Source of the DNA: a virus
IMG/VR virus record: IMGVR_UViG_3300047560_002412
Location: 62,001-126,000 of that record
Length of the DNA: 64,000 nucleotides
Strand: one strand, 5' to 3'
This document shows, one piece after another, positions 1-64,000 of the stretch; within the stretch, counting starts at the first letter, position 1; every line of letters starts with the position of its first letter. The notes under the pieces were generated by a model, which was not told where the DNA came from, ran no database searches, and saw nothing but the letters and a program-made list of their open reading frames with translations. The position numbers and the translations under genes are program-made.

Positions 1-483
1 GACCTGTAATACTAATCTCGGAGTGTATCCGATGTTGGATGATCCGTGATATGCTGCTTGGTCAACATATGCAAATACATCACCTGCTTTATAATCGGTA
101 ATTAACTCGTTATTAACGATAAACACATGTCCAGGTTCATAGTCCGTCCAGGGCATCCAATACCGTACTACATTCTTTTCAACGTCAGGATCTTGGTGCA
201 TATTCATATACTGAGACGGCAACATTTTTACCATCCACCAATAATATTCTTTACTTGTTAACCACGGTGGCACAATATCAAAAGGAACATCTGTATGTTT
301 GAAGTACCAAAAATGCACAGCATTCATATCATATCCACATTCTGCAGCTCTTTTATAAACTCGTGTATGATATTCATCTACCGGACATGATGGGGGGCGA
401 GCTTGACCTTGATTATTTTTAAAATATTCTAGCCATTCTGGTTGTATCCAATCTTTAAAATTACCAACAAATCTCAAATTCAT
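1..483 (-). CDS. 2OG-Fe(II) oxygenase, cut by window edge
   Basis: The reading frame is open from the ATG at 483 to base 1 (161 codons), so the C-terminus lies outside the window. The protein has the double-stranded beta-helix oxygenase signature: an iron-binding H96-Q-D98 (context NMHQDPD), a distal H146 (YHGSSNIG) and R156 (TPRLVLQ), the likely 2-oxoglutarate anchor. The PGHVF and YHGSSN blocks match those in the three oxygenases at 1898-3512, so this is a fourth, more diverged member of that family. The start is supported by GGGGAT upstream and a late-type promoter at 501-510. The substrate is unknown. The family call is fairly sure. Confidence 0.75.
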   Translation of the reverse strand, partial: MNLRFVGNFKDWIQPEWLEYFKNNQGQARPPSCPVDEYHTRVYKRAAECGYDMNAVHFWYFKHTDVPFDIVPPWLTSKEYYWWMVKMLPSQYMNMHQDPDVEKNVVRYWMPWTDYEPGHVFIVNNELITDYKAGDVFAYVDQAAYHGSSNIGYTPRLVLQV

Positions 484-500
484 ATAATATCCCCTGCTTC

Positions 501-510
501 AGATATTTAG
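501..510 (-). promoter_or_regulatory. T4-type late promoter motif (CTAAATATCT)
   Basis: Read on the minus strand, CTAAATAT lies 21 nt before the ATG at 483, with GGGGAT between them as ribosome binding site. It resembles the T4 late consensus TATAAATA. The opposite-strand motif at 529-536 makes this a divergent promoter pair. A six-base AT-rich core can occur by chance; position relative to the start is the main support. Confidence 0.5.
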
Positions 511-528
511 TTGGTGGTTAGTTGGTAC

Positions 529-536
529 AATAAATA
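529..536 (+). promoter_or_regulatory. Late promoter motif AATAAATA, start codon adjacent
   Basis: AATAAATA ends only 5 nt before the ATG at 541 in the string TAAATATTTCATG. The same 13 bases recur before the oxygenase gene at 13071. T4 late transcripts start about 6 nt after this motif, so the predicted mRNA 5' end falls at the start codon, implying a leaderless message. Confidence 0.5.
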
Positions 537-540
537 TTTC

Positions 541-1344
541 ATGATCAAAGGCATTAACAATCAACCTTATTTTAATCTAGAACAATATCTAGACATGGAT
601 ACGTTTGATCAACTTCAACCAGAAATTTTAAGAGGCTTTGCTGAGGCAAGAGAATATGCTAAAGAAGGAACCTGGATGGCTCCCGGATTTACCTTTGAGA
701 ATATGAGTTATCCTATTCACTGGAAGCCGGTATATCAGGCCATTCAAGAATTTTTAGCCCTGCCGGACAATGATCCTATCAAGCTAGGAGGCATTGACCT
801 TTATCGAGATTTTGAAAATTTTGAAATACGAAATAAATTTACACGTTATGTTAAAATGGCTATGGGTGCTTATGATCCATACATTTATTATTTCCTGTGG
901 GCACAAGGCGATTGGAACGACCGTACCGCTCCAAGAGCAATGACTCCCGAATCAAAATATTTTCCTAATGTAGTTAAGTGGGTTGAAAAAACTATAGAGG
1001 ATGGAATTTTTGAATATATCGGTCGTGTTATATTCTTTCATTGCGAAGCAGATGGAATTCCGTTTGAGCATCGAGACTTAGATGCTAAGAACGGTGTTAA
1101 TGTTGTTAAGCCACATCGCAACGAATTTATACACATTCGCCCTAATACAAAGAAAGCGTTCTACATCTGGGACCCAGAGAAGAAAAACAAAGTGTACCTA
1201 AACACTCGTGCTGCTTGGTGGAATGATGTAGACTGGCACGGCGGTGAACGTATTATGGAACAAAGCTACAGCCTACGTATTGATGGTAAGTTTACAGAAG
1301 ACTTCCGTAAGAAGTTAGGTATTGATCATTTAGACACATACTAA
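541..1344 (+). CDS. 2OG-Fe(II) oxygenase (hydroxylase-like)
   Basis: This 267-residue protein carries H177-R-D179 (FEHRDLD), H233 (DWHGGE) and R246 (SLRIDG), the facial triad and 2-oxoglutarate-binding Arg of the 2OG-Fe(II) superfamily. The first 175 residues look like no domain I recognise and may hold the substrate-specificity region. The open frame runs 30 nt further upstream, but the ATG at 541 is preferred because the late promoter motif lies between the two. There is no Shine-Dalgarno sequence. The gene converges on the SDR gene with a 4-nt overlap. It probably hydroxylates a protein side chain or small molecule; the target cannot be read from sequence. Confidence 0.7.
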   Translation: MIKGINNQPYFNLEQYLDMDTFDQLQPEILRGFAEAREYAKEGTWMAPGFTFENMSYPIHWKPVYQAIQEFLALPDNDPIKLGGIDLYRDFENFEIRNKFTRYVKMAMGAYDPYIYYFLWAQGDWNDRTAPRAMTPESKYFPNVVKWVEKTIEDGIFEYIGRVIFFHCEADGIPFEHRDLDAKNGVNVVKPHRNEFIHIRPNTKKAFYIWDPEKKNKVYLNTRAAWWNDVDWHGGERIMEQSYSLRIDGKFTEDFRKKLGIDHLDTY

Positions 1345-1901
1345 TTGTGCGGATTCATTTTTCTAGCATAATCCATAATTTCTGGTGTTTTCTTTAAAAT
1401 AAATTCAACGCTAAAAATCTTTGGTATTGCTAACCAAGTATCGATAATCTGTAGTATTTCTGAAAAGGATGCTTTATATTTGTCATCAACAAATATAGGC
1501 CAAGAAGAATTTTCACAAAACGCTAATTTAAGATAGAAAATATTTGCAAATAACGGATTGTCTTCTAAGGCAATTTCTTTACAACGCTCTTGAAGATTAT
1601 GTTTATTTGTTCCGTAGTCTTTCCATATCTTTGCCCAATCGGCTGCAACAGATCCTATAACAATCATTGTTTTTACTTTATCATGTAAAGCATTAAGAAG
1701 ATCTAATTGAGCAGTTCCATCGTAGGCACAATTTACAAATATATCGCAACCAATAGAATCATTAATTACACGCTCTTGATCCGATACAATATTGTAACCG
1801 TTTGACCTTGACATTCCTGTAACTTCCCATCCTTTAGACAGGAAATGTTCATATATAATTTTTCCAATCCCACTAGTGTGACCAGTTACTATACATTTCA
1901 T
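1341..1901 (-). CDS. Short-chain dehydrogenase/reductase
   Basis: The 186-residue protein has the SDR nucleotide-binding motif TGHTSGIG (residues 7-14), a catalytic Ser84 (IGSVA) and the Y96-x3-K100 active-site motif (YGTNK). It should be an NAD(P)-dependent oxidoreductase. It is shorter than typical SDRs (about 250), mostly through missing loops. The start at 1901 overlaps the stop of the upstream oxygenase as ATGA; a longer open frame to 1967 would intrude into that gene. It is the last gene of the minus-strand operon running from 6188. Coupling to hydroxylases suggests oxidation of a hydroxylated product, which is inference. Confidence 0.75.
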   Translation of the reverse strand: MKCIVTGHTSGIGKIIYEHFLSKGWEVTGMSRSNGYNIVSDQERVINDSIGCDIFVNCAYDGTAQLDLLNALHDKVKTMIVIGSVAADWAKIWKDYGTNKHNLQERCKEIALEDNPLFANIFYLKLAFCENSSWPIFVDDKYKASFSEILQIIDTWLAIPKIFSVEFILKKTPEIMDYARKMNPHN

Positions 1902-2455
1902 CTTGCAGGTCCAAAAAAATGAAACATATATTTTTCTGTCATTCCGCAGTTTAATCCACCGTGCCACATTGTTCTACTTGGCCACTGATATACTGAACCT
2001 TGTTCTTGATTGCAATATGCAGCATCTTCAGTCATAAAAACATGACCCGGTTGTGATTTCATAATAAAACAACAATATCTGACCATGTTAGGTATTTGAT
2101 CAAATTCGTTTTCGTGGCTGCTGGTATCCCAATGCCAATGTGCCATGTTGCCGGGAGTGATTCTTGCTATCCATGCCGCAATTGCATCTGCTTTAACAAA
2201 GTCACAGAATTTAGAAACAACTTCGTTGTCAAATTGTTGTCCAGGAAAAAACATATCCCATCTATTTGTGCCACCTTCTTCTACGGTCTTAACTCCGGCA
2301 TTTTTCCACTTGGTCATCAGGTCTTCCATGCCAACAATTTCTAAAGGGTCAAGAACAGAATTATTAGGACCAGTATGTGCAGGTTCTGATTTTTTTAAAT
2401 CTTCAATGACGCTGTTCCAATCGATTAAATTGCCAGTGTTTCCTATATACTTCAT
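1898..2455 (-). CDS. 2OG-Fe(II) oxygenase, tandem copy 1
   Basis: The 185-residue protein has H108-W-D110 (HWHWD) and distal H165 (MWHGGLN), the metal triad of a 2-oxoglutarate oxygenase. A Lys (EKYMFHFFG) sits where the 2OG-binding Arg usually is. It begins with the same 13 residues as the next gene upstream (MKYIGNTGNLIDW) and aligns with it throughout, so the two arose by tandem duplication. It overlaps its neighbours by 4 nt on both sides, which implies translational coupling. The substrate is unknown. Confidence 0.7.
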   Translation of the reverse strand: MKYIGNTGNLIDWNSVIEDLKKSEPAHTGPNNSVLDPLEIVGMEDLMTKWKNAGVKTVEEGGTNRWDMFFPGQQFDNEVVSKFCDFVKADAIAAWIARITPGNMAHWHWDTSSHENEFDQIPNMVRYCCFIMKSQPGHVFMTEDAAYCNQEQGSVYQWPSRTMWHGGLNCGMTEKYMFHFFGPAR

Positions 2456-3003
2456 CGCTTGACTCCAAAAAAGTTAAACAGATATTTTGGTGTCATTCCG
2501 CAATTGATACCACCGTGCCAACTTGTACGATCCGGCCATTGCCACACACTACCCTGTTCTTGAAAATATAAACATTCATCCTCGACCATAATAACATGTC
2601 CTACTTGAGGTTTACTTATATTACAGCTTATCCTTACCATGTTTGGCATTGCAGAATATTCTTTTTCGTTATCATTTGCATCCCAATGCCAAGGTGTTAA
2701 ACAACCAGGGTTTACTCTGCTGATCCAGCAGCTTATAGGGTTAACATTAACATAGTCGGAAAACAAATCAACAATGGATTGATTAAAATTTGTATGTGGG
2801 AAAAACATATCCCATCCTGCATTACCACCATCTTTAATTAATACAAAACCAGCGTCATTCCATTTTTTAGAAACATCACTAATACCCACAATGTCGTCAT
2901 CACCAGAATGTCGAGGACCCACATATCCCGGAGTTTGATCCGAAAGAGAATCTACAATAGATTGCCAATCAATGAGATTTCCAGTGTTTCCTATATATTT
3001 CAT
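2452..3003 (-). CDS. 2OG-Fe(II) oxygenase, tandem copy 2
   Basis: This 183-residue paralogue of the downstream gene has H106-W-D108 (PWHWD) and H163 (SWHGGIN), with K173 in the 2OG-anchor position (TPKYLFNFFG). It shares an identical N-terminal 13 residues and near-identical 5' DNA with copy 1, whereas the middle is diverged. This pattern suggests divergence of substrate specificity or local gene conversion. It overlaps by 4 nt with each neighbour. Confidence 0.7.
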   Translation of the reverse strand: MKYIGNTGNLIDWQSIVDSLSDQTPGYVGPRHSGDDDIVGISDVSKKWNDAGFVLIKDGGNAGWDMFFPHTNFNQSIVDLFSDYVNVNPISCWISRVNPGCLTPWHWDANDNEKEYSAMPNMVRISCNISKPQVGHVIMVEDECLYFQEQGSVWQWPDRTSWHGGINCGMTPKYLFNFFGVKR

Positions 3004-3512
3004 TTGTATCCTAAAAAATGATATAGATAATGGTCTTCAAACCCGCAGTTACTTGATCCATGCCAAGACATAACTTCCGGCCATTCTACTACGGTACCTT
3101 GAGGTACCATATAAAAAGATTCTTTATCAATTAATAAAATTTGTCCATGTGCAGGAGTACCAATATGACAGGTAAATCTTTTTAGGGTTCCTAATTTTAA
3201 ATATTCTTCCATGCTATCATCGATGTCCTGATGCCACGGTGCATTTTTTCCCGGGCGAACTTTACTAATCCATGATCGAACTTCTGTAAGTCCTACTTGT
3301 TTAGAAAACTCATCACTTATATTTTGATCAAAATGTTTACCGGGATAATAATTAATCCATTCAACTTTTTGTGGAGTATATCCAGCTTCGGTCCACATGG
3401 TAATTATTTCATTAAATCTACCATCTGTATTTTGATAAAAAGTTCCACCCATTGATCGAACTTCGCCGTCCTGTGTTTTTATACCGTCTAGCACTTGATT
3501 CCAATTTATCAT
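3000..3512 (-). CDS. 2OG-Fe(II) oxygenase, tandem copy 3 (diverged)
   Basis: The 170-residue protein has H94-Q-D96 (PWHQDID) and H151 (SWHGSSN), matching the tandem family but without the MKYIGNTGN start. The second half (PQGTVVEWPEVMSWHG) lines up with copies 1 and 2. It begins inside the TAATG junction with the radical-SAM gene at 3512, so it should be translated with that enzyme. Copy order 3-2-1 downstream of one radical-SAM enzyme suggests that all act on the same or related products (inference). Confidence 0.7.
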   Translation of the reverse strand: MINWNQVLDGIKTQDGEVRSMGGTFYQNTDGRFNEIITMWTEAGYTPQKVEWINYYPGKHFDQNISDEFSKQVGLTEVRSWISKVRPGKNAPWHQDIDDSMEEYLKLGTLKRFTCHIGTPAHGQILLIDKESFYMVPQGTVVEWPEVMSWHGSSNCGFEDHYLYHFLGYK

Positions 3513-5536
3513 TAGTGTTCCTTTTTATTACCTTGAATTATTTTCTTTGTTTCAAACGTTCTATTTTTAATATATGTACCATCAGCTACCCGTATAGTAT
3601 CCATATTTCGAATCATATTAATATATTGATCGGTCCATTTAATTTTTGTATTTGGAATTGTTTTTAAAAGAATACTTCCTTCGATAGGTGGATCTTCTTT
3701 AGATTTTCTTTCCTCATATAAATCCCAACGATATTTTGTTTCCCACTCGACTTCCTCTGCTGGGTCTTCTCTAAAAGTACTATTCTCAACATAAGTTAAT
3801 AAATCGTCTAAGGGTTCATCTATATGTTCTGCTAATTGTTCTCTCAGACTTTTAAATATTTCTTTTCTGGATGAAACCCAACAATATATCAAACCTTCAT
3901 TAATAGAAAAATCACCTCTCACAGGACCAACATTAAACTCTCGCCAAGGTAAATTTTCTCGAGTACCATTAATAATGCTCTCCATATAACCATTTACTGG
4001 AGTTTTAAATTTTTCACAATTCCACATTGCTGTGTGAATTATTTTATATGAATATCGAGGTAGTATACCTTTCTGATAATTTAAATAATCAACTAACGGT
4101 TTAACAAGAAGATTATTAATTAATGGAATTTTCATATCGTTCATTAAGAACATTTCTTTCCACTCTTCTTCTGTGTACGAATAACACGAAACCGGTATGT
4201 ACATAGCATATTGTTTTTTAGGAAATTGTTTTTTAAAATTTACTATGTACTTTGAATCACTATATTGCTTAAGAAGATCCATAGTTTCCATATTAATACC
4301 CGCAAGTTTCATTTGAAATTTTTCAAGATATGCAGGGTCTGCTATAGGAGCATCTGGAAGAACATATAATGGTACATGGTGTGACACGGTTTTAATTTTA
4401 TTAAACACCGCATCTTCAATTTCCATTTCTTCATAAAATACAGGAATGGTGCTTCCTGGTAAACCAATAATTAATTCAATTAATGTTTCAGCATCGTACT
4501 TTTCAATAAAATATTTTGCCAACTCAACATTTTCTTCTGCAGGAATATCAAAACGTTCTACATTTTTTAATACTTGAGGATCTATACTCTGTAAACTTAC
4601 TTGATAAAATTGTAATACTCCGGATTCAAATAATGGTTCTAATACCGCTTTTTTCTTTTCGACACTAGATTTAGCCAAGCCCATGATCCCAACAAATTTA
4701 ACATGTTCTTTCATTGCTGCTATCATGTGTGCTATCTCAACATCTTGTTTTAATATTCCATAATTTGCATCTGTTATGAATACTGATCCTACGCCTAAAT
4801 CTTTAAAATATGAAAAGTCATTTCTAATATTTTCTAAATCTTTGACAATAACTTTTGTTGATGTTCCTCCACCCCATTCACAATACGAACAACTATAAGG
4901 ACATCCTCTATTTGTTTCATACAATGTAACTAAAACTCTATCATGTGATTTAGCATATTCTGACCATGCGTAACAAATGTCTAAATTCTTTTCAATCAAT
5001 CCCCACGGATAGCTAAAATCTTTTTTATTTCCTAACGGACCTTTTCCTTTTCTATGGTAACTATTCCTAACGTTATTCCAATTTAAATCACCTTCAATTA
5101 CACTATCTAACATATCAGTAATAAAAAATTCACCATATTCTACTGCTTGACAGGTTGCATCAAAATACGGATGATCCTTAAACCAAAAAATTGGATCTGT
5201 ATAAGTAGTTCCTTGATTTGGGCCGCCTAGAACAATCAACGCATTTGGATGTGCTTCTCTAACGGCAAGAGCAATTATTTTAATAATATCCCAACTCCAC
5301 ATATAACTGCTAAACATGTATACGTCTGCGTTGGCATTAATGGCTTCTTCAACTACATCATCTAACGTTTGACCAGTGTAATCCATCACGGGAGGAATCC
5401 ATTCCCACTTATCAGAATGTTTTCCGTGGTCTTCGTAATATCTTTTAAATTCTAACCAAACAAGAGGTAAGAAAAGATAGATGTGCTGCTGAACATCCCA
5501 TCTAAAGAACCATATTTTTTTCTTAGACTCTGTCAT
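3512..5536 (-). CDS. B12-binding-type radical SAM enzyme
   Basis: The 674-residue protein has an N-terminal region (about 1-150) like a cobalamin-binding Rossmann domain, with a VLGGPNQG turn near 102-109. A radical-SAM domain follows, with C212-x3-C216-x2-C219 (NRGCPYSCSYCEWGG) to hold the [4Fe-4S] cluster and SAM. About 200 C-terminal residues are unassigned. The arrangement is that of class B radical-SAM methylases and related enzymes; the usual DxHxxG cobalamin motif is not evident, so B12 use is uncertain. The paralogue at 32240 has its cysteines at the same residue numbers. It overlaps the upstream gene by 14 nt and heads the oxygenase array. Confidence 0.75.
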   Translation of the reverse strand: MTESKKKIWFFRWDVQQHIYLFLPLVWLEFKRYYEDHGKHSDKWEWIPPVMDYTGQTLDDVVEEAINANADVYMFSSYMWSWDIIKIIALAVREAHPNALIVLGGPNQGTTYTDPIFWFKDHPYFDATCQAVEYGEFFITDMLDSVIEGDLNWNNVRNSYHRKGKGPLGNKKDFSYPWGLIEKNLDICYAWSEYAKSHDRVLVTLYETNRGCPYSCSYCEWGGGTSTKVIVKDLENIRNDFSYFKDLGVGSVFITDANYGILKQDVEIAHMIAAMKEHVKFVGIMGLAKSSVEKKKAVLEPLFESGVLQFYQVSLQSIDPQVLKNVERFDIPAEENVELAKYFIEKYDAETLIELIIGLPGSTIPVFYEEMEIEDAVFNKIKTVSHHVPLYVLPDAPIADPAYLEKFQMKLAGINMETMDLLKQYSDSKYIVNFKKQFPKKQYAMYIPVSCYSYTEEEWKEMFLMNDMKIPLINNLLVKPLVDYLNYQKGILPRYSYKIIHTAMWNCEKFKTPVNGYMESIINGTRENLPWREFNVGPVRGDFSINEGLIYCWVSSRKEIFKSLREQLAEHIDEPLDDLLTYVENSTFREDPAEEVEWETKYRWDLYEERKSKEDPPIEGSILLKTIPNTKIKWTDQYINMIRNMDTIRVADGTYIKNRTFETKKIIQGNKKEH

Positions 5537-6188
5537 AAATTTTATTATAAATTTTTTCTAAATTTTCCGGCCATTTGCTATAAGTTAATAATCCAGATTT
5601 AAAAATAGTTTCGATATTTAACATACCGTTTTCTTGTGCCTTTGTAAATCTATCAGTATCTAACCCAATCAATCCTAATAATTGGTTATAATCGAGATAC
5701 GGATAATCTCTTTCAATTGTAGCATAAAAATCTATTGTTCTCATATTTCCATTATCATCGTAATAATGACTATGCGGATATATTGTTGCTTTTAAATAAC
5801 CTAAGCTGAACTGATCAAGAATTATATTTTCTAAATTTGAATACCAATTAATATTAAGATCGTGGTCTCTATAAACAGAATCATTGCAGGTTTTACCATA
5901 CCATTTAATAAAAATTTTCTTATCTATTATATCAATAACTTCTGGTGCGTATGGACGATCTTTAAATATTTCTAAATATTTTATTTCTCGATTAAAGGCA
6001 AATTCAACATGGTCAGCTGTATAAGAAAGACGTTGTTGATTGAGTTGATAATCACACGGAAAACAAAAATTCATACAGAAAACATCACCTTGAGGACTTA
6101 CTCTCGGTTCATAACACATTTGGGTAGTTGTAGGACGAAGTTCTGTTTCGTGTGTCTTGTAATAAAGATTCCAATCTTCAATGTTCAT
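5523..6188 (-). CDS. Unknown protein, possible kinase-like fold
   Basis: I do not recognise this 221-residue protein with confidence. The stretch YPHSHYYDDNGNMRTIDFYA (about 137-156) resembles the catalytic-loop and IDF segments of aminoglycoside-phosphotransferase or choline-kinase-like proteins (H..., D-x-N-G, IDF). The catalytic HGD Asp is not conserved, so it may be an inactive kinase or something else. An N-terminal cluster C38-x3-C42-x2-C45 also mimics the radical-SAM spacing, but without a TIM-barrel sequence around it. It is the first gene of the minus operon and has a textbook late promoter at 6207-6214. Confidence 0.6.
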   Translation of the reverse strand: MNIEDWNLYYKTHETELRPTTTQMCYEPRVSPQGDVFCMNFCFPCDYQLNQQRLSYTADHVEFAFNREIKYLEIFKDRPYAPEVIDIIDKKIFIKWYGKTCNDSVYRDHDLNINWYSNLENIILDQFSLGYLKATIYPHSHYYDDNGNMRTIDFYATIERDYPYLDYNQLLGLIGLDTDRFTKAQENGMLNIETIFKSGLLTYSKWPENLEKIYNKIYDRV

Positions 6189-6206
6189 CTTTGTTCTCGC
6201 ATAGGA

Positions 6207-6214
6207 TATTTATA
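6207..6214 (-). promoter_or_regulatory. T4-type late promoter, exact TATAAATA
   Basis: The minus strand reads TATAAATATCC, an exact match to the T4 late consensus, 19 nt before the ATG at 6188. It should drive the operon 6188 to 1341 (kinase-like, B12-type radical SAM, three oxygenases, SDR). Confidence 0.65.
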
Positions 6215-6240
6215 GGCTAATTAATAGCATAGAACAAGTC

Positions 6241-7632
6241 ATGAAAGATAAAATACAAACATATATTAAAATAGTAGAAGAAAAAACAGGCTCTCCTACT
6301 TTTTGTGCATTACCATGGATACACTTAGCTACTCGCCCAAACGGCGATGCTCGACTATGTTGTGTTACAAATGCATCCGGTGCTCGCACAGGAGACCACG
6401 AAGTTGGGCTAGTTAAAAAAGAAAACGGACAACCTGCAAACTTTGGTAAAGATACTCTATTATCTGCATTCAATAACGAATACATGAAAAGTGTTCGTAA
6501 AACTATGATAGAGGGAAAAATTCCTGCTAGTTGTACCAAATGTTTTGAAGAAGAAAATAACGGAGTTGTTAGCAAACGTCTTTGGGAATTATATGAGTGG
6601 AATCGAGACGGGTTGGATTTTCAACAATTAATTAAAGATACTTCCGAAGACGGATCAGTACCTCCGATTATTAGATACATGGATCTTAGACTAGGACACA
6701 CTTGTAATTTAAAATGTGTTATGTGCAGTCCACATGATAGTAGTCGCTGGTTACAGGACTATGATAAAGTCATGGATGGATTAAAAAGTAAGGTTGTTAA
6801 ATTTCAATTAAATTTTGAAAAAACAGAATTCAATAATACATGGTATGAAAAGCCGGAATTCTGGGAAGAAGTGTTTGAACAAATCCCTAATATTACACAA
6901 CTTTATTTTGCGGGCGGAGAACCCTTAATGATTAAGGAACATCGAAGGTTCCTTGATGAGATTATTAAACGCGGCTACGCTAAAAACATTAGTCTACGTT
7001 ATAACAGCAATGGTATATTTGTTAATGAAGATATAATTAATGTCTGGAGTCAATTCAAACAGGTTCGATATGCATTCAGTATAGACGCCTACGGTGATCG
7101 AAATCATTATATTAGATTTCCTGCAGATTGGAGTGATATAGAACGTAGTTTAAGATTAATGGATGATGCTCCAGATCACATACATTGCGCCATTGCCTGT
7201 GCTGTACAAGCATTAAACATCAAACATATTGTTGACTTTGCTAAATGGAAATTGAGTCAAGGGTTTAAAAAGATTAATAAGTTTACACTAGACGAATATC
7301 AAACAGGCGGCGGAATTATTAATCTTCATTTGTTATACATTCCTACTTTCCTAAGTGCTAGAATTTTACCTAAAGAAGATAAAGAGCAAGTTAGAAAACA
7401 ATTTGAAGATTTTAAACAATGGCTATGGGAAAATTATACTCAAGATGATAATTTTTGGAATACTAATCCCTATGGATGGAAGAGATGGGAAGCTATTTTA
7501 AAATTTGTAGAAGCAGAGGATCATACACATCTGCTCCCCGATTTTATAGATTATATCAATAACCTAGACCAAGTGCGAAACACTAAATTTTCTATTATTT
7601 TTCCTGAGCTCTCGCATTTATTTGTCGAATAA
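6241..7632 (+). CDS. Twitch-domain radical SAM enzyme
   Basis: The 463-residue protein begins with a SPASM/twitch-like cysteine region (C22, C40-C41, C98-x2-C101, around PWIHLATRPNGDARLCC), which normally binds an auxiliary Fe-S cluster. The radical-SAM core follows, with C155-x3-C159-x2-C162 (HTCNLKCVMCSP) and the GGEP-type SAM motif (FAGGEPLM, near 223-230). This reversed order, auxiliary domain first, is the one seen in phage and RiPP-associated enzymes of this kind. Family members usually modify peptides or proteins. It converges on the SGNH gene with a 38-nt overlap. A paralogue lies at 10207. Confidence 0.8.
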   Translation: MKDKIQTYIKIVEEKTGSPTFCALPWIHLATRPNGDARLCCVTNASGARTGDHEVGLVKKENGQPANFGKDTLLSAFNNEYMKSVRKTMIEGKIPASCTKCFEEENNGVVSKRLWELYEWNRDGLDFQQLIKDTSEDGSVPPIIRYMDLRLGHTCNLKCVMCSPHDSSRWLQDYDKVMDGLKSKVVKFQLNFEKTEFNNTWYEKPEFWEEVFEQIPNITQLYFAGGEPLMIKEHRRFLDEIIKRGYAKNISLRYNSNGIFVNEDIINVWSQFKQVRYAFSIDAYGDRNHYIRFPADWSDIERSLRLMDDAPDHIHCAIACAVQALNIKHIVDFAKWKLSQGFKKINKFTLDEYQTGGGIINLHLLYIPTFLSARILPKEDKEQVRKQFEDFKQWLWENYTQDDNFWNTNPYGWKRWEAILKFVEAEDHTHLLPDFIDYINNLDQVRNTKFSIIFPELSHLFVE

Positions 7633-8356
7633 TTTCATCAGCAAATTTTCTATGCCAACTAATTGATGGACTTACTCCGTCTCTAGCAATATCTGTTTGA
7701 TCATCAATAGCGTTGCAATACATTTGCCATGGAACGGTAAAGGTATCAATGTTATGCATCTGACAAACTAATTCCACCATATGTTTATTTTTATCTCTGT
7801 TGTACTTACAACTGGTATTGTCTATGCCCATAAAGTAACCTTTATATGGCGGATCAGAATATGCTGTAACACTTTCGTGAAAGTTATCTAAAAATACTTC
7901 GCGCCTTACATCTTGTGGCCACATAATAATAGCACTAAGTTTTTTACATCTAGGTAAAAAATAAGGTATTGTACAGGCTACCATTCTTGCAATAGTATCA
8001 GGAGATGCTTTGGCAATGGCTAAATTTAAAATTCTAACATTTGGTATTTCTCTTTCAACTACTCTAAGAAAAACATCATCCTCGGGTATGGCAACACCTG
8101 CTGTAGAACTATGTCCGAATCCTAAAAACAATTCATCGTACTGATGATACGAGTCTTCAAATTCTTTTTCTCTATAACCTAGACTATTGATCACATACTC
8201 AACATCGTCCGTATTATATTTTGCATTTTCGGGTTTATCGGGACTCTGTGGAAACAGATCATTCCCCCATTTAAAACTAGATCCTGCTACCTTTTTCATA
8301 GGACTTGCTGCTACCCATGATGGCGGAATGTGTGGATAGAAATATTTGTTAGACAT
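7595..8356 (-). CDS. SGNH/GDSL-like hydrolase
   Basis: The 253-residue protein has the block pattern of SGNH hydrolases. Block I is altered (GFGHSSTAG, 79-87, with Ser83 or Ser84 as candidate nucleophile), block III is N111 (NLAIAKASPD), and block V is D226 with H235 (ARDGVSPSISWHRKFAD). The D...H spacing and the downstream helix fit a catalytic dyad. Such enzymes remove or transfer acyl groups from glycans, lipids or small molecules. The gene overlaps the upstream radical-SAM gene by 8 nt, so the two are co-expressed. The first block deviates from GDS, so activity is not certain. Confidence 0.65.
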   Translation of the reverse strand: MSNKYFYPHIPPSWVAASPMKKVAGSSFKWGNDLFPQSPDKPENAKYNTDDVEYVINSLGYREKEFEDSYHQYDELFLGFGHSSTAGVAIPEDDVFLRVVEREIPNVRILNLAIAKASPDTIARMVACTIPYFLPRCKKLSAIIMWPQDVRREVFLDNFHESVTAYSDPPYKGYFMGIDNTSCKYNRDKNKHMVELVCQMHNIDTFTVPWQMYCNAIDDQTDIARDGVSPSISWHRKFADEIIRQINARAQEK

Positions 8357-9245
8357 GTTTTTCCTTTGTTAAAGGTATGTCGGCAGCACAGGTACAATAA
8401 TCACGAGTACATATAACGGGATCGTTGGGAACAACAAACGTACCGTGGTATATGTTGCCCAAGCTACCTCCTACTCTACAAGTAGCACGATGTACTTCTC
8501 CGTCCCAATTAATCATTAGGCTTTCGATACCTGCGCTGCACGACCATCCTTTAAATTGATTCATATGTTTCTTGATAACATCATTAGCATGTATTATTTG
8601 ACTATCATCTATTCTACAATTTGGTTTTGCTGTAGCATCTTGTTTTAAAATCCATTCAAGGTCTTTACCGTCATACTTTAGATCATCAAATACATTGTGG
8701 TCTCCTTCAGTCCAACGTATTCTGCGTACAGCAAATTTAATACCAATGTCGCTAAATGCTTTAACAACATTTCTGACATGATCCATTTTATTATGATGTG
8801 CCATTATATTAACAAAAAATTCACGTTCTGTAGAATCGTAATATTTTAGAATCGTATCAACTATTCTGGTCCATTCATGTTCAAAGTGTAAACTAAAAAC
8901 AATGTGATTCCAAAACATTTCGTTTTGTAAATACCATTGATAACCGCGTGTACCGTTGGTTGTTACATTTACCCAAAAGATGTTTTTACGTTTTAGATAT
9001 TCTAAAAAATCTTCAATATCTGGATGCACACAGGGTTCGCCGCCAGTGAGACTAATACGCAAAGGTTTACCCAATTCGCATAACTTATCAACGGTTGCTT
9101 CTAAAATGTTTATATCTGTATGAGGGCTAAAGTTGTCATGAATAGCCGACGGGCAATACGAACAATCGTAATTGCATCTTTTACCAAGATTCCATTCTAT
9201 TTTAATTTGATCCTGATGTGGCCAGGCCGAGGTTATTTTTTGCAT
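8349..9245 (-). CDS. Radical SAM enzyme with SPASM-like C-terminus
   Basis: The 298-residue protein has C24-x3-C28-x2-C31 (KRCNYDCSYCPS) and the SAM-binding LTGGEPCVHPD motif near 67-77. The C-terminal third contains several cysteines (GWSCSAG, ATCRVGG, ICTRDYCTC) typical of an auxiliary Fe-S cluster domain. Its closest relatives in the window by layout are the enzymes at 9277 and 16452, which share the C-terminal Cys pattern and a FKGW(S/L)C or FEGWSC block. It overlaps the SGNH gene and is divergent from the next radical-SAM gene. Confidence 0.8.
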   Translation of the reverse strand: MQKITSAWPHQDQIKIEWNLGKRCNYDCSYCPSAIHDNFSPHTDINILEATVDKLCELGKPLRISLTGGEPCVHPDIEDFLEYLKRKNIFWVNVTTNGTRGYQWYLQNEMFWNHIVFSLHFEHEWTRIVDTILKYYDSTEREFFVNIMAHHNKMDHVRNVVKAFSDIGIKFAVRRIRWTEGDHNVFDDLKYDGKDLEWILKQDATAKPNCRIDDSQIIHANDVIKKHMNQFKGWSCSAGIESLMINWDGEVHRATCRVGGSLGNIYHGTFVVPNDPVICTRDYCTCAADIPLTKEKHV

Positions 9246-9276
9246 ATATAATTAATTATCGTTATAAGATATCCCC

Positions 9277-10206
9277 ATGAAAAAATTAATCAAAATACAA
9301 CCAGTCAATACAAATAATTTAAGAATTGACTACATCATGACAACTCAATGTCCTTATAGTTGTCGTTATTGTACACCTACGCTCTATGCAGGTAAACATA
9401 AAAAAATCAATGCAGAAACTATTAGTTTATTTTTGGATAAATTTAAAGATCGAAAGGTTATTATGAATTTAACTGGCGGTGAGTGTACAACTCATCCTCA
9501 GTTTGAAGAAATTATTAAAATGCTCTACGATAAAAAAATTAACACCATTGTTGATACTAACGGAATTAGAACAAAACGTTGGTGGAAAGAGTATGCTCAC
9601 ATGGTAGCCAATTGGTGCATAAGTTTACATCCTAGTCAACTAGAAGAACTAGACATAGAAAAAATTAAAATTGCTGCCGAAGCATCGTTTGTAGTTGTTT
9701 ATGTATTAATGGATCCTCTATACCTAGATAAAGCACTTGACTGGTATGACCAACTGAGCAAGGTAGAAAATATTAGACTTAATGCTTTTAGAGTTTTAGG
9801 AGTAGATTATACCGAAGAACAAGAAGAAATTTTAAAAAGCATGGAAGGGAAATGGAATTTCACTCCTGAAAGACAGGCGGAATTAGAAAAAACACATAGC
9901 TGGATGATGGATATGGGAAGTATGGGAAAATATGATGACGGTACAGAATCATTAATTGACTTCGCAGAAATACTCAGAAACGATCAACACAATTTTAAAG
10001 GATGGCTATGTAAGGCAGGAAACGAATCTATTGGAATATACGATGACGGTACAGCTATGTGGGCAAGGTGTCGTGTAAGGAAATATGATAACTTCATGGA
10101 CCTTGATCCAGAAGAATTAAAAATTCCAATGATCTGTCCGTTAGATAGATGTAATTGTGGTACAGATATTCGTATGTCTAAACAAAGCCCAGACTACATA
10201 GAATAA
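9277..10206 (+). CDS. Radical SAM enzyme with SPASM-like C-terminus
   Basis: The 309-residue protein carries C25-x3-C29-x2-C32 (TTQCPYSCRYCTP) and an LTGGECTTHP motif. The C-terminal block FKGWLCKAGNESIGI and the closing CPLDRCNCGTD match the enzyme at 8349, so they are paralogues in divergent orientation. A near-consensus late motif, TATAAGAT (9263-9270), ends 7 nt before the ATG. The gene stops one base before the convergent gene at 10207. The substrate is unknown. Confidence 0.8.
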   Translation: MKKLIKIQPVNTNNLRIDYIMTTQCPYSCRYCTPTLYAGKHKKINAETISLFLDKFKDRKVIMNLTGGECTTHPQFEEIIKMLYDKKINTIVDTNGIRTKRWWKEYAHMVANWCISLHPSQLEELDIEKIKIAAEASFVVVYVLMDPLYLDKALDWYDQLSKVENIRLNAFRVLGVDYTEEQEEILKSMEGKWNFTPERQAELEKTHSWMMDMGSMGKYDDGTESLIDFAEILRNDQHNFKGWLCKAGNESIGIYDDGTAMWARCRVRKYDNFMDLDPEELKIPMICPLDRCNCGTDIRMSKQSPDYIE

Positions 10207-11469
10207 TCAAATATATTTTTTAAATTCGGGAGTCACATCTGTAAAAGATTGATTCCTTGTTTCATCTAATCGTTGATTAAATTCTATACAATCTTTCCAA
10301 GAATGGCTTTCATCTTTGGCTATTAGGAAATTTTGAACACCTTCAATTTGTTTAATAGTAAGGTCTAATAACATTGGATGTTGTTTAACTAGTTTATAAT
10401 TGAGTATTTTACTTTTTACTGCTTCTAATCTATGATATGCAAGAGTTTTTAATTCAGCCGGCAATACTTGGATAGATAATACATCTGGATATTTTACCAT
10501 ATTGGTATAAAATACAATTCCTAAATCATTTAAAAAATATTCTATCATTTTATCTAAAATTAACACGTTGCTAACCTGCACAGCAACAGCCCCAACGATG
10601 CGACTAATATTAGGAATAGTTTGTATTTGTTTTATATTATCGATCAGTGTGTTCCAATTGGCATTACCTCTAACATATTCATAACTAGGTCCTATACCGT
10701 CAATACTTACATTTACAGCAACAGATTTAAACTTAGGCCAGTATTCCCAAATAGTTCTATTACCCTTGCCTAACATACTCAAGTTTGTTGCGTACTTAAT
10801 TTCAATCTGATGACCATATGGTGCAAGCATATCTAATATGCGATAATGCTGAGGATCCATTAAAGGTTCGCCACCAGCAAACTCTACACGTCTAAAGTGT
10901 GGCAAGTTCTTTTCTAAACTAGCCCACCAATTTGGATTATCTTCAAACTTGTCTAATAAAGGTTTGCGCTCTAGATTGTGATCCTCTACTAAATCAAAAA
11001 TAACCTTTCCTGTATCTTTGTAATACTTTTTTATTACATTCCAATCGTTCCAACTTGTGCTATCTCCTGGGTGACACATGCGGCACTTAAGATTACACAA
11101 ATTGTTTAATTTTAGTTCCATTGTAGGTATTTCAAAGGGCATTGTATAATCGTCATTTAAGCGTTTTAAGGCATTGGGGTACAAGTTGACCCTAGCTTCA
11201 GGAATTACACCGCTTATATGACGTTGTCGCAAGGATTCGACGCCCTGATCTTCTAGGCTAAAACACGGTTCGCATTCTGGAGGACGTATGTTAGTAAGTA
11301 CTGACTTACGAATCCGTTTCATTTCGTCATTATTCCAAACTTCTTCCAAAGTCTGTTTTTGAATAAAACCTATTGGATGACTTCTACAACATACTTGAAT
11401 AGCTCCATCCTCTCTGGTAGCAAGGCCAGTAAATGGATGCATACAAAATGTTTTACTTGTTTCGTTCAA
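10207..11469 (-). CDS. Twitch-domain radical SAM enzyme, TTG start proposed
   Basis: The protein has an N-terminal twitch-like cysteine set (C9, C27-C28, C66-x2-C69 from the proposed start) and radical-SAM C125-x3-C129-x2-C132 (NNLCNLKCRMCHPG) with FAGGEPLM downstream. It is the paralogue of the enzyme at 6241. The longest ATG frame starts at 11571 and would overlap the QueC-like gene by 119 nt. The TTG at 11469 overlaps it by 17 nt, begins just before the conserved KTFCMHPF block and has AAAGGG about 10 nt upstream, so it is preferred. About 420 residues. Confidence 0.75.
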   Translation of the reverse strand: MNETSKTFCMHPFTGLATREDGAIQVCCRSHPIGFIQKQTLEEVWNNDEMKRIRKSVLTNIRPPECEPCFSLEDQGVESLRQRHISGVIPEARVNLYPNALKRLNDDYTMPFEIPTMELKLNNLCNLKCRMCHPGDSTSWNDWNVIKKYYKDTGKVIFDLVEDHNLERKPLLDKFEDNPNWWASLEKNLPHFRRVEFAGGEPLMDPQHYRILDMLAPYGHQIEIKYATNLSMLGKGNRTIWEYWPKFKSVAVNVSIDGIGPSYEYVRGNANWNTLIDNIKQIQTIPNISRIVGAVAVQVSNVLILDKMIEYFLNDLGIVFYTNMVKYPDVLSIQVLPAELKTLAYHRLEAVKSKILNYKLVKQHPMLLDLTIKQIEGVQNFLIAKDESHSWKDCIEFNQRLDETRNQSFTDVTPEFKKYI

Positions 11470-12187
11470 TTGCCCAGGCCCTTTCTTTACACCAGAAACA
11501 TTCTCCGCAGGTTGGAATTGTCTGTCCTGGTGTATATGTTGTATAGTCGATACCGTCAAACTCTCCCTCACAGCTTCGTGTAATGTTTAACAGGTCTTCA
11601 AGATCTAATCTTTTGTATTGTTTAATAACCCAATCCTTCTCTACGAAACGGAAAGGATGTACGGCCCAACGCCCCATATGCTGCATCAGAACCAAATGTT
11701 TATTATTCTCAGTGGGCTCAATATCACGTTCATGCATTCCGTTAAATTGTGCAAGTCTTGGATTATGAGTTACCGCATTATAGTATGCAGGTATATTATG
11801 TTTATGACAAATAAATTCAGCGTAAGCACGTTGTTGAATATTGTCGCCACTTACGTTCTTGCCATACTCATCTGTTAAAGTTGGTCCTATGTTTCCGTAT
11901 TCTATTTCAGGTGCTATAAAATTAGTGTGACGAATAAACTTCTTATGATAGTGTCGTTGAAACAACCAGTTATAAACTCTATCAGCATCGTGTTGTTGCC
12001 ATGGGCGTGTTTTCCACATACGCACATGATTGATAATGTGGATGGTAACATTGTCATCGGCATATGAACATAACAAGTGTGCTAGTAATGCAGAGTCTGC
12101 ACCGCCGCTTACACTAATAGCAATGCTTGGCCATTTAAAATCAAATGGCAATTCGACGTTGTCTACATTTAATGTATCAAGCTGCAT
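11453..12187 (-). CDS. QueC-like PP-loop ATPase
   Basis: The 244-residue protein has a PP-loop motif SGGADS (27-32) that binds ATP, and a C-terminal zinc-type cluster C227-x2-C230-x2-C233 (TCGECFWCKER) preceded by RSC. This is the architecture of QueC, which converts carboxy-deazaguanine to preQ0, and of related ATP-dependent amidating enzymes. The long insert with His-rich stretches is unlike classical QueC. A second, shorter QueC-like protein is at 49986. It could equally be an asparagine-synthetase-like or other adenylating enzyme, so the symbol is withheld. Confidence 0.7.
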   Translation of the reverse strand: MQLDTLNVDNVELPFDFKWPSIAISVSGGADSALLAHLLCSYADDNVTIHIINHVRMWKTRPWQQHDADRVYNWLFQRHYHKKFIRHTNFIAPEIEYGNIGPTLTDEYGKNVSGDNIQQRAYAEFICHKHNIPAYYNAVTHNPRLAQFNGMHERDIEPTENNKHLVLMQHMGRWAVHPFRFVEKDWVIKQYKRLDLEDLLNITRSCEGEFDGIDYTTYTPGQTIPTCGECFWCKERAWAIERNK

Positions 12188-13031
12188 TTTCTAAATACCT
12201 TATTAATGGACTAACTCCCACAGGTTGATTATTTTTTAAAGCCAGATAAATTGAATTAGTTTGTGTTAAATTAAAATCTTTACACACTTTATAATATTTG
12301 TCTCCGTGCGTATTCCACAAATAATCTGATTCTAAATTGCGAACAAAATGCAAACCTATCATAGCTAAAGCACGATTGTTCATATGAAAATCATTCATAA
12401 TACTAACACTATCTGCTTTATCATCTCTAGACCATCTTAAACCTATTCTGTTCCACCCTAAACCAAGACCTTTACTAAGGCTGATGCCAACGGATCTAAT
12501 AACTTCATTACTAAAATCAAAATTAATATCGCGGCAGCAACTGATCCAAGCACCGTCAATATGTACTTCAATGTTCTTAATTTTGCATTCATGCAAAACT
12601 TCCTCCATGTCTTGATGTGGTGCACCAACGCTAGGAAACGGCATTGCTATAATTAAAGGAATATCTGGAATTAGCGAGCCCACATCTTTAACATACGCTA
12701 ATCCTAATCTTTCGTGGTATCTGTAATCTCCACGAAGTACTTGTACCGGACCTTTCATATATTGATTGTCTATAAATTGTGTACAACCAATGATAATATT
12801 TTTGTAATTAAATGCATCTAAACCTATTAATGTGTTTAGTCTAGATTTAAGCAACCAATTTTCACATTCGGTTTTAAAATTTTCATAGACTTTATCAGTA
12901 ATGTCTTTTTCCAATTTACCATTCAATACTTCTGTGATTAAATTTTCAATTTTATTATCCGACAGAGGTTGCGGTCTTTCAACTTCTAACCATTTTTCAT
13001 CATATGTTGGTGCTATTTTTATTCTGTCCAC
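12177..13031 (-). CDS. PLP-dependent aminotransferase-fold enzyme
   Basis: The 284-residue protein contains HIDGAW (D159, expected to pair with the pyridine nitrogen of PLP) and SLSKGLGLGWNRIG (K187, the likely Schiff-base lysine). Both are typical of fold-type I aminotransferases and decarboxylases. It is about 80-100 residues shorter than most, lacking much of the small domain. The start is a GTG at 13031, with a late promoter motif ending 5 nt before it. It overlaps the QueC-like gene by 11 nt, so amine donation and ATP-dependent chemistry may be coupled (inference). Confidence 0.65.
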   Translation of the reverse strand: MDRIKIAPTYDEKWLEVERPQPLSDNKIENLITEVLNGKLEKDITDKVYENFKTECENWLLKSRLNTLIGLDAFNYKNIIIGCTQFIDNQYMKGPVQVLRGDYRYHERLGLAYVKDVGSLIPDIPLIIAMPFPSVGAPHQDMEEVLHECKIKNIEVHIDGAWISCCRDINFDFSNEVIRSVGISLSKGLGLGWNRIGLRWSRDDKADSVSIMNDFHMNNRALAMIGLHFVRNLESDYLWNTHGDKYYKVCKDFNLTQTNSIYLALKNNQPVGVSPLIRYLENAA

Positions 13032-13035
13032 AAGA

Positions 13036-13043
13036 TATTTAAC
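13036..13043 (-). promoter_or_regulatory. Late promoter motif GTTAAATA, start codon adjacent
   Basis: The motif ends 5 nt before the GTG start at 13031, so the predicted transcript is nearly leaderless. It is back-to-back with the plus-strand motif at 13059-13066. Confidence 0.5.
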
Positions 13044-13058
13044 CTAGTAATAGTAGCA

Positions 13059-13066
13059 CATAAATA
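13059..13066 (+). promoter_or_regulatory. Late promoter motif CATAAATA, start codon adjacent
   Basis: The motif ends 5 nt before the ATG at 13071, within the same TAAATATTTCATG string found before the gene at 541. No Shine-Dalgarno sequence fits between them. Confidence 0.5.
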
Positions 13067-13070
13067 TTTC

Positions 13071-13739
13071 ATGCTGACTAAAACGAATATTAAATTAGAC
13101 ATTGCCCCAATTATAGAACAAGTTTCTTCATTAGATTTTGAAAAAAGTCTAACCCTAAACTATACAACTGGCAAACTCCTCAACGGTCCTTATACAACCA
13201 AACCAGAGTATGTAGGAACCCCATTAGGTGATGCATTAGAATCGATTGGAAATTTAGGAGAAGCACGATTACTCAAATTAAATTCTGCAGAGTCTTATAC
13301 CGCTCATGCAGATCCCGATGATCGCATTCATGTGGCCATAACAACTAATCCTCATTCGTATCTAATTAACTTAACTGATAATCAACTTTATCATTTACCG
13401 GTAAATGGAGAAGTATGGCATATGGATACTAGTAAAATGCATGTGGCAGCAAACTTTGGGGCAAGGCCTCGAATACATTTAAACATCAGGGTAGCATTAC
13501 CTAAATTTAAAGCGCCAGGATATTCTTTAAAAATTGAAGGTGGAGACTATGATTGGAAACAAGAGTCCTATACTACTCTAATGGCGTTCTTCAATCGAGC
13601 TATTAAATCAAATTATATAACTGGTTTTGAAAAAGTTAACGAAAAAGAAGTATTATTAAATTGTAATCCGCCTATCCTCGATGCTAAAATTAATGAATTG
13701 AAAGATAAAGGTTTTGTAGTATCTCTTACTCCAGTATGA
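13071..13739 (+). CDS. Aspartyl/asparaginyl hydroxylase-like 2OG oxygenase
   Basis: The 222-residue protein has H79-A-D81 with R85 (AHADPDDRIHV), H124 (MHVAANFG) and R134 (RPRIHL). These blocks are characteristic of the aspartyl/asparaginyl beta-hydroxylase branch of 2OG-Fe(II) oxygenases, which hydroxylate protein side chains. It forms an ATGA overlap with the radical-SAM gene downstream, so the two are a translational pair. It starts at the ATG right behind the late promoter motif. Confidence 0.7.
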   Translation: MLTKTNIKLDIAPIIEQVSSLDFEKSLTLNYTTGKLLNGPYTTKPEYVGTPLGDALESIGNLGEARLLKLNSAESYTAHADPDDRIHVAITTNPHSYLINLTDNQLYHLPVNGEVWHMDTSKMHVAANFGARPRIHLNIRVALPKFKAPGYSLKIEGGDYDWKQESYTTLMAFFNRAIKSNYITGFEKVNEKEVLLNCNPPILDAKINELKDKGFVVSLTPV

Positions 13740-14782
13740 CATTCTATCCTGACCCAATAAAAATCTTAGATATAGAACCAAGTTCGTATTGTAATGCTAA
13801 ATGTCCTCATTGTATGAGGGAAAGTCAGAACGGAGATTATAGTTTTTTCAAACAGGTAAACTTACATGAAAGTTTCTTCAATGTATTTTTTCCTACCGAA
13901 GTTGCAGCTCAATTAAAAATTGCATCGTTCAGCGGTAATATTGGTGAGCCTGCAATGAATAAGGATCTATTAAACATACTTCGTTGGTTTCGTAAACAAA
14001 ATCCAAATGTATTCTTAGAAGTTTATACTAATGGTAGCGTTCAGCAACCGCAATGGTGGATAGAACTTGGCAATATTATCGGCAATAATGGTAACGTTAT
14101 ATTTGCTATTGATGGTTTGAAAGATACTAATCATATCTATCGAGTAAACGTTAAATGGAATAAATTGATTCAAAATGTAAAGGCATACATCAGTACAGGA
14201 GCAACAAGCACTTGGCAGTTTATTCCATTTAAACACAATCAGCATCAGGTTGAAGAAGCTGAACAAATGAGTAAAGACCTAGGATTTAGTCATTTTAAAA
14301 TTAAAATTTCTCATAGAGAATTATTAAATCAACCACAAAATCAAATTAATGCTGTTGAGCCTACTGACGATCCAAGATTTGTACACCAAGGACAAAAATT
14401 AGATTTTCTAAACATGAAGAAAACCGAAGATTATCTTGATTCTGTAGATATTAAATGCTACGCAATTGAAGAAAGAAATTTATATATTTCTGCGGAAGGT
14501 TTAGTTTTTCCTTGTTGTCACACAGCAAGTATATTTTTATTAGATGATAATTTACTTCCCGAAGGGTATGATTGGATTAAGAATGCTAAAAAGGATTTTG
14601 ACAAAGACGAAATTAGTCTTTATAAAAACAAATTAGAAAATATCTTATCATCTAATACATTTAATAAAATAAAAGAATCGTGGTCTCTTAAAATGTCTAG
14701 CGGTAGGAATCCACTATGCGCTGCTGTTTGCGGTAAATGTTCTAATAAAGGTAGTCTTATAGAAGGTCTACTGGGCCTTTAA
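13736..14782 (+). CDS. Radical SAM/SPASM enzyme
   Basis: The 348-residue protein has an early C19-x3-C23-x2-C26 (SSYCNAKCPHCMRES) and a C-terminal SPASM-like region. That region holds KCYA (about 242), VFPCCHT (about 262) and CAAVCGKC (about 332-339). The FSGNIGEPAMN segment replaces the GGEP motif. It is a clear paralogue of the convergent gene at 14768 (VIFAIDGL, FKHN.HQV, KCYA and VFPCC blocks are shared). SPASM enzymes typically oxidise peptides; the substrate here is not known. Confidence 0.8.
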   Translation: MTFYPDPIKILDIEPSSYCNAKCPHCMRESQNGDYSFFKQVNLHESFFNVFFPTEVAAQLKIASFSGNIGEPAMNKDLLNILRWFRKQNPNVFLEVYTNGSVQQPQWWIELGNIIGNNGNVIFAIDGLKDTNHIYRVNVKWNKLIQNVKAYISTGATSTWQFIPFKHNQHQVEEAEQMSKDLGFSHFKIKISHRELLNQPQNQINAVEPTDDPRFVHQGQKLDFLNMKKTEDYLDSVDIKCYAIEERNLYISAEGLVFPCCHTASIFLLDDNLLPEGYDWIKNAKKDFDKDEISLYKNKLENILSSNTFNKIKESWSLKMSSGRNPLCAAVCGKCSNKGSLIEGLLGL

Positions 14783-15859
14783 TTCAGTTTTACTAATAAA
14801 TTGATCTTGGGGAGTAGAAAATAATTCTGGTTGTACTCCGCAGGTTCTTACACAGGTAATCAATTTATTCTCATTCCAATAGTAATCCCAAACTGATTGA
14901 TATTCTGTCGAATCAATTATATCTTTTAAAGATTTTTTATCAACATTTAAGTTATCAATTCCGCCCAAACTTTCTACAAGTTGTTCGTATTGATGAAACA
15001 TTTCGTTTCTTACTGCTCTTAATTCAGATAATTCATCGGGTGCTTGGTATGGAATCATTGACAACCAGCAACACGGAAAGACATGTCCTTGAGCATTTAT
15101 ATATACTTCTTTCATTTTAACAGCATAACATTTAATTTCTGTTCTCTTTACAATGTCTTTATATTGATCAATTACTTTTTTGTCAATAAATTTAATTTCT
15201 GAGTACTGACTAGGTTCTAGATAATATATAGTTTCTTTATTTTTATTGTAAACAGGAAACTTAGCATCTAATAAAAATCGAGAACTATCTTTCATAGTAA
15301 AATCTTCAAACCCTAATTCATAAGCTCGGTTTTTAGCTTCACTAACTTGATGTTCATTATGTTTAAATCTTATGAATGCCCATTCGGCCCGACCACCTGC
15401 CAAAATAAATGCTCTAGCATTCTCTATAATTTTTTCATAATCGGTACCAATTCTATAAATTGCCTGCGTATCTTCTAATCCGTCTATGGCAAATATTACT
15501 TTATGATTCTTGGGCAACGCAATGGCTAACTTGGCCCACCATGATTTACTACGAAGGCTTCCATTTGTATGGATTCGTAATTCTATTTCTGAGTTCATCT
15601 GTCTTGTATAATCAACCATTTCTAACAAATGATTGTTAAGAAGAGGATCTCCGTAGTTTCCGCAAAAATATATTGCTGAAATTTGAGTTAGAACTTCTTT
15701 ATTGATAATTGACTTGTATCGATCTAGAGTCCAGGATTCGGTTTTGATAAGAGGATTTTCAATTCCTCCGTGAATATTCCGAGTACACATAGGACAACTA
15801 GCCTGGCAGTTATTTGATATTTCTAAATGAAGCTGTCTTAGGTCACTAAACTTAAACAT
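14768..15859 (-). CDS. Radical SAM/SPASM enzyme
   Basis: The 363-residue protein has C18-x3-C22-x2-C25 (SNNCQASCPMCTRN), FCGNYGDPLLN in the SAM-binding position, and C-terminal auxiliary-cluster cysteines (KCYA, VFPCCW, CVRTCG). It is a diverged paralogue of the gene at 13736 and lies tail-to-tail with it (15-nt overlap), as if an inverted duplication produced the pair. It is translated directly after the upstream methyltransferase gene (1-nt overlap). Confidence 0.8.
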   Translation of the reverse strand: MFKFSDLRQLHLEISNNCQASCPMCTRNIHGGIENPLIKTESWTLDRYKSIINKEVLTQISAIYFCGNYGDPLLNNHLLEMVDYTRQMNSEIELRIHTNGSLRSKSWWAKLAIALPKNHKVIFAIDGLEDTQAIYRIGTDYEKIIENARAFILAGGRAEWAFIRFKHNEHQVSEAKNRAYELGFEDFTMKDSSRFLLDAKFPVYNKNKETIYYLEPSQYSEIKFIDKKVIDQYKDIVKRTEIKCYAVKMKEVYINAQGHVFPCCWLSMIPYQAPDELSELRAVRNEMFHQYEQLVESLGGIDNLNVDKKSLKDIIDSTEYQSVWDYYWNENKLITCVRTCGVQPELFSTPQDQFISKTELKAQ

Positions 15860-16461
15860 TATTTTTTACCGATAATCATGAATCTTTTATACAATGGTAA
15901 GTCTAGCTCACCTGCATATAAAATTTTTTCTAATCCACATTGTTGTTTAAATTCATTTAGATCTTTAGCAATGCGTACATGCTCTGGAATGTCGTAGTTA
16001 TTACTTTGTAGAACAAACAAACTATTGTGTGGCATACCACTCAACCACAATTCATATTGATCTTGTGAGATGTGTTCAAAACTTGTATTAATAATAATAT
16101 CAGCATCACTTCTGATACTACACATATCACCGGTCACTGCACGGAACCTACCAGCCTCAAGTTCCATTTGATTCATTAGGTTTGCTATAGGTTCGCAGGT
16201 CGGATCAATGTCAATACTTCTAATGTTATTAACAAACAACTCGCTTTGGAATATAAGACTCGATAATGTTCCTACCCAGCCGCCATGAATGTCTACACTT
16301 GGCCAAGTTTTAAAATTACCGCGTTGTTTAATTAATTCTTTTATAAGCCATTCTTTACTACTCATCTGGCCTTTCCAGAAAGCATCTAAGGTTCGCATGG
16401 GGTCTTTGCTTTCACGGATGGCACACATCCAATAGTGTAAATGTTCTAGGTCTATTTGCAT
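15859..16461 (-). CDS. SAM-dependent methyltransferase-like protein
   Basis: The 200-residue protein reads as a class I Rossmann methyltransferase. A glycine loop (VDIHGGWVGT, 57-66) is followed by an acidic strand end (SIDIDP, D84/D86), VTGDMCSI (109-116) and ADIIINTSFEHIS (120-132). The start at 16461 (ATG CAA ATA) overlaps the upstream stop by 10 nt; a longer frame to 16509 intrudes further. It lies between two radical-SAM genes in one operon. The target is unknown. Confidence 0.65.
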   Translation of the reverse strand: MQIDLEHLHYWMCAIRESKDPMRTLDAFWKGQMSSKEWLIKELIKQRGNFKTWPSVDIHGGWVGTLSSLIFQSELFVNNIRSIDIDPTCEPIANLMNQMELEAGRFRAVTGDMCSIRSDADIIINTSFEHISQDQYELWLSGMPHNSLFVLQSNNYDIPEHVRIAKDLNEFKQQCGLEKILYAGELDLPLYKRFMIIGKK

Positions 16462-17432
16462 TTTGGTATCTTTGAATCTGCCGAGCTTACGCAGGCCGGA
16501 GTAATACAACGACGTGGTTCTTTAAATAATTTAAAATTGTTTAATGTTCCTAGTGGTTCATCGTGACAACTATAAGATCTTTTAACTTCATCACTACGAA
16601 TTATAACACTTTGATAGCCGCTATTACAAGACCATCCTTCAAACTTATTAAATCCAAAGGCATTAAACCGTTCTGCCTGGTCAAATAAGTATTCTTTTCC
16701 TTCAGAATCATACAATGCTATTTGATAGACATCAGCATTTCCTGATTTTTGTGGGAATCCTGTTTGCATTAAATGAATCATTTCTTCTGTATATCCATCA
16801 ACTACAAAACTTGCAGTTGGATCGCTCTGTGGTTTTAGAGTAACGTTAATTCCCCTCGAATGTAGTCTTTCACACCTTTCATATAATTCAAAAAAGTTTT
16901 CAGGAACCATAACTTGATTGACGGTAACATGAACTAATTCATACATGAGCTGTAGACATTTGTCACTAAACTCCTGTTCTTTAGCAAATTCTGAATGATA
17001 ACTTGCTGTTATACTTCGCCGTTGAAGCATTTCGGTATTTGAACACCAAGTCTTCCACCATTTACTACCGGGACTTAAATTGGTAGTCATGTGTATGCTT
17101 TGGTAAGGTGTTTGGGGACCGTCATCAATATGTTTAACTAGGTCTAATAATTGTTTATAGGCAGTAGGTTCCCCTCCGCTAAAAGACCAATGAAACTTAT
17201 TAAAACCATTTTCCCTAGCTTGATTTTTAATTTCGTCTATGGCTTTGGTATAAACGGAAAACTCTTGATAATCTTGCTTATCCGATCTAGCATATGGCCA
17301 GCAGTAACTACATTTGTAATTACAAAATCGTCCTAAGATCCAACTAACAGAAAACAAATTGTCAGACAACATAGTTCGTTGTCCAAATCTTGTTATATTT
17401 TGAAATGGTATTTCTTGAAAATTGATATTCAT
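16452..17432 (-). CDS. Radical SAM enzyme with C-terminal cysteine domain
   Basis: The 326-residue protein has C37-x3-C41-x2-C44 (GRFCNYKCSYCWP), an FSGGEPT SAM motif and a C-terminal EGWSCNSG...YSCHDE...CITPAC block that matches the enzymes at 8349 and 9277. The start at 17432 (MNINFQ) is chosen because a late promoter motif lies 11 nt before it; the longer open frame to 17456 would start upstream of that motif. It heads the three-gene operon 17432 to 14768. Confidence 0.8.
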   Translation of the reverse strand: MNINFQEIPFQNITRFGQRTMLSDNLFSVSWILGRFCNYKCSYCWPYARSDKQDYQEFSVYTKAIDEIKNQARENGFNKFHWSFSGGEPTAYKQLLDLVKHIDDGPQTPYQSIHMTTNLSPGSKWWKTWCSNTEMLQRRSITASYHSEFAKEQEFSDKCLQLMYELVHVTVNQVMVPENFFELYERCERLHSRGINVTLKPQSDPTASFVVDGYTEEMIHLMQTGFPQKSGNADVYQIALYDSEGKEYLFDQAERFNAFGFNKFEGWSCNSGYQSVIIRSDEVKRSYSCHDEPLGTLNNFKLFKEPRRCITPACVSSADSKIPKCK

Positions 17433-17442
17433 AAACTGAACA

Positions 17443-25294: not shown

Positions 25295-25705
25295 TTAAGT
25301 AAAATACGGAACATATCTTTGTGTTCCGTTTATAGTAATCTGCATATACCCCGTTGGAACCACAGCGTTCGACGGGGTTCCTGTTGATGTAGACACCGCA
25401 GAAACAGCAAATACTCCGGCAGTTAAAGTATCTGTACTAGGGTTATAATATAAGTTAACATCAGTTCTAGGTGTAAAAGATCCAGTAGCTGAGTTAGAAA
25501 ATATTAGATAGTTTGAAGCGTTTGTAGAATTATCAGCGGTTATTGCAAGTGCCGCGGCAATTTCAAAAGAGTCATTTGTATCGTTGGGCGTTAGTGTAAT
25601 ATTTCCGCCCGCAGAAATAGTAAGTGTATCTCCTACTTGTTCTGCCCTAATAGTTGTTGCTCCAATTGTAATATTTCTAAACGCATCTGTGGTTGCGACT
25701 GGCAT
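25295..25705 (-). CDS. Small putative tail-fibre protein
   Basis: The 136-residue, Thr/Ser/Asn-rich, beta-type protein has repeats such as GNITLTPNDTNDSFEI and NLYYNPSTDTLTAGVF, a style common in phage fibre proteins. A late promoter (GATAAATA) and an AGAGGAG ribosome binding site precede the ATG at 25705. It is divergent from a tail-fibre gene at 25761. Probably a minor fibre or virion decoration protein. Confidence 0.6.
   Translation of the reverse strand: MPVATTDAFRNITIGATTIRAEQVGDTLTISAGGNITLTPNDTNDSFEIAAALAITADNSTNASNYLIFSNSATGSFTPRTDVNLYYNPSTDTLTAGVFAVSAVSTSTGTPSNAVVPTGYMQITINGTQRYVPYFT
25306..25329. terminator. Hairpin between convergent genes
   Basis: ACGGAAC and GTTCCGT form a 7-bp stem with a 10-nt loop, flanked by AAAAT on one side and TTTAT on the other, right at the tail-to-tail junction of two genes. 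It can act as a terminator in either direction, although the T-tracts are short. Confidence 0.5.
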
Positions 25706-25723
25706 AAAAACTCCTCTTTTGGA

Positions 25724-25731
25724 TATTTATC
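25724..25731 (-). promoter_or_regulatory. Late promoter motif GATAAATA
   Basis: It lies 19 nt before the ATG at 25705, with AGAGGAG between, and forms a divergent pair with the motif at 25746-25753. Confidence 0.6.
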
Positions 25732-25745
25732 GCAAAACAACTATT

Positions 25746-25753
25746 GATAAATA
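25746..25753 (+). promoter_or_regulatory. Late promoter motif GATAAATA
   Basis: It ends 8 nt before the ATG at 25761. There is no room for a Shine-Dalgarno sequence after the predicted start site, so the message would be leaderless or nearly so. Confidence 0.55.
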
Positions 25754-25760
25754 TCTTACT

Positions 25761-26903
25761 ATGAGCAAAAACAACATCGATCAAGCCTTAACTTACCTAG
25801 CAAGCAGCATTCAATCCCTAGTTGAAAATGCTGACAAACCCGGTATTAATCTTGCTACTTTTCATAAAGACCTTCCAAAAAGAAGTCTTAGCGGTGATCA
25901 CATTTCTGGTGGAAAAATCTTAGGATTTGCAAGTGCCGGAATCAACGACAAAGCCACAGCTGAACAAATTATTATCGAAGACAATAACGTTTATATTTCA
26001 AAAATAAAAACTGGACAAGTTTTAGGTGATCTATCTGTTGAAAAATCTGTGATTGCAGAAAATATTAATGTCTTAGGAACACTAAAAGCTCAAGTCATTG
26101 AAGTGAATGAATTAAAAGCTGATCTAAGATTTGAGAGATCAAGCTCGTTAGAGTTTAAAAAAACAGAACAAGAAGGTATTTTTGGTAAAGGCATTCTTTG
26201 GATTGGCGAAGGTAACGCTAAACAATTTGTGTACAACGGCAATCCAGATAGATTGTTTTCGTCTGAAAATCTTTATTTAGGAAAAGATAAACATATAGGT
26301 ATTGACAATATACCTGTTCTTTCTTCAACCGCTCTCGGAAACACCGTTACTAAAAGTAACTTAAGAGAAGTAGGTAGACTTAAAGGATTATTAGTTGACG
26401 GTGACGTTGTTATTGATCAATATGTATTCTATAATTCTACCGCTAGTCGACTTGGAGTAGGTATTGAATTACCCAATGCTGGTTTCTCTGTTGCTGAAGA
26501 CGGCATCGAAGTTATGGTTGGTAGTAGGGAACAGACCAGAGGAATCATTGGTACATACGCCAGTAAACAATTTGATATTGTAACGGATAATATATCACGC
26601 ATTAGTGTTTCAGCAGGTGGAGATATATTATTAGGAAATACTACAGAACAACCTATTCAAGTTTCAGTACATGGTAAAGTTGCCATTAGAGTTAAAAATC
26701 CAGATCCAGAAGTTGATCTGCATGTTGGCGGAGCTGTTAGATTCCACGGACACATTCATCAATACGCCGATTCGGCACCAACATCAGGAAACTTTAAACC
26801 AGGAGATGTTGTCTGGAATACCAACCCACAAACACATGCAGGATGGATCTGCGTTAGAGCAGGAAATCCAGGCGAATGGAAAAAGTTTGGTAAATTAGAG
26901 TAA
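25761..26903 (+). CDS. Tail-fibre protein, paralogue 1
   Basis: The 380-residue protein starts at 25761, behind the late promoter; the open frame extends to 25584 but crosses the divergent gene. It has a helical N-terminus (IDQALTYLASSIQSL), possibly for trimerisation, and a beta-rich body. Blocks such as GEGNAKQFVYNGNPDR, GRLKGLLVDGDVVIDQYVFY and SVHGKVAIRV recur in the next gene. It ends with GWICVRAGNPGEWKKFG, a closing module seen in many phage fibres. Probably a receptor-binding or fibre shaft component. Confidence 0.7.
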   Translation: MSKNNIDQALTYLASSIQSLVENADKPGINLATFHKDLPKRSLSGDHISGGKILGFASAGINDKATAEQIIIEDNNVYISKIKTGQVLGDLSVEKSVIAENINVLGTLKAQVIEVNELKADLRFERSSSLEFKKTEQEGIFGKGILWIGEGNAKQFVYNGNPDRLFSSENLYLGKDKHIGIDNIPVLSSTALGNTVTKSNLREVGRLKGLLVDGDVVIDQYVFYNSTASRLGVGIELPNAGFSVAEDGIEVMVGSREQTRGIIGTYASKQFDIVTDNISRISVSAGGDILLGNTTEQPIQVSVHGKVAIRVKNPDPEVDLHVGGAVRFHGHIHQYADSAPTSGNFKPGDVVWNTNPQTHAGWICVRAGNPGEWKKFGKLE

Positions 26904-26912
26904 GAGAAAAAT

Positions 26913-27767
26913 ATGTCAGACAAAATTAATCTTGCGTTAGATACAATTACAAAAGCGTTGAAAGATCTTGCTGAAGGACGAGAAGGGTCTATTAGTAATC
27001 CTACATTTGTTGAATTTAAATCAAACGACACCGGTCTTTATGGCAAAGGTTTCATTTGGTCGGGAGAAGGCAATTCTAAACAAATTGTATTCAATGGAAA
27101 TCCTGATAGATTTTTTATTTCCGAAAACATTGAATTAGGAAAAGACAAATCTGTATTGATAGATAATTCCCCTGTGTTATCAGCACACGAATTAGGGAAC
27201 AGCGTAATTAAAAGTAATTTAAGACAACTTGGTAGATTAAAAGGTTTATTAGTAGATGGTGATGTAGTTATTGATCAATATGTATTTTATAAATCTGCAA
27301 GCAGCAGAATTGGTGTTGGTATAGAAATGCCTAACTCTGCACTAAGCGTTGCTGAAGAAGGATTAGAAATTGTCATTGGGGCCGAAAATTCTAAAGGTAA
27401 AATTGGAACATTTGCCAGCAATGATTTAAACATAGTAACTGATAACACTCCTAGAATAACAATTGAAGCAGGCGGAAATATTAAATTTGGTAATAAAGCA
27501 GAAGGACCAATTCAAGTTTCAGTACATGGTAAAGTTTCTGTTGGTGTTCAGACTATGGACTCGCGGGCTGATCTTCATGTTAAAGGTCCTATTAAATTCA
27601 ACGACAAGTTACATCAATATAAATCAAGTCCTCCTGAATTTGGTTCTCATGAAAGAGGAGACATTGTTTGGAATTCAGAACCTGAAAAAGGAAAATCTGT
27701 TGGCTGGATATGTGTTCGATCAGGCGAGCCCGGAGAATGGTTACCCTTTGGCGAAATTAAAGGATAA
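26913..27767 (+). CDS. Tail-fibre protein, paralogue 2
   Basis: The 284-residue protein is a tandem duplicate of the upstream gene, lacking about 90 residues after the first helix. Shared blocks include GEGNSKQIVFNGNPDR, SNLRQLGRLKGLLVDGDV, SVHGKVSVGV and GWICVRSGEPGEWLPFG. Divergence is greatest near the C-terminal third, the usual site of receptor specificity. The following glycosyltransferase-like gene overlaps by one base (TAATG), which suggests that it acts on a fibre or a linked structure. Confidence 0.7.
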   Translation: MSDKINLALDTITKALKDLAEGREGSISNPTFVEFKSNDTGLYGKGFIWSGEGNSKQIVFNGNPDRFFISENIELGKDKSVLIDNSPVLSAHELGNSVIKSNLRQLGRLKGLLVDGDVVIDQYVFYKSASSRIGVGIEMPNSALSVAEEGLEIVIGAENSKGKIGTFASNDLNIVTDNTPRITIEAGGNIKFGNKAEGPIQVSVHGKVSVGVQTMDSRADLHVKGPIKFNDKLHQYKSSPPEFGSHERGDIVWNSEPEKGKSVGWICVRSGEPGEWLPFGEIKG

Positions 27768-28336
27768 TGAATTCATTAGTAATCGGTAACGGTGAAAGTA
27801 GAAAAAACGTAGACCTTTCACAATTTATAGATTATACACTAGTAGGATGTAACGCAATACATAGAGATATGTGTGTAGACCATCTTATATGCTGCGACAT
27901 GAGAATGGTGCGAGAAGCATTAAAAAATCCCAATAACAAAAAAACAATTATATACACTAGAAAGGAATGGCTGTCCTTTTTTCCTAATGTTAAAGAACTT
28001 CCTGACTTGCCTTATACTGGTTCTTTAAGAATAGATAATCCCTTTCATTGGAATAGCGGTCCTTACGCTCTATTAATTGCAGCAACCATGGCAGATAACA
28101 TTACATTAGTGGGTTTTGATCTATGGGGTAACAATAATAAAGTTAATAATATCTATAAAAACACATCAAACTATTCATCATCAACATCAAATGCTGTAGA
28201 TCCAAATTATTGGATATATCAAATTAAAAAAATATTTGAATTTTTTCCTAATAAAAATTTTACAATTTTAAATAATCCTAATTGGGATTTTCCTAAAGAT
28301 TGGCAAAAAAATAATGTATCGTTCCTTGCGTTATAA
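27767..28336 (+). CDS. Sialyltransferase-like (DUF115/GT42-type) protein
   Basis: The 189-residue protein opens with VIGNGESRKNVDLSQF (5-20) and VGCNAIHRD, and later has WNSGPYALLIAATMADNITLVGFDLWG (about 95-121). These blocks match the nucleotide-binding pattern of GT42-like sialyltransferases and DUF115 proteins (GNGPS.KN, SG..A...A......L.G.D). It is shorter than cellular members. Coupled to a tail-fibre gene, it may glycosylate fibres or alter a surface sugar; the donor and acceptor are unknown. Confidence 0.55.
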   Translation: MNSLVIGNGESRKNVDLSQFIDYTLVGCNAIHRDMCVDHLICCDMRMVREALKNPNNKKTIIYTRKEWLSFFPNVKELPDLPYTGSLRIDNPFHWNSGPYALLIAATMADNITLVGFDLWGNNNKVNNIYKNTSNYSSSTSNAVDPNYWIYQIKKIFEFFPNKNFTILNNPNWDFPKDWQKNNVSFLAL

Positions 28337-28354
28337 ATAACTTTATAGTACAAT
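28326..28354 (+). promoter_or_regulatory. Overlapping sigma70-like and late promoters for queD
   Basis: TTGCGT (28326-28331), a 17-nt spacer and TACAAT (28349-28354) form a moderate sigma70 promoter. Its spacer contains an exact T4 late motif, TATAAATA (28332-28339). Both would transcribe the leader and the QueD gene at 28438, allowing early and late expression. Confidence 0.55.
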
Positions 28355-28362
28355 AAGTCTAT

Positions 28363-28403
28363 AGAGGACTTGGCGTCATCCCTCTCAAAATACTCTGCTG
28401 CCA
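28363..28403 (+). promoter_or_regulatory. Pseudoknot-capable leader upstream of queD
   Basis: AGAGG (28363-28367) pairs with CCTCT (28381-28385) around a 13-nt loop. TGGC in the loop (28371-28374) can pair with GCCA downstream (28400-28403) across the A-rich linker CAAAATACTCTGCT. The shape and the first bases recall preQ1-I riboswitches, and the gene controlled would be queD. The linker is longer than in that class and key conserved bases are not all present, so the match is tentative. Confidence 0.3.
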
Positions 28404-28437
28404 TCAAACTCGCTCAACTTTATAAAGGAGACAAGAG

Positions 28438-28971
28438 ATGGCGAAATTTTATTCAACAAAAACATACGGTAACGACCGCGGCTTATCATGCTGTTTTAGA
28501 CAATGGCGTGCCACCCACAGCCACTGCTCAACATTACACGGATACTCAATTGGAATCAAATTAATTTTTGAAGCTGATACATTAGACGATAAAAATTGGG
28601 CTATGGATTTCGGTGGACTTAAAGAATTCAAAGCATGGGCAGATCATATGTTCGATCACACTTTGGTAATCGCCGAAGACGACCCAATGTTAGATCGTTT
28701 TAAAACAATGTCTGGTTGGAGTTCAAATCCAGAACACGACAATAATCCGGAACGTGTACAAGTTGAACCGTACCGCCGTAGCGGTGTTTGTGATTTGCGT
28801 ATTGTACCTGCGGTAGGCTGTGAAATGTTTGCCAAGATGTGCTACGACAAGATGGCTGAACTATTAGCATCAGGTAACCTAAGATATCCAATCAATCCAA
28901 GTGTAAGAGTTAAATCAGTAGAAGTATTCGAACACGGTGCGAACTCTGCAATCTACGAGGGCGATGCGTAA
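28438..28971 (+). CDS. queD: QueD-like 6-carboxytetrahydropterin synthase
   Basis: The 177-residue protein has the PTPS/QueD layout. HSHCSTLHGY (27-36) holds the candidate catalytic C30 and zinc-binding His residues, followed by MDFGGLKEFK (56-65), FDHTLVI (72-78) and a C-terminal VEVFEHGANSAIY with the catalytic His/Glu. HGY replaces the usual HGH, as I recall from other phage QueD proteins. QueD makes 6-carboxy-tetrahydropterin in the 7-deazaguanine pathway. With two QueC-like enzymes in the window it could supply precursors for modified phage DNA. AAAGGAG precedes the ATG. Confidence 0.85.
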   Translation: MAKFYSTKTYGNDRGLSCCFRQWRATHSHCSTLHGYSIGIKLIFEADTLDDKNWAMDFGGLKEFKAWADHMFDHTLVIAEDDPMLDRFKTMSGWSSNPEHDNNPERVQVEPYRRSGVCDLRIVPAVGCEMFAKMCYDKMAELLASGNLRYPINPSVRVKSVEVFEHGANSAIYEGDA

Positions 28972-29122
28972 AGTATGGCGAATCTGGGCTAAGGCCCTTG
29001 GAGAGAAAGCAGGGGCTACCAAGCAGGAAGCTGATATGGTAGCCCTTGTTCGAACTGCCATTATTCTTTGTTATATAATTACAAATCTTTTTATTGTGGC
29101 AGGCGTTATACGACATTGGTGA
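28964..29122 (+). CDS. Small membrane protein downstream of queD
   Basis: The 52-residue protein starts at the ATG 28964, inside the end of queD (8-nt overlap), with GAGGGCG as ribosome binding site. It has a basic N-terminus (MRKVWRIWAKALGEK) and one long membrane segment (IILCYIITNLFIVAGVI). I recall similar small proteins next to queD in other T4-like aquatic phages. Function unknown. Confidence 0.65.
   Translation: MRKVWRIWAKALGEKAGATKQEADMVALVRTAIILCYIITNLFIVAGVIRHW
29013..29045 (+). other. 9-bp inverted repeat inside a gene
   Basis: GGGCTACCA (29013-29021) and TGGTAGCCC (29037-29045) form a strong hairpin with a 15-nt loop, followed by TTGTT. It lies in the small membrane-protein gene. 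It might attenuate transcription or protect the queD message. It lacks a proper U-tract, so a terminator call is weak. Confidence 0.4.
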
Positions 29123-29126
29123 TTTA

Positions 29127-29822
29127 ATGATTAGTGTATTGTGTGTTCGATTTGGAAATAAGTATGGACCAGAATATGTGGAAAGACTACGCAATATGGT
29201 CGCTCGACATCTTACCGTGCCTTACGAATTTATATGCTTAACAGATGATCAACACCCTATAGAAGGTGTGAGAAGCATTATCTTAGCTGATCAAGGCTAT
29301 ACTAAAAAGTGGTGGCATAAAGTTCATATGTTTGATCCTGGACTTGGATTAAATGGAAGAATTTTGTATCTTGATTTAGATGTTGTTATAGTTAATAACA
29401 TTGATAAACTTGTCAAAGATTATACTAAAAATGAATTCCTAGGCATTAGAGATTTTAATAGAAAGTTTAATCCTGCTTGGAAAATTTTAAACAGCTCTGT
29501 AATGAGTTGGGTAGCAGGGCAGCATCCAGATATCTATACCGTTTTTAAAAATAACATGAATAAGGCACAGCAACTACACGGAGATCAAGATTGGATATTC
29601 CAAGTAGCCAAAGGTAGGATAATATTTTGGCCAGATCAATATATCATGAGTTATAAATGGGAAATTAGAGATAGAACAGAAATTTCTTTTGGAACCATGC
29701 CAAGAAAATTTAAAACAATTAAAAATCCAACCATTCCGATTGATTGTTCAATTTTGGTATTTCACGGAGATCCAAATCCACACGATGTTGAAGATCCTAT
29801 TATTGTTGACAACTGGCAATAA
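29127..29822 (+). CDS. GT-A glycosyltransferase-like protein
   Basis: The 231-residue protein begins MISVLCVRFGNKYGPEYV. It has FICLTDD (about 36-42), a Lys-containing KKWWHKVHMF segment and GRILYLDLDVVIVNNID with a DLD (DxD) metal and sugar-nucleotide motif near 88-90. The pattern HGDQDWIF follows. This resembles GT8-like and related GT-A enzymes. The ATG at 29127 follows the previous stop by 4 nt and is preferred over the in-gene start at 29094. Acceptor unknown; virion or DNA glycosylation are options. Confidence 0.65.
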   Translation: MISVLCVRFGNKYGPEYVERLRNMVARHLTVPYEFICLTDDQHPIEGVRSIILADQGYTKKWWHKVHMFDPGLGLNGRILYLDLDVVIVNNIDKLVKDYTKNEFLGIRDFNRKFNPAWKILNSSVMSWVAGQHPDIYTVFKNNMNKAQQLHGDQDWIFQVAKGRIIFWPDQYIMSYKWEIRDRTEISFGTMPRKFKTIKNPTIPIDCSILVFHGDPNPHDVEDPIIVDNWQ

Positions 29823-29834
29823 AGATTGTATAAT
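29806..29834 (+). promoter_or_regulatory. Consensus sigma70 promoter
   Basis: TTGACA (29806-29811), a 17-nt spacer and TATAAT (29829-29834). The expected start site, about 7 nt later, coincides with the ATG of the UvdE gene at 29841, so this transcript too may be leaderless. Confidence 0.8.
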
Positions 29835-29840
29835 AGTAGT

Positions 29841-30866
29841 ATGAATAAACGTATTGGCTTTGCCTGCAAATGGATCGACCGTCCTGATCAAGTAGACGGC
29901 ATTAAACCTAAAGACGAGTGTAAAATCTACAACACTGGTGCTACAACCGTAGCCTGGTTAAATAGACAGACACGAGATGTTGCTGAACAAAAGCTCTGGG
30001 ACCTAATGGTGCAGAACATTGAAGCCACTCGTAAACTTGTTGAAAGGGTAGGTACACTTGATGAAAATCTTAGAATGGTACGACTCAGTAGCGATATTCT
30101 TCCTGTATACACTGAGCCAAGTTGGGGCGGGTATTGGAGGAATTCCGACGTACGAGCCTATTGCGAAAAAGGATTTAGAACCATCGGAGATATTAGTCGT
30201 CAGACTGGTGTTCGGCTTAGTATGCATCCTGGTCAGTTTTGCGTGTTGGCGTCTGAGTCAGATGATATTGTAAATCGTTCAATTGAAGAGTTCGAATATC
30301 ATGTGGATATGGCTCGCTGGATGGGATTTGGCCAAACGTTTCAAGACTTTAAAATCAATGTTCATATCGCTGGAAGAAGAGGCCCAATGGGAATACGTGC
30401 TGTATTGGGCAGGCTAACACCCGAAGCACGTAACACACTCACAATCGAAAATGAAGAAATTACACACAATCTGGACACCTGTTTGGAACTTGCTGATATC
30501 GTTCCAATTGTACTTGACATACACCATCACTGGATTAACTCGGGGGAATATATTGATCCTAACGAAGACCGTGTTAAACGGGTTATTGATAGTTGGCGCG
30601 GTGTGCGTCCTACTTGCCATTACTCTGTTTCTCGCGAAGACGTACTCGTTGGTCATTCCAATGGATTACGTCCCGATCTTCCGACCCTCTTAGAATCTGG
30701 ACACAAAAAAGCAAAGCTCAGAGCACATTCAAACTTCTATTGGAATACAGATGTTAATGAATGGGCACTGAGCTTTAGAGATCATTTCGACATTATGTGC
30801 GAATCAAAGGCTAAGAATTTAGCCAGCTTTGATCTCTACCAACAGGCTTTAAACTGCGGGCTTTGA
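29841..30866 (+). CDS. uvsE: UV-damage endonuclease UvdE/UvsE
   Basis: The 341-residue protein matches the UvdE family: RLSMHPGQFCVL (the HPGQ metal-site motif, about 127-138), LTIENEE (metal-binding Glu) and VLDIHHHWIN (about 220-229). It nicks DNA 5' of UV photoproducts to begin excision repair, a plausible advantage in sunlit water. Start: ATG 29841, set by the promoter directly upstream. The 3' end overlaps the convergent gene by 18 nt. Confidence 0.9.
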   Translation: MNKRIGFACKWIDRPDQVDGIKPKDECKIYNTGATTVAWLNRQTRDVAEQKLWDLMVQNIEATRKLVERVGTLDENLRMVRLSSDILPVYTEPSWGGYWRNSDVRAYCEKGFRTIGDISRQTGVRLSMHPGQFCVLASESDDIVNRSIEEFEYHVDMARWMGFGQTFQDFKINVHIAGRRGPMGIRAVLGRLTPEARNTLTIENEEITHNLDTCLELADIVPIVLDIHHHWINSGEYIDPNEDRVKRVIDSWRGVRPTCHYSVSREDVLVGHSNGLRPDLPTLLESGHKKAKLRAHSNFYWNTDVNEWALSFRDHFDIMCESKAKNLASFDLYQQALNCGL

Positions 30867-31130
30867 TTTAGGCTTACGTCCGCCTTTCTTTGCACCTTCC
30901 TTTTTAGGAGCCGCTGGCTTCTTTTTAGCAGGTGCTTTCTTTTTAGGTTCTTGTTGTTTAGCCTGTAAAACTTCTACTTGAAGTTCTGACGGGCTTTTCA
31001 ATTCACCTTCAAATTTAGCAGCACTTACTTCTACTTCTGCCGGGGCTTTTGGCGCTTCTACTTTATATGGCGCTTCAGCTGGTTGTTCAGCATCTTTGCG
31101 ACCAAAAAGTTTTGCTAATAGTTTTAACAT
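30849..31130 (-). CDS. Lys/Ala/Pro-rich basic protein, histone H1-tail-like
   Basis: The 93-residue protein has an N-terminal helix (MLKLLAKLFGRKDAEQ), an Ala/Pro/Glu linker and a C-terminal tail of KKKAPAKKKPAAPKKEG type, like eukaryotic-style H1 tails. It should bind DNA or RNA electrostatically. It has an AAGGAG ribosome binding site and a late promoter. Together with the Hc1-like protein at 17633 it gives the phage two histone-like proteins. Confidence 0.65.
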   Translation of the reverse strand: MLKLLAKLFGRKDAEQPAEAPYKVEAPKAPAEVEVSAAKFEGELKSPSELQVEVLQAKQQEPKKKAPAKKKPAAPKKEGAKKGGRKPKSKPAV

Positions 31131-31150
31131 AGTTAAATCTCCTTGTTTGT

Positions 31151-31158
31151 TATTTACA
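31151..31158 (-). promoter_or_regulatory. Late promoter motif TGTAAATA
   Basis: It is 21 nt before the ATG at 31130 with AAGGAG between. The same octamer occurs before the gene ending at 34106. Confidence 0.5.
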
Positions 31159-31170
31159 TTCGTTGGCGGA

Positions 31171-31178
31171 ATTAAATA
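31171..31178 (+). promoter_or_regulatory. Late promoter motif ATTAAATA
   Basis: It is 28 nt before the ATG at 31206, with AAGGA between, and divergent from the motif at 31151-31158. Confidence 0.5.
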
Positions 31179-31205
31179 CTCTTATATGAGTTTAAGGACA
31201 AGATT

Positions 31206-32240
31206 ATGAAAATTTCAAAGATTCCAGGTTTGGGCAGATTTGGTGTGTTTATCGACGATATAGATTTTTATTCAATGACTGAGGAAGAATGGATAGAAAT
31301 TGGTCAGCTTCATTTAAAATCTTTGGTTACAATTTTTCGAAATGTAAATTTAGATCAAAAACTTTACGAAAAATTAATCACTAAACATGGAACCGTAGTT
31401 TATCTAGCATTTTATAGAATGATTAAAAAATATCAAACATGGGACGTTCCTAGTTTGATTGCGAACGATGTTGTTAATGGAATTCCTGTTGACCCCGATG
31501 ATAAAAAATGGGCTGCGACGGTATTAAGGATCATGAGCGACCAAGATGGAATGTCTCAAATTGTTAGTGGGAAGAAAAACGAAAAAGGAGAACCTCTTGG
31601 AATGTTTGCTGAAGGAGAGCTGTTATGGCACAGCAACGAATCTGGGAATTTATGTTTTGCTCCGGGAGTAGCATTATTAGGTGTTGAAGGAACTATTGGT
31701 AGTGCTACTGGATTCTTAACAACTGCAGATTGGTACGAAGAACAAACAGAAAGTTTTAGAAGTGAACTTGACGAAATGATTATTGAACATAAATTTACTC
31801 CTGGAAGAATTAATCCAGGACTTCGACAAGACCAAGATGACTTGATGTATAAAAATATGTGTCCTATTCCAAATGAACTTCCTTTGGTTATGCAAAATCC
31901 AATAGGTATCAAAGGACTTCATTATAGTGTTAACACTATTGAAAAAATTAAAGGAATGACTCAAGAAGAATCTCAATCTGTATTTGATTATATTAATAAA
32001 ACCTTATTTGTTGACAAATACATTTACGACCATTGGTATCAACAAGATAACGATTTATCTTTATTTGATAATTCAATTACCTTACATAGAAGATTAGGCG
32101 GTATAGCAAGTAGAACATGTTATCGTATTCAATATCAATATAACAAACTTGTACCGGACGGCAATCCTTATCTTCAAGAACCATTTATTAGTATGTATAA
32201 TCAAGAAATGGGAGACATTAAGAAAATTTTTGGAATGTAA
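31206..32240 (+). CDS. TauD-like oxygenase with altered iron site
   Basis: The 344-residue protein has the TauD/TfdA layout: LLWHSNESGN (139-148), GSATGFLTTADWYE (165-178), DNSITLHRR (288-296, H294) and SRTCYRIQY (302-310, with R303 or R307 as 2OG anchor). The usual H-x-D is H142-S-N144, with E145 next to it, so the facial triad lacks the normal carboxylate unless E145 serves. Halogenases also lack this carboxylate, although they have Ala or Gly. It is coupled by TAATG to a radical-SAM gene. Substrate unknown. Confidence 0.65.
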   Translation: MKISKIPGLGRFGVFIDDIDFYSMTEEEWIEIGQLHLKSLVTIFRNVNLDQKLYEKLITKHGTVVYLAFYRMIKKYQTWDVPSLIANDVVNGIPVDPDDKKWAATVLRIMSDQDGMSQIVSGKKNEKGEPLGMFAEGELLWHSNESGNLCFAPGVALLGVEGTIGSATGFLTTADWYEEQTESFRSELDEMIIEHKFTPGRINPGLRQDQDDLMYKNMCPIPNELPLVMQNPIGIKGLHYSVNTIEKIKGMTQEESQSVFDYINKTLFVDKYIYDHWYQQDNDLSLFDNSITLHRRLGGIASRTCYRIQYQYNKLVPDGNPYLQEPFISMYNQEMGDIKKIFGM

Positions 32241-33850
32241 TGAAACAACTTAATGTATTGTTTTATCATCCTAACGATCTGTTGTGTTCTCCAATTCAAC
32301 CATTAAGTTTAGGAATTTCATCTTTATATCTAAAAACATATATTGATATAAACAGAACTAACATATCTAATAATTTAAATTGGATAAAACCCGAACAACG
32401 GCAATTATCAGACGACGCTCTTTTAAAACTTTGTAAAGAAAAATCAATTGATATTTTATGCACTGGTCATTATATCTGGAACAATACATTTTTACTAAAT
32501 CAAATAAAAAATATACAAAATAAAAAAACTTTTATAATTGTCGCCGGTGGGCCAAGCATTGACGTAAATGTTAACAAAAACTTTTTTGTTGAAAATCCTG
32601 GAATAGACTATGCTGTATACGGAGCAGGCGAAGTTGCATTTGCGGACCTGGTTGAAAGTATTTTAACAGAAACAAAATTGTTATCATTTAATACTTCTAA
32701 TCTAGGATGGTTTGATAAAGAAAAACAAAAACAAATCGTAGCAGATTTCAAATATGTTCCTGAAATAAAAGTAAGTCCGTATTGTCATAATAAAAAATTA
32801 CTACAAGAAATAGTTCAATACGAATTTGACAATAATTTTGACATATCTTTACCCTACGAGCTAACACGAGGGTGTCCTTATTCTTGTACATTTTGTGATT
32901 GGAACGGTGGTCTTTCTACTAAAGTCTCAAGAAGAAAATTTACCTACCAAGATGAAATTGATTTATTTCAAGAACTAGGAATTAAAAACATATTTTTAGC
33001 AGATGCAAATGTAGGACAATATGATGAAGATGTAGACATGGTTGCTTATTTTGCAAAGAAAAATATAGAAGAAAATGCTAATTTTAAAGTGTTTGGAAAT
33101 CTAAGTAAATTAAGAATAGAAAATAATAAAAAAATTTATAATCTATTATTAGAATCAGATTTAGTTGATCAAACCACAGGCTACGAACTTATATTTTCTA
33201 TCCAAGATATAGACGAACAAGTGCTTAAAAATATTGATAGACCTGACGTTGGTTGGGAAATTCAAAAAGATATCATTTTAAATCTTTTAGAAAAATATCC
33301 TTTAATTAATCCGCAAATACAACTTATACAAGGACTTCCGGGGCAAACCGTTGATTCTTGGAAACGTACACTATCTATTATTTCTCAAATTCCGTGTTTG
33401 CCTTATCCCTTTTTTAGCGAATTACTGCCGGCCAGTCCAGCAGCAGTTGATCCCGATTATCAAGAAAAATTTAAATTTGTATATAGTAATAGCGAAAGAT
33501 TCAGCAATACAGGCTTCTTTAGAGGGAATTTTCCTGCATCGTGTGTAAGTTTTACACAAAGAGATTTTGTAAAAATGACATTAATAACTATGATTTATAC
33601 AACATTATGCCTTATTAAAACACCAAATAAAGATGTTTTAGTTGATAAATTTTTAGAATCTAATGGCTGTAGAATGTTAGAAGAAAATTTATATAATAAC
33701 TGGACTCAGCATGACAAATTCTTTTATACTATAAACTACGATGGGGAATCAGAAATAGTTTCTGCCTGTCAATTTTATTCGTACCCATTGCTTAACACTA
33801 GAACATTTAACGAATTTCTTAAAACTTACTCACAGGAAGTTCAACACTAG
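32240..33850 (+). CDS. B12-binding-type radical SAM enzyme
   Basis: The 536-residue protein has an N-terminal Rossmann-like region with FIIVAGGPSID (about 98-108) and YGAGEVAF, typical of cobalamin-binding radical-SAM enzymes. The C212-x3-C216-x2-C219 motif (TRGCPYSCTFCDWNGG) follows, then LIQGLPGQT in the core. The paralogue at 3512 has the cysteines at the same numbers and the same WGGG/WNGG block. It forms a translational pair with the TauD-like oxygenase, again radical SAM next to oxygenase. Confidence 0.75.
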   Translation: MKQLNVLFYHPNDLLCSPIQPLSLGISSLYLKTYIDINRTNISNNLNWIKPEQRQLSDDALLKLCKEKSIDILCTGHYIWNNTFLLNQIKNIQNKKTFIIVAGGPSIDVNVNKNFFVENPGIDYAVYGAGEVAFADLVESILTETKLLSFNTSNLGWFDKEKQKQIVADFKYVPEIKVSPYCHNKKLLQEIVQYEFDNNFDISLPYELTRGCPYSCTFCDWNGGLSTKVSRRKFTYQDEIDLFQELGIKNIFLADANVGQYDEDVDMVAYFAKKNIEENANFKVFGNLSKLRIENNKKIYNLLLESDLVDQTTGYELIFSIQDIDEQVLKNIDRPDVGWEIQKDIILNLLEKYPLINPQIQLIQGLPGQTVDSWKRTLSIISQIPCLPYPFFSELLPASPAAVDPDYQEKFKFVYSNSERFSNTGFFRGNFPASCVSFTQRDFVKMTLITMIYTTLCLIKTPNKDVLVDKFLESNGCRMLEENLYNNWTQHDKFFYTINYDGESEIVSACQFYSYPLLNTRTFNEFLKTYSQEVQH

Positions 33851-34106
33851 CTGGTAAATCCCAGATCTTTTTCTGTTCAACGCCCTTTCTTTGGGCAAAT
33901 CTTTTAGCATCGCATTTTGAACATACATGAAAAAAATTGTTGCTTAATCTTTTTCTATCAATTTTTCTAATATCTCTTTCAAATTTTTCATCACAATTAT
34001 CGCAAAGAAATAACGCTACGGTCTTGTTTCTAAAATAGGTATGCCCATGACCTAGCTTGCTATTACGAATATATTCTGTTTTTCGTATTTCTGTTTTTAA
34101 GAACAT
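33819..34106 (-). CDS. Small zinc-finger protein
   Basis: The 95-residue basic protein has CDNC (about 35-38) and CSKC (about 62-65) around FERDIRKIDRKRLSNNFFHV, a zinc-ribbon pattern like those in phage HNH-type or regulatory proteins. No HNH residues are evident, so a nucleic-acid-binding regulator is more likely than a nuclease. A late motif ends 5 nt before its ATG. It overlaps the radical-SAM gene tail by 32 nt in convergent orientation. Confidence 0.6.
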   Translation of the reverse strand: MFLKTEIRKTEYIRNSKLGHGHTYFRNKTVALFLCDNCDEKFERDIRKIDRKRLSNNFFHVCSKCDAKRFAQRKGVEQKKIWDLPASVELPVSKF

Positions 34107-34110
34107 ATGT

Positions 34111-34118
34111 TATTTACA
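34111..34118 (-). promoter_or_regulatory. Late promoter motif TGTAAATA, start codon adjacent
   Basis: It ends 5 nt before the ATG at 34106, the same spacing as for the genes at 541, 13031 and 13071, and is divergent from the motif at 34139. Confidence 0.5.
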
Positions 34119-34138
34119 TTTGGCTTTTAAAATATTGG

Positions 34139-34146
34139 GCTAAATA
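34139..34146 (+). promoter_or_regulatory. Late promoter motif GCTAAATA for adhesin operon
   Basis: It lies 30 nt before the ATG of the giant fibre gene at 34176 and probably drives transcription to the terminator near 50050. Confidence 0.6.
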
Positions 34147-34175
34147 TAGAAATAATCCATTTTGTAGGATAGACT

Positions 34176-37100
34176 ATGGCTAGAAAAATAATAGATATTG
34201 GTGCTGTTGGTAATGACGGTACAGGTGATAGCATACGCGATTCGTTCCGTAAAGTTAATGATAACTTTAGAGAATTGTATAGCTCATTAGGTTTAGGCGA
34301 GAACTTAACGTTTAAAGGCCTCGATGATACTCCAACATCGTATGCTGGATACGAAAATTCCATCTTAGCTGTTAATAATACAGAAACAGGAATTCAATTT
34401 AAACAGCTTACAGCAGGTACAGGTATTCAATTAGATTTTACATCTAATACTAACGAAATTACCATTAACACTTTATTTGCTGAAATTTCAGGAGATCCAA
34501 GTCCTCAGCTTGGAGGAAACCTTTCTACTCGATCTGGTGCTACTCAATATAGAATCTTAGATCTAGGCACTACTTCTAACCCATTATTACCTATATACCA
34601 ACACGAAGCTGTTAATAAGAGCTACGCTGATAGCAAAATTTCTCGAGCAGGTGTTGAAGCAATTGATCCAAGAACAGGTTTTGTAAACCCAGATTTTGGT
34701 ACAATGAGCGGTCCGTTGATTCTTTCAAGAGATCCAGAACCTACGGACGATGAAGTTTATGATGGTTTGATTGCTGCCACTAAAAGATATGTTGATAACT
34801 CAGCGTTTGGATCAGCAGTTAACTTATATGTTGCAACATCTGGTCAAGACGAAAGAACTGGTGTTAGTGAGCAATTACAAGGCCGTGCGCTAGCCTATGC
34901 ATATAGAACGATCGAAGCAGCATTAAAACGTGCTGAAGAATTAGTTAATGAATCTCGTTTGGACATTGGACCTTACAAAAAGGTTTTAACCTATAACGAG
35001 GGAGAGTTTAAGTGTACCTTAAGCAGTATTTCAACTGCTCCAAGTTCTGGTTCTGGGTTTACCGGTAAGGTGTACATGAGTGCAGATACCGTAACATTAC
35101 AAACAAGAGGTACCAACTATCGAGTCGGTGATATTATTACACTTGCTGGTGGATCAGGTTCTCCAACAACATTAGAAGTTCTTTCAACTATTTCTAACCC
35201 TGGTGGTATATCAACATTTAGAGTTGTTTCATCTGGTGTATATGATGTGTTGCCAGGTAATACAGCAGTTCCAACTATCAGTGATAGTGAATTTGGTGTT
35301 GGTGCAAAATTTAATGTAACATATAAAGTTAATAATATTGAAATTATATCAGGTGGATCTAGTTATGGTCTAGTATCAGTTCGTATTACTAGAGGAATTG
35401 GAGATACTACAGGGTCTGGAGCTTTTGGTACTGCTGAAGTTGCAGGCGGTATCGTTCAGAGTATTACAATTACTGACCAAGGGTCTGGGTTTACCGTATT
35501 ACCAAACGTAGTTGTAGACCTTCCACGATTTAAAATATATACCAACGGATTGCGAACAGACTTTACCGGAGATGTGTTAAGCGGTGATCCTGTTGCTGCA
35601 CGTGGTAGAGATATTAGGGAAGGCCTATATCTTAAAGGAGAAACTTCGGGTGCATTGGCACAGATCCTTTCTCATAACGGTTCGCTAGATGGCGGCGATG
35701 AAATCTTTGATGTTGATATCAAATACGGTACCTTTGAACTTGGGGAAGAAATTGCCTATGGCGATGTAACTAAGACAATTCAAATTTCTGTTTTAATTGA
35801 ATCTGGTATCTATGAAGAAAACTATCCTTTAAAAGTTCCGCAAAACGTTGCTATTATCGGTGATGAATTTAGACGAGTAATTGTTAAACCTAGGTCCGGT
35901 GAAAGCTCGAGTCCGTGGGCGTTCCAGTATTTTAGAAGAGATTTAGAAATAGACGGACTTACTACAGCCGAACAACTATACGGATATCATTATCTTGCTG
36001 ATCCTACAATGCCTGTTTACCCAATGGTAAACAATCCAGGGCATTTTAGATCTGCCGCAGACCTTTTACAATTAAACAAGGTTTTCTTACAAAATGAAAT
36101 TACTGCATGGATCAATTATCGTGTTACAAATAATGTAACTCCTTTTGACGATACGTTTGAATACAATGAAAGATTATGTGCTCGAGATGTTGGTTTAATT
36201 GTTGATGCTATTGCATTCGATTTACGCTACGGAGGTTATAGTAGATCTGTTTCTTCAGCATTGAAGTATAAAAGCAATGCCAGTGCATTAATAGCAATTA
36301 CTGATCAATTAACACAAACATCAGCTGCATTGGTTCACTTAAATGATCTAGCACAAACTATTATTTCAAATACTGAAATTACAGAAGTTTATAATACTAT
36401 AAAAGCACAGACAATTGATTTGGCATTTGTTTCTGAATTAGGTTCAGGGGCAGTTATTAATGAATTGTTCACTGCGATTGTTGATATTATTAACAATTCT
36501 GGAAGTGTAAATTATCCAAAAAATAACAATGATCTAGACGTATTTTTATGTAACGATGCAAATATTGTTCGAGCTGTAACCTGTCAAGGTCACGGCGGCT
36601 TTATGATGGTACTTGACCCAGAAGGTCAAATTCTTGCTAAGTCACCGTATGCCCAAGAATGTGCAAGTTTTACACGAAGCAAAGATGTTCATGTATTTGC
36701 CGGCGGTATGTTCATTGACGGATTTACAGGAAACTTAAAATTTAAAATAACAGAAGTTGTTACAACAACATTCTTACGTGTTACAGATTTAATGCGTTTG
36801 CCAAATCTTCCAGCATCGTTTATTGTTAACGATACCGTTTATCGAATTAACTATGTTAGAGATTTTGTTTATAGCCCAACCGGTTCTTCAGCATCGCTAA
36901 TCCTTGACGAAGTAACTCCGTGGCCGTTTGGTGTATTTGATTACAATGAAGATATCTGTAGTCGAGACGTTGGTTTAATTTTAGAAGGTGTTGGTTATGA
37001 TTTTGTTCTTGGAACTAACTACCATGCACGAAAAGCAGGTTTTACTTATAGAGAACAAAATGCTGAAGTAGTTGTACAAGAACAGCTTACACTAACTCTT

Positions 37101-40100
37101 GACGCTATTCATTACGCTCATGATTTAGCCTACGCTGCTATCAGTGGTGACGCTGCTAGCCAAGCTACTTTAAGATTAGACGAAACTGCATTAACAACTA
37201 TTATTGAAAATGGCAAAACATTTGCTCCAGCATTGTCATTGATTAATCCGGCATCGATGACAACTAATCAGGCAAATGCCAAAGCGTTGTTATATGCTAA
37301 CATACAATATATTAGAGATCAAGCAATTGGTTGGATCGAAGCACAAGTAGCAGGAAATGTTGCGCCATTTAGTTCGTCGTTTACTTATAATAGTGATCGT
37401 TGTTCTAGAGACATTCAATATATTATTGAAGCCATGTTGTATGATTTTACCTATGGTGGTAATAGTCAATCAAGAGATGCTGCATTAAAATATTATGACG
37501 GAGTTGGAGATTTAGAAGTTCTTCAATTAGGTGCAGGTGAAACAGAAGAAACCATAGCTGCATTAGATTATGTAAAATATCTAGTACAGCAAGTTGTTAG
37601 AAATCTTCCACCGGCTTCTAGTTATTCAGCAACATCAAGACAAACAGGCTCAGCAGGAACCTTAACAGAAGCAACCACACTAGGCAATTTAATTCAAATT
37701 GTTATTGACGTAGTTACTAGTGGCACAAGTGCTGCGCCAACTGCAACATATCCAACATTAACAGGATACAATTCAACTGCACTTGATTCTAGAACAGCAT
37801 TGTTAGCAGCCAAGTCAAGCATACAATCTGATACAATTGATTACATTAATTCAATTGCTAACGTATACGAAATTCTAATGCCTGGTAACAGATCGATGTT
37901 GGCCAACGACTTTACACAAGTTGCTGATATGGGTTATGGTATTATGGTAACCAATGGCGGCTTATTAGAAGCTGTGTCAGTGTTTACTTACTATTGCTAT
38001 ATTTCTTACTATGCACTAAATGGTGGACAGATTCGTTCTGTATCAGGATCAAGTGCCCACGGTGTGTATGCGTTAGTTGCAGAAGGCAGTGATCCATTAG
38101 AGATTCCAACTCCGGTAAGTTTATATTATAATTTGTCACAGGGTGCTACGGTTTATTTTCCTAGTGCGCTATATGCAAACACCGTTGGCGGATTATCACT
38201 TTATGTTAACAATTATGACTATGTACCGTTAAGTAATGGAGAACTTGAGGTTATACACACCGACGGTGATCTTTATAGATATTCTGTTAACTCTGTTGAT
38301 ACACAAGACTTGCCAGCAGGTGTGGCTAAACTTAATATTGCAAGTACAGGTAATTCAACTACCGCAGGTTTAACATATTCTATCCCAAATGGAACTAAAG
38401 TTACAATTAGACAAAATTCGCAGGTGGTATTAACCGGTGACGTTGTTGAAGTTGCTACTAGACCATCTACCGCTCTTAAATTAAACGAAACAGAAAGTGT
38501 ATATCGTGTTCTACAATTTGAAGAATATACCGACGATAATGGTTCACAAATCTGTACGATTACCACAGGTAATCCAGGACAAATTAATTGCACAGCTCAC
38601 GGTCAAATTGCTGGATATATTGTTTCTTTTAGTTCAACAGGAACTTTACCAACCGGAATTACAGCTGGTACAAGATACTTTATTATCAGTGAAGACATAT
38701 CAGAAAATACATTTAGAATTTCCGAATCACGTGGAGGTATTCCAATTGAAATTACCTCTGCTGGTACTGGAACAATAAGTTTTTCACCATACGGTCTTGC
38801 AAGAACAACACTAAGAGAAAACTACAATTATATTGAATTAACTCCATGGTCTCCAAACGAGTTTGTTGGTGCAACTTCAACATTTACCGTAACCGTTGCT
38901 GCGCCAGCAGTATTCACTAGTAATAGTCACGGATTATCATCTGGTGATGTAATTGCATTTACTACAACAGGATCATTACCAGACGGATTATCAATAACTA
39001 AAAATTATTTTGTTCTTTCAACAGGATTATCAACTCATTCGTTTAGAGTCAGTTTAACACCGGGAGGAGATCCTGCAGAAACTACAGGAACACAAACCGG
39101 CGTTCATAGTTGGGGCAAAGTAAAAGGTCGAGTAGGCGATAGTAATTTTGCTGTGGTTCCTATTGGACCAGAAGATAGAACTAGAATTGTTGGAACAAAA
39201 TTTGTATGGATTGGTACTGAATATACTATTATTCAATACGATGCTGAAGGTGTTACCAACGAACCTTATGCAAGAGTCTATCTCGATACACCATTGGTAG
39301 ATGATATCTTAACATTCTCTAGTCCGCCATCTTTAAAAGCCGGTGTTCCAAATAAAACATCTAATGCATCCGGTTCGTTGACTATTCGTATTTCGTTAAC
39401 TCGTGTTACCGGTCACGACCTATTAGAAATTGGTACAGGTTCGTATGCTGATACAAATTATCCAAATGAAATTTATGGCGCTGCGGTCAATCCGTTAAAT
39501 CCTGCAACCGAAACTGCAGAAAGAGGATCGGGTCGTACATTCTATGTAACTACTGACCAATTTGGTAACTTTAACGTCGGACCATATTTCCGTGTTGACC
39601 AAGGTACTGGTCGTGTTACATTCTCCGCAGCGATTGCGTTGAGTAACTTAGACGGTATTGGTTTCAAACGTGGTGTTCCAATTGCTGAATTTTCTACTGA
39701 TTCGTCATTCTCTGATAATGCTACTGATACGGTACCAACAGAAAATGCCACAAGAATTTATTTAGAGAGAAGATTAGGTTTAACTCACACAGGAGAAATT
39801 GTCCCGGATGTTCAATTAATTCCGCAAATAACTGGAGGTTTCATGCCGTTAAATGGTAATTTAACCATGAACGGAGATATGGACCTTGGAACTCATAGAA
39901 TTAAAAATGTTGAAGATCCGGTTGAATTAACTGACGCAGTTAATCTACAAAGTTTAACATTAGATAATTTACAAGACTTTACACCTGGAAATATAGAAGC
40001 GAACGACTTTGTTGTATTCACAGGTAGTGGAAATGAAATTACTAATGCAGCAGTGGTCGGTGATATTTTATTTGATATAGATTCAACGGCCAACACTATA

Positions 40101-41318
40101 GATGCACAAATTCAACCTGGTGTTATTATTAATGCTGATGTTAATTCTAGTGCCGCTATTGATCAATCTAAATTAAACATGACTGCTGCCAGCACTCGTG
40201 CTAGTGCTACAGGTATTGCTCAAGCAGATTTAGGTTTAGCAAGTTTTGACAATTCACAATTTACATCTACCAATGGTTGGATTACCGTTTCAAATAATGG
40301 TTTATTAGTTGGCAAAATTCAACAAATTGGTGCAAGAACCGTTTTAGGTAATTCTAGTGTTACAACAGATAACGTTGCCGCAGTTAACTTTAGTACGGTT
40401 GTTGATGTTGGTGGAGCTATTAAAAAATCTCAATACAATACAACAGGGTACCTAAGAAGAAATAATTCATTATCAAGCACACTTGATTCTGACTATTCTA
40501 TTATTACAGATGCTACTGATTTAACGGTTAACACTCTTGTTAAGAGAGATTCAAATGGCGACTTTGCTGCAAGAACTCTTACATTACAAGATGTTAAATT
40601 AAAACTTTCTTCAGAAACAAGTTCAAGTTTAACACTTGCTAGAAACTCAACTGCAACAGGCGGTACTACACGACTTTATGCCTTTAACGGCCAAGGTGGT
40701 GTTTTAATTGGTTCTGGTTCTTTAACGGCAGATAATACAACCTACTACGACAATAACGCTCATTCGTTTAGAACTCAAGATGGTTTTAGTGCTGCTCCTA
40801 TTAGCTGTTCAAGAGTTACCGCTACAGCACTTACTACAGGTGCAGATACTACGTCGGGTACAATTACTGGTCAATGGATATTGGCTAGTACACCGGGCGG
40901 ATCAACTAAAGGTAATTCAAGATTGCAGGCAACTTATGCTGCTGACCTTGCAGAATTTTACGAGGGAGATCAAGAATACGAAGTTGGAACCGTTCTAGTA
41001 TTTGGTGGTGATAAAGAAGTTACAACAACAAATTCTTTAGGCGATACAAGAGTAGCAGGTGTTGTTTCGGATAATGCAGCATATTCAATGTATGGTGCTT
41101 GTCCAGGATTTAAAAATCAAATTGCCTTACAAGGTCGTGTACCATGTAAGGTAGTTGGAAAAATTAAGAAAGGTGACATCTTAGTAACCAGTAAAATACC
41201 TGGGGTTGCTATTGCATCCACAGGCGATATTAAGACAGGTTCTTCGGTGGGCAAAGCGTTACAAGAATACGATTCAGATCACATTGGCACTATTGAAGTT
41301 GCCGTAGGAAGAACATAA
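34176..41318 (+). CDS. Giant tail-fibre/adhesin protein, 2380 aa
   Basis: The N-terminus carries the module IDIGAVGNDGTGDSIRDSF...KVNDNF (6-33) shared with other fibre proteins here. About three copies of a cysteine repeat follow near residues 663-690, 920-945 and 1066-1095 (CARDVGLIVDAIAFD, CSRDVGLILEGVGYD, CSRDIQYIIEAMLYD). A pectate-lyase-like beta region (YALNGGQIRSVSGSSAHGVYA, about 1284-1304) comes next. The last 125 residues (DLAEFYEGDQEYEVGTVLVFG... GRVPCKVVGKIKKGD) resemble C-terminal chaperone or peptidase-G2-like endings of phage fibres. It is probably the main receptor-contacting fibre. Host target unknown. Confidence 0.75.
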   Translation: MARKIIDIGAVGNDGTGDSIRDSFRKVNDNFRELYSSLGLGENLTFKGLDDTPTSYAGYENSILAVNNTETGIQFKQLTAGTGIQLDFTSNTNEITINTLFAEISGDPSPQLGGNLSTRSGATQYRILDLGTTSNPLLPIYQHEAVNKSYADSKISRAGVEAIDPRTGFVNPDFGTMSGPLILSRDPEPTDDEVYDGLIAATKRYVDNSAFGSAVNLYVATSGQDERTGVSEQLQGRALAYAYRTIEAALKRAEELVNESRLDIGPYKKVLTYNEGEFKCTLSSISTAPSSGSGFTGKVYMSADTVTLQTRGTNYRVGDIITLAGGSGSPTTLEVLSTISNPGGISTFRVVSSGVYDVLPGNTAVPTISDSEFGVGAKFNVTYKVNNIEIISGGSSYGLVSVRITRGIGDTTGSGAFGTAEVAGGIVQSITITDQGSGFTVLPNVVVDLPRFKIYTNGLRTDFTGDVLSGDPVAARGRDIREGLYLKGETSGALAQILSHNGSLDGGDEIFDVDIKYGTFELGEEIAYGDVTKTIQISVLIESGIYEENYPLKVPQNVAIIGDEFRRVIVKPRSGESSSPWAFQYFRRDLEIDGLTTAEQLYGYHYLADPTMPVYPMVNNPGHFRSAADLLQLNKVFLQNEITAWINYRVTNNVTPFDDTFEYNERLCARDVGLIVDAIAFDLRYGGYSRSVSSALKYKSNASALIAITDQLTQTSAALVHLNDLAQTIISNTEITEVYNTIKAQTIDLAFVSELGSGAVINELFTAIVDIINNSGSVNYPKNNNDLDVFLCNDANIVRAVTCQGHGGFMMVLDPEGQILAKSPYAQECASFTRSKDVHVFAGGMFIDGFTGNLKFKITEVVTTTFLRVTDLMRLPNLPASFIVNDTVYRINYVRDFVYSPTGSSASLILDEVTPWPFGVFDYNEDICSRDVGLILEGVGYDFVLGTNYHARKAGFTYREQNAEVVVQEQLTLTLDAIHYAHDLAYAAISGDAASQATLRLDETALTTIIENGKTFAPALSLINPASMTTNQANAKALLYANIQYIRDQAIGWIEAQVAGNVAPFSSSFTYNSDRCSRDIQYIIEAMLYDFTYGGNSQSRDAALKYYDGVGDLEVLQLGAGETEETIAALDYVKYLVQQVVRNLPPASSYSATSRQTGSAGTLTEATTLGNLIQIVIDVVTSGTSAAPTATYPTLTGYNSTALDSRTALLAAKSSIQSDTIDYINSIANVYEILMPGNRSMLANDFTQVADMGYGIMVTNGGLLEAVSVFTYYCYISYYALNGGQIRSVSGSSAHGVYALVAEGSDPLEIPTPVSLYYNLSQGATVYFPSALYANTVGGLSLYVNNYDYVPLSNGELEVIHTDGDLYRYSVNSVDTQDLPAGVAKLNIASTGNSTTAGLTYSIPNGTKVTIRQNSQVVLTGDVVEVATRPSTALKLNETESVYRVLQFEEYTDDNGSQICTITTGNPGQINCTAHGQIAGYIVSFSSTGTLPTGITAGTRYFIISEDISENTFRISESRGGIPIEITSAGTGTISFSPYGLARTTLRENYNYIELTPWSPNEFVGATSTFTVTVAAPAVFTSNSHGLSSGDVIAFTTTGSLPDGLSITKNYFVLSTGLSTHSFRVSLTPGGDPAETTGTQTGVHSWGKVKGRVGDSNFAVVPIGPEDRTRIVGTKFVWIGTEYTIIQYDAEGVTNEPYARVYLDTPLVDDILTFSSPPSLKAGVPNKTSNASGSLTIRISLTRVTGHDLLEIGTGSYADTNYPNEIYGAAVNPLNPATETAERGSGRTFYVTTDQFGNFNVGPYFRVDQGTGRVTFSAAIALSNLDGIGFKRGVPIAEFSTDSSFSDNATDTVPTENATRIYLERRLGLTHTGEIVPDVQLIPQITGGFMPLNGNLTMNGDMDLGTHRIKNVEDPVELTDAVNLQSLTLDNLQDFTPGNIEANDFVVFTGSGNEITNAAVVGDILFDIDSTANTIDAQIQPGVIINADVNSSAAIDQSKLNMTAASTRASATGIAQADLGLASFDNSQFTSTNGWITVSNNGLLVGKIQQIGARTVLGNSSVTTDNVAAVNFSTVVDVGGAIKKSQYNTTGYLRRNNSLSSTLDSDYSIITDATDLTVNTLVKRDSNGDFAARTLTLQDVKLKLSSETSSSLTLARNSTATGGTTRLYAFNGQGGVLIGSGSLTADNTTYYDNNAHSFRTQDGFSAAPISCSRVTATALTTGADTTSGTITGQWILASTPGGSTKGNSRLQATYAADLAEFYEGDQEYEVGTVLVFGGDKEVTTTNSLGDTRVAGVVSDNAAYSMYGACPGFKNQIALQGRVPCKVVGKIKKGDILVTSKIPGVAIASTGDIKTGSSVGKALQEYDSDHIGTIEVAVGRT

Positions 41319-41319
41319 T

Positions 41320-42993
41320 ATGGCTAGAAGAGAAATTGATCCAAAACAACCACCAATTCTTTGGGACACCGTTAATTCTGCATTTGAAAAAATTAACGAT
41401 AACTTCATAGAATTATATGCAACAATTGGCGGAGGCGATCCTGTAGATTTAACAGCATTATCAACAGATATTGTTCCTTCAAGTAATTCAATATATGATT
41501 TAGGTTCATCAGCACGACGATGGAAAGATTTATATCTTAGCGGCAACTCAATCCATTTAGGATCAGCAATTTTATCGTCAACTGGAAGCATTGTTAACCT
41601 TCCTGCTGGTTCAACTATTGGTGGACAACTAATTAAAGATCCGATCGAAGCATCATTTAAAACCGTTTCAGTTTCCGGACAAAGTGATATTGTTGCTGAC
41701 AATACCACCGACACATTAACTTTTGTAAACGGCACTGGTATTACAATGACCACGGTAGCTGGCACGGATTCCTTAACTATTACTAATAGCGGTGTTACGC
41801 AGGTAATAGGAACTACTGGTCAAATTGGAGTAAGTGGGACAGGAAAAGGTAATGTAACATTAACTAACCTAGGAGTTACTAGTGCAACAGCCGGTTCTGG
41901 TATCAGTGTAAGTGCAGCCACTGGTGGAATTACAATTGCCAACACTGGCGTTATTAAATTACTTGCAGGTACTGGTATTATTTTAGATCCGTCAATTGGT
42001 ACAGGAACGGTAACAATTACTAACAGCTCTCCTAATATTACACAAAACATTTGGCGTTTTATTGCTGTAGCTGGCCAAAGTTCTTTAGATCCTCAAAATT
42101 CATCGGATATTTTAACCTTTGCAAATGGTACTGGCATTAACATAACAACCAATGCAGGATCCGATACCGTAACCGTAACTAATACAGGCGTTACAAGCAT
42201 TGCCGGCAGTACTGGAATTAGCGTAAGCGCAGGAACAGGAAGTGTTACATTAACTAATACAGGTGTTACTAGTTTATCTGCTGGTGCAGGAATTAGTATA
42301 AGTTCAAGTACTGGTAGCGTTACAATTTCAAATACCAAGGTTGGGTTTGTTAATATTGGTGTGCAAGGCCAAGATTCTTGTATTGCAGATGCCGTATCGG
42401 ATACCTTAACATTTATTGCAGGAACAGGTATTGAATTATTAACTGATCCAACTAGTGACACCATTACTATTTCTGCAGAAGGAAATATTAAACAAAGTAT
42501 ATTTGGTGAAGATTCTTCATTATTAGTTGATGCTATCAATTCTCAGATTGTAGGTACTATTAATTCATCAGATGGTTATGGAAATACTATTAGTATGAAT
42601 CCAACCTATGGTGTAGTAATTGGAGGTACAGGAGGAGCAAGTGTTATAGGAGCAGCAACAGCTCCTGTATATATTGGTGCGGGACCTAGCGGTACAACCA
42701 CTGGTCCGATAACCATTGGACATTCTGGCAATGCTACAACCGTATTAGGCTCGTTAACTGCAACAAATTTCTTTACAAGTTTAATCGATTCAACAGATTC
42801 GTCAACAATTACCGTTGTTCCAACCGTAGTGTTTAATACCGATGGAACTTTTGAAAATGATTTAATTGTTAGAAATAAACTAACGGTATTTGGATCTATT
42901 GCTGATCATATTAGTACAACAGAATTAAAAGCACTTGTGGCAGCAAGTACAGACTTTGCTGATTTTAAAGCAAGAATAGCAGCATTAGCATAA
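41320..42993 (+). CDS. Repeat-rich tail-fibre protein
   Basis: The 557-residue protein has the N-terminal module SAFEKINDNFIELYATI (20-36), then SIYDLGSSARRWKDLYLSG, a common fibre motif. A set of beta repeats of the type GVTS-AG-GISVS-TG-VTLTNTGVT spans about residues 150-345. The helical C-terminus (DHISTTELKALVAASTDFADF) may trimerise. It starts 1 nt after the giant fibre stop. The repeats may vary in number between related phages. Confidence 0.7.
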   Translation: MARREIDPKQPPILWDTVNSAFEKINDNFIELYATIGGGDPVDLTALSTDIVPSSNSIYDLGSSARRWKDLYLSGNSIHLGSAILSSTGSIVNLPAGSTIGGQLIKDPIEASFKTVSVSGQSDIVADNTTDTLTFVNGTGITMTTVAGTDSLTITNSGVTQVIGTTGQIGVSGTGKGNVTLTNLGVTSATAGSGISVSAATGGITIANTGVIKLLAGTGIILDPSIGTGTVTITNSSPNITQNIWRFIAVAGQSSLDPQNSSDILTFANGTGINITTNAGSDTVTVTNTGVTSIAGSTGISVSAGTGSVTLTNTGVTSLSAGAGISISSSTGSVTISNTKVGFVNIGVQGQDSCIADAVSDTLTFIAGTGIELLTDPTSDTITISAEGNIKQSIFGEDSSLLVDAINSQIVGTINSSDGYGNTISMNPTYGVVIGGTGGASVIGAATAPVYIGAGPSGTTTGPITIGHSGNATTVLGSLTATNFFTSLIDSTDSSTITVVPTVVFNTDGTFENDLIVRNKLTVFGSIADHISTTELKALVAASTDFADFKARIAALA

Positions 42994-43004
42994 CGGAGTG
43001 ATCA

Positions 43005-43742
43005 ATGACAAAACAAACAATAAATGTAGGAGCAAATGCTAATGATCGCAAAGGAGATAGTCTCCGAACTGCCTTTCAAAAGGTAAATGCAAATTTCACA
43101 GAGCTATTTAACAGCAGTGGATTTACTGGAACCACTGATAGATTAGTTAACGGAGATTCTGAAGCAGTATTAAGTTCTTCCGGAATCCTGACACTTCCTT
43201 TTAACAATTATTTAGAAACAATTGATATCAATTTACAAATAGGTTCGCAAGGTGTTGTTACTATTCGTAGTGATGCCGCAAGCAATCTTACTACAAAATC
43301 TTGGACATTTGATACAGACGGTAGTTTAACTTTGCCGGCTGCAGGATTTGTTAGACAAAATCATAGTTTTATTAGGGCAACAACTGCATCAGCTCCAGCT
43401 GCAACAGGAACGGTAGTATGGTCAGCTAATCAAGATTGGACTTCTGCTATCAAGCTAACTATACAAGTAGAAGGCAATGTAACTGGAGATGCTACAGGTT
43501 GGCACGTACAGACTTGCGAAGCTACCATTGCTTCAAGAGGATATGCTAACGGCACTTACGGTTACGGAGATCCAGAAATGTCAGTTTATGGAATAATTTA
43601 TACCAGCCCATCGCCGCTGGCAACTTTTGAAGTTCAAAGAAACCCAACCACAAGATTCGTCGAAGTACTGGCAACTGGTACAGATCTCAACAATAATATC
43701 ACCGTTTCTATACATTCATTAGAAATTGGTACAGCAGATTAA
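43005..43742 (+). CDS. Tail-fibre protein with shared N-terminal module
   Basis: The 245-residue protein opens with the module INVGANANDRKGDSLRTAFQ...NANF (5-32), followed by a beta-rich body (WTFDTDGSLTLPAAGF, a phage fibre motif). It has a GGAGTGA ribosome binding site and lies in the adhesin operon. Specific role unknown. Confidence 0.65.
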   Translation: MTKQTINVGANANDRKGDSLRTAFQKVNANFTELFNSSGFTGTTDRLVNGDSEAVLSSSGILTLPFNNYLETIDINLQIGSQGVVTIRSDAASNLTTKSWTFDTDGSLTLPAAGFVRQNHSFIRATTASAPAATGTVVWSANQDWTSAIKLTIQVEGNVTGDATGWHVQTCEATIASRGYANGTYGYGDPEMSVYGIIYTSPSPLATFEVQRNPTTRFVEVLATGTDLNNNITVSIHSLEIGTAD

Positions 43743-43757
43743 TAAGGAAGAGCGACT

Positions 43758-46700
43758 ATGGCAATTAAACCATTTGAAATACAAAGTTCAACACTAACAA
43801 TTGGCGGTGTTGATTTACAAGCAGGTAACACCAGTGTTGTTATTCCTGGCGTTACACAAGCAACAAACTACAAAGTAGAAGACGTTAATGATACCGGTGA
43901 TCAAACATTAACATTTGAAAGTCCTCCGTTAATCATCGACTATGCTAGATGGCAGACTTTCCAACAATACGGCAATGCTAATGGCAATACATTTGCCGAG
44001 TTTATGGCACAATTGGACGACGACGGATACATTGACGAAATCGCTGTAGATAGTGCTGGCTCGTATAGTCCTACATTAGTTGAAATGAACGAAGGCAATG
44101 ACATGTTCATTTACTCTGCTAGTGCAGTAGATCCTTTTAATCCATTTGTTGACTCAGACTGGACACAGATTCCATTCCGTCCTAAGATGCGAGCCGGCGA
44201 AGTTGAAACTATCGGCGGCGGTGGCAGTACTGGTAACATTACATTTGACGGTAATACTATTAGTTCTCAAGAAGGATATCCTACATTAGTCAATGCTGAA
44301 GGTAGCGATGGTGGTGTTGAGATTGACTACGATAGCGAAACGGTCAGTCATGCTATGTGGTTAAATGGCGAAGACGGCCTACAAATCCAAATCAATAGAC
44401 ATTTAGAAGAAGGCCAATCTAACTGGCATTTTAGCACAGACGGTGCTTTAACATTCCCAGATGGCACAAAACAAACTACAGCCTACACTGGACAAAGTGG
44501 TGGTAGTACTTCAACATTATATGTTGCTGTTAACTCTGATGGCAGATCATTTACTTCCTCTGACGGCATATCTTGGACAGAATATACAACTAATATGCTT
44601 GGAGTGGGCAGAGTTGCTGTTGGCCCTAATATGATTGTATATACTGCAAATGCTGTTGATGTTAGTAATGGTGATGGAGGTGCTTTATGGTACGCATCAA
44701 CTGATACTCCTGGAACGGTAACTGAAGTTACTGGGTTTAGCGGTTTTAGTTTTGAGCAAGTAAAATATTTTGCCAGCATTGAAAAATTTGTAGCGGTGGG
44801 TAGTAACACTGATAACCTACCAGTTATTCTATATAGTTCTAACGGAACAAGTTGGATACAGGTAGATCTCGATAGCGGGTTCCTTGCCGCATTTGATAAT
44901 GGTGCTGGATTCCAAGGTAACGCACAATTCTATGACATTGAAACTAACGGCGTTGGATTCTTACTAACTACTAGCAATAACAACCTAGGTGCTTTCTACA
45001 CCACAGATATTACAACGCCAATGGGGCAAAACTCTTGGATTGATTTCAGCGGTTTAGGATTAGAATACCCATTTACTAGAATAGCCTACGCTGCCGCTGG
45101 AGAGTTTACCGGCTGGCACATAATGCAGAATAACGGCCCTGATAGCGATGCTTGGTACTATAATAACAACATAGATCCAACATACGGTGGGTTTAGTCAA
45201 TTTGCCATCGGCGATATAGGTAGCGCATTTGCCGCGGAAGTAAACTACGAACCAGATGTATCAGAAGTTGTGTTTGGTGCTTACAACGACATCACAACAA
45301 TTATGATTGCTACTACTAACGGACAGATACTATATTGGCCTGCTATCCCAGACGGTCCGTGGGTCAGCATTCCTAAACCATACACCGCAACAGATTTTAG
45401 CATTAACCAATCAAGTACTGCGGCAATTACATTTGGTAACTATAGCGCCAACACTAATGAAAAGATTGTGCTGTCTAATTGTACTCCGTCAGACTACAAC
45501 GGAACATACTATGTTGGCAGCGGAAATATGTTATATACAGATTCTGGTGTGTCTTCAGCGTTTGATTCTTCTGGCCTTGGAGCTTTTATATCAGGTACAC
45601 TAACATTCAGTCATGGACAATACATCGACGCACTACACTACTCAGGCGGTAAGTTTTATGCTGGCAACGATGATGAAGAAATGTTTGTGTCTACTAACGG
45701 TGGCGCAACTTGGATATTAGCAGATACATTTACTGGTAGTCCAGGCGAACCAGACTATATGAATGATATTGATTCATATGTGACAACAACTAGTGGTAGT
45801 AGTCTTACTAACGGTGCTTATTCGTTCACTCTAAACAGCGATGGCACTATTACTTTACCAACCATAGGGATGACTTCTTATGAACCCGGTTACACTATCA
45901 ATGGACCAACATTCCAAATGGGTAATGATCCAACGGTCGGTGAAACTATTATCACAGGACCGGCACCTAATAGTAACAATCCAAGTGCCAGACGATTAAT
46001 CATCCAAGGACAACGAGGGTTTGGCGGTTGGGGAGATTCTGCTGTCGGTGAAGGTGGTGACATTTATCTATGGGCCGGTACTGGCGGTGAAAACGGCAAT
46101 GGCAACGTTGGCTCAGGCGGTGACATTAAAATCCGTGGCGGTGTTGGACAAGCAGGTACAGAAGGCGGCGCATGGACAGAAGGCGGATATGTAAAGATTG
46201 AAGGCGGTGATGTCCAGTGGGGTTACGGTACAGGCGGATTTGTTGAAATCAACGCAGGTAGTACTAGCCAAGGTCTCGGCGGCCTAGGTGATGGCGGTGA
46301 TGTAACTATTCGTGCTGGACTAGGTTCTGTTAACAACGGCGAAGTACACATTTATACCAGCAGTAATGGCAATACCTATGATAACGAATGGGTGTTTAAG
46401 AATGACGGTTCCCTACAATTACCAAGTGGTACTCCGCTTAATGCTGATTTAAACGGCTACGGTAACGATCCAGGTACAGGATTCAAATATACTTTCACAG
46501 CAGACTTTTATGGTCTTCAAAGTAACGGAATGGGAACAATCACCGGAGTAGTGTTATCAGATGGATTTATAAGCACAATAGTAGCGGGTTGTATCATAAC
46601 TTTCCGTAACGGTGAAACTAGAATAATCAACGGCGGCACTACTGATGGACAAGATACCGGAGCCGCATTATACACCTGGGACGGTGCCGAAGTTGTTAGT

Positions 46701-49328
46701 GAATGGACTAACCCAGCGTTTCCAATAACTATTGAGTCTGGCGATTATGTTCCTTCAACTAAGAAAACTGCCAAAATTAATCCTGATACCGACTATGTAA
46801 GCCTTGGCCAGTATATGGAAATTTATACAGGCGGTGCTCCTAGCACAATGGATGACTTAGGTCATATCCATATGAAAGGACACACAGGTAATGTTGAACT
46901 ATTCTTAGGTACTGATGATAACTTTGTCAGCAGTAAAGAAGCAGGTACAACACCTGGTCATGTTTCAATGCGTTCAGAAACAGAAATTAAAGTTATTGAA
47001 ACTGCGCTTCGCACTACACGCAACGGTAGTACATTTGTCAGCGATTATGGTGACAACTATAACTATCTTTGGGCCTTAGACAACTATAACGACATTAGTC
47101 ATAACTGCGTAACAACAGATCCTGACGGAAATTATTATATTGGCGGCGAACATCATACTACTGCTGACGCAATGATTAGCAAGTTTAGCAAAGATGGCGA
47201 ACTTATCTGGAGTAAACTTGTTGGATCAGATGCTTGGAATGCTAATGCTATTGCCTACAATCCAGCCCTAGGTCAAGTTGGAGTTGCTTGTACTGCTAAT
47301 CCAGATAGAAGTCACGAATATATTAAATTAGTTACATTTACTAGTGATGGTCAAGAAGTTAGTACACGAGATTTTTACGATGTAGATAACAGCATTTATG
47401 CTACCGATATGGCTTCACACCCAACATTGGGTTGGATCGTATCTGCTAATTCATATGGTGAGGAAGTTGTAAAAGCAGGCTTAACACCACAAACAGGTTC
47501 GGGTGTCGGCTTGTTGATACTTGATGCGTCAGCAACTACAATTCTTGGAGATTTAATGAGTGCTCCAGATACTAGTTGGAAGATATCGGGCACAAACATC
47601 ATGGGCAAGCAAACGCTTGGTAGTGCTATTGGCGCATTTACAAATATATCTTTAGTAAATGACACCGTGGCTAATCCTGCGGCCGGCGGTGCTGTTATTA
47701 CCGTACGCATTGATTATAAGAATGGTGTGTATTATGACATTAGTGAAGTAACAGCCGTTGGTTCTAACTATACCGCCGGCGACACACTAAGAGTAACTGG
47801 CAATTTGTTAGGTGGTACGACTCCAACTAACGACGTGGTCTTTACTATAACAGAAAACGGCTCAGGTGGGTTGCAGGGTGGTACTGCCGCAGGCACTCCA
47901 AGTCTTTCAACTATTCGATTAGATATGACCGCTATTGGATTCACCACTGAAGACTTTAGTACAGGTACTTACAGCATCCATAGACAAGTGAGCCAGCGTC
48001 CAGTTGTGCTAACGTCTACTTGGAGAAAGTTCCTTGATTTAGAAGACGGTGATGCTTATACCGAAGGTTGGTCAACTACCGTGTATGTTGACAGCGCAAA
48101 TAATGTATTTGTTGGCGGAGCGATGAATTCATCAATTAACGGTGGCAGTGGATGCGGATATGTTTGGAAGTTGAATTCATCAGGTGTTACACAATGGGTT
48201 TCAGGATTGGCAAGTTCGTTCAATGTTACTAGTATTGCTACTGACTCGTATGGAGCTGTTTATGCATCAACCGCAAACTATTATGGTGGCGGAAATGAAA
48301 TATATAAACTTGACAACCAAGGAGCATACAGCCTTTATAGATACGCTAACGGCCCGTACGGTGCTTGGAGTGCCCATTTAGATATTGCCCGCGATGAAAC
48401 CGGTGACGAATATCTTTATGTTGGACTTAGCGGTTTTTATGCTATGTTTAGCAATACAGACGGGTTTGCTGTACAAAAATTTGACCTTGGCCTGACACCG
48501 GTCTGGGCTAGATATATGGAAATGTCTAATGGTCAAGGGATGTGGGTAGACTATGCTAACAATTTCCAACACTTTGCTTTAACATCTACACAGGCCGCTA
48601 TAGTAGGTTATAGTGATATATTAGGCACTGACTACGATAATGGTATGATAAGTTCGTTATGTATCACCAACGATTTTGTAGCAGATACAGAAGGCACTAG
48701 TGGCATAATAACTAAGACGGTAGATCTAGCTTGGTCATTTGATTCTGCACCTACAATCACTGACCTAATAGCATTAGGTGTAGAAGGCTTAGATAGTAGT
48801 GCTGAATATGAAGCCAATCCAGCTACACTTACATGGTACAACCATAGATTCCAATGTAGAATTATAAATGGTAACTATGAAGTTAAAGGTATTGTTGGTG
48901 TTGACAACATCAAGTTTATCAACGGTGACAACTTAGACCATAACCCAAGCGACATTCCAGAAAGTACACAGAATGTACAGCTCAATTGGGAAATTACCTT
49001 AACTCCTGGAGATCGTGGCAAGTTCATTAAGAACCAACACGCACCGGGTGTAGGTTGGGTACAAAATTTAACAATCAATGTACCTAAGTCAGATGCAGAG
49101 TTTCCTGTAGGTAGTATCATTACATTGTTGAATCTTGATACTTCAGATGGTTACAGAATATATGTACAACCTGTAGATTGGGGTCAATCATCGGCAGCTC
49201 GTATTTGGGCAACAGGATATCTTAACCCAAGCATTTGGAGTTTTGGTGGTATGCAAACTGCTACCCTAATGAAGATAAGTCCGGACGATTGGTTGTTGAC
49301 TGCTAATAATATTAGTAACGAGGATTAA
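43758..49328 (+). CDS. Giant adhesin with beta-propeller-like repeats, 1856 aa
   Basis: After a short N-terminal region, the fibre motif LTFPDGTKQTTAY occurs near residue 233. A BNR-like repeat region follows (FTSSDGISWTEY, FVSTNGGATWIL, 250-680). A very Gly-rich part with GGxGG-type repeats comes next (about 750-870, e.g. GEGGDIYLWAGTGGENGNGN). A second propeller-like section is at about 1095-1240 and 1415-1610 (TTDPDGNYYIGGEHHTTADAM, SVYVDSANNVFVGGA type). The C-terminus (1700-1856) is a beta domain. Propellers and Gly-rich helices fit sugar-binding phage adhesins. Function in attachment is inferred. Confidence 0.7.
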   Translation: MAIKPFEIQSSTLTIGGVDLQAGNTSVVIPGVTQATNYKVEDVNDTGDQTLTFESPPLIIDYARWQTFQQYGNANGNTFAEFMAQLDDDGYIDEIAVDSAGSYSPTLVEMNEGNDMFIYSASAVDPFNPFVDSDWTQIPFRPKMRAGEVETIGGGGSTGNITFDGNTISSQEGYPTLVNAEGSDGGVEIDYDSETVSHAMWLNGEDGLQIQINRHLEEGQSNWHFSTDGALTFPDGTKQTTAYTGQSGGSTSTLYVAVNSDGRSFTSSDGISWTEYTTNMLGVGRVAVGPNMIVYTANAVDVSNGDGGALWYASTDTPGTVTEVTGFSGFSFEQVKYFASIEKFVAVGSNTDNLPVILYSSNGTSWIQVDLDSGFLAAFDNGAGFQGNAQFYDIETNGVGFLLTTSNNNLGAFYTTDITTPMGQNSWIDFSGLGLEYPFTRIAYAAAGEFTGWHIMQNNGPDSDAWYYNNNIDPTYGGFSQFAIGDIGSAFAAEVNYEPDVSEVVFGAYNDITTIMIATTNGQILYWPAIPDGPWVSIPKPYTATDFSINQSSTAAITFGNYSANTNEKIVLSNCTPSDYNGTYYVGSGNMLYTDSGVSSAFDSSGLGAFISGTLTFSHGQYIDALHYSGGKFYAGNDDEEMFVSTNGGATWILADTFTGSPGEPDYMNDIDSYVTTTSGSSLTNGAYSFTLNSDGTITLPTIGMTSYEPGYTINGPTFQMGNDPTVGETIITGPAPNSNNPSARRLIIQGQRGFGGWGDSAVGEGGDIYLWAGTGGENGNGNVGSGGDIKIRGGVGQAGTEGGAWTEGGYVKIEGGDVQWGYGTGGFVEINAGSTSQGLGGLGDGGDVTIRAGLGSVNNGEVHIYTSSNGNTYDNEWVFKNDGSLQLPSGTPLNADLNGYGNDPGTGFKYTFTADFYGLQSNGMGTITGVVLSDGFISTIVAGCIITFRNGETRIINGGTTDGQDTGAALYTWDGAEVVSEWTNPAFPITIESGDYVPSTKKTAKINPDTDYVSLGQYMEIYTGGAPSTMDDLGHIHMKGHTGNVELFLGTDDNFVSSKEAGTTPGHVSMRSETEIKVIETALRTTRNGSTFVSDYGDNYNYLWALDNYNDISHNCVTTDPDGNYYIGGEHHTTADAMISKFSKDGELIWSKLVGSDAWNANAIAYNPALGQVGVACTANPDRSHEYIKLVTFTSDGQEVSTRDFYDVDNSIYATDMASHPTLGWIVSANSYGEEVVKAGLTPQTGSGVGLLILDASATTILGDLMSAPDTSWKISGTNIMGKQTLGSAIGAFTNISLVNDTVANPAAGGAVITVRIDYKNGVYYDISEVTAVGSNYTAGDTLRVTGNLLGGTTPTNDVVFTITENGSGGLQGGTAAGTPSLSTIRLDMTAIGFTTEDFSTGTYSIHRQVSQRPVVLTSTWRKFLDLEDGDAYTEGWSTTVYVDSANNVFVGGAMNSSINGGSGCGYVWKLNSSGVTQWVSGLASSFNVTSIATDSYGAVYASTANYYGGGNEIYKLDNQGAYSLYRYANGPYGAWSAHLDIARDETGDEYLYVGLSGFYAMFSNTDGFAVQKFDLGLTPVWARYMEMSNGQGMWVDYANNFQHFALTSTQAAIVGYSDILGTDYDNGMISSLCITNDFVADTEGTSGIITKTVDLAWSFDSAPTITDLIALGVEGLDSSAEYEANPATLTWYNHRFQCRIINGNYEVKGIVGVDNIKFINGDNLDHNPSDIPESTQNVQLNWEITLTPGDRGKFIKNQHAPGVGWVQNLTINVPKSDAEFPVGSIITLLNLDTSDGYRIYVQPVDWGQSSAARIWATGYLNPSIWSFGGMQTATLMKISPDDWLLTANNISNED

Positions 49329-49329
49329 T

Positions 49330-49989
49330 ATGCCAGTAACACAAATATTAGCAGCCGCGGGACACGCATTAGGAGGCCCTGCCGGATCATATGTATGGAA
49401 TGGCACTCCTAGTACACACCTGTATGCCGGAGGGATAACTCCATCATTAATATCTCGCACCTTTCCCGACACTAGTAGAAGTAATGTATTAAACTTTACT
49501 GGTGGCGGTTGGGTTGAATCGGATATTTTAGGAACGGTTGATGAATATTATTTAGATTTTTGGTTCTGGCCAACAGCCGCAAATGTTGCTATATTTTCTG
49601 AAACCGATGTTGGCGGAGCAGAAGCCAACGGATACCATTACAATATGATTGAAATAAGATCTGACGGTAAGATAAATGCAGGAACTTGGACCGGCACTAT
49701 AACTTATGTTACTTCAAATAACCCAGTTACACTTAACGCTTGGAATCACATATATTTCTATTACAGCGCAAATTCTATTCGTTTAGAATTAAACGGTAGC
49801 AGTGATCAGGTAAATCAAACAAGTGTAACACGCGATCATCCAACTTCTTCTTATTTTGGCGTTGGCATGAGTGACTGGACTTATATAACAACTACAAATA
49901 GGTACCAAGGCTATATGGATACTTGGTACGGTGGTACAACCGTACAAAGTTCTAGATATACTTCAACTAAAGCCAAGTACGGTTATTAA
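49330..49989 (+). CDS. LamG/concanavalin-like fibre protein
   Basis: The 219-residue protein is a jelly-roll lectin-like domain: WVESDILGTVDEYYLDFWFW (about 57-76), TLNAWNHIYFYYSANSIRLELNG (about 136-158) and GYMDTWYGG, the classic LamG_3 pattern. It is probably a carbohydrate-binding tip or decoration. It is the last plus-strand gene before the terminator in the overlapping convergent gene. Confidence 0.7.
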   Translation: MPVTQILAAAGHALGGPAGSYVWNGTPSTHLYAGGITPSLISRTFPDTSRSNVLNFTGGGWVESDILGTVDEYYLDFWFWPTAANVAIFSETDVGGAEANGYHYNMIEIRSDGKINAGTWTGTITYVTSNNPVTLNAWNHIYFYYSANSIRLELNGSSDQVNQTSVTRDHPTSSYFGVGMSDWTYITTTNRYQGYMDTWYGGTTVQSSRYTSTKAKYGY

Positions 49990-50585
49990 CGGATACCTTG
50001 TTCTTTAAGTTTAACACAAGTATCGCACCGTCCGCAAGGTGCGATATTTTTTTCACTATAGATAGGCACACGACACGACCAAAACATATTACGCAGACTT
50101 TCTGGTAGCATGTCGTAGATCTCACGTTTAGTCAAGTTAAGCACCGGATAAATCTTTTCTACAGGTGTAAATGCCGCTAGTATTTTATTAGCACGAACTC
50201 TACGTTCTTCAAGTGCTAGATTGCCATCGTTGGCCTGCATACCCATAGCAACTTTTTCTATACCGGGATTTACACTTGCTATATAGCCCGCAAAAAAATT
50301 CATACTATCCGAGTCAAACATAAAATATTTGCCATAGGGTTGATTTCCTATTTCGCTTTCACTATAAGTAAAATTAAATCCTAAACGCTTTAACTCTTTA
50401 AGAGCAAGGTCTACAGCAATAGCTTCTGCTCTATGTCTATTTTCTACATTTTTGTTATGTACATGGTGTACGTGTACAGCATAATTTTTATATTCAGGAT
50501 CTGTTAACAACTTGTAGGTCATGCCCAGGCTGTCTAAGCCGCCTGAATACATGGATAAGATTGTGGGATTAGTTATTTGTTCCAT
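49986..50585 (-). CDS. QueC-like PP-loop enzyme, second copy
   Basis: The 199-residue protein has SGGLDS (14-19) and a C-terminal C171, then C184-x2-C187-x2-C190 (PCGRCDTCVKLKEQ), a close match to the QueC zinc site (CGxCxxCxxR/K). Length is near that of QueC (about 220). It is the better candidate of the two for 7-cyano-7-deazaguanine synthase. No queE or folE is evident in the window. The minus-strand pair with the next gene is inserted in the fibre region. Confidence 0.75.
   Translation of the reverse strand: MEQITNPTILSMYSGGLDSLGMTYKLLTDPEYKNYAVHVHHVHNKNVENRHRAEAIAVDLALKELKRLGFNFTYSESEIGNQPYGKYFMFDSDSMNFFAGYIASVNPGIEKVAMGMQANDGNLALEERRVRANKILAAFTPVEKIYPVLNLTKREIYDMLPESLRNMFWSCRVPIYSEKNIAPCGRCDTCVKLKEQGIR
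50022..50053 (+). terminator. Rho-independent terminator inside convergent gene
   Basis: ATCGCACC (50022-50029) and GGTGCGAT (50038-50045) form an 8-bp GC-rich stem with an 8-nt loop, followed by ATTTTTTT. It is positioned 33 nt after the last adhesin gene but lies within the coding end of the QueC-like gene, where the stem encodes part of the zinc-site cysteines. Confidence 0.8.
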
Positions 50586-51031
50586 ATGTAAAATGTATAA
50601 ATTTCGTTAATTGGGTGTTCTTGTGGCCGTGGAGTAAGTTCCTCAGCACGGGGGAAGTAACAGGCATACTTTGTGGGCCAGTTGGGATTTAAGAAAGCAC
50701 GGGCAACAAAAGTATCACAATTTGCTAGTACTATGGGCAACAAACGTTCTGTAAACTCTTTACCAAATGCTAATCCACCATCAATTATAATAGTGTCCCA
50801 ATGCTCGTTTAATTCAAACCAATCTTTATTTTTAATTTTAACATCTTTATATTTAGGTTCTAAATCCCAGGCTTCTGTAGCCAGAGGGAGCAACATTTTT
50901 GTACTGCCTAATAATAAAACTCTACCCGTACAATACTGCTCAAATACCTTATAATCATCATCGTTAGGGGCCGCTGGCCATTTTAATGTAGTCCAAAATT
51001 CATTATCTGCGTGTATTTTATCATCGAGCAT
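50573..51031 (-). CDS. Methyltransferase-like Rossmann protein
   Basis: The 152-residue protein from the ATG at 51031 (MLDDKIHADNEFW) has GRVLLLGSTKMLLPLA (36-51), EAWDLEPKY and DTIIIDGGLAFG (about 80-91). This is the strand-loop pattern of class I methyltransferases, though the usual G-x-G-x-G is altered. A longer frame to 51085 passes through the late promoters and is rejected. It overlaps the QueC-like gene by 13 nt. Confidence 0.55.
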   Translation of the reverse strand: MLDDKIHADNEFWTTLKWPAAPNDDDYKVFEQYCTGRVLLLGSTKMLLPLATEAWDLEPKYKDVKIKNKDWFELNEHWDTIIIDGGLAFGKEFTERLLPIVLANCDTFVARAFLNPNWPTKYACYFPRAEELTPRPQEHPINEIYTFYIWNK

Positions 51032-51039
51032 TTGAATGA

Positions 51040-51047
51040 TATTTAAC
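51040..51047 (-). promoter_or_regulatory. Late promoter motif GTTAAATA
   Basis: It ends 9 nt before the ATG at 51031 and abuts the plus-strand motif at 51048, making the tightest divergent pair in the window. Confidence 0.5.
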
Positions 51048-51055
51048 GCTAAATA
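51048..51055 (+). promoter_or_regulatory. Late promoter motif GCTAAATA
   Basis: It is 19 nt before the ATG at 51074, with AAAGAGAG between. The octamer is identical to the motif that drives the giant fibre gene at 34176. Confidence 0.6.
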
Positions 51056-51073
51056 TACTAAAGAGAGCGCATT

Positions 51074-51637
51074 ATGACTATTCAAACAATTAATATTGGC
51101 AATGTAGTAAACGACGGGTTAGGCGATGATCTACGCACGGCTTTTCAAAAGGTAAATGCTAATTTTGCTACCTTAGCCCAAGAGATAACCGTAACGGCAT
51201 CAAACGTAGGAACAACAGGGTATGGAATTTTTAAAGAGAAATCCGACTCAAACTTATCATTTAAAAAATTAGTTCCAGGAACAAAAATTTTAATTGAAGA
51301 TAATCCAGATACATTAATTATTAATTCAACACAACCGGATGCGTTTACAAGAATTGATACCGACCTCGGAAATATTGTTGCAAGTTCGGCAGGACATACA
51401 ACTAATATAACAATACAAGGTGGAGATAATATCAGGACAGCCGCTTCTGGTTCAGTTGTAACGGTTGATACGGTTTTAGATTTAAATCAAATTTTACTTA
51501 ATTTAGATTTTGGTCCTATAGGCGGGACTTTTATAAATCCTACACAGCTAGCATTAGCTGTAGCTAATATTGATTTTGGCACTATTGAAAATCCAAGTTG
51601 GTTAAACGTAGATCTAGGCGATCTAGGAAATCCTTAA
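51074..51637 (+). CDS. Virion protein with shared N-terminal module
   Basis: The 187-residue protein opens with INIGNVVNDGLGDDLRTAFQ...NANF (5-32), the module shared with the fibres at 34176 and 43005. A short beta region ends with LDFGPIGGTF...IDFGTIENPSWLNVDLGDLGNP. The repeated LDFG/IDFG phrases suggest a regular fold. It is likely a short fibre or an adaptor at the baseplate. Confidence 0.65.
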   Translation: MTIQTINIGNVVNDGLGDDLRTAFQKVNANFATLAQEITVTASNVGTTGYGIFKEKSDSNLSFKKLVPGTKILIEDNPDTLIINSTQPDAFTRIDTDLGNIVASSAGHTTNITIQGGDNIRTAASGSVVTVDTVLDLNQILLNLDFGPIGGTFINPTQLALAVANIDFGTIENPSWLNVDLGDLGNP

Positions 51638-51648
51638 GGAGTTAGCTA

Positions 51649-54117
51649 ATGGCAGTAACATGGATTACTCCAGCAGGAAGTTTAGGAATCCTTATAGAAC
51701 GTGTTCCTTTAAGAATTCCGCTCGAAGCAACATCTACAGCAGGAGATATAACTTTTACGTTAATTGCTGGTTCGTTGCCTAGAGGTCTACGAGTATCTAA
51801 TAATTTTATTACTGGTAGTCCAACAGAAGTTCGAGCTTTTACAGAAAGTAGATTTGTAATTCGTGCAGATGACGGTATAGATATAGAAGATCGTACCTTT
51901 AGTATTTCTATTGACGGATCAGACGAGCCGCAATGGATCACTAGAGAAGGGTTTTTAAATGTTGGTCCTAAAGATGCATATTTTGTCTTAGATAACAGCT
52001 ATGTTGATTTTCAATTAGATGCATATGATGCCGATGTTGTAGCCGGTGATACTTTAAAATATTATCTAACTCCCCTAGGAGGCGAACTTCCGCCCGGTCT
52101 TACATTAACATCAGAAGGAAGGATTTTTGGTTTCACAGATCCTATTTTTGCTGTTGAATACAACGGAAATCCAACCGGAGCATACGATACTTCTTCTTTT
52201 GATATGATGCCATTAGATAAAATGGAATCTAAATCTAATGGTTTTGATAGTTATCTATATGACGATGTAGATTTTGATTATTCGGAAAGTAGTCGAACTC
52301 CTAAAAGATTAAGTCGTGCTTATACATTTATTGTTACGGTATCAGACGGAAGAAATGAAGTAAAAAGATTATTTAGAATATGGGTTGTTACTGAAGAGTT
52401 TTTACAAGCAGATAACTCCATTGTTCAAGTTGATACTAATTTATTCCAAGCAGATTCGAGTAGTACAAGAACTCCCCTATGGATAACAGAATCTTACCTA
52501 GGAAGATTTAGAGCTAATAATTATATTACTATTTTCTTAGATGTTTACAGACAAATTGGTCTTACTGGTACGCTGGTATATTTCTTAGAAACAATAAATC
52601 CAGACGGTTCATCTAGCGTTCTTCCTCCAGGAATGACCATTGACCAACACACTGGGGAAATTGCGGGTAAGGTTCCTTACCAAGCTGCGGTTACAAAAAC
52701 ATATCAATTTACAATATCCGCTGTTAATTTCTTAGAATCTATATCTACACTTTCTTATAATCTAAGAGGATCGTGGTCTTCAACTATTACATATCCTGTA
52801 AATGATGCGGTTGTATTTGACGGATTTGTTTATGTGTGTATTGTTGAAAATAGAAATAGGGCACCTTCTGAAAATCCAGACTATTGGATTTCTAGTGTTT
52901 CTATAAGTGCTAAAACTTTTACCGTTGATGTTATTGGAGAAATTGAAAGTAGCATAGAATGGATTACTGATCCAGACCTAGGATCAATTAAAGTTAATAA
53001 ACCTAGTAACCTAACCGTTCATGCAAAAAGTTTATTATATGGAGGTAGAACCGTTTATGAATTTATAAGTGGAACATTACCGCCAGGATTACAATTAATC
53101 AGCACCGGCGATATAAACGGTAAAGTTAGACAATTTTCAGATGCTAATGGCCCTGGCCTTACAAGATTTTATGACAGAGATTCAAGCGCCGAAGATTCGA
53201 CTGGTTCTTTTTCCTATAATATAACATTCGATGCGTCGGAAAGTACCTTTGACAAGACCTTTAAATTTAATATTAGAGCAAGAGATTCTGTACATTTTGC
53301 CGAATCCATAAGAGAGTTCCAAGTTAAGGTAATAGGCGAAAGTGATAAAACTTTTGCAAATTTATATATCAAGGCTTTTCAAAATAAAGAAAAACGACTT
53401 GACTGGTTTAATTTTATTACAGACGGAACTATTTTTAAAACAAACGAAATATATCGTTATGGGGATAAAAACTACGGTGTACAAACTGATTTAAAAGTTT
53501 TAGTTTTTGCAGGGATTGAAAGTGTAGATGCTGTAAAATATGTACAAGCAATGAGTAGAAATCATTATAGAAAAAAAGTAATTTTTGGTGACGTAAAATA
53601 TGCCAAGGGTAAAAATGTAATTACTCAAGATACAGAATACGAAATTATCTACGTAGAAGTTAGAGATCCTTTAGAAAAGAATGGAAAAAGTATTAGTAGA
53701 TCTGTAAATCTTCCAGATAATATTAACAGCAAAGTTCTTATTAGTTTTGATTCTATTAAAATTGACAGCGATATTCCGCTAGTAAGCGACAGCGATCATC
53801 AAAGAATATTCCCAAATTCTATTAAAAATATGAGAAATAGAATTAAGGAGTTAGGATCAAGAGACAGCGAATTTTTACCTTTATGGATGAGAACTATCCA
53901 AGATAATGCAGCATTTGAACCAGGTTATGTAAAAGCATTACCAATCTGCTATTGTTTGCCGGGCAAGGCCGAAGCAATAGTTTCAAGAATAAAAGCCAGT
54001 GGGTTTGACTTTAAATCTTTAAATTTTGAATCAGATCGCTACCTAATTGACGTATTAGAAGGAAATTTTGAAGATAAATATCTTGCATTTCCGCAACGTG
54101 GAGAAAAATTACCGTGA
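51649..54117 (+). CDS. Baseplate or tail protein with Ig/cadherin-like domains
   Basis: The 822-residue protein has several He_PIG/cadherin-like repeats: SLPRGLRVSNNFITGSP (about 42-58), ELPPGLTLTSEGRIFG, VLPPGMTIDQHTGEIAG and TLPPGLQLISTGDING. A WSSTITYPVNDAVVFDGFVYVC carbohydrate-binding-like segment (about 375-396) is inserted. The C-terminal third is different (LFV..., LPLWMRTIQDNAAFEPGYVKALPICYC) and resembles the C-termini of long T4-like cyanophage virion proteins as I recall them. It is coupled by GTGA to the next gene. Confidence 0.65.
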   Translation: MAVTWITPAGSLGILIERVPLRIPLEATSTAGDITFTLIAGSLPRGLRVSNNFITGSPTEVRAFTESRFVIRADDGIDIEDRTFSISIDGSDEPQWITREGFLNVGPKDAYFVLDNSYVDFQLDAYDADVVAGDTLKYYLTPLGGELPPGLTLTSEGRIFGFTDPIFAVEYNGNPTGAYDTSSFDMMPLDKMESKSNGFDSYLYDDVDFDYSESSRTPKRLSRAYTFIVTVSDGRNEVKRLFRIWVVTEEFLQADNSIVQVDTNLFQADSSSTRTPLWITESYLGRFRANNYITIFLDVYRQIGLTGTLVYFLETINPDGSSSVLPPGMTIDQHTGEIAGKVPYQAAVTKTYQFTISAVNFLESISTLSYNLRGSWSSTITYPVNDAVVFDGFVYVCIVENRNRAPSENPDYWISSVSISAKTFTVDVIGEIESSIEWITDPDLGSIKVNKPSNLTVHAKSLLYGGRTVYEFISGTLPPGLQLISTGDINGKVRQFSDANGPGLTRFYDRDSSAEDSTGSFSYNITFDASESTFDKTFKFNIRARDSVHFAESIREFQVKVIGESDKTFANLYIKAFQNKEKRLDWFNFITDGTIFKTNEIYRYGDKNYGVQTDLKVLVFAGIESVDAVKYVQAMSRNHYRKKVIFGDVKYAKGKNVITQDTEYEIIYVEVRDPLEKNGKSISRSVNLPDNINSKVLISFDSIKIDSDIPLVSDSDHQRIFPNSIKNMRNRIKELGSRDSEFLPLWMRTIQDNAAFEPGYVKALPICYCLPGKAEAIVSRIKASGFDFKSLNFESDRYLIDVLEGNFEDKYLAFPQRGEKLP

Positions 54118-54704
54118 CCAGCAATATAAATTATATCAGTATCAATGAAAACTTTCCTGTAGCAGGACAAGACAACGACACACAGGTGTTTAGAGATAAT
54201 TTTGATACTATAAAAACTAGTTTGAGTTCTGCAAAAACAGAAATTACAGACCTCCAAAATAACACAGCAAAATTGAATGATAACAACGATTTTGAAAAAA
54301 ATGTTATCAGTAGAGCAATATTCCAAGATAACAGAGATCAAAAGTTTGACGGTGGTTCAGTATCTACAGATATCACCATAGATTATCAAAATGGTCCTTA
54401 TCAAATTTATCGATTTGGTATTAATTCAAACGTTGATTTTTTAAATTTCCCAGGAGATCCTGTGTTTGTAGATGAGCTAACACCATTAGGTGTTGGTAAA
54501 GTTACACTTGAAATTTACGGAGACGGTTCTTCAAGAACCATTACATTTGTTACCACAGGCGGAACTATTTTTAAGAAAAATTCAGATGATGCATGGAGCG
54601 GCAATGCTATTACGGTTCAATCTACAACTGATCCTGTATTTGTTGAAGTTTGGAGACATAGTTCAGAAAAAATCTTTCTAAAATACGGCGGACAATTTAG
54701 TTAA
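54114..54704 (+). CDS. Virion protein, GTG start
   Basis: The 196-residue protein begins at GTG 54114, overlapping the previous stop. The opening ENFPVAGQDNDTQVFRDNFD (about 12-31) is a variant of the N-terminal module of the fibre proteins. A predicted coiled coil (IKTSLSSAKTEITDLQNNTAKL) and a beta domain follow. It is probably a short tail fibre or baseplate component. Confidence 0.6.
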   Translation: MTSNINYISINENFPVAGQDNDTQVFRDNFDTIKTSLSSAKTEITDLQNNTAKLNDNNDFEKNVISRAIFQDNRDQKFDGGSVSTDITIDYQNGPYQIYRFGINSNVDFLNFPGDPVFVDELTPLGVGKVTLEIYGDGSSRTITFVTTGGTIFKKNSDDAWSGNAITVQSTTDPVFVEVWRHSSEKIFLKYGGQFS

Positions 54705-54934
54705 TGTTTAACCCTCTTGTTGATAATCTTTCAGAGCTCAAAGACCAAGAGATTGAAGAAAAAATACTTGAGCTTTCAAAAAAATATTTCCAAGCGCAAC
54801 GTTTGGGAAAAATTGAGATGTTGACACAAATCGAAACTTTCATTATAATGTATAAAGATGAAAGACAAAGAAGACTTCATGCTAAAAAGTCCGATTTAGA
54901 TAACGATTTGGATCAACTAATCAATGTTAGTTAA
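54704..54934 (+). CDS. Small helical protein of unknown function
   Basis: The 76-residue, charged, alpha-helical protein (KDQEIEEKILELSKKYFQAQRL...) starts in a TAATG junction with the virion gene. A perfect sigma70 promoter lies in its second half. No domain is recognised. Confidence 0.55.
   Translation: MFNPLVDNLSELKDQEIEEKILELSKKYFQAQRLGKIEMLTQIETFIIMYKDERQRRLHAKKSDLDNDLDQLINVS
54821..54849 (+). promoter_or_regulatory. Consensus sigma70 promoter within a gene
   Basis: TTGACA (54821-54826), a 17-nt spacer and TATAAT (54844-54849). It begins the second early block (DnaE-like fragment, co-chaperonin, MazG-like protein, clamp loader) inside the last gene of the late block. Confidence 0.8.
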
Positions 54935-55391
54935 AAATACAGAATCACAATTAATCGAAGGTATTCTACGACACGGTCCTGAAATATTGGATCAATGTGT
55001 TGTAGAGCCCGGCGACATTTCTTTATATGTTGAAAGATTATATTCAGAACATTTAAATTATCCAGTTCCAAAAAACACCGTAGATATAAATCACTGGAAT
55101 ATTCCTAAAGATTATGCCGACATGGATATTGAGGGATTTTTAATTGATCAATGTCCAAAAGAAAATTATGAAAGATTAATTACAGAATTAGAACTTTATC
55201 GCAAAAATAATATGGTTCCTGTACTACAAGCAATGAAATATCTAGTGGATACTCTTAGAGCCAACAATGTAGTATGGGGTGTAGGACGTGGATCTAGTGT
55301 AGCAAGTTACGTACTCTATTTGATAGGGGTACATAAGATCGATAGTATTAAATACAAATTACCAATAGAAGAATTCTTCAAGGAGATATAA
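54924..55391 (+). CDS. Stand-alone fragment-like DnaE palm segment
   Basis: The 155-residue protein contains VWGVGRGSSVASYVLYLIGVHKID (117-140) followed by YKLPIEEFFKE. This closely matches the GRGS palm motif of bacterial DNA polymerase III alpha (GVGRGSSAGSLVAYLLGIT.IDP...FERF). The catalytic aspartates, PHP domain and fingers are absent, so it is not a polymerase by itself. It overlaps the upstream gene by 11 nt. It may bind or mimic the host replicase; that role is inference. Confidence 0.65.
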   Translation: MLVKNTESQLIEGILRHGPEILDQCVVEPGDISLYVERLYSEHLNYPVPKNTVDINHWNIPKDYADMDIEGFLIDQCPKENYERLITELELYRKNNMVPVLQAMKYLVDTLRANNVVWGVGRGSSVASYVLYLIGVHKIDSIKYKLPIEEFFKEI

Positions 55392-55392
55392 A

Positions 55393-55620
55393 ATGGGTAA
55401 AACATATACCAGCTTAAGAGGCAAAGACGTTGACATGGAAAAGTTAAATTTGCAAAACGAACTTTTACCTGCCGTAGGAAACATGAAAGTAAATGCTCGA
55501 GGTGACGAATTAGGTCCCGGTGGGAAAGTTGTAAAGACTAGAGAACAAATTCTTCAGGACTATTATTCTTCTAACCCACGAGCAATTAAAGAAGACGTAC
55601 CTACAAGAAAAAAAGGTTAA
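55393..55620 (+). CDS. Small conserved phage protein
   Basis: The 75-residue protein has a conserved-looking centre (LPAVGNMKVNARGDELGPGG, about 25-44) and a basic end. I recall similar small proteins near gp31-like genes in aquatic phages, without known function. It begins 1 nt after the previous stop with AAGGAG. Confidence 0.6.
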   Translation: MGKTYTSLRGKDVDMEKLNLQNELLPAVGNMKVNARGDELGPGGKVVKTREQILQDYYSSNPRAIKEDVPTRKKG

Positions 55621-55623
55621 TCT

Positions 55624-56013
55624 ATGAGTTATGATGTTAAGCACATTAAAATTCGTGCCATTAACGAAGATGTTATCATTTACGACATGGATTTCGGTGA
55701 GCAAATAACCAAGAGTGGTATTGTTATCCAAAGTGACGATGCTAAAGTGCATGGTATCAAACCTAGATGGGGTAAAGTCTACAAAGTTGGTCCTAAACAA
55801 ACTGACGTTAAAGAAGGACAATGGATTTTAGTAGAACACGGACGATGGACTCGCAAGATTAAAATCGACGACGGCGATAGTGTTAAAGAAATTCAAAAAG
55901 TAGACACTAAGTGCATACTTGCGGTATCCGACGAAAAACCAAATGATGTTTATATTGGTGCTGAACATTCTAATGGATCAAGCGTTGATATAAGGCCAGA
56001 AGATTTTCTATAA
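55624..56013 (+). CDS. GroES/gp31-like co-chaperonin
   Basis: The 129-residue protein has the GroES-like barrel pattern: INEDVIIYDMDFGEQITKSGIVI (13-35), with the mobile-loop-type TKSGIVI, then GKVYKVGPKQ and VKEGQWILVEH. T4 gp31 has a similar size (111 aa) and replaces GroES so that the large capsid protein can fold inside GroEL. The C-terminal 35 residues are extra. The gene lies in the early block, as gp31 does. Confidence 0.75.
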   Translation: MSYDVKHIKIRAINEDVIIYDMDFGEQITKSGIVIQSDDAKVHGIKPRWGKVYKVGPKQTDVKEGQWILVEHGRWTRKIKIDDGDSVKEIQKVDTKCILAVSDEKPNDVYIGAEHSNGSSVDIRPEDFL

Positions 56014-56255
56014 TGGCATTTAAAAAAAATTGGGATACTCCCGACATTATAACTCAACTTCGTTCCTTGGCTAGGGAATGTTCAAGTGTATATAATGACG
56101 GGTTTACCTCTTTTGAAATTAAAAAAGAACTTTATCTTATAAAAGAGGTAGTTGATAAAGCAATACACGATTCGCCGGAATTTGGAAAACTTGAAAAAGA
56201 ATGGTTAGATGATCGTGAAAAGAAAAAATTAATATCAATTTTAAAAAAAGGTTAA
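56013..56255 (+). CDS. Small helical protein of unknown function
   Basis: The 80-residue charged protein (DTPDIITQLRSLARECSSVYNDG...) starts in a TAATG junction with the co-chaperonin gene. No domain is recognised. Confidence 0.55.
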   Translation: MAFKKNWDTPDIITQLRSLARECSSVYNDGFTSFEIKKELYLIKEVVDKAIHDSPEFGKLEKEWLDDREKKKLISILKKG

Positions 56256-56256
56256 T

Positions 56257-56625
56257 ATGACAAATCCATTTCGTGATCAAGAAAAATTTATGAAGGCCTG
56301 TGATCAAACCACAGACACCTTTAATCAAGAGCAGTTTAAACTTTACCTAGAGCTAATGAAAGAAGAATGGAAAGAACTACAAGTTGCTATTGACAATAAT
56401 GATCAAGTTGAAACACTTGATGCTTTGTTAGATTTTATTGTGGTTACCGTTGGTGCTATTCATAGTGCCGGCATGGATGGCGAAGGCGGATGGAAAGAAG
56501 TTATGCGTACCAACTTTGCAAAAGTTGATGCAGAAACCGGCAAAGTTCGCAAACGTGAGGATGGTAAGGTATTGAAACCTCTCGGTTGGACTCCGCCAAA
56601 CCTAAATCCATTTGTAACTAAATGA
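56257..56625 (+). CDS. MazG-like nucleotide pyrophosphohydrolase
   Basis: The 122-residue protein has the all-alpha NTP pyrophosphatase pattern: EEWKELQVAID (35-45, metal-binding Glu pair) and ETLDALLDFIVVTVGAI (50-66, Asp residues). The trailing NFAKVDAETGKVRKREDGKV is the typical loop of phosphoribosyl-ATP pyrophosphatase/MazG-like phage enzymes. It probably hydrolyses non-canonical or signalling nucleotides. It overlaps the next gene by 4 nt. Confidence 0.75.
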   Translation: MTNPFRDQEKFMKACDQTTDTFNQEQFKLYLELMKEEWKELQVAIDNNDQVETLDALLDFIVVTVGAIHSAGMDGEGGWKEVMRTNFAKVDAETGKVRKREDGKVLKPLGWTPPNLNPFVTK

Positions 56626-57419
56626 TAAAATTTTTTATTGTTTTTTTCCTTTCAATATCTTCCGTCTTTGCAAATGTTCCGTCATATTACGTTTATAATC
56701 AAACAGAAAAAGAAATAGTCGTTGGTGAGTATGCAGGAATACAACGTCCAATAGCATCATTAACTAAATTAATGACGGCATTGGTTATTGTTAATTCTGG
56801 TTTAGATTTGCAAGAACAAGTAATATATCGAGGTGGAATATTTAGATCTAAACATGTATCTCGTAAAGATCTATTAGATTCTCTATTAATCAAAAGCGAT
56901 AATGCTGCTGCAGAGGCACTGGCAAATAGTTGGCCGGGCGGACGATCTATGTTTATTGATGAAATGAACAATAGGGCCAGACTGCTCAAAATGAATAATA
57001 CTTCGTATTCAGACCCTTCCGGCTTAGACAAACGCAATATTAGTACAGCGTTTGATTTATCAAAACTTGTAGAAGAAGCATCAAAATATAATTTAATTAC
57101 CACTAGCTCATCATCAAAATATCTTACAATTGAAAATAAAAATAAAAAGAAAATTTCTTATGTATCAGTAGGCAACACTAACAAAAATCTGTTATTTGAA
57201 TTTGACAATATCATTCTTAGCAAAACCGGTTATACAAATCCTGCAGGACGTTGTTTGGCATTACTAGTAGAAAAATCCGAAAATAAATTTATTATTATTA
57301 TTCTTGGAGAAAAAACGGTAATCGATAGAGAAAAAAGAGCTAGACAACTCATTAATAATTATGTTACTATAAAAGAAAAGGATTTAAATGAAAATCGGTT
57401 TTACTTGCTCAACTTTTGA
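56622..57419 (+). CDS. Exported S11 D-alanyl-D-alanine peptidase
   Basis: The 265-residue protein has a clear signal peptide (MIKFFIVFFLSISSVFA, cut after 17) and the three penicillin-binding-protein motifs: S46-L-T-K49 (PIASLTKLM), S92-D-N94 (IKSDNAAAEA) and K201-T-G203 (LSKTGYTNPAG). This matches the core of DD-carboxypeptidase/endopeptidases (PBP5/PBP7 type), without the C-terminal anchor domain. It should act on peptidoglycan stems in the periplasm. Such a gene is uncommon in phages; it may weaken or remodel the wall, or oppose superinfection. It overlaps the next gene by 32 nt. Confidence 0.85.
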   Translation: MIKFFIVFFLSISSVFANVPSYYVYNQTEKEIVVGEYAGIQRPIASLTKLMTALVIVNSGLDLQEQVIYRGGIFRSKHVSRKDLLDSLLIKSDNAAAEALANSWPGGRSMFIDEMNNRARLLKMNNTSYSDPSGLDKRNISTAFDLSKLVEEASKYNLITTSSSSKYLTIENKNKKKISYVSVGNTNKNLLFEFDNIILSKTGYTNPAGRCLALLVEKSENKFIIIILGEKTVIDREKRARQLINNYVTIKEKDLNENRFYLLNF

Positions 57420-57831
57420 TTTGTTTCACGCCGGGCACATTATGATGCTCAAAGAAGCAAAAACTCAATGCGAACATCTAATTGTCGGTCTACAAACCGA
57501 CCCCACCATAGATCGCCCTGGCATCAAAAACAAACCAGTACAAAGTGTTTTTGAACGCTATGAACAGCTCAAAGCCTGTAAGTATGTAGACGAAATTTTA
57601 GTATACGAAACCGAAGCCGATCTAGTAAACATCTTGCTTTCTTATCCTATTAATGTTAGAATATTAGGACAAGAGTACGAAGACAAGAGGTTTACTGGTC
57701 GAGACGAATGTTGGGATCGAGGAATCGAATTATATTTCAACAAACGAGAACATAATTTTTCAACAAGTGAACTAAGACAGCGTGTAATTGCTGCTGAAAT
57801 TAACAAAGGACTAAAACATGAATCAACATGA
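57388..57831 (+). CDS. Cytidylyltransferase (TagD-like)
   Basis: The 147-residue protein has TFDLFHAGHIMML (9-21) with the nucleotide-binding H14-A-G-H17, and FSTSELRQRV near the C-terminus, the counterpart of the ISTTxLRxR motif. It belongs to the glycerol-3-phosphate or phospholipid cytidylyltransferase group (TagD about 130 residues). It would make a CDP-linked polyol or similar donor. The acceptor could be a surface polymer or a virion glycan. Confidence 0.75.
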   Translation: MKIGFTCSTFDLFHAGHIMMLKEAKTQCEHLIVGLQTDPTIDRPGIKNKPVQSVFERYEQLKACKYVDEILVYETEADLVNILLSYPINVRILGQEYEDKRFTGRDECWDRGIELYFNKREHNFSTSELRQRVIAAEINKGLKHEST

Positions 57832-58069
57832 AGAAAATATTGAAGTAATGAAAGATTTAAGAGCAAGATTAGATAAAGTTATTAATTCAGATAAAAAAGA
57901 AGAAACAAAATCAAAAATCCCTGATCCAACTAAACACAAATATATTAGTTTTTTTAAGAGTGGATTAAGAATTATTGCAGGTGCAACTTTAATGTTAGGT
58001 GATTTTTATATTGCTGGCGGATTATTCATTGTTGCAGAAGTATTAGGTGTTATTGAAGAAATGGTGTAA
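57818..58069 (+). CDS. Small membrane protein
   Basis: The 83-residue protein has a charged N-terminal half and hydrophobic segments (GLRIIAGATLMLGDFYIAGGLFIVAEVLGVI, about 48-78) that could form one or two membrane helices. It overlaps the cytidylyltransferase gene by 14 nt and the next small gene by one base. Function unknown. Confidence 0.6.
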   Translation: MNQHEENIEVMKDLRARLDKVINSDKKEETKSKIPDPTKHKYISFFKSGLRIIAGATLMLGDFYIAGGLFIVAEVLGVIEEMV

Positions 58070-58203
58070 TGTATAAGGTATATTACTATATTACTAACAA
58101 GTTAAGAAGCAAAACATTTCCATCAATGCACGAAGCTGTGCTGTTTGCTATACACAAAGTTAGCTATGATCAATGTGGTGAAATTATAAAGGTAGAAGAA
58201 TGA
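58069..58203 (+). CDS. Small unknown protein, 44 aa
   Basis: ATG at 58069 starts in a TAATG junction, and the TGA at 58201-58203 overlaps the clamp-loader ATG (ATGA). The frame encodes a 44-residue protein starting MYKVYYYITNKLRSK. Junctions on both sides support it as a real gene. Function unknown. Confidence 0.6.
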   Translation: MYKVYYYITNKLRSKTFPSMHEAVLFAIHKVSYDQCGEIIKVEE

Positions 58204-59114
58204 AAGAACTATGGGTAGAGAAATACCGTCCTAAAGGTATAGATGGATATGTGTTTCGAGACGATCATCAACGTAATCAAGTTAAAACCTGGATTAAAGA
58301 TCAAAGCATTCCACATCTGCTGTTGAGCGGTAGTGCTGGCATAGGTAAAACTACCCTTGCTAAAATCCTTATACACGAACTAGGCATTGAAGATTATGAT
58401 GTCTTAGAGATTAACGCAAGTCGTACAAACTCAGTTGATGACGTTCGTGACAAGATTACAAACTTTGTACAGATGATTCCGTTTGGTCCGTTTAAGGTAG
58501 TGCTACTAGACGAGGCTGATTATTTGTCACCTAATGCGCAGGCAGCACTTCGTGGCGTTATGGAAGAGTATCATGCAACAGCTCGCTTCATTCTTACTTG
58601 TAACTATCCCAATCGTATTATTCCTGCTATACATTCGCGGTGTCAAGGCTTCCACGTCGAACGTACTGATATTACAGAGTTTACTGCTCGTGTGGCTACT
58701 ATCCTCGTCGATGAAGGTGTGGACTTTGATCTTGACACCTTGGATAACTATGTAAAGGTTACATACCCAGATCTGCGTAAATGTATTAACCTAGTACAAC
58801 AGAATGTCAACGAAGGTACACTCGCAGCACCTAACAAAGGCGACCAAGGCGAAGCAGACTGGAAGTTTGATATGGTTACTTTGTTTAAGGCAGGTAAGAT
58901 TAATGAAGCACGTAAAATGCTTTGCGGGAAACTACGTGCAGAAGAAATGGAAGAGGTTTATACATGGTTGTATAATAATATTGAAGTGTTTGGTTCGGAA
59001 GAAAATCAAGACAAAGCAATCTTGATTATTAAACAAGGGTTAGTTGACCACGCTTTAATTATTGATCCAGAAATTAATCTTTCAGCAACATTAATTAAAT
59101 TAGGTAGATTATGA
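58200..59114 (+). CDS. Sliding-clamp loader large subunit (gp44-like)
   Basis: The 304-residue AAA+ ATPase starts LWVEKYRPKGIDGYV. It has Walker A GSAGIGKT (44-51), Walker B LLDEAD (102-107), sensor 1 TCNYPNRI (133-140) and the SRC arginine-finger motif (146-148), the pattern of RFC small subunits and T4 gp44. It loads the phage sliding clamp for replication and, in T4-like phages, late transcription. The gp62 partner is not evident next to it. The gene fits a late-transcription system using TAAATA promoters. Confidence 0.9.
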   Translation: MKELWVEKYRPKGIDGYVFRDDHQRNQVKTWIKDQSIPHLLLSGSAGIGKTTLAKILIHELGIEDYDVLEINASRTNSVDDVRDKITNFVQMIPFGPFKVVLLDEADYLSPNAQAALRGVMEEYHATARFILTCNYPNRIIPAIHSRCQGFHVERTDITEFTARVATILVDEGVDFDLDTLDNYVKVTYPDLRKCINLVQQNVNEGTLAAPNKGDQGEADWKFDMVTLFKAGKINEARKMLCGKLRAEEMEEVYTWLYNNIEVFGSEENQDKAILIIKQGLVDHALIIDPEINLSATLIKLGRL

Positions 59115-59353
59115 GTAGTAGATATATGATTGTGACTTACTACTTAAAACCCAACGGTAAGCACGACGAAATTACAGAATTTAAAAATACTTTAAAAATA
59201 AAACATATACAAACCGCTAAAGTCATTTTAGACTTCAAGGAAAAGAAATGTATTAAAAACGGTTTAAATCCGGAAGCCGGATACGAAGATATGTTAGAAT
59301 TTTATAAAAGAACGATAGGGGATCAATTGACCCCCCATCTTCCTAAAGATTAA
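59111..59353 (+). CDS. Small protein downstream of clamp loader
   Basis: The 80-residue protein (MSSRYMIVTYYLKPNGKHDEIT...) has a beta-alpha look. It follows the clamp-loader gene with a 4-nt overlap, where T4 has gp62, but it is far too short for gp62 (187 aa). I recall similar small proteins beside gp44 in aquatic T4-like phages. Function unknown. Confidence 0.6.
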   Translation: MSSRYMIVTYYLKPNGKHDEITEFKNTLKIKHIQTAKVILDFKEKKCIKNGLNPEAGYEDMLEFYKRTIGDQLTPHLPKD

Positions 59354-60090
59354 GAGTCACCGTAAATCGATAATATCTCCTTTACTGCTTCGTGGCGTTC
59401 CACGTCTTGTATATCAAAGTGGACTATGTCCACATACCTGTGATTTTTAAAGTCGTTATATAACTTTAAAAACTCTAATAAACCGTTGTTGCTAGGGCGG
59501 TCAGCTTGTTGGAGGTCCCCCGTTACCACCATTTTGCTGCCTGATCCTAGGCGAGTTAATAACATTTTCATCTGTGACGGTGTGGCGTTTTGCATTTCAT
59601 CTGCTATGATGACCGCATTTTTAAAAGTTCTGCCGCGCATATATGCTAGAGGACTGGTTTCAATCACCCCCTCTTTTACAAAATTTTCTACTTCTCTAGC
59701 ATTAAAATTTTCAGCGAAAACATCGAAAATGGGCTTGGTCCAGGGTTCCATCTTTTGATTTAAATCCCCGGGCAAGAATCCGTGTTGCTCATCAACACTG
59801 ACAGCAGGACGAGTAATAATAATCTTGTCTGCAGAACCATATTTTAATTGATCAATAGCCCACTGAACACCCAGCATGGTTTTACCCGTACCCGCAGGTC
59901 CGATGGCAAAAACTATCATTTTGTTGGGATCGTTTAGTTTTAGTAGATAAGTCTCTTGACTTAAATTCTTGGGATAGATTTGAACTCGCTTACGCTTTTC
60001 ATTTAATCTATGGTCAATATTTATAACGTTGCTTTGAAAACGTGGATCATATTGCTCTTTTTGCTGAACTTGCGCTCTTTTTCGCTTCAT
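59350..60090 (-). CDS. phoH: PhoH-like ATPase
   Basis: The 246-residue protein has Walker A GPAGTGKT (64-71), then TRPAVSVDEQHGFLPG, the PhoH-family signature, IIADEMQNATPSQMKM (Walker B) and TGDLQQAD. PhoH-like genes are common in marine phages; the biochemical role is probably RNA-linked (PhoH2 homologues are RNA helicase/RNases). A structured leader and a late promoter precede it. AAAGGAGG lies 14-20 nt before the ATG, slightly far. Confidence 0.85.
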   Translation of the reverse strand: MKRKRAQVQQKEQYDPRFQSNVINIDHRLNEKRKRVQIYPKNLSQETYLLKLNDPNKMIVFAIGPAGTGKTMLGVQWAIDQLKYGSADKIIITRPAVSVDEQHGFLPGDLNQKMEPWTKPIFDVFAENFNAREVENFVKEGVIETSPLAYMRGRTFKNAVIIADEMQNATPSQMKMLLTRLGSGSKMVVTGDLQQADRPSNNGLLEFLKLYNDFKNHRYVDIVHFDIQDVERHEAVKEILSIYGDS

Positions 60091-60093
60091 ATA

Positions 60094-60156
60094 AGGTTAG
60101 CCCTCCTTTGTAAGTGCTAGGCACGGACCCTAAAACCGTAGTGTCCGCGACCGAAC
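60094..60156 (-). promoter_or_regulatory. Structured phoH leader
   Basis: On the minus strand the region between the late promoter and the phoH ATG holds CGGAC...GTCCG (60145-60141 with 60128-60124; 12-nt loop) followed by GTGC-CTA-GCAC (60124-60114). AAAGGAGG comes next. The hairpins sit just upstream of the ribosome binding site. It could be a regulatory element or an RNA-stability feature. Confidence 0.35.
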
Positions 60157-60163
60157 ACAAAAG

Positions 60164-60171
60164 TATTTAAC
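60164..60171 (-). promoter_or_regulatory. Late promoter motif GTTAAATA for phoH
   Basis: It lies about 74 nt before the phoH ATG, leaving a leader of about 68 nt, the longest of any late motif on this strand. Confidence 0.5.
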
Positions 60172-60211
60172 ATTTGCTTTAAAAAGATATATGTAATGAT
60201 TAAATTTTCGC

Positions 60212-60219
60212 GATAAATA
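60212..60219 (+). promoter_or_regulatory. Late promoter motif GATAAATA
   Basis: It is 15 nt before the ATG at 60234, with AAGGGAG between, and should drive the late operon that includes lysis genes. Confidence 0.6.
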
Positions 60220-60233
60220 CAAAGGGAGATATT

Positions 60234-60752
60234 ATGGTCGATTTAAAAGATATTATTAATAACATCGAAAATATTTACGGCAGTAATAACAGCTTAAAAT
60301 TACTCAAAGATTTTGAGCGTGTTGTTGACGAATTAGATATCTATGTTTTCGATAACTGGATTGACGGCGAATTAGTTTCTGGCCCTAACGAAAGTCGTTA
60401 CTTTGTAGAGTGTACTTTTATGTGGCCTAAGAAAGAAATGCCGGAACCGAAGGGCGGCATGCGTTTAATTGAATACGGCTGCAAAGTTGAGTTTGGCGAA
60501 ACAAGATTAGCTAAAGTAAGAAAAATTAAAACACCAGATGATATTCGCCCTGGTACTAAAAAAGGCAAAATTGACCACGAAGATGTATGGCTAGTTCGTA
60601 TAACTATGCCTAAAAAATTAATGGCCGATGTTGACAGAGGTCATAGAAATTTAGACAGCAACAAAATAGAAGATGTTGTTAATCAATACGGTGTAGCAAC
60701 AGCAGCACCAGATGCCAGCGAAGAAGCTGTACAGGACATGACCAATGCATAA
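60234..60752 (+). CDS. Late protein of unknown function
   Basis: The 172-residue acidic protein has a beta-rich middle (YVFDNWIDGELVSGPNESRYF, about 37-57; MRLIEYGCKVEFGETRLAKV) and an acidic tail. I do not recognise the family. Late promoter and its place before another unknown late gene and the lysis cassette suggest a virion role. It overlaps the next gene by 8 nt. Confidence 0.6.
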   Translation: MVDLKDIINNIENIYGSNNSLKLLKDFERVVDELDIYVFDNWIDGELVSGPNESRYFVECTFMWPKKEMPEPKGGMRLIEYGCKVEFGETRLAKVRKIKTPDDIRPGTKKGKIDHEDVWLVRITMPKKLMADVDRGHRNLDSNKIEDVVNQYGVATAAPDASEEAVQDMTNA

Positions 60753-61485
60753 ACAACTTGATGAGGGTTTAAGAACCAACGACCTTAAAGATTTAGTGTA
60801 TTCTCTTTTTGAAGTTGACACATACAAATCTAAGATGGGTGAGGATAAGGATGTTTGTGTCGTTAGCTTTCAAGTTAAAGATAGATCACCTGCTCGCGAT
60901 TTAATGGAATTTATTGAAAAAGGTTATCACTTTGTTTTAGATGCAGATGTTAGTTCAGGCGAAAACGAAAAAGGTGAATATTCTGTTTTTGTAGAATTAA
61001 ATCGTAGTCCTAGGTTAGCAGAACAAATTAAAGAATTATGTTATGGAGTTAAAAAACTAACCGGCAACGATGATTTTAAATTTAAATATCACAGAAGTTC
61101 CGACATTCACGAAGTTAGTGAAGAAATTCTAAGAAAAATTATTCCAAGTGATTCACGTGCCTACGAAGAACACATGGGACAAGTAAAAACCGAAGATGTT
61201 AAAAAATTTTTTACAAAAACCTTAATGGACAATTTAACATTGAACAATAACATAATAACAATTCATAAACCATTTGATGTTAAAGTTCAATTAGAAATTA
61301 TAAAAGACGATACACCCGAGTCTATTTTAGAAGCAACAGAAGGCGCTTATTCTGTAGACGAAAAAGCAACTAGCGAAATATTTTGGCTTACAAAAGTATT
61401 AGGCGATTACGGCATTAATAAGATTGGAGAAAATTTTGTTTTCAACAATGGTAATCGTTCTATGTTATTAAAAAGGATTGAATAA
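60745..61485 (+). CDS. Late protein of unknown function
   Basis: The 246-residue protein has an N-terminal region of alternating strands and helices (VCVVSFQVKDRSPARDLMEFIEKGYHFVLDADVS, about 37-70) and a C-terminal HxxFDV... section. No catalytic motif is visible. It is coupled to the preceding gene (8-nt overlap) and to the endolysin gene by a one-base TAATG. Virion or baseplate protein is a guess. Confidence 0.6.
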   Translation: MHKQLDEGLRTNDLKDLVYSLFEVDTYKSKMGEDKDVCVVSFQVKDRSPARDLMEFIEKGYHFVLDADVSSGENEKGEYSVFVELNRSPRLAEQIKELCYGVKKLTGNDDFKFKYHRSSDIHEVSEEILRKIIPSDSRAYEEHMGQVKTEDVKKFFTKTLMDNLTLNNNIITIHKPFDVKVQLEIIKDDTPESILEATEGAYSVDEKATSEIFWLTKVLGDYGINKIGENFVFNNGNRSMLLKRIE

Positions 61486-62120
61486 TGAGTTTTACATTTA
61501 ATTTTACTAGAGATCAAGTAGGGGAAATTATTAAAGGTAACCCATATATTGATCATTGGTATGAAGCGTTAAACGAAATTCTTCCAGACTACGAAATTAA
61601 TACACCGCAGCGTGTGGCAGCTTTTATGGCACAATGCGCTCACGAGTCCGGTGGGTTCCGTGTATTAAAAGAAAACTTAAACTACAAGGCACCTAGCCTA
61701 CGTAAGATTTTCCCTAAGTATTTCCCAGACGATGCAACAGCTAATCACTATGCTAGTTTACCTAACAAGCAAGAAGCTATTGCTAATCGCATTTATGCTA
61801 ATCGTATGGGCAACGGCGACGAAGCATCCGGCGACGGTTTCCGTTACTGCGGTCGTGGACTTATTCAGTTAACTGGTAAAGAAAACTATACTTGGTTTGC
61901 AGCATCGTTGGACATTCCCGTTGAGGAAGCTAGTGAATACCTACAAACATTTGAAGGTGCTATTCAATCAGCTTGCTGGTTCTGGGAAAGCAACAATTTA
62001 AACCAATGGGCGGACAAGGGCGACATTCTTACCTTAACAAAACGCATCAACGGTGGTACAATTGGTTTAGAAGATCGCATCAAACATTACAACCACGCCC
62101 TACATGTTTTTGGAGCATAA
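61485..62120 (+). CDS. GH19 chitinase-like endolysin
   Basis: The 211-residue protein has AHESGGFRVLKENLNY (52-67), with the catalytic-type Glu54 and Glu63 of GH19 enzymes, and YCGRGLIQLTGKENY (about 122-136), a hallmark of phage GH19 lysozymes. It cuts the peptidoglycan glycan strand at lysis. There is no signal peptide, so the holin is needed for release. It heads the lysis cassette. Confidence 0.9.
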   Translation: MSFTFNFTRDQVGEIIKGNPYIDHWYEALNEILPDYEINTPQRVAAFMAQCAHESGGFRVLKENLNYKAPSLRKIFPKYFPDDATANHYASLPNKQEAIANRIYANRMGNGDEASGDGFRYCGRGLIQLTGKENYTWFAASLDIPVEEASEYLQTFEGAIQSACWFWESNNLNQWADKGDILTLTKRINGGTIGLEDRIKHYNHALHVFGA

Positions 62121-62123
62121 CAG

Positions 62124-62588
62124 ATGTGGATGCTAGCATGGGTACCTGACTCAGTATTAATGTATGCTATACATTTAATATTGCTTGCAGGAACCATAGG
62201 CGTTGTTTTAAGTTTCTTTTTACTTCACAGGATAGTTCGTTGGTTTCCTGCTCTAGCTCCGTATCATTTGTTAATACAAATAGTTAGTGTAGCGTTATTA
62301 GTTAGTGGGGTATACTTTAAAGGCGGCTACGATACCGAAGCATCGTGGAGAGCAAAAGTTGAAGAAGCTGAAGATAAAGTTGCACAAGCAGAAATGGCCA
62401 GTTCTAATTTAAACAAGCAGCTACAAGAAGAAAAGAAAAAGAAACAAAAAGTCCGTGTTGAATATTACAACACGGTTAAAACAGAAATTAAAGAAGTTGA
62501 ACGTCAGATTAACTCTGATTGCAAAATAGATCCCAAAGTTAACGAGTTAATAAACAAGGCAGCAACAAATCCAGAGGTTAAGAAATGA
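62124..62588 (+). CDS. Inner-membrane spanin-like protein
   Basis: The 154-residue protein has two to three N-terminal membrane segments (VLMYAIHLILLAGTIGVVLSFFLL, LLIQIVSVALLVSGVYF). A long charged coiled coil follows (ASWRAKVEEAEDKVAQAEMA... VERQI, about 75-135), the Rz-like shape of an i-spanin. Classical i-spanins have one membrane segment, so the extra one is unusual. It overlaps the lipoprotein gene by 4 nt, as i- and o-spanin genes often do. Confidence 0.65.
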   Translation: MWMLAWVPDSVLMYAIHLILLAGTIGVVLSFFLLHRIVRWFPALAPYHLLIQIVSVALLVSGVYFKGGYDTEASWRAKVEEAEDKVAQAEMASSNLNKQLQEEKKKKQKVRVEYYNTVKTEIKEVERQINSDCKIDPKVNELINKAATNPEVKK

Positions 62589-62854
62589 AAAAAATAGCAT
62601 TCTTAATTCCTGCATTTTTACTTACAGGATGCCTAGCTACTGCTCCGGTGGTTCCAAAATGGCCGGAGGTTCCTAAAGAACTTTTAGAAGCGTGTCCGGA
62701 CTTAAAGACCGTTGATTCTAAAAACGATAAACTTAGCACAATTGTTGAAGTTGTAACAGACAATTATAAAGAATATTATGATTGCAGAGCTCAAGTTGAT
62801 AATTGGATTTCTTGGTACAAAGGCCAACAAAAAATTTGGGAAACACTTAAATAA
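62585..62854 (+). CDS. Outer-membrane spanin lipoprotein
   Basis: The 89-residue protein has a lipoprotein signal peptide with lipobox LLTGC (Cys16) and a short periplasmic domain ending YYDCRAQVDNWISWY. The size and placement directly behind the i-spanin-like gene fit an o-spanin (Rz1-like), which completes envelope fusion at lysis. Confidence 0.75.
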   Translation: MKKIAFLIPAFLLTGCLATAPVVPKWPEVPKELLEACPDLKTVDSKNDKLSTIVEVVTDNYKEYYDCRAQVDNWISWYKGQQKIWETLK

Positions 62855-62880
62855 AGTTAGTATTTAAAGGAGCGATATAC

Positions 62881-63447
62881 ATGGCAGGATTAGTAGATTC
62901 AGTACTAAATTTAATCAACAAGCAACCTAAAGACCCAGATGCACCTAAGCCACCAGTGGGTTCACGCAGCGAAAGAGAAGCAAAATTAAAAGACAAAGCA
63001 GGTATGGTGATTTCTATATTTGCGTTGTTACTAGCGGTAAACGCATGGTATGGCGGTAAGTTAAGTAGCACGGTATTAAACAATACATTGGGTGCTAACA
63101 ATACATGGGCACAATATCAGGCCAAGGCAGGCCGTGGCGTTAGTTACGAGATTGCCGCAAAAACAACTAACGATCCTAAACTACGTGCAGAATTTATGGC
63201 TGAGAAAGAACGCATGGATTCTGACAAGAAAGAAATTGCCGAAAAGGCTCGTGCTATGGAAGCGGCTCGTGAAGAGGCTAAAAAGTCTAGCCCGTGGATC
63301 GGCTATGCGTCAACGGCATACCAGTTAGCAATTGTTGTTCTATCAGCAAGTATTTTAGCAGTTAGCATGGCAATGTTCTGGGGGAGTTTTGCAGTAGCAG
63401 GAGTTGGAATACTATTAAGTCTAAATGGCTTATTTTTGTGGTTCTAA
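62881..63447 (+). CDS. Membrane protein, DUF4337-like
   Basis: The 188-residue protein has one membrane segment near 40-60 (MVISIFALLLAVNAWYGG), a helical middle with NTLGANNTWAQYQAK (characteristic of DUF4337) and two C-terminal membrane segments (STAYQLAIVVLSASILAVS, GSFAVAGVGILLSLNGLFL). The function of that family is unknown. Between spanins and holin it probably belongs to the lysis or membrane-remodelling set. Confidence 0.65.
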   Translation: MAGLVDSVLNLINKQPKDPDAPKPPVGSRSEREAKLKDKAGMVISIFALLLAVNAWYGGKLSSTVLNNTLGANNTWAQYQAKAGRGVSYEIAAKTTNDPKLRAEFMAEKERMDSDKKEIAEKARAMEAAREEAKKSSPWIGYASTAYQLAIVVLSASILAVSMAMFWGSFAVAGVGILLSLNGLFLWF

Positions 63448-63466
63448 CATAAATTAGGAGCGAGCA

Positions 63467-63991
63467 ATGAGCGAAGAAATTAAAAGCGAAAGCGAAAAGA
63501 AAAAAGAAGATTGGATGAATAGTAAATGGCGTCCTATGATGGGCTGGATGTATATGCTGGTCTGTACAATGGATATGGTAATATTTCCTATTTTATGGAG
63601 TTTATTACAGACTATGCAACACCAACAAATAACACAATGGAATCCGTTGACTCTACAAGGTGCTGGTTTGTTTCACATAGCGATGGGTGCTGTTTTAGGT
63701 ATTGCAGCATTTGGTAGAACTCAAGAAAAATTAGGAGGAGCTAATAATGGCGGTATTCAACCAGTGGCACCAAGCAGCCCAGCAACATTTGGCTCTGCGC
63801 CAGCAAGCGGTTTCGGTGCATCACCTGCGCCAAGTTTTGGAGCACCAAGCGCCCCAAGTGGCTTTGGCGGAAGCGGCTTTGGAAGCGCACCTAGTCCGAC
63901 TCCAAGTTTTGGAGCGCCAGCAGTAGCAACACCTGCATTAAGCAGCAAAGGCAAACCAATGCCAATGCAACCAGATCAACCAGAAATTTAA
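63467..63991 (+). CDS. 3-TM holin with Gly/Pro-rich repeat tail
   Basis: The first 90 residues (SKWRPMMGWMYMLVCTMDMVIFPILWSLLQ, QWNPLTLQGAGLFHIAMGAVLGIAAFGRTQEK) match the 3-TM holin family (GTA_holin_3TM). The tail (about 98-160) is a repeat of SFGAPS/GFG units rich in Gly, Pro, Ala and Ser (63760-63950), unusual for a holin; its use is unknown. The window ends with AAGGAGAAAGA, the likely ribosome binding site of a following gene. Confidence 0.75.
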   Translation: MSEEIKSESEKKKEDWMNSKWRPMMGWMYMLVCTMDMVIFPILWSLLQTMQHQQITQWNPLTLQGAGLFHIAMGAVLGIAAFGRTQEKLGGANNGGIQPVAPSSPATFGSAPASGFGASPAPSFGAPSAPSGFGGSGFGSAPSPTPSFGAPAVATPALSSKGKPMPMQPDQPEI

Positions 63992-64000
63992 GGAGAAAGA

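Follow-up and report, generated by a model that had tools for sequence, protein, structure and literature searches.

Gene content and setting of the island

The analysed stretch of DNA (the window; 64,000 bases, C1:62001-126000) belongs to a 128,727-base record of an uncultivated bacterial virus and contains most of an island in which about 20 chemistry enzymes are tightly packed (Table 1). The left end of the island, at C1:60150, lies 1.9 kb beyond the left edge of the window. Tail-fibre genes are found on both sides, as expected of the variable island among tail-fibre genes that marks the host-recognition cluster of T4-like phages. The core genes of the cassette overlap by a few nucleotides, and intergenic gaps are usually negative or tiny. 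TAAATA was enriched within 70 nt upstream of open reading frames (10 observed versus 1.6 expected), with sites that included 6188 (minus strand), 13031 (minus strand), 13071 (plus strand), and the tail-fibre gene at 34176. The TAAATA promoters of a preliminary description of this DNA hold up as an upstream enrichment, but the full ATAAATA was not enriched across the whole window. Because TAAATA occurs upstream of both the cassette operons and the tail-fibre genes, the pathway is probably late; together with the location in a tail-fibre region, this agrees with the earlier suggestion of a multi-step, virus-encoded pathway that acts late.

Table 1. Features of the island and its flanks (window coordinates unless preceded by C1)
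Feature	Position	Strand	Evidence or remark
Left tail-fibre gene	C1:58594-60108		weak match, 7.5e-5
OxA, HxD oxygenase-like ORF	1..483	-	truncated by window edge; full C1:61983-62483
Ox277, putative 2OG-Fe(II)-type oxygenase	511..1344	+	motif alone
SDR-like	1341..1967	-	PF01370 0.0012, NF005436 1e-5, both under cut-offs
OxB copy 1	1898..2455	-	HxD...H invariant across family A7
OxB copy 2	2452..3003	-	52% identity to copy 1
OxB copy 3	3000..3512	-	HxD...H conserved
B12R, B12-binding-type radical SAM, KedN5-like C-methyltransferase relative	3512..5536	-	PF04055 43 bits
KinA, degenerate kinase-fold protein	5523..6188	-	A8 profile matches Ser/Thr kinases and Bud32 (E 4e-5 to 2e-4)
TWI1, N-terminal twitch radical SAM, cassette anchor	6241..7632	+	NF033640 398 bits
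SGNH-hydrolase-like	7595..8356	-	GFGxSS motif in 7/7
R1 radical SAM, C-terminal Cys cluster	8349..9245	-	PF04055 47 bits; family A15
R1 paralogue radical SAM	9277..10206	+	PF04055 44 bits
TWI2, second N-terminal twitch radical SAM	10207..11571	-	NF033640 340 bits; start probably downstream
PPl, QueC/TilS-like PP-loop enzyme	11453..12187	-	SGGxDS and C-x2-CFWC in 44/44
PLP enzyme, short, fold-type I aminotransferase-like	12177..13031	-	S-x-SKGxGxG in 55/55
AspH, Asp/Arg-hydroxylase-like oxygenase	13071..13739	+	PF05118 1.3e-4, 22.3 vs cut-off 22.6 bits
R0 radical SAM, SPASM-like C-terminus	13736..14782	+	PF13186 22.5 bits; PF04055 20 bits, below cut-off
R0 paralogue radical SAM	14768..15859	-	PF04055 29.0 vs cut-off 29.5 bits
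MT, class I SAM-methyltransferase-like	15859..16509	-	GGWxG...DxDP motifs, family A5
R7 radical SAM	16452..17456	-	PF04055 44 bits; alignment A10; conserved in Bdellovibrionota too
Ser/Thr-rich protein	17778..18365	+	adjoins R7 in several viruses; family searches without match
P4H-like 2OG oxygenase, flank	18362..18901	+	PF13640 31.2 bits
TauD-like oxygenase and B12-type radical SAM, outlying pair	31206..33850	+	PF02668 5e-12; PF04055 2.5e-10
Right-boundary tail-fibre gene	34176..41318	+	phrog_9851 tail fibre, 3e-47

The eight radical-SAM genes named in the preliminary description are real: CxxxCxxC and a match to PF04055 or to a radical-SAM NCBIfam model were found in all eight, and the motif is kept in every full-length member of their families. 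Both R0 copies fall under the Pfam cut-off, yet radical-SAM and SPASM models match them. TWI1 and TWI2 belong to N_Twi_rSAM (NF033640), both past its curated cut-off of 170 bits; this family has a name without an assigned reaction. For B12R, the matches to PF02310 and NF033712 (4e-34) were under cut-off. Profile searches gave the peptide maturase SkfB as the best solved relative of TWI2, an anaerobic sulfatase maturase as that of R7, and cytosylglucuronate decarboxylase as the solved structure nearest to the R0 paralogue. The whole record contains 11 radical-SAM genes, of which three lie outside the island (C1:13442-14932, C1:52282-53505, and window 32240-33850). Profile matches also bear out the earlier reading of the outlying pair and of the P4H-like enzyme. 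Membership of the viperin defence family was considered and rejected: NCBIfam viperin scores were at most 43 bits against a cut-off of 180 bits, and matches to PADLOC pVip, none above 47 bits, reflect a generic viperin-like radical-SAM similarity.

HxD...H, on which six oxygenases had previously been proposed (ORFs 1-483, 511, 1898, 2452, 3000, and 13071), is invariant or nearly so within the families of all six. None of the six reached a curated family cut-off, and only AspH came near one. HxD is present in 81 of the 81 full-length sequences among the 84 members of the OxA family. In Ox277 the invariant residues are H187, D189, H243, and R256 (alignment A6), and searches with Pfam, NCBIfam, and PDB profiles returned no match; the invariant residues of AspH are conserved in alignment A14. 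OxA is related to OxB, and both show a weak kinship to the AspH group.

The partner enzymes of the preliminary description are all present, with the SDR assigned from weak matches and the SGNH hydrolase and the methyltransferase from motifs; library searches with the SGNH-like protein, and library and PDB searches with MT, gave no match. PPl has the QueC motif and Cys cluster but does not reach the cut-off of the QueC family profile, and its profile matches (phrog_1550, TIGR02432, and PF01171) are weak. The predicted structure of the PLP enzyme matches fold-type I enzymes (E about 2e-8) and suggests a likeness to amino-acid aminotransferases, not to the DegT sugar type. PDB profile searches with PPl, PLP, Ox277, MT, and c19 (a GT-A-like neighbour gene in related viruses) gave nothing useful. 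Note that homologues of the SDR-like protein, whose gene was found in 10 other loci, start about 22 codons downstream, and those of MT about 16 codons downstream. KinA and a second degenerate kinase-fold-like ORF at C1:61297, outside the window, were both absent from the preliminary description. Elsewhere in the window are a QueD-like gene (28438), a QueC-like gene (49989), and a gene that is GT-like by motif only (29094-29822). A tRNA with a CUA anticodon is predicted, yet a second stop follows TAG stops within 31 codons, and we therefore assumed no amber recoding.

Distribution in viruses and in Bdellovibrionota

Searching IMG/VR with TWI1 identified 80 viral loci (60-100% identity). Of these loci, 43 are 17 kb or longer, and R0, R1, TWI1, TWI2, and AspH-like genes were each found in 41-43 of the 43; carriers have 9-17 radical-SAM genes each. 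The synteny search thus recovered a conserved block in dozens of viral contigs, which, together with the motif kept in full-length radical-SAM members, argues that the island is beyond chance. Across these loci the core is conserved and the accessory genes vary; the latter include GNAT and amidinotransferase-like genes in other viruses, and B12R was found in only three carriers in IMG/VR. Divergence is uneven in one neighbour contig, where TWI1 is 97% identical and the nearby B12R 50%. No conserved candidate substrate accompanies the cassette across the viral loci. An IscA-type Fe-S carrier gene is present in 9 of 16 viral records, the present one among them, and c19 in 8 of 16 tested. The product of c19, a gene that the window virus lacks, has a DGDN motif, and its top PDB fold matches are GT-A enzymes at a low TM of about 0.3. 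In loci L076, L077, and L082 the order is fibre-like protein, 111-116 aa protein, two GT8-like genes, c19, c19, and R7, with R0, MT, and TWI1 shortly after the R7 block. No FFNSGGE-type fibre was found in the window virus.

Among 50,697 catalogued phage records there was no close relative of TWI1, a nucleotide search of isolated phages with the whole island gave no match, and we found no description of the cassette in the literature. The enzyme load, earlier judged far above that of phages, is unusual but has precedents. Campylobacter phages CP220 and CPt10 encode 11-12 radical-SAM proteins and an interchangeable radical-SAM module (PMC2853527); with 11 such genes per genome, their load resembles that found here. 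In CP220, which is T4-like, five radical-SAM genes, an amidinotransferase, and two NDP-sugar-transferase-like genes stand in a row. Its R0-like members score 90-98 bits, whereas the stretch examined has no match to the TWI1, TWI2, PLP, PPl, AspH, or MT families and differs in gene order. The T4-like Tara genome TARA_ERS488813_N000010 is similar by description, with 12 radical-SAM genes and an A-type Fe-S carrier (PMC5332604). Like CP220, Pelagibacter phage Mosig EXVC030M carries a looser version of the cassette, in a cluster between tail fibres and VrlC (PMC7029224), which recalls the position of the present island among tail-fibre genes. This cluster has R0-, R1-, MT-, PLP-, and SGNH-related genes and Asp_Arg_Hydrox oxygenases, as well as an epimerase. 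It differs in that only 2 radical-SAM genes pass the scan and in having a UDP-aminosugar aminotransferase, a carbamoyltransferase, and nitroreductases in place of the TWI/R7 core.

A chromosomal core of R7-R0-TWI1, often with MT and c19, is patchily distributed among Bdellovibrionota, with R7 present in 17 of 291 genomes. A genome-wide scan with TWI1 alone gave none, because the patterns were too specific; the TWI family alignment later recovered the bacterial set. Bacterial TWI1 orthologues are 45-49% identical, and the bacterial core branch is sister to the viral clade. The core genes are orthologous in both, but the bacterial version often comprises three to five genes and usually lacks 2OG, KinA, and PPl genes. 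A Bdellovibrionales locus has the order fibre-like protein, 119 aa protein, two GT8-like genes, c19, and TWI, and its fibre-like protein matches the L076 counterpart (E 9e-8). In one bacterial operon (L191), TWI1-R7-c19-GNAT-PLP-R0-SDR lies close to O-antigen-type genes; at most Bdellovibrionota loci the core has neither fibre nor O-antigen neighbours. Non-phage homologues that share the synteny and act in an unrelated known pathway had been named as evidence that could overturn the preliminary reading; a partly identical gene set does exist, but in no known pathway.

Candidate product and alternative readings

We tentatively propose that the island is a modular, late biosynthetic or tailoring cassette of large tailed phages that decorates a virion host-recognition protein with a sugar-like group; the chemistry of the individual steps, the assignment of the product to sugars, and the choice of target are our inferences. 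The core (R7, MT, R0, TWI1, R1, TWI2, PP-loop, PLP, and AspH) would build a modified group, probably amino-sugar-like or sugar-nucleotide-like, with radical steps by the radical-SAM enzymes, amination by the PLP enzyme, carboxylate activation by the QueC-like PP-loop enzyme, methylation by MT, and hydroxylation by the 2OG enzymes. Swappable genes (a B12 methylase-like radical SAM, extra OxA/OxB, SGNH, GNAT, SDR, and, in other viruses, an amidinotransferase-like gene) may diversify the decoration. Attachment of the group to a virion host-recognition protein, for example a tail fibre, would fall to glycosyltransferases encoded by the phage (c19 or GT8-like) or by the host; failing a virion protein, the host surface would be the target. 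In favour of this proposal are the flanking fibre genes, TAAATA, the pattern of core and variable genes, the c19 and GT8 neighbours in viruses and at the Bdellovibrionales locus, the O-antigen-type genes near the L191 operon, the sugar genes of Mosig and CP220, the relative nearest to R0, and the Fe-S carrier gene that this virus also encodes. Counting against it, the window virus lacks c19, no Pfam-recognised glycosyltransferase was found among those of its genes that were tested, sugar-nucleotide synthesis genes were not identified in the island, the function of each enzyme is read from motifs and weak profiles, the likeness of the PLP enzyme is to amino-acid aminotransferases, and fibre or O-antigen neighbours are missing at most Bdellovibrionota loci.

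It is possible, but unlikely, that the product instead changes the surface polysaccharide of the infected host, much as in serotype conversion, and so blocks superinfection or the sticking of progeny to debris. The same role was proposed for the host-recognition cluster of pelagimyophages, which is rich in glycosyltransferases (PMC7029224), a cluster of O-antigen type is found near the L191 core operon, and the variation in accessory genes resembles that of O-antigen tailoring genes. However, the late-type motif is a better fit to the assembly of virions than to exclusion early in infection, several viruses have fibre and glycosyltransferase genes next to the cassette, and no flippase or polymerase gene was identified. 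Direct side-chain modification of a virion protein (epimerisation, cross-links, C-methylation, or hydroxylation) with no glycan is a rather improbable reading, although it would agree with the solved relatives of TWI2 and R7, with the Ser/Thr-rich protein that adjoins R7, and with the AspH- and P4H-like oxygenases, which are protein hydroxylases in other systems. GT-A-like, GNAT, SGNH, SDR, and PLP genes suit the tailoring of a small molecule or glycan better, and no candidate substrate travels with the cassette. Moreover, the neighbouring genes, glycosyltransferase-like in related viruses and of O-antigen type in one bacterium, favour a glycan-like product over plain side-chain hydroxylation.

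Natural-product clusters such as those of proteusins have similar radical-SAM, B12-radical-SAM, 2OG, and MT enzymes. Production of a small molecule for secretion, or of a ribosomal peptide, is nevertheless improbable here: the cassette sits between tail fibres, and within the island we identified no gene for an NRPS, a PKS, or a transporter. The ribosomal peptide of the preliminary description is disfavoured because the core genes overlap end to end and leave no room for a precursor gene, an argument that applies to the core cassette, as such a gene could lie elsewhere in the genome. A nucleotide or DNA product, also suggested earlier, whether deazaguanine-like or another nucleic-acid hypermodification, is highly improbable. 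PPl, the QueD- and QueC-like genes, and the weak QueE likeness of some radical-SAM genes point that way, but the latter are longer than QueE and better matched by other PHROGs, no FolE and no TGT/DpdA-type enzyme was found in the incomplete record, and the Fe/2OG, SGNH, and GNAT genes would be left unexplained.

Possible implications for phage host recognition

Phage modules rich in radical-SAM genes have been on record since 2010, with no function assigned to them. The present analysis delimits one of them as a unit with a conserved core order, a swappable periphery, and dozens of viral carriers, and with a bacterial equivalent reduced to three to five genes. Expression and assay of the R7-R0-TWI1-MT-c19 set, and the related genes of the isolates CP220 and Mosig, bring the question within reach of experiment. 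A bolder and doubtful version of the sugar-like decoration that we propose is an undescribed pathway, which in phages would form an old lineage in its own right and be common to Bdellovibrionota, in which several twitch/SPASM radical-SAM enzymes and oxygenases would make a new sugar- or amino-acid-derived fibre group that is varied between viruses to alter recognition. If the product does decorate tail fibres, phages would possess a radical chemistry of their own for changing host-recognition surfaces.

Content and setting of the enzyme island

The preliminary description of the island was borne out, in that eight radical SAM genes and six oxygenase-like ORFs lie within 17 kb; the whole record (128,727 bases, of which the window covers C1:62001-126000) holds 11 radical SAM genes. 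HxD...H is kept in all six oxygenase-like ORFs, of which only AspH approaches a Pfam threshold. Membership of NF033640, a family whose name describes domains only, is unambiguous for TWI1 and TWI2, and the nearest relatives of the B12-type enzyme are KedN5-like C-methyltransferases, with a score far under that model's cut-off. Leftward of the window the gene set carries on with the oxygenase-like OxA, the kinase-fold KinB, a GNAT-like gene and another HxD ORF, ending 42 bases past a tail-fibre-like gene; on the right, strong tail-fibre genes follow. TAAATA occurs 70 nt or less upstream of ORFs 10 times against 1.6 expected, and precedes cassette operons as well as the fibre gene.

Coordinates of features in the virus record (contig C1) and in bacterial loci
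Feature	Position
B12-type radical SAM	window 3512
TWI1 (radical SAM)	window 6241
R1 family radical SAM	window 8349, 9277
TWI2 (radical SAM)	window 10207
R0 family radical SAM	window 13736, 14768
R7 family radical SAM	window 16452
Island, left end	C1:60150
OxA, end	C1:62483
Tail-fibre genes	window 34176 onward
QueD-like (PF01242)	window 28438-28971
QueC-like (PF06508)	window 49989-50585
IscA-type carrier	C1:3014-3322
CUA-anticodon tRNA	C1:7387-7461
tmRNA	C1:10638-11029
DnaK	C1:21609-23513
Curlin-like and CsgG-like ORFs	C1:27.0k-34.4k
tRNA genes	C1:45.3k-54.5k
Repetitive protein	L093:4723-5562, L096:10823-11275
Prepilin-like proteins	L187:13707-15728, L188:13486-15120

TAG stops are scarce: of the record's 119 ORFs with at least 120 aa, seven end in TAG, and cassette genes (C1:60150-79456) account for four of the seven. 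The virus also encodes about 34 tRNAs, a tmRNA (tag ANDTRFALAA) and a CUA-anticodon tRNA, called tRNA-Pyl by ARAGORN. In a comparison of its DnaK with those of 13 genomes, bacterial and other, the closest match was in a Burkholderiales MAG (67% identity), a weak hint that the host may be betaproteobacterial. Ser/Asn/Gln-rich curlin-like and CsgG-like ORFs, recognised by eye only, resemble the curli module reported for pelagimyophages.

Conservation among viral carriers

Searching IMG/VR with TWI1 returned 80 loci (60-100% identity), and ORF calling and clustering showed a shared set of families in nearly every locus, arranged in one basic order with variations: R7, the methyltransferase-like MT, R0 and TWI1; on the opposite strand R1, TWI2, the QueC-like PPl and the aminotransferase-like PLP; then AspH, the kinase-fold KinA and the oxygenase-like OxB. 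In the 43 loci of at least 17 kb we counted TWI1 in 43, R1 in 43, R0 in 42, TWI2 in 41, AspH in 41, PLP in 34, MT in 32, PPl in 31 and R7 in 30, with SDR (5), the B12-type enzyme (4) and SGNH (4) as accessory genes; these counts include identical or closely related viruses and are not all independent (L006 and L087 are essentially the window virus). CxxxCxxC is retained in all full-length radical SAM members of the cassette families, as are the SKG lysine motif in all PLP members and SGGxDS in all PPl members. Divergence between the window and one neighbour contig is uneven (TWI1 97%, the B12-type enzyme 50% identical), as expected for recombining modules. Carriers encode 9-17 radical SAM genes each. 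A T4-type portal protein was recognised in three large carriers; the remaining records in this comparison, many of which are fragments, gave no match.

Phage radical SAM modules are already known (PMC2853527, PMC7029224, PMC5332604), and we found no function assigned to them. The present cassette differs from these in its TWI1/TWI2/R7/PPl/PLP/AspH core, in its load of 2OG oxygenases, in its conservation and in having a counterpart in bacteria.

Relatives in bacteria

In the phage collection TWI1 had no close relative, the best matches being 23-30% identical over parts. Family alignment searches found orthologues in Bdellovibrionota (45-49% identity), adjoined by R7, R0, MT and the GT-A-like gene c19; R7 is patchy there (17 of 291 genomes). 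In the TWI1 tree the viral and the bacterial sequences form separate clades, each moderately supported (89/70 and 89/63), so that the viral set looks unlike a recent capture. Inside the viral clade lies L089 (3,537 bases, carrying R0, TWI1 and two R1), which is labelled a Thermoplasmata archaeon and may be a misbinned virus.

One bacterial operon (L191) reads TWI1-R7-c19-GNAT-PLP-R0-SDR, with genes of O-antigen type, named by sequence appearance, a few kb away. At another bacterial locus, L107, c19 is accompanied by a fibre-like protein, a protein of 119 aa and two GT8-like proteins; phages L076, L077 and L082 have this same block ahead of R7. A repetitive protein with tandem KLFWLPNEVRKLxYKYGR-type units adjoins the bacterial core operon, and in two related Bdellovibrionota genomes prepilin-like proteins, possible candidate substrates, are encoded directly after R0.

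Possible product and target

The c19 and GT8-like neighbours, the nearest solved relative of R0 (cytosylglucuronate decarboxylase) and related modules in isolates suggest that the product would be glycan-like. The best PDB matches of the c19 model are GT-A enzymes, at low TM-score. In Pelagibacter phage Mosig, relatives of R0, R1, MT and PLP lie with a UDP-aminosugar aminotransferase, a carbamoyltransferase and an epimerase between the tail fibres and VrlC, and Campylobacter phage CP220 has R0-like genes alongside an amidinotransferase and two NDP-sugar-transferase-like genes. Weak points of this reading are that c19 is absent from the window virus and that the PLP enzyme belongs with the amino-acid aminotransferases.

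Among the three substrates proposed in the preliminary description, a ribosomal peptide and a nucleotide are the least supported: no precursor-peptide gene fits between the core genes, and the incomplete record, which encodes QueD-like and QueC-like proteins, has neither FolE nor TGT. Nine of the 16 viral records examined, this one among them, carry a gene for an IscA-type Fe-S carrier, consistent with a real demand for Fe-S enzymes. Best supported is the virion, which, given the late-type motif and the fibre context, would be the target.
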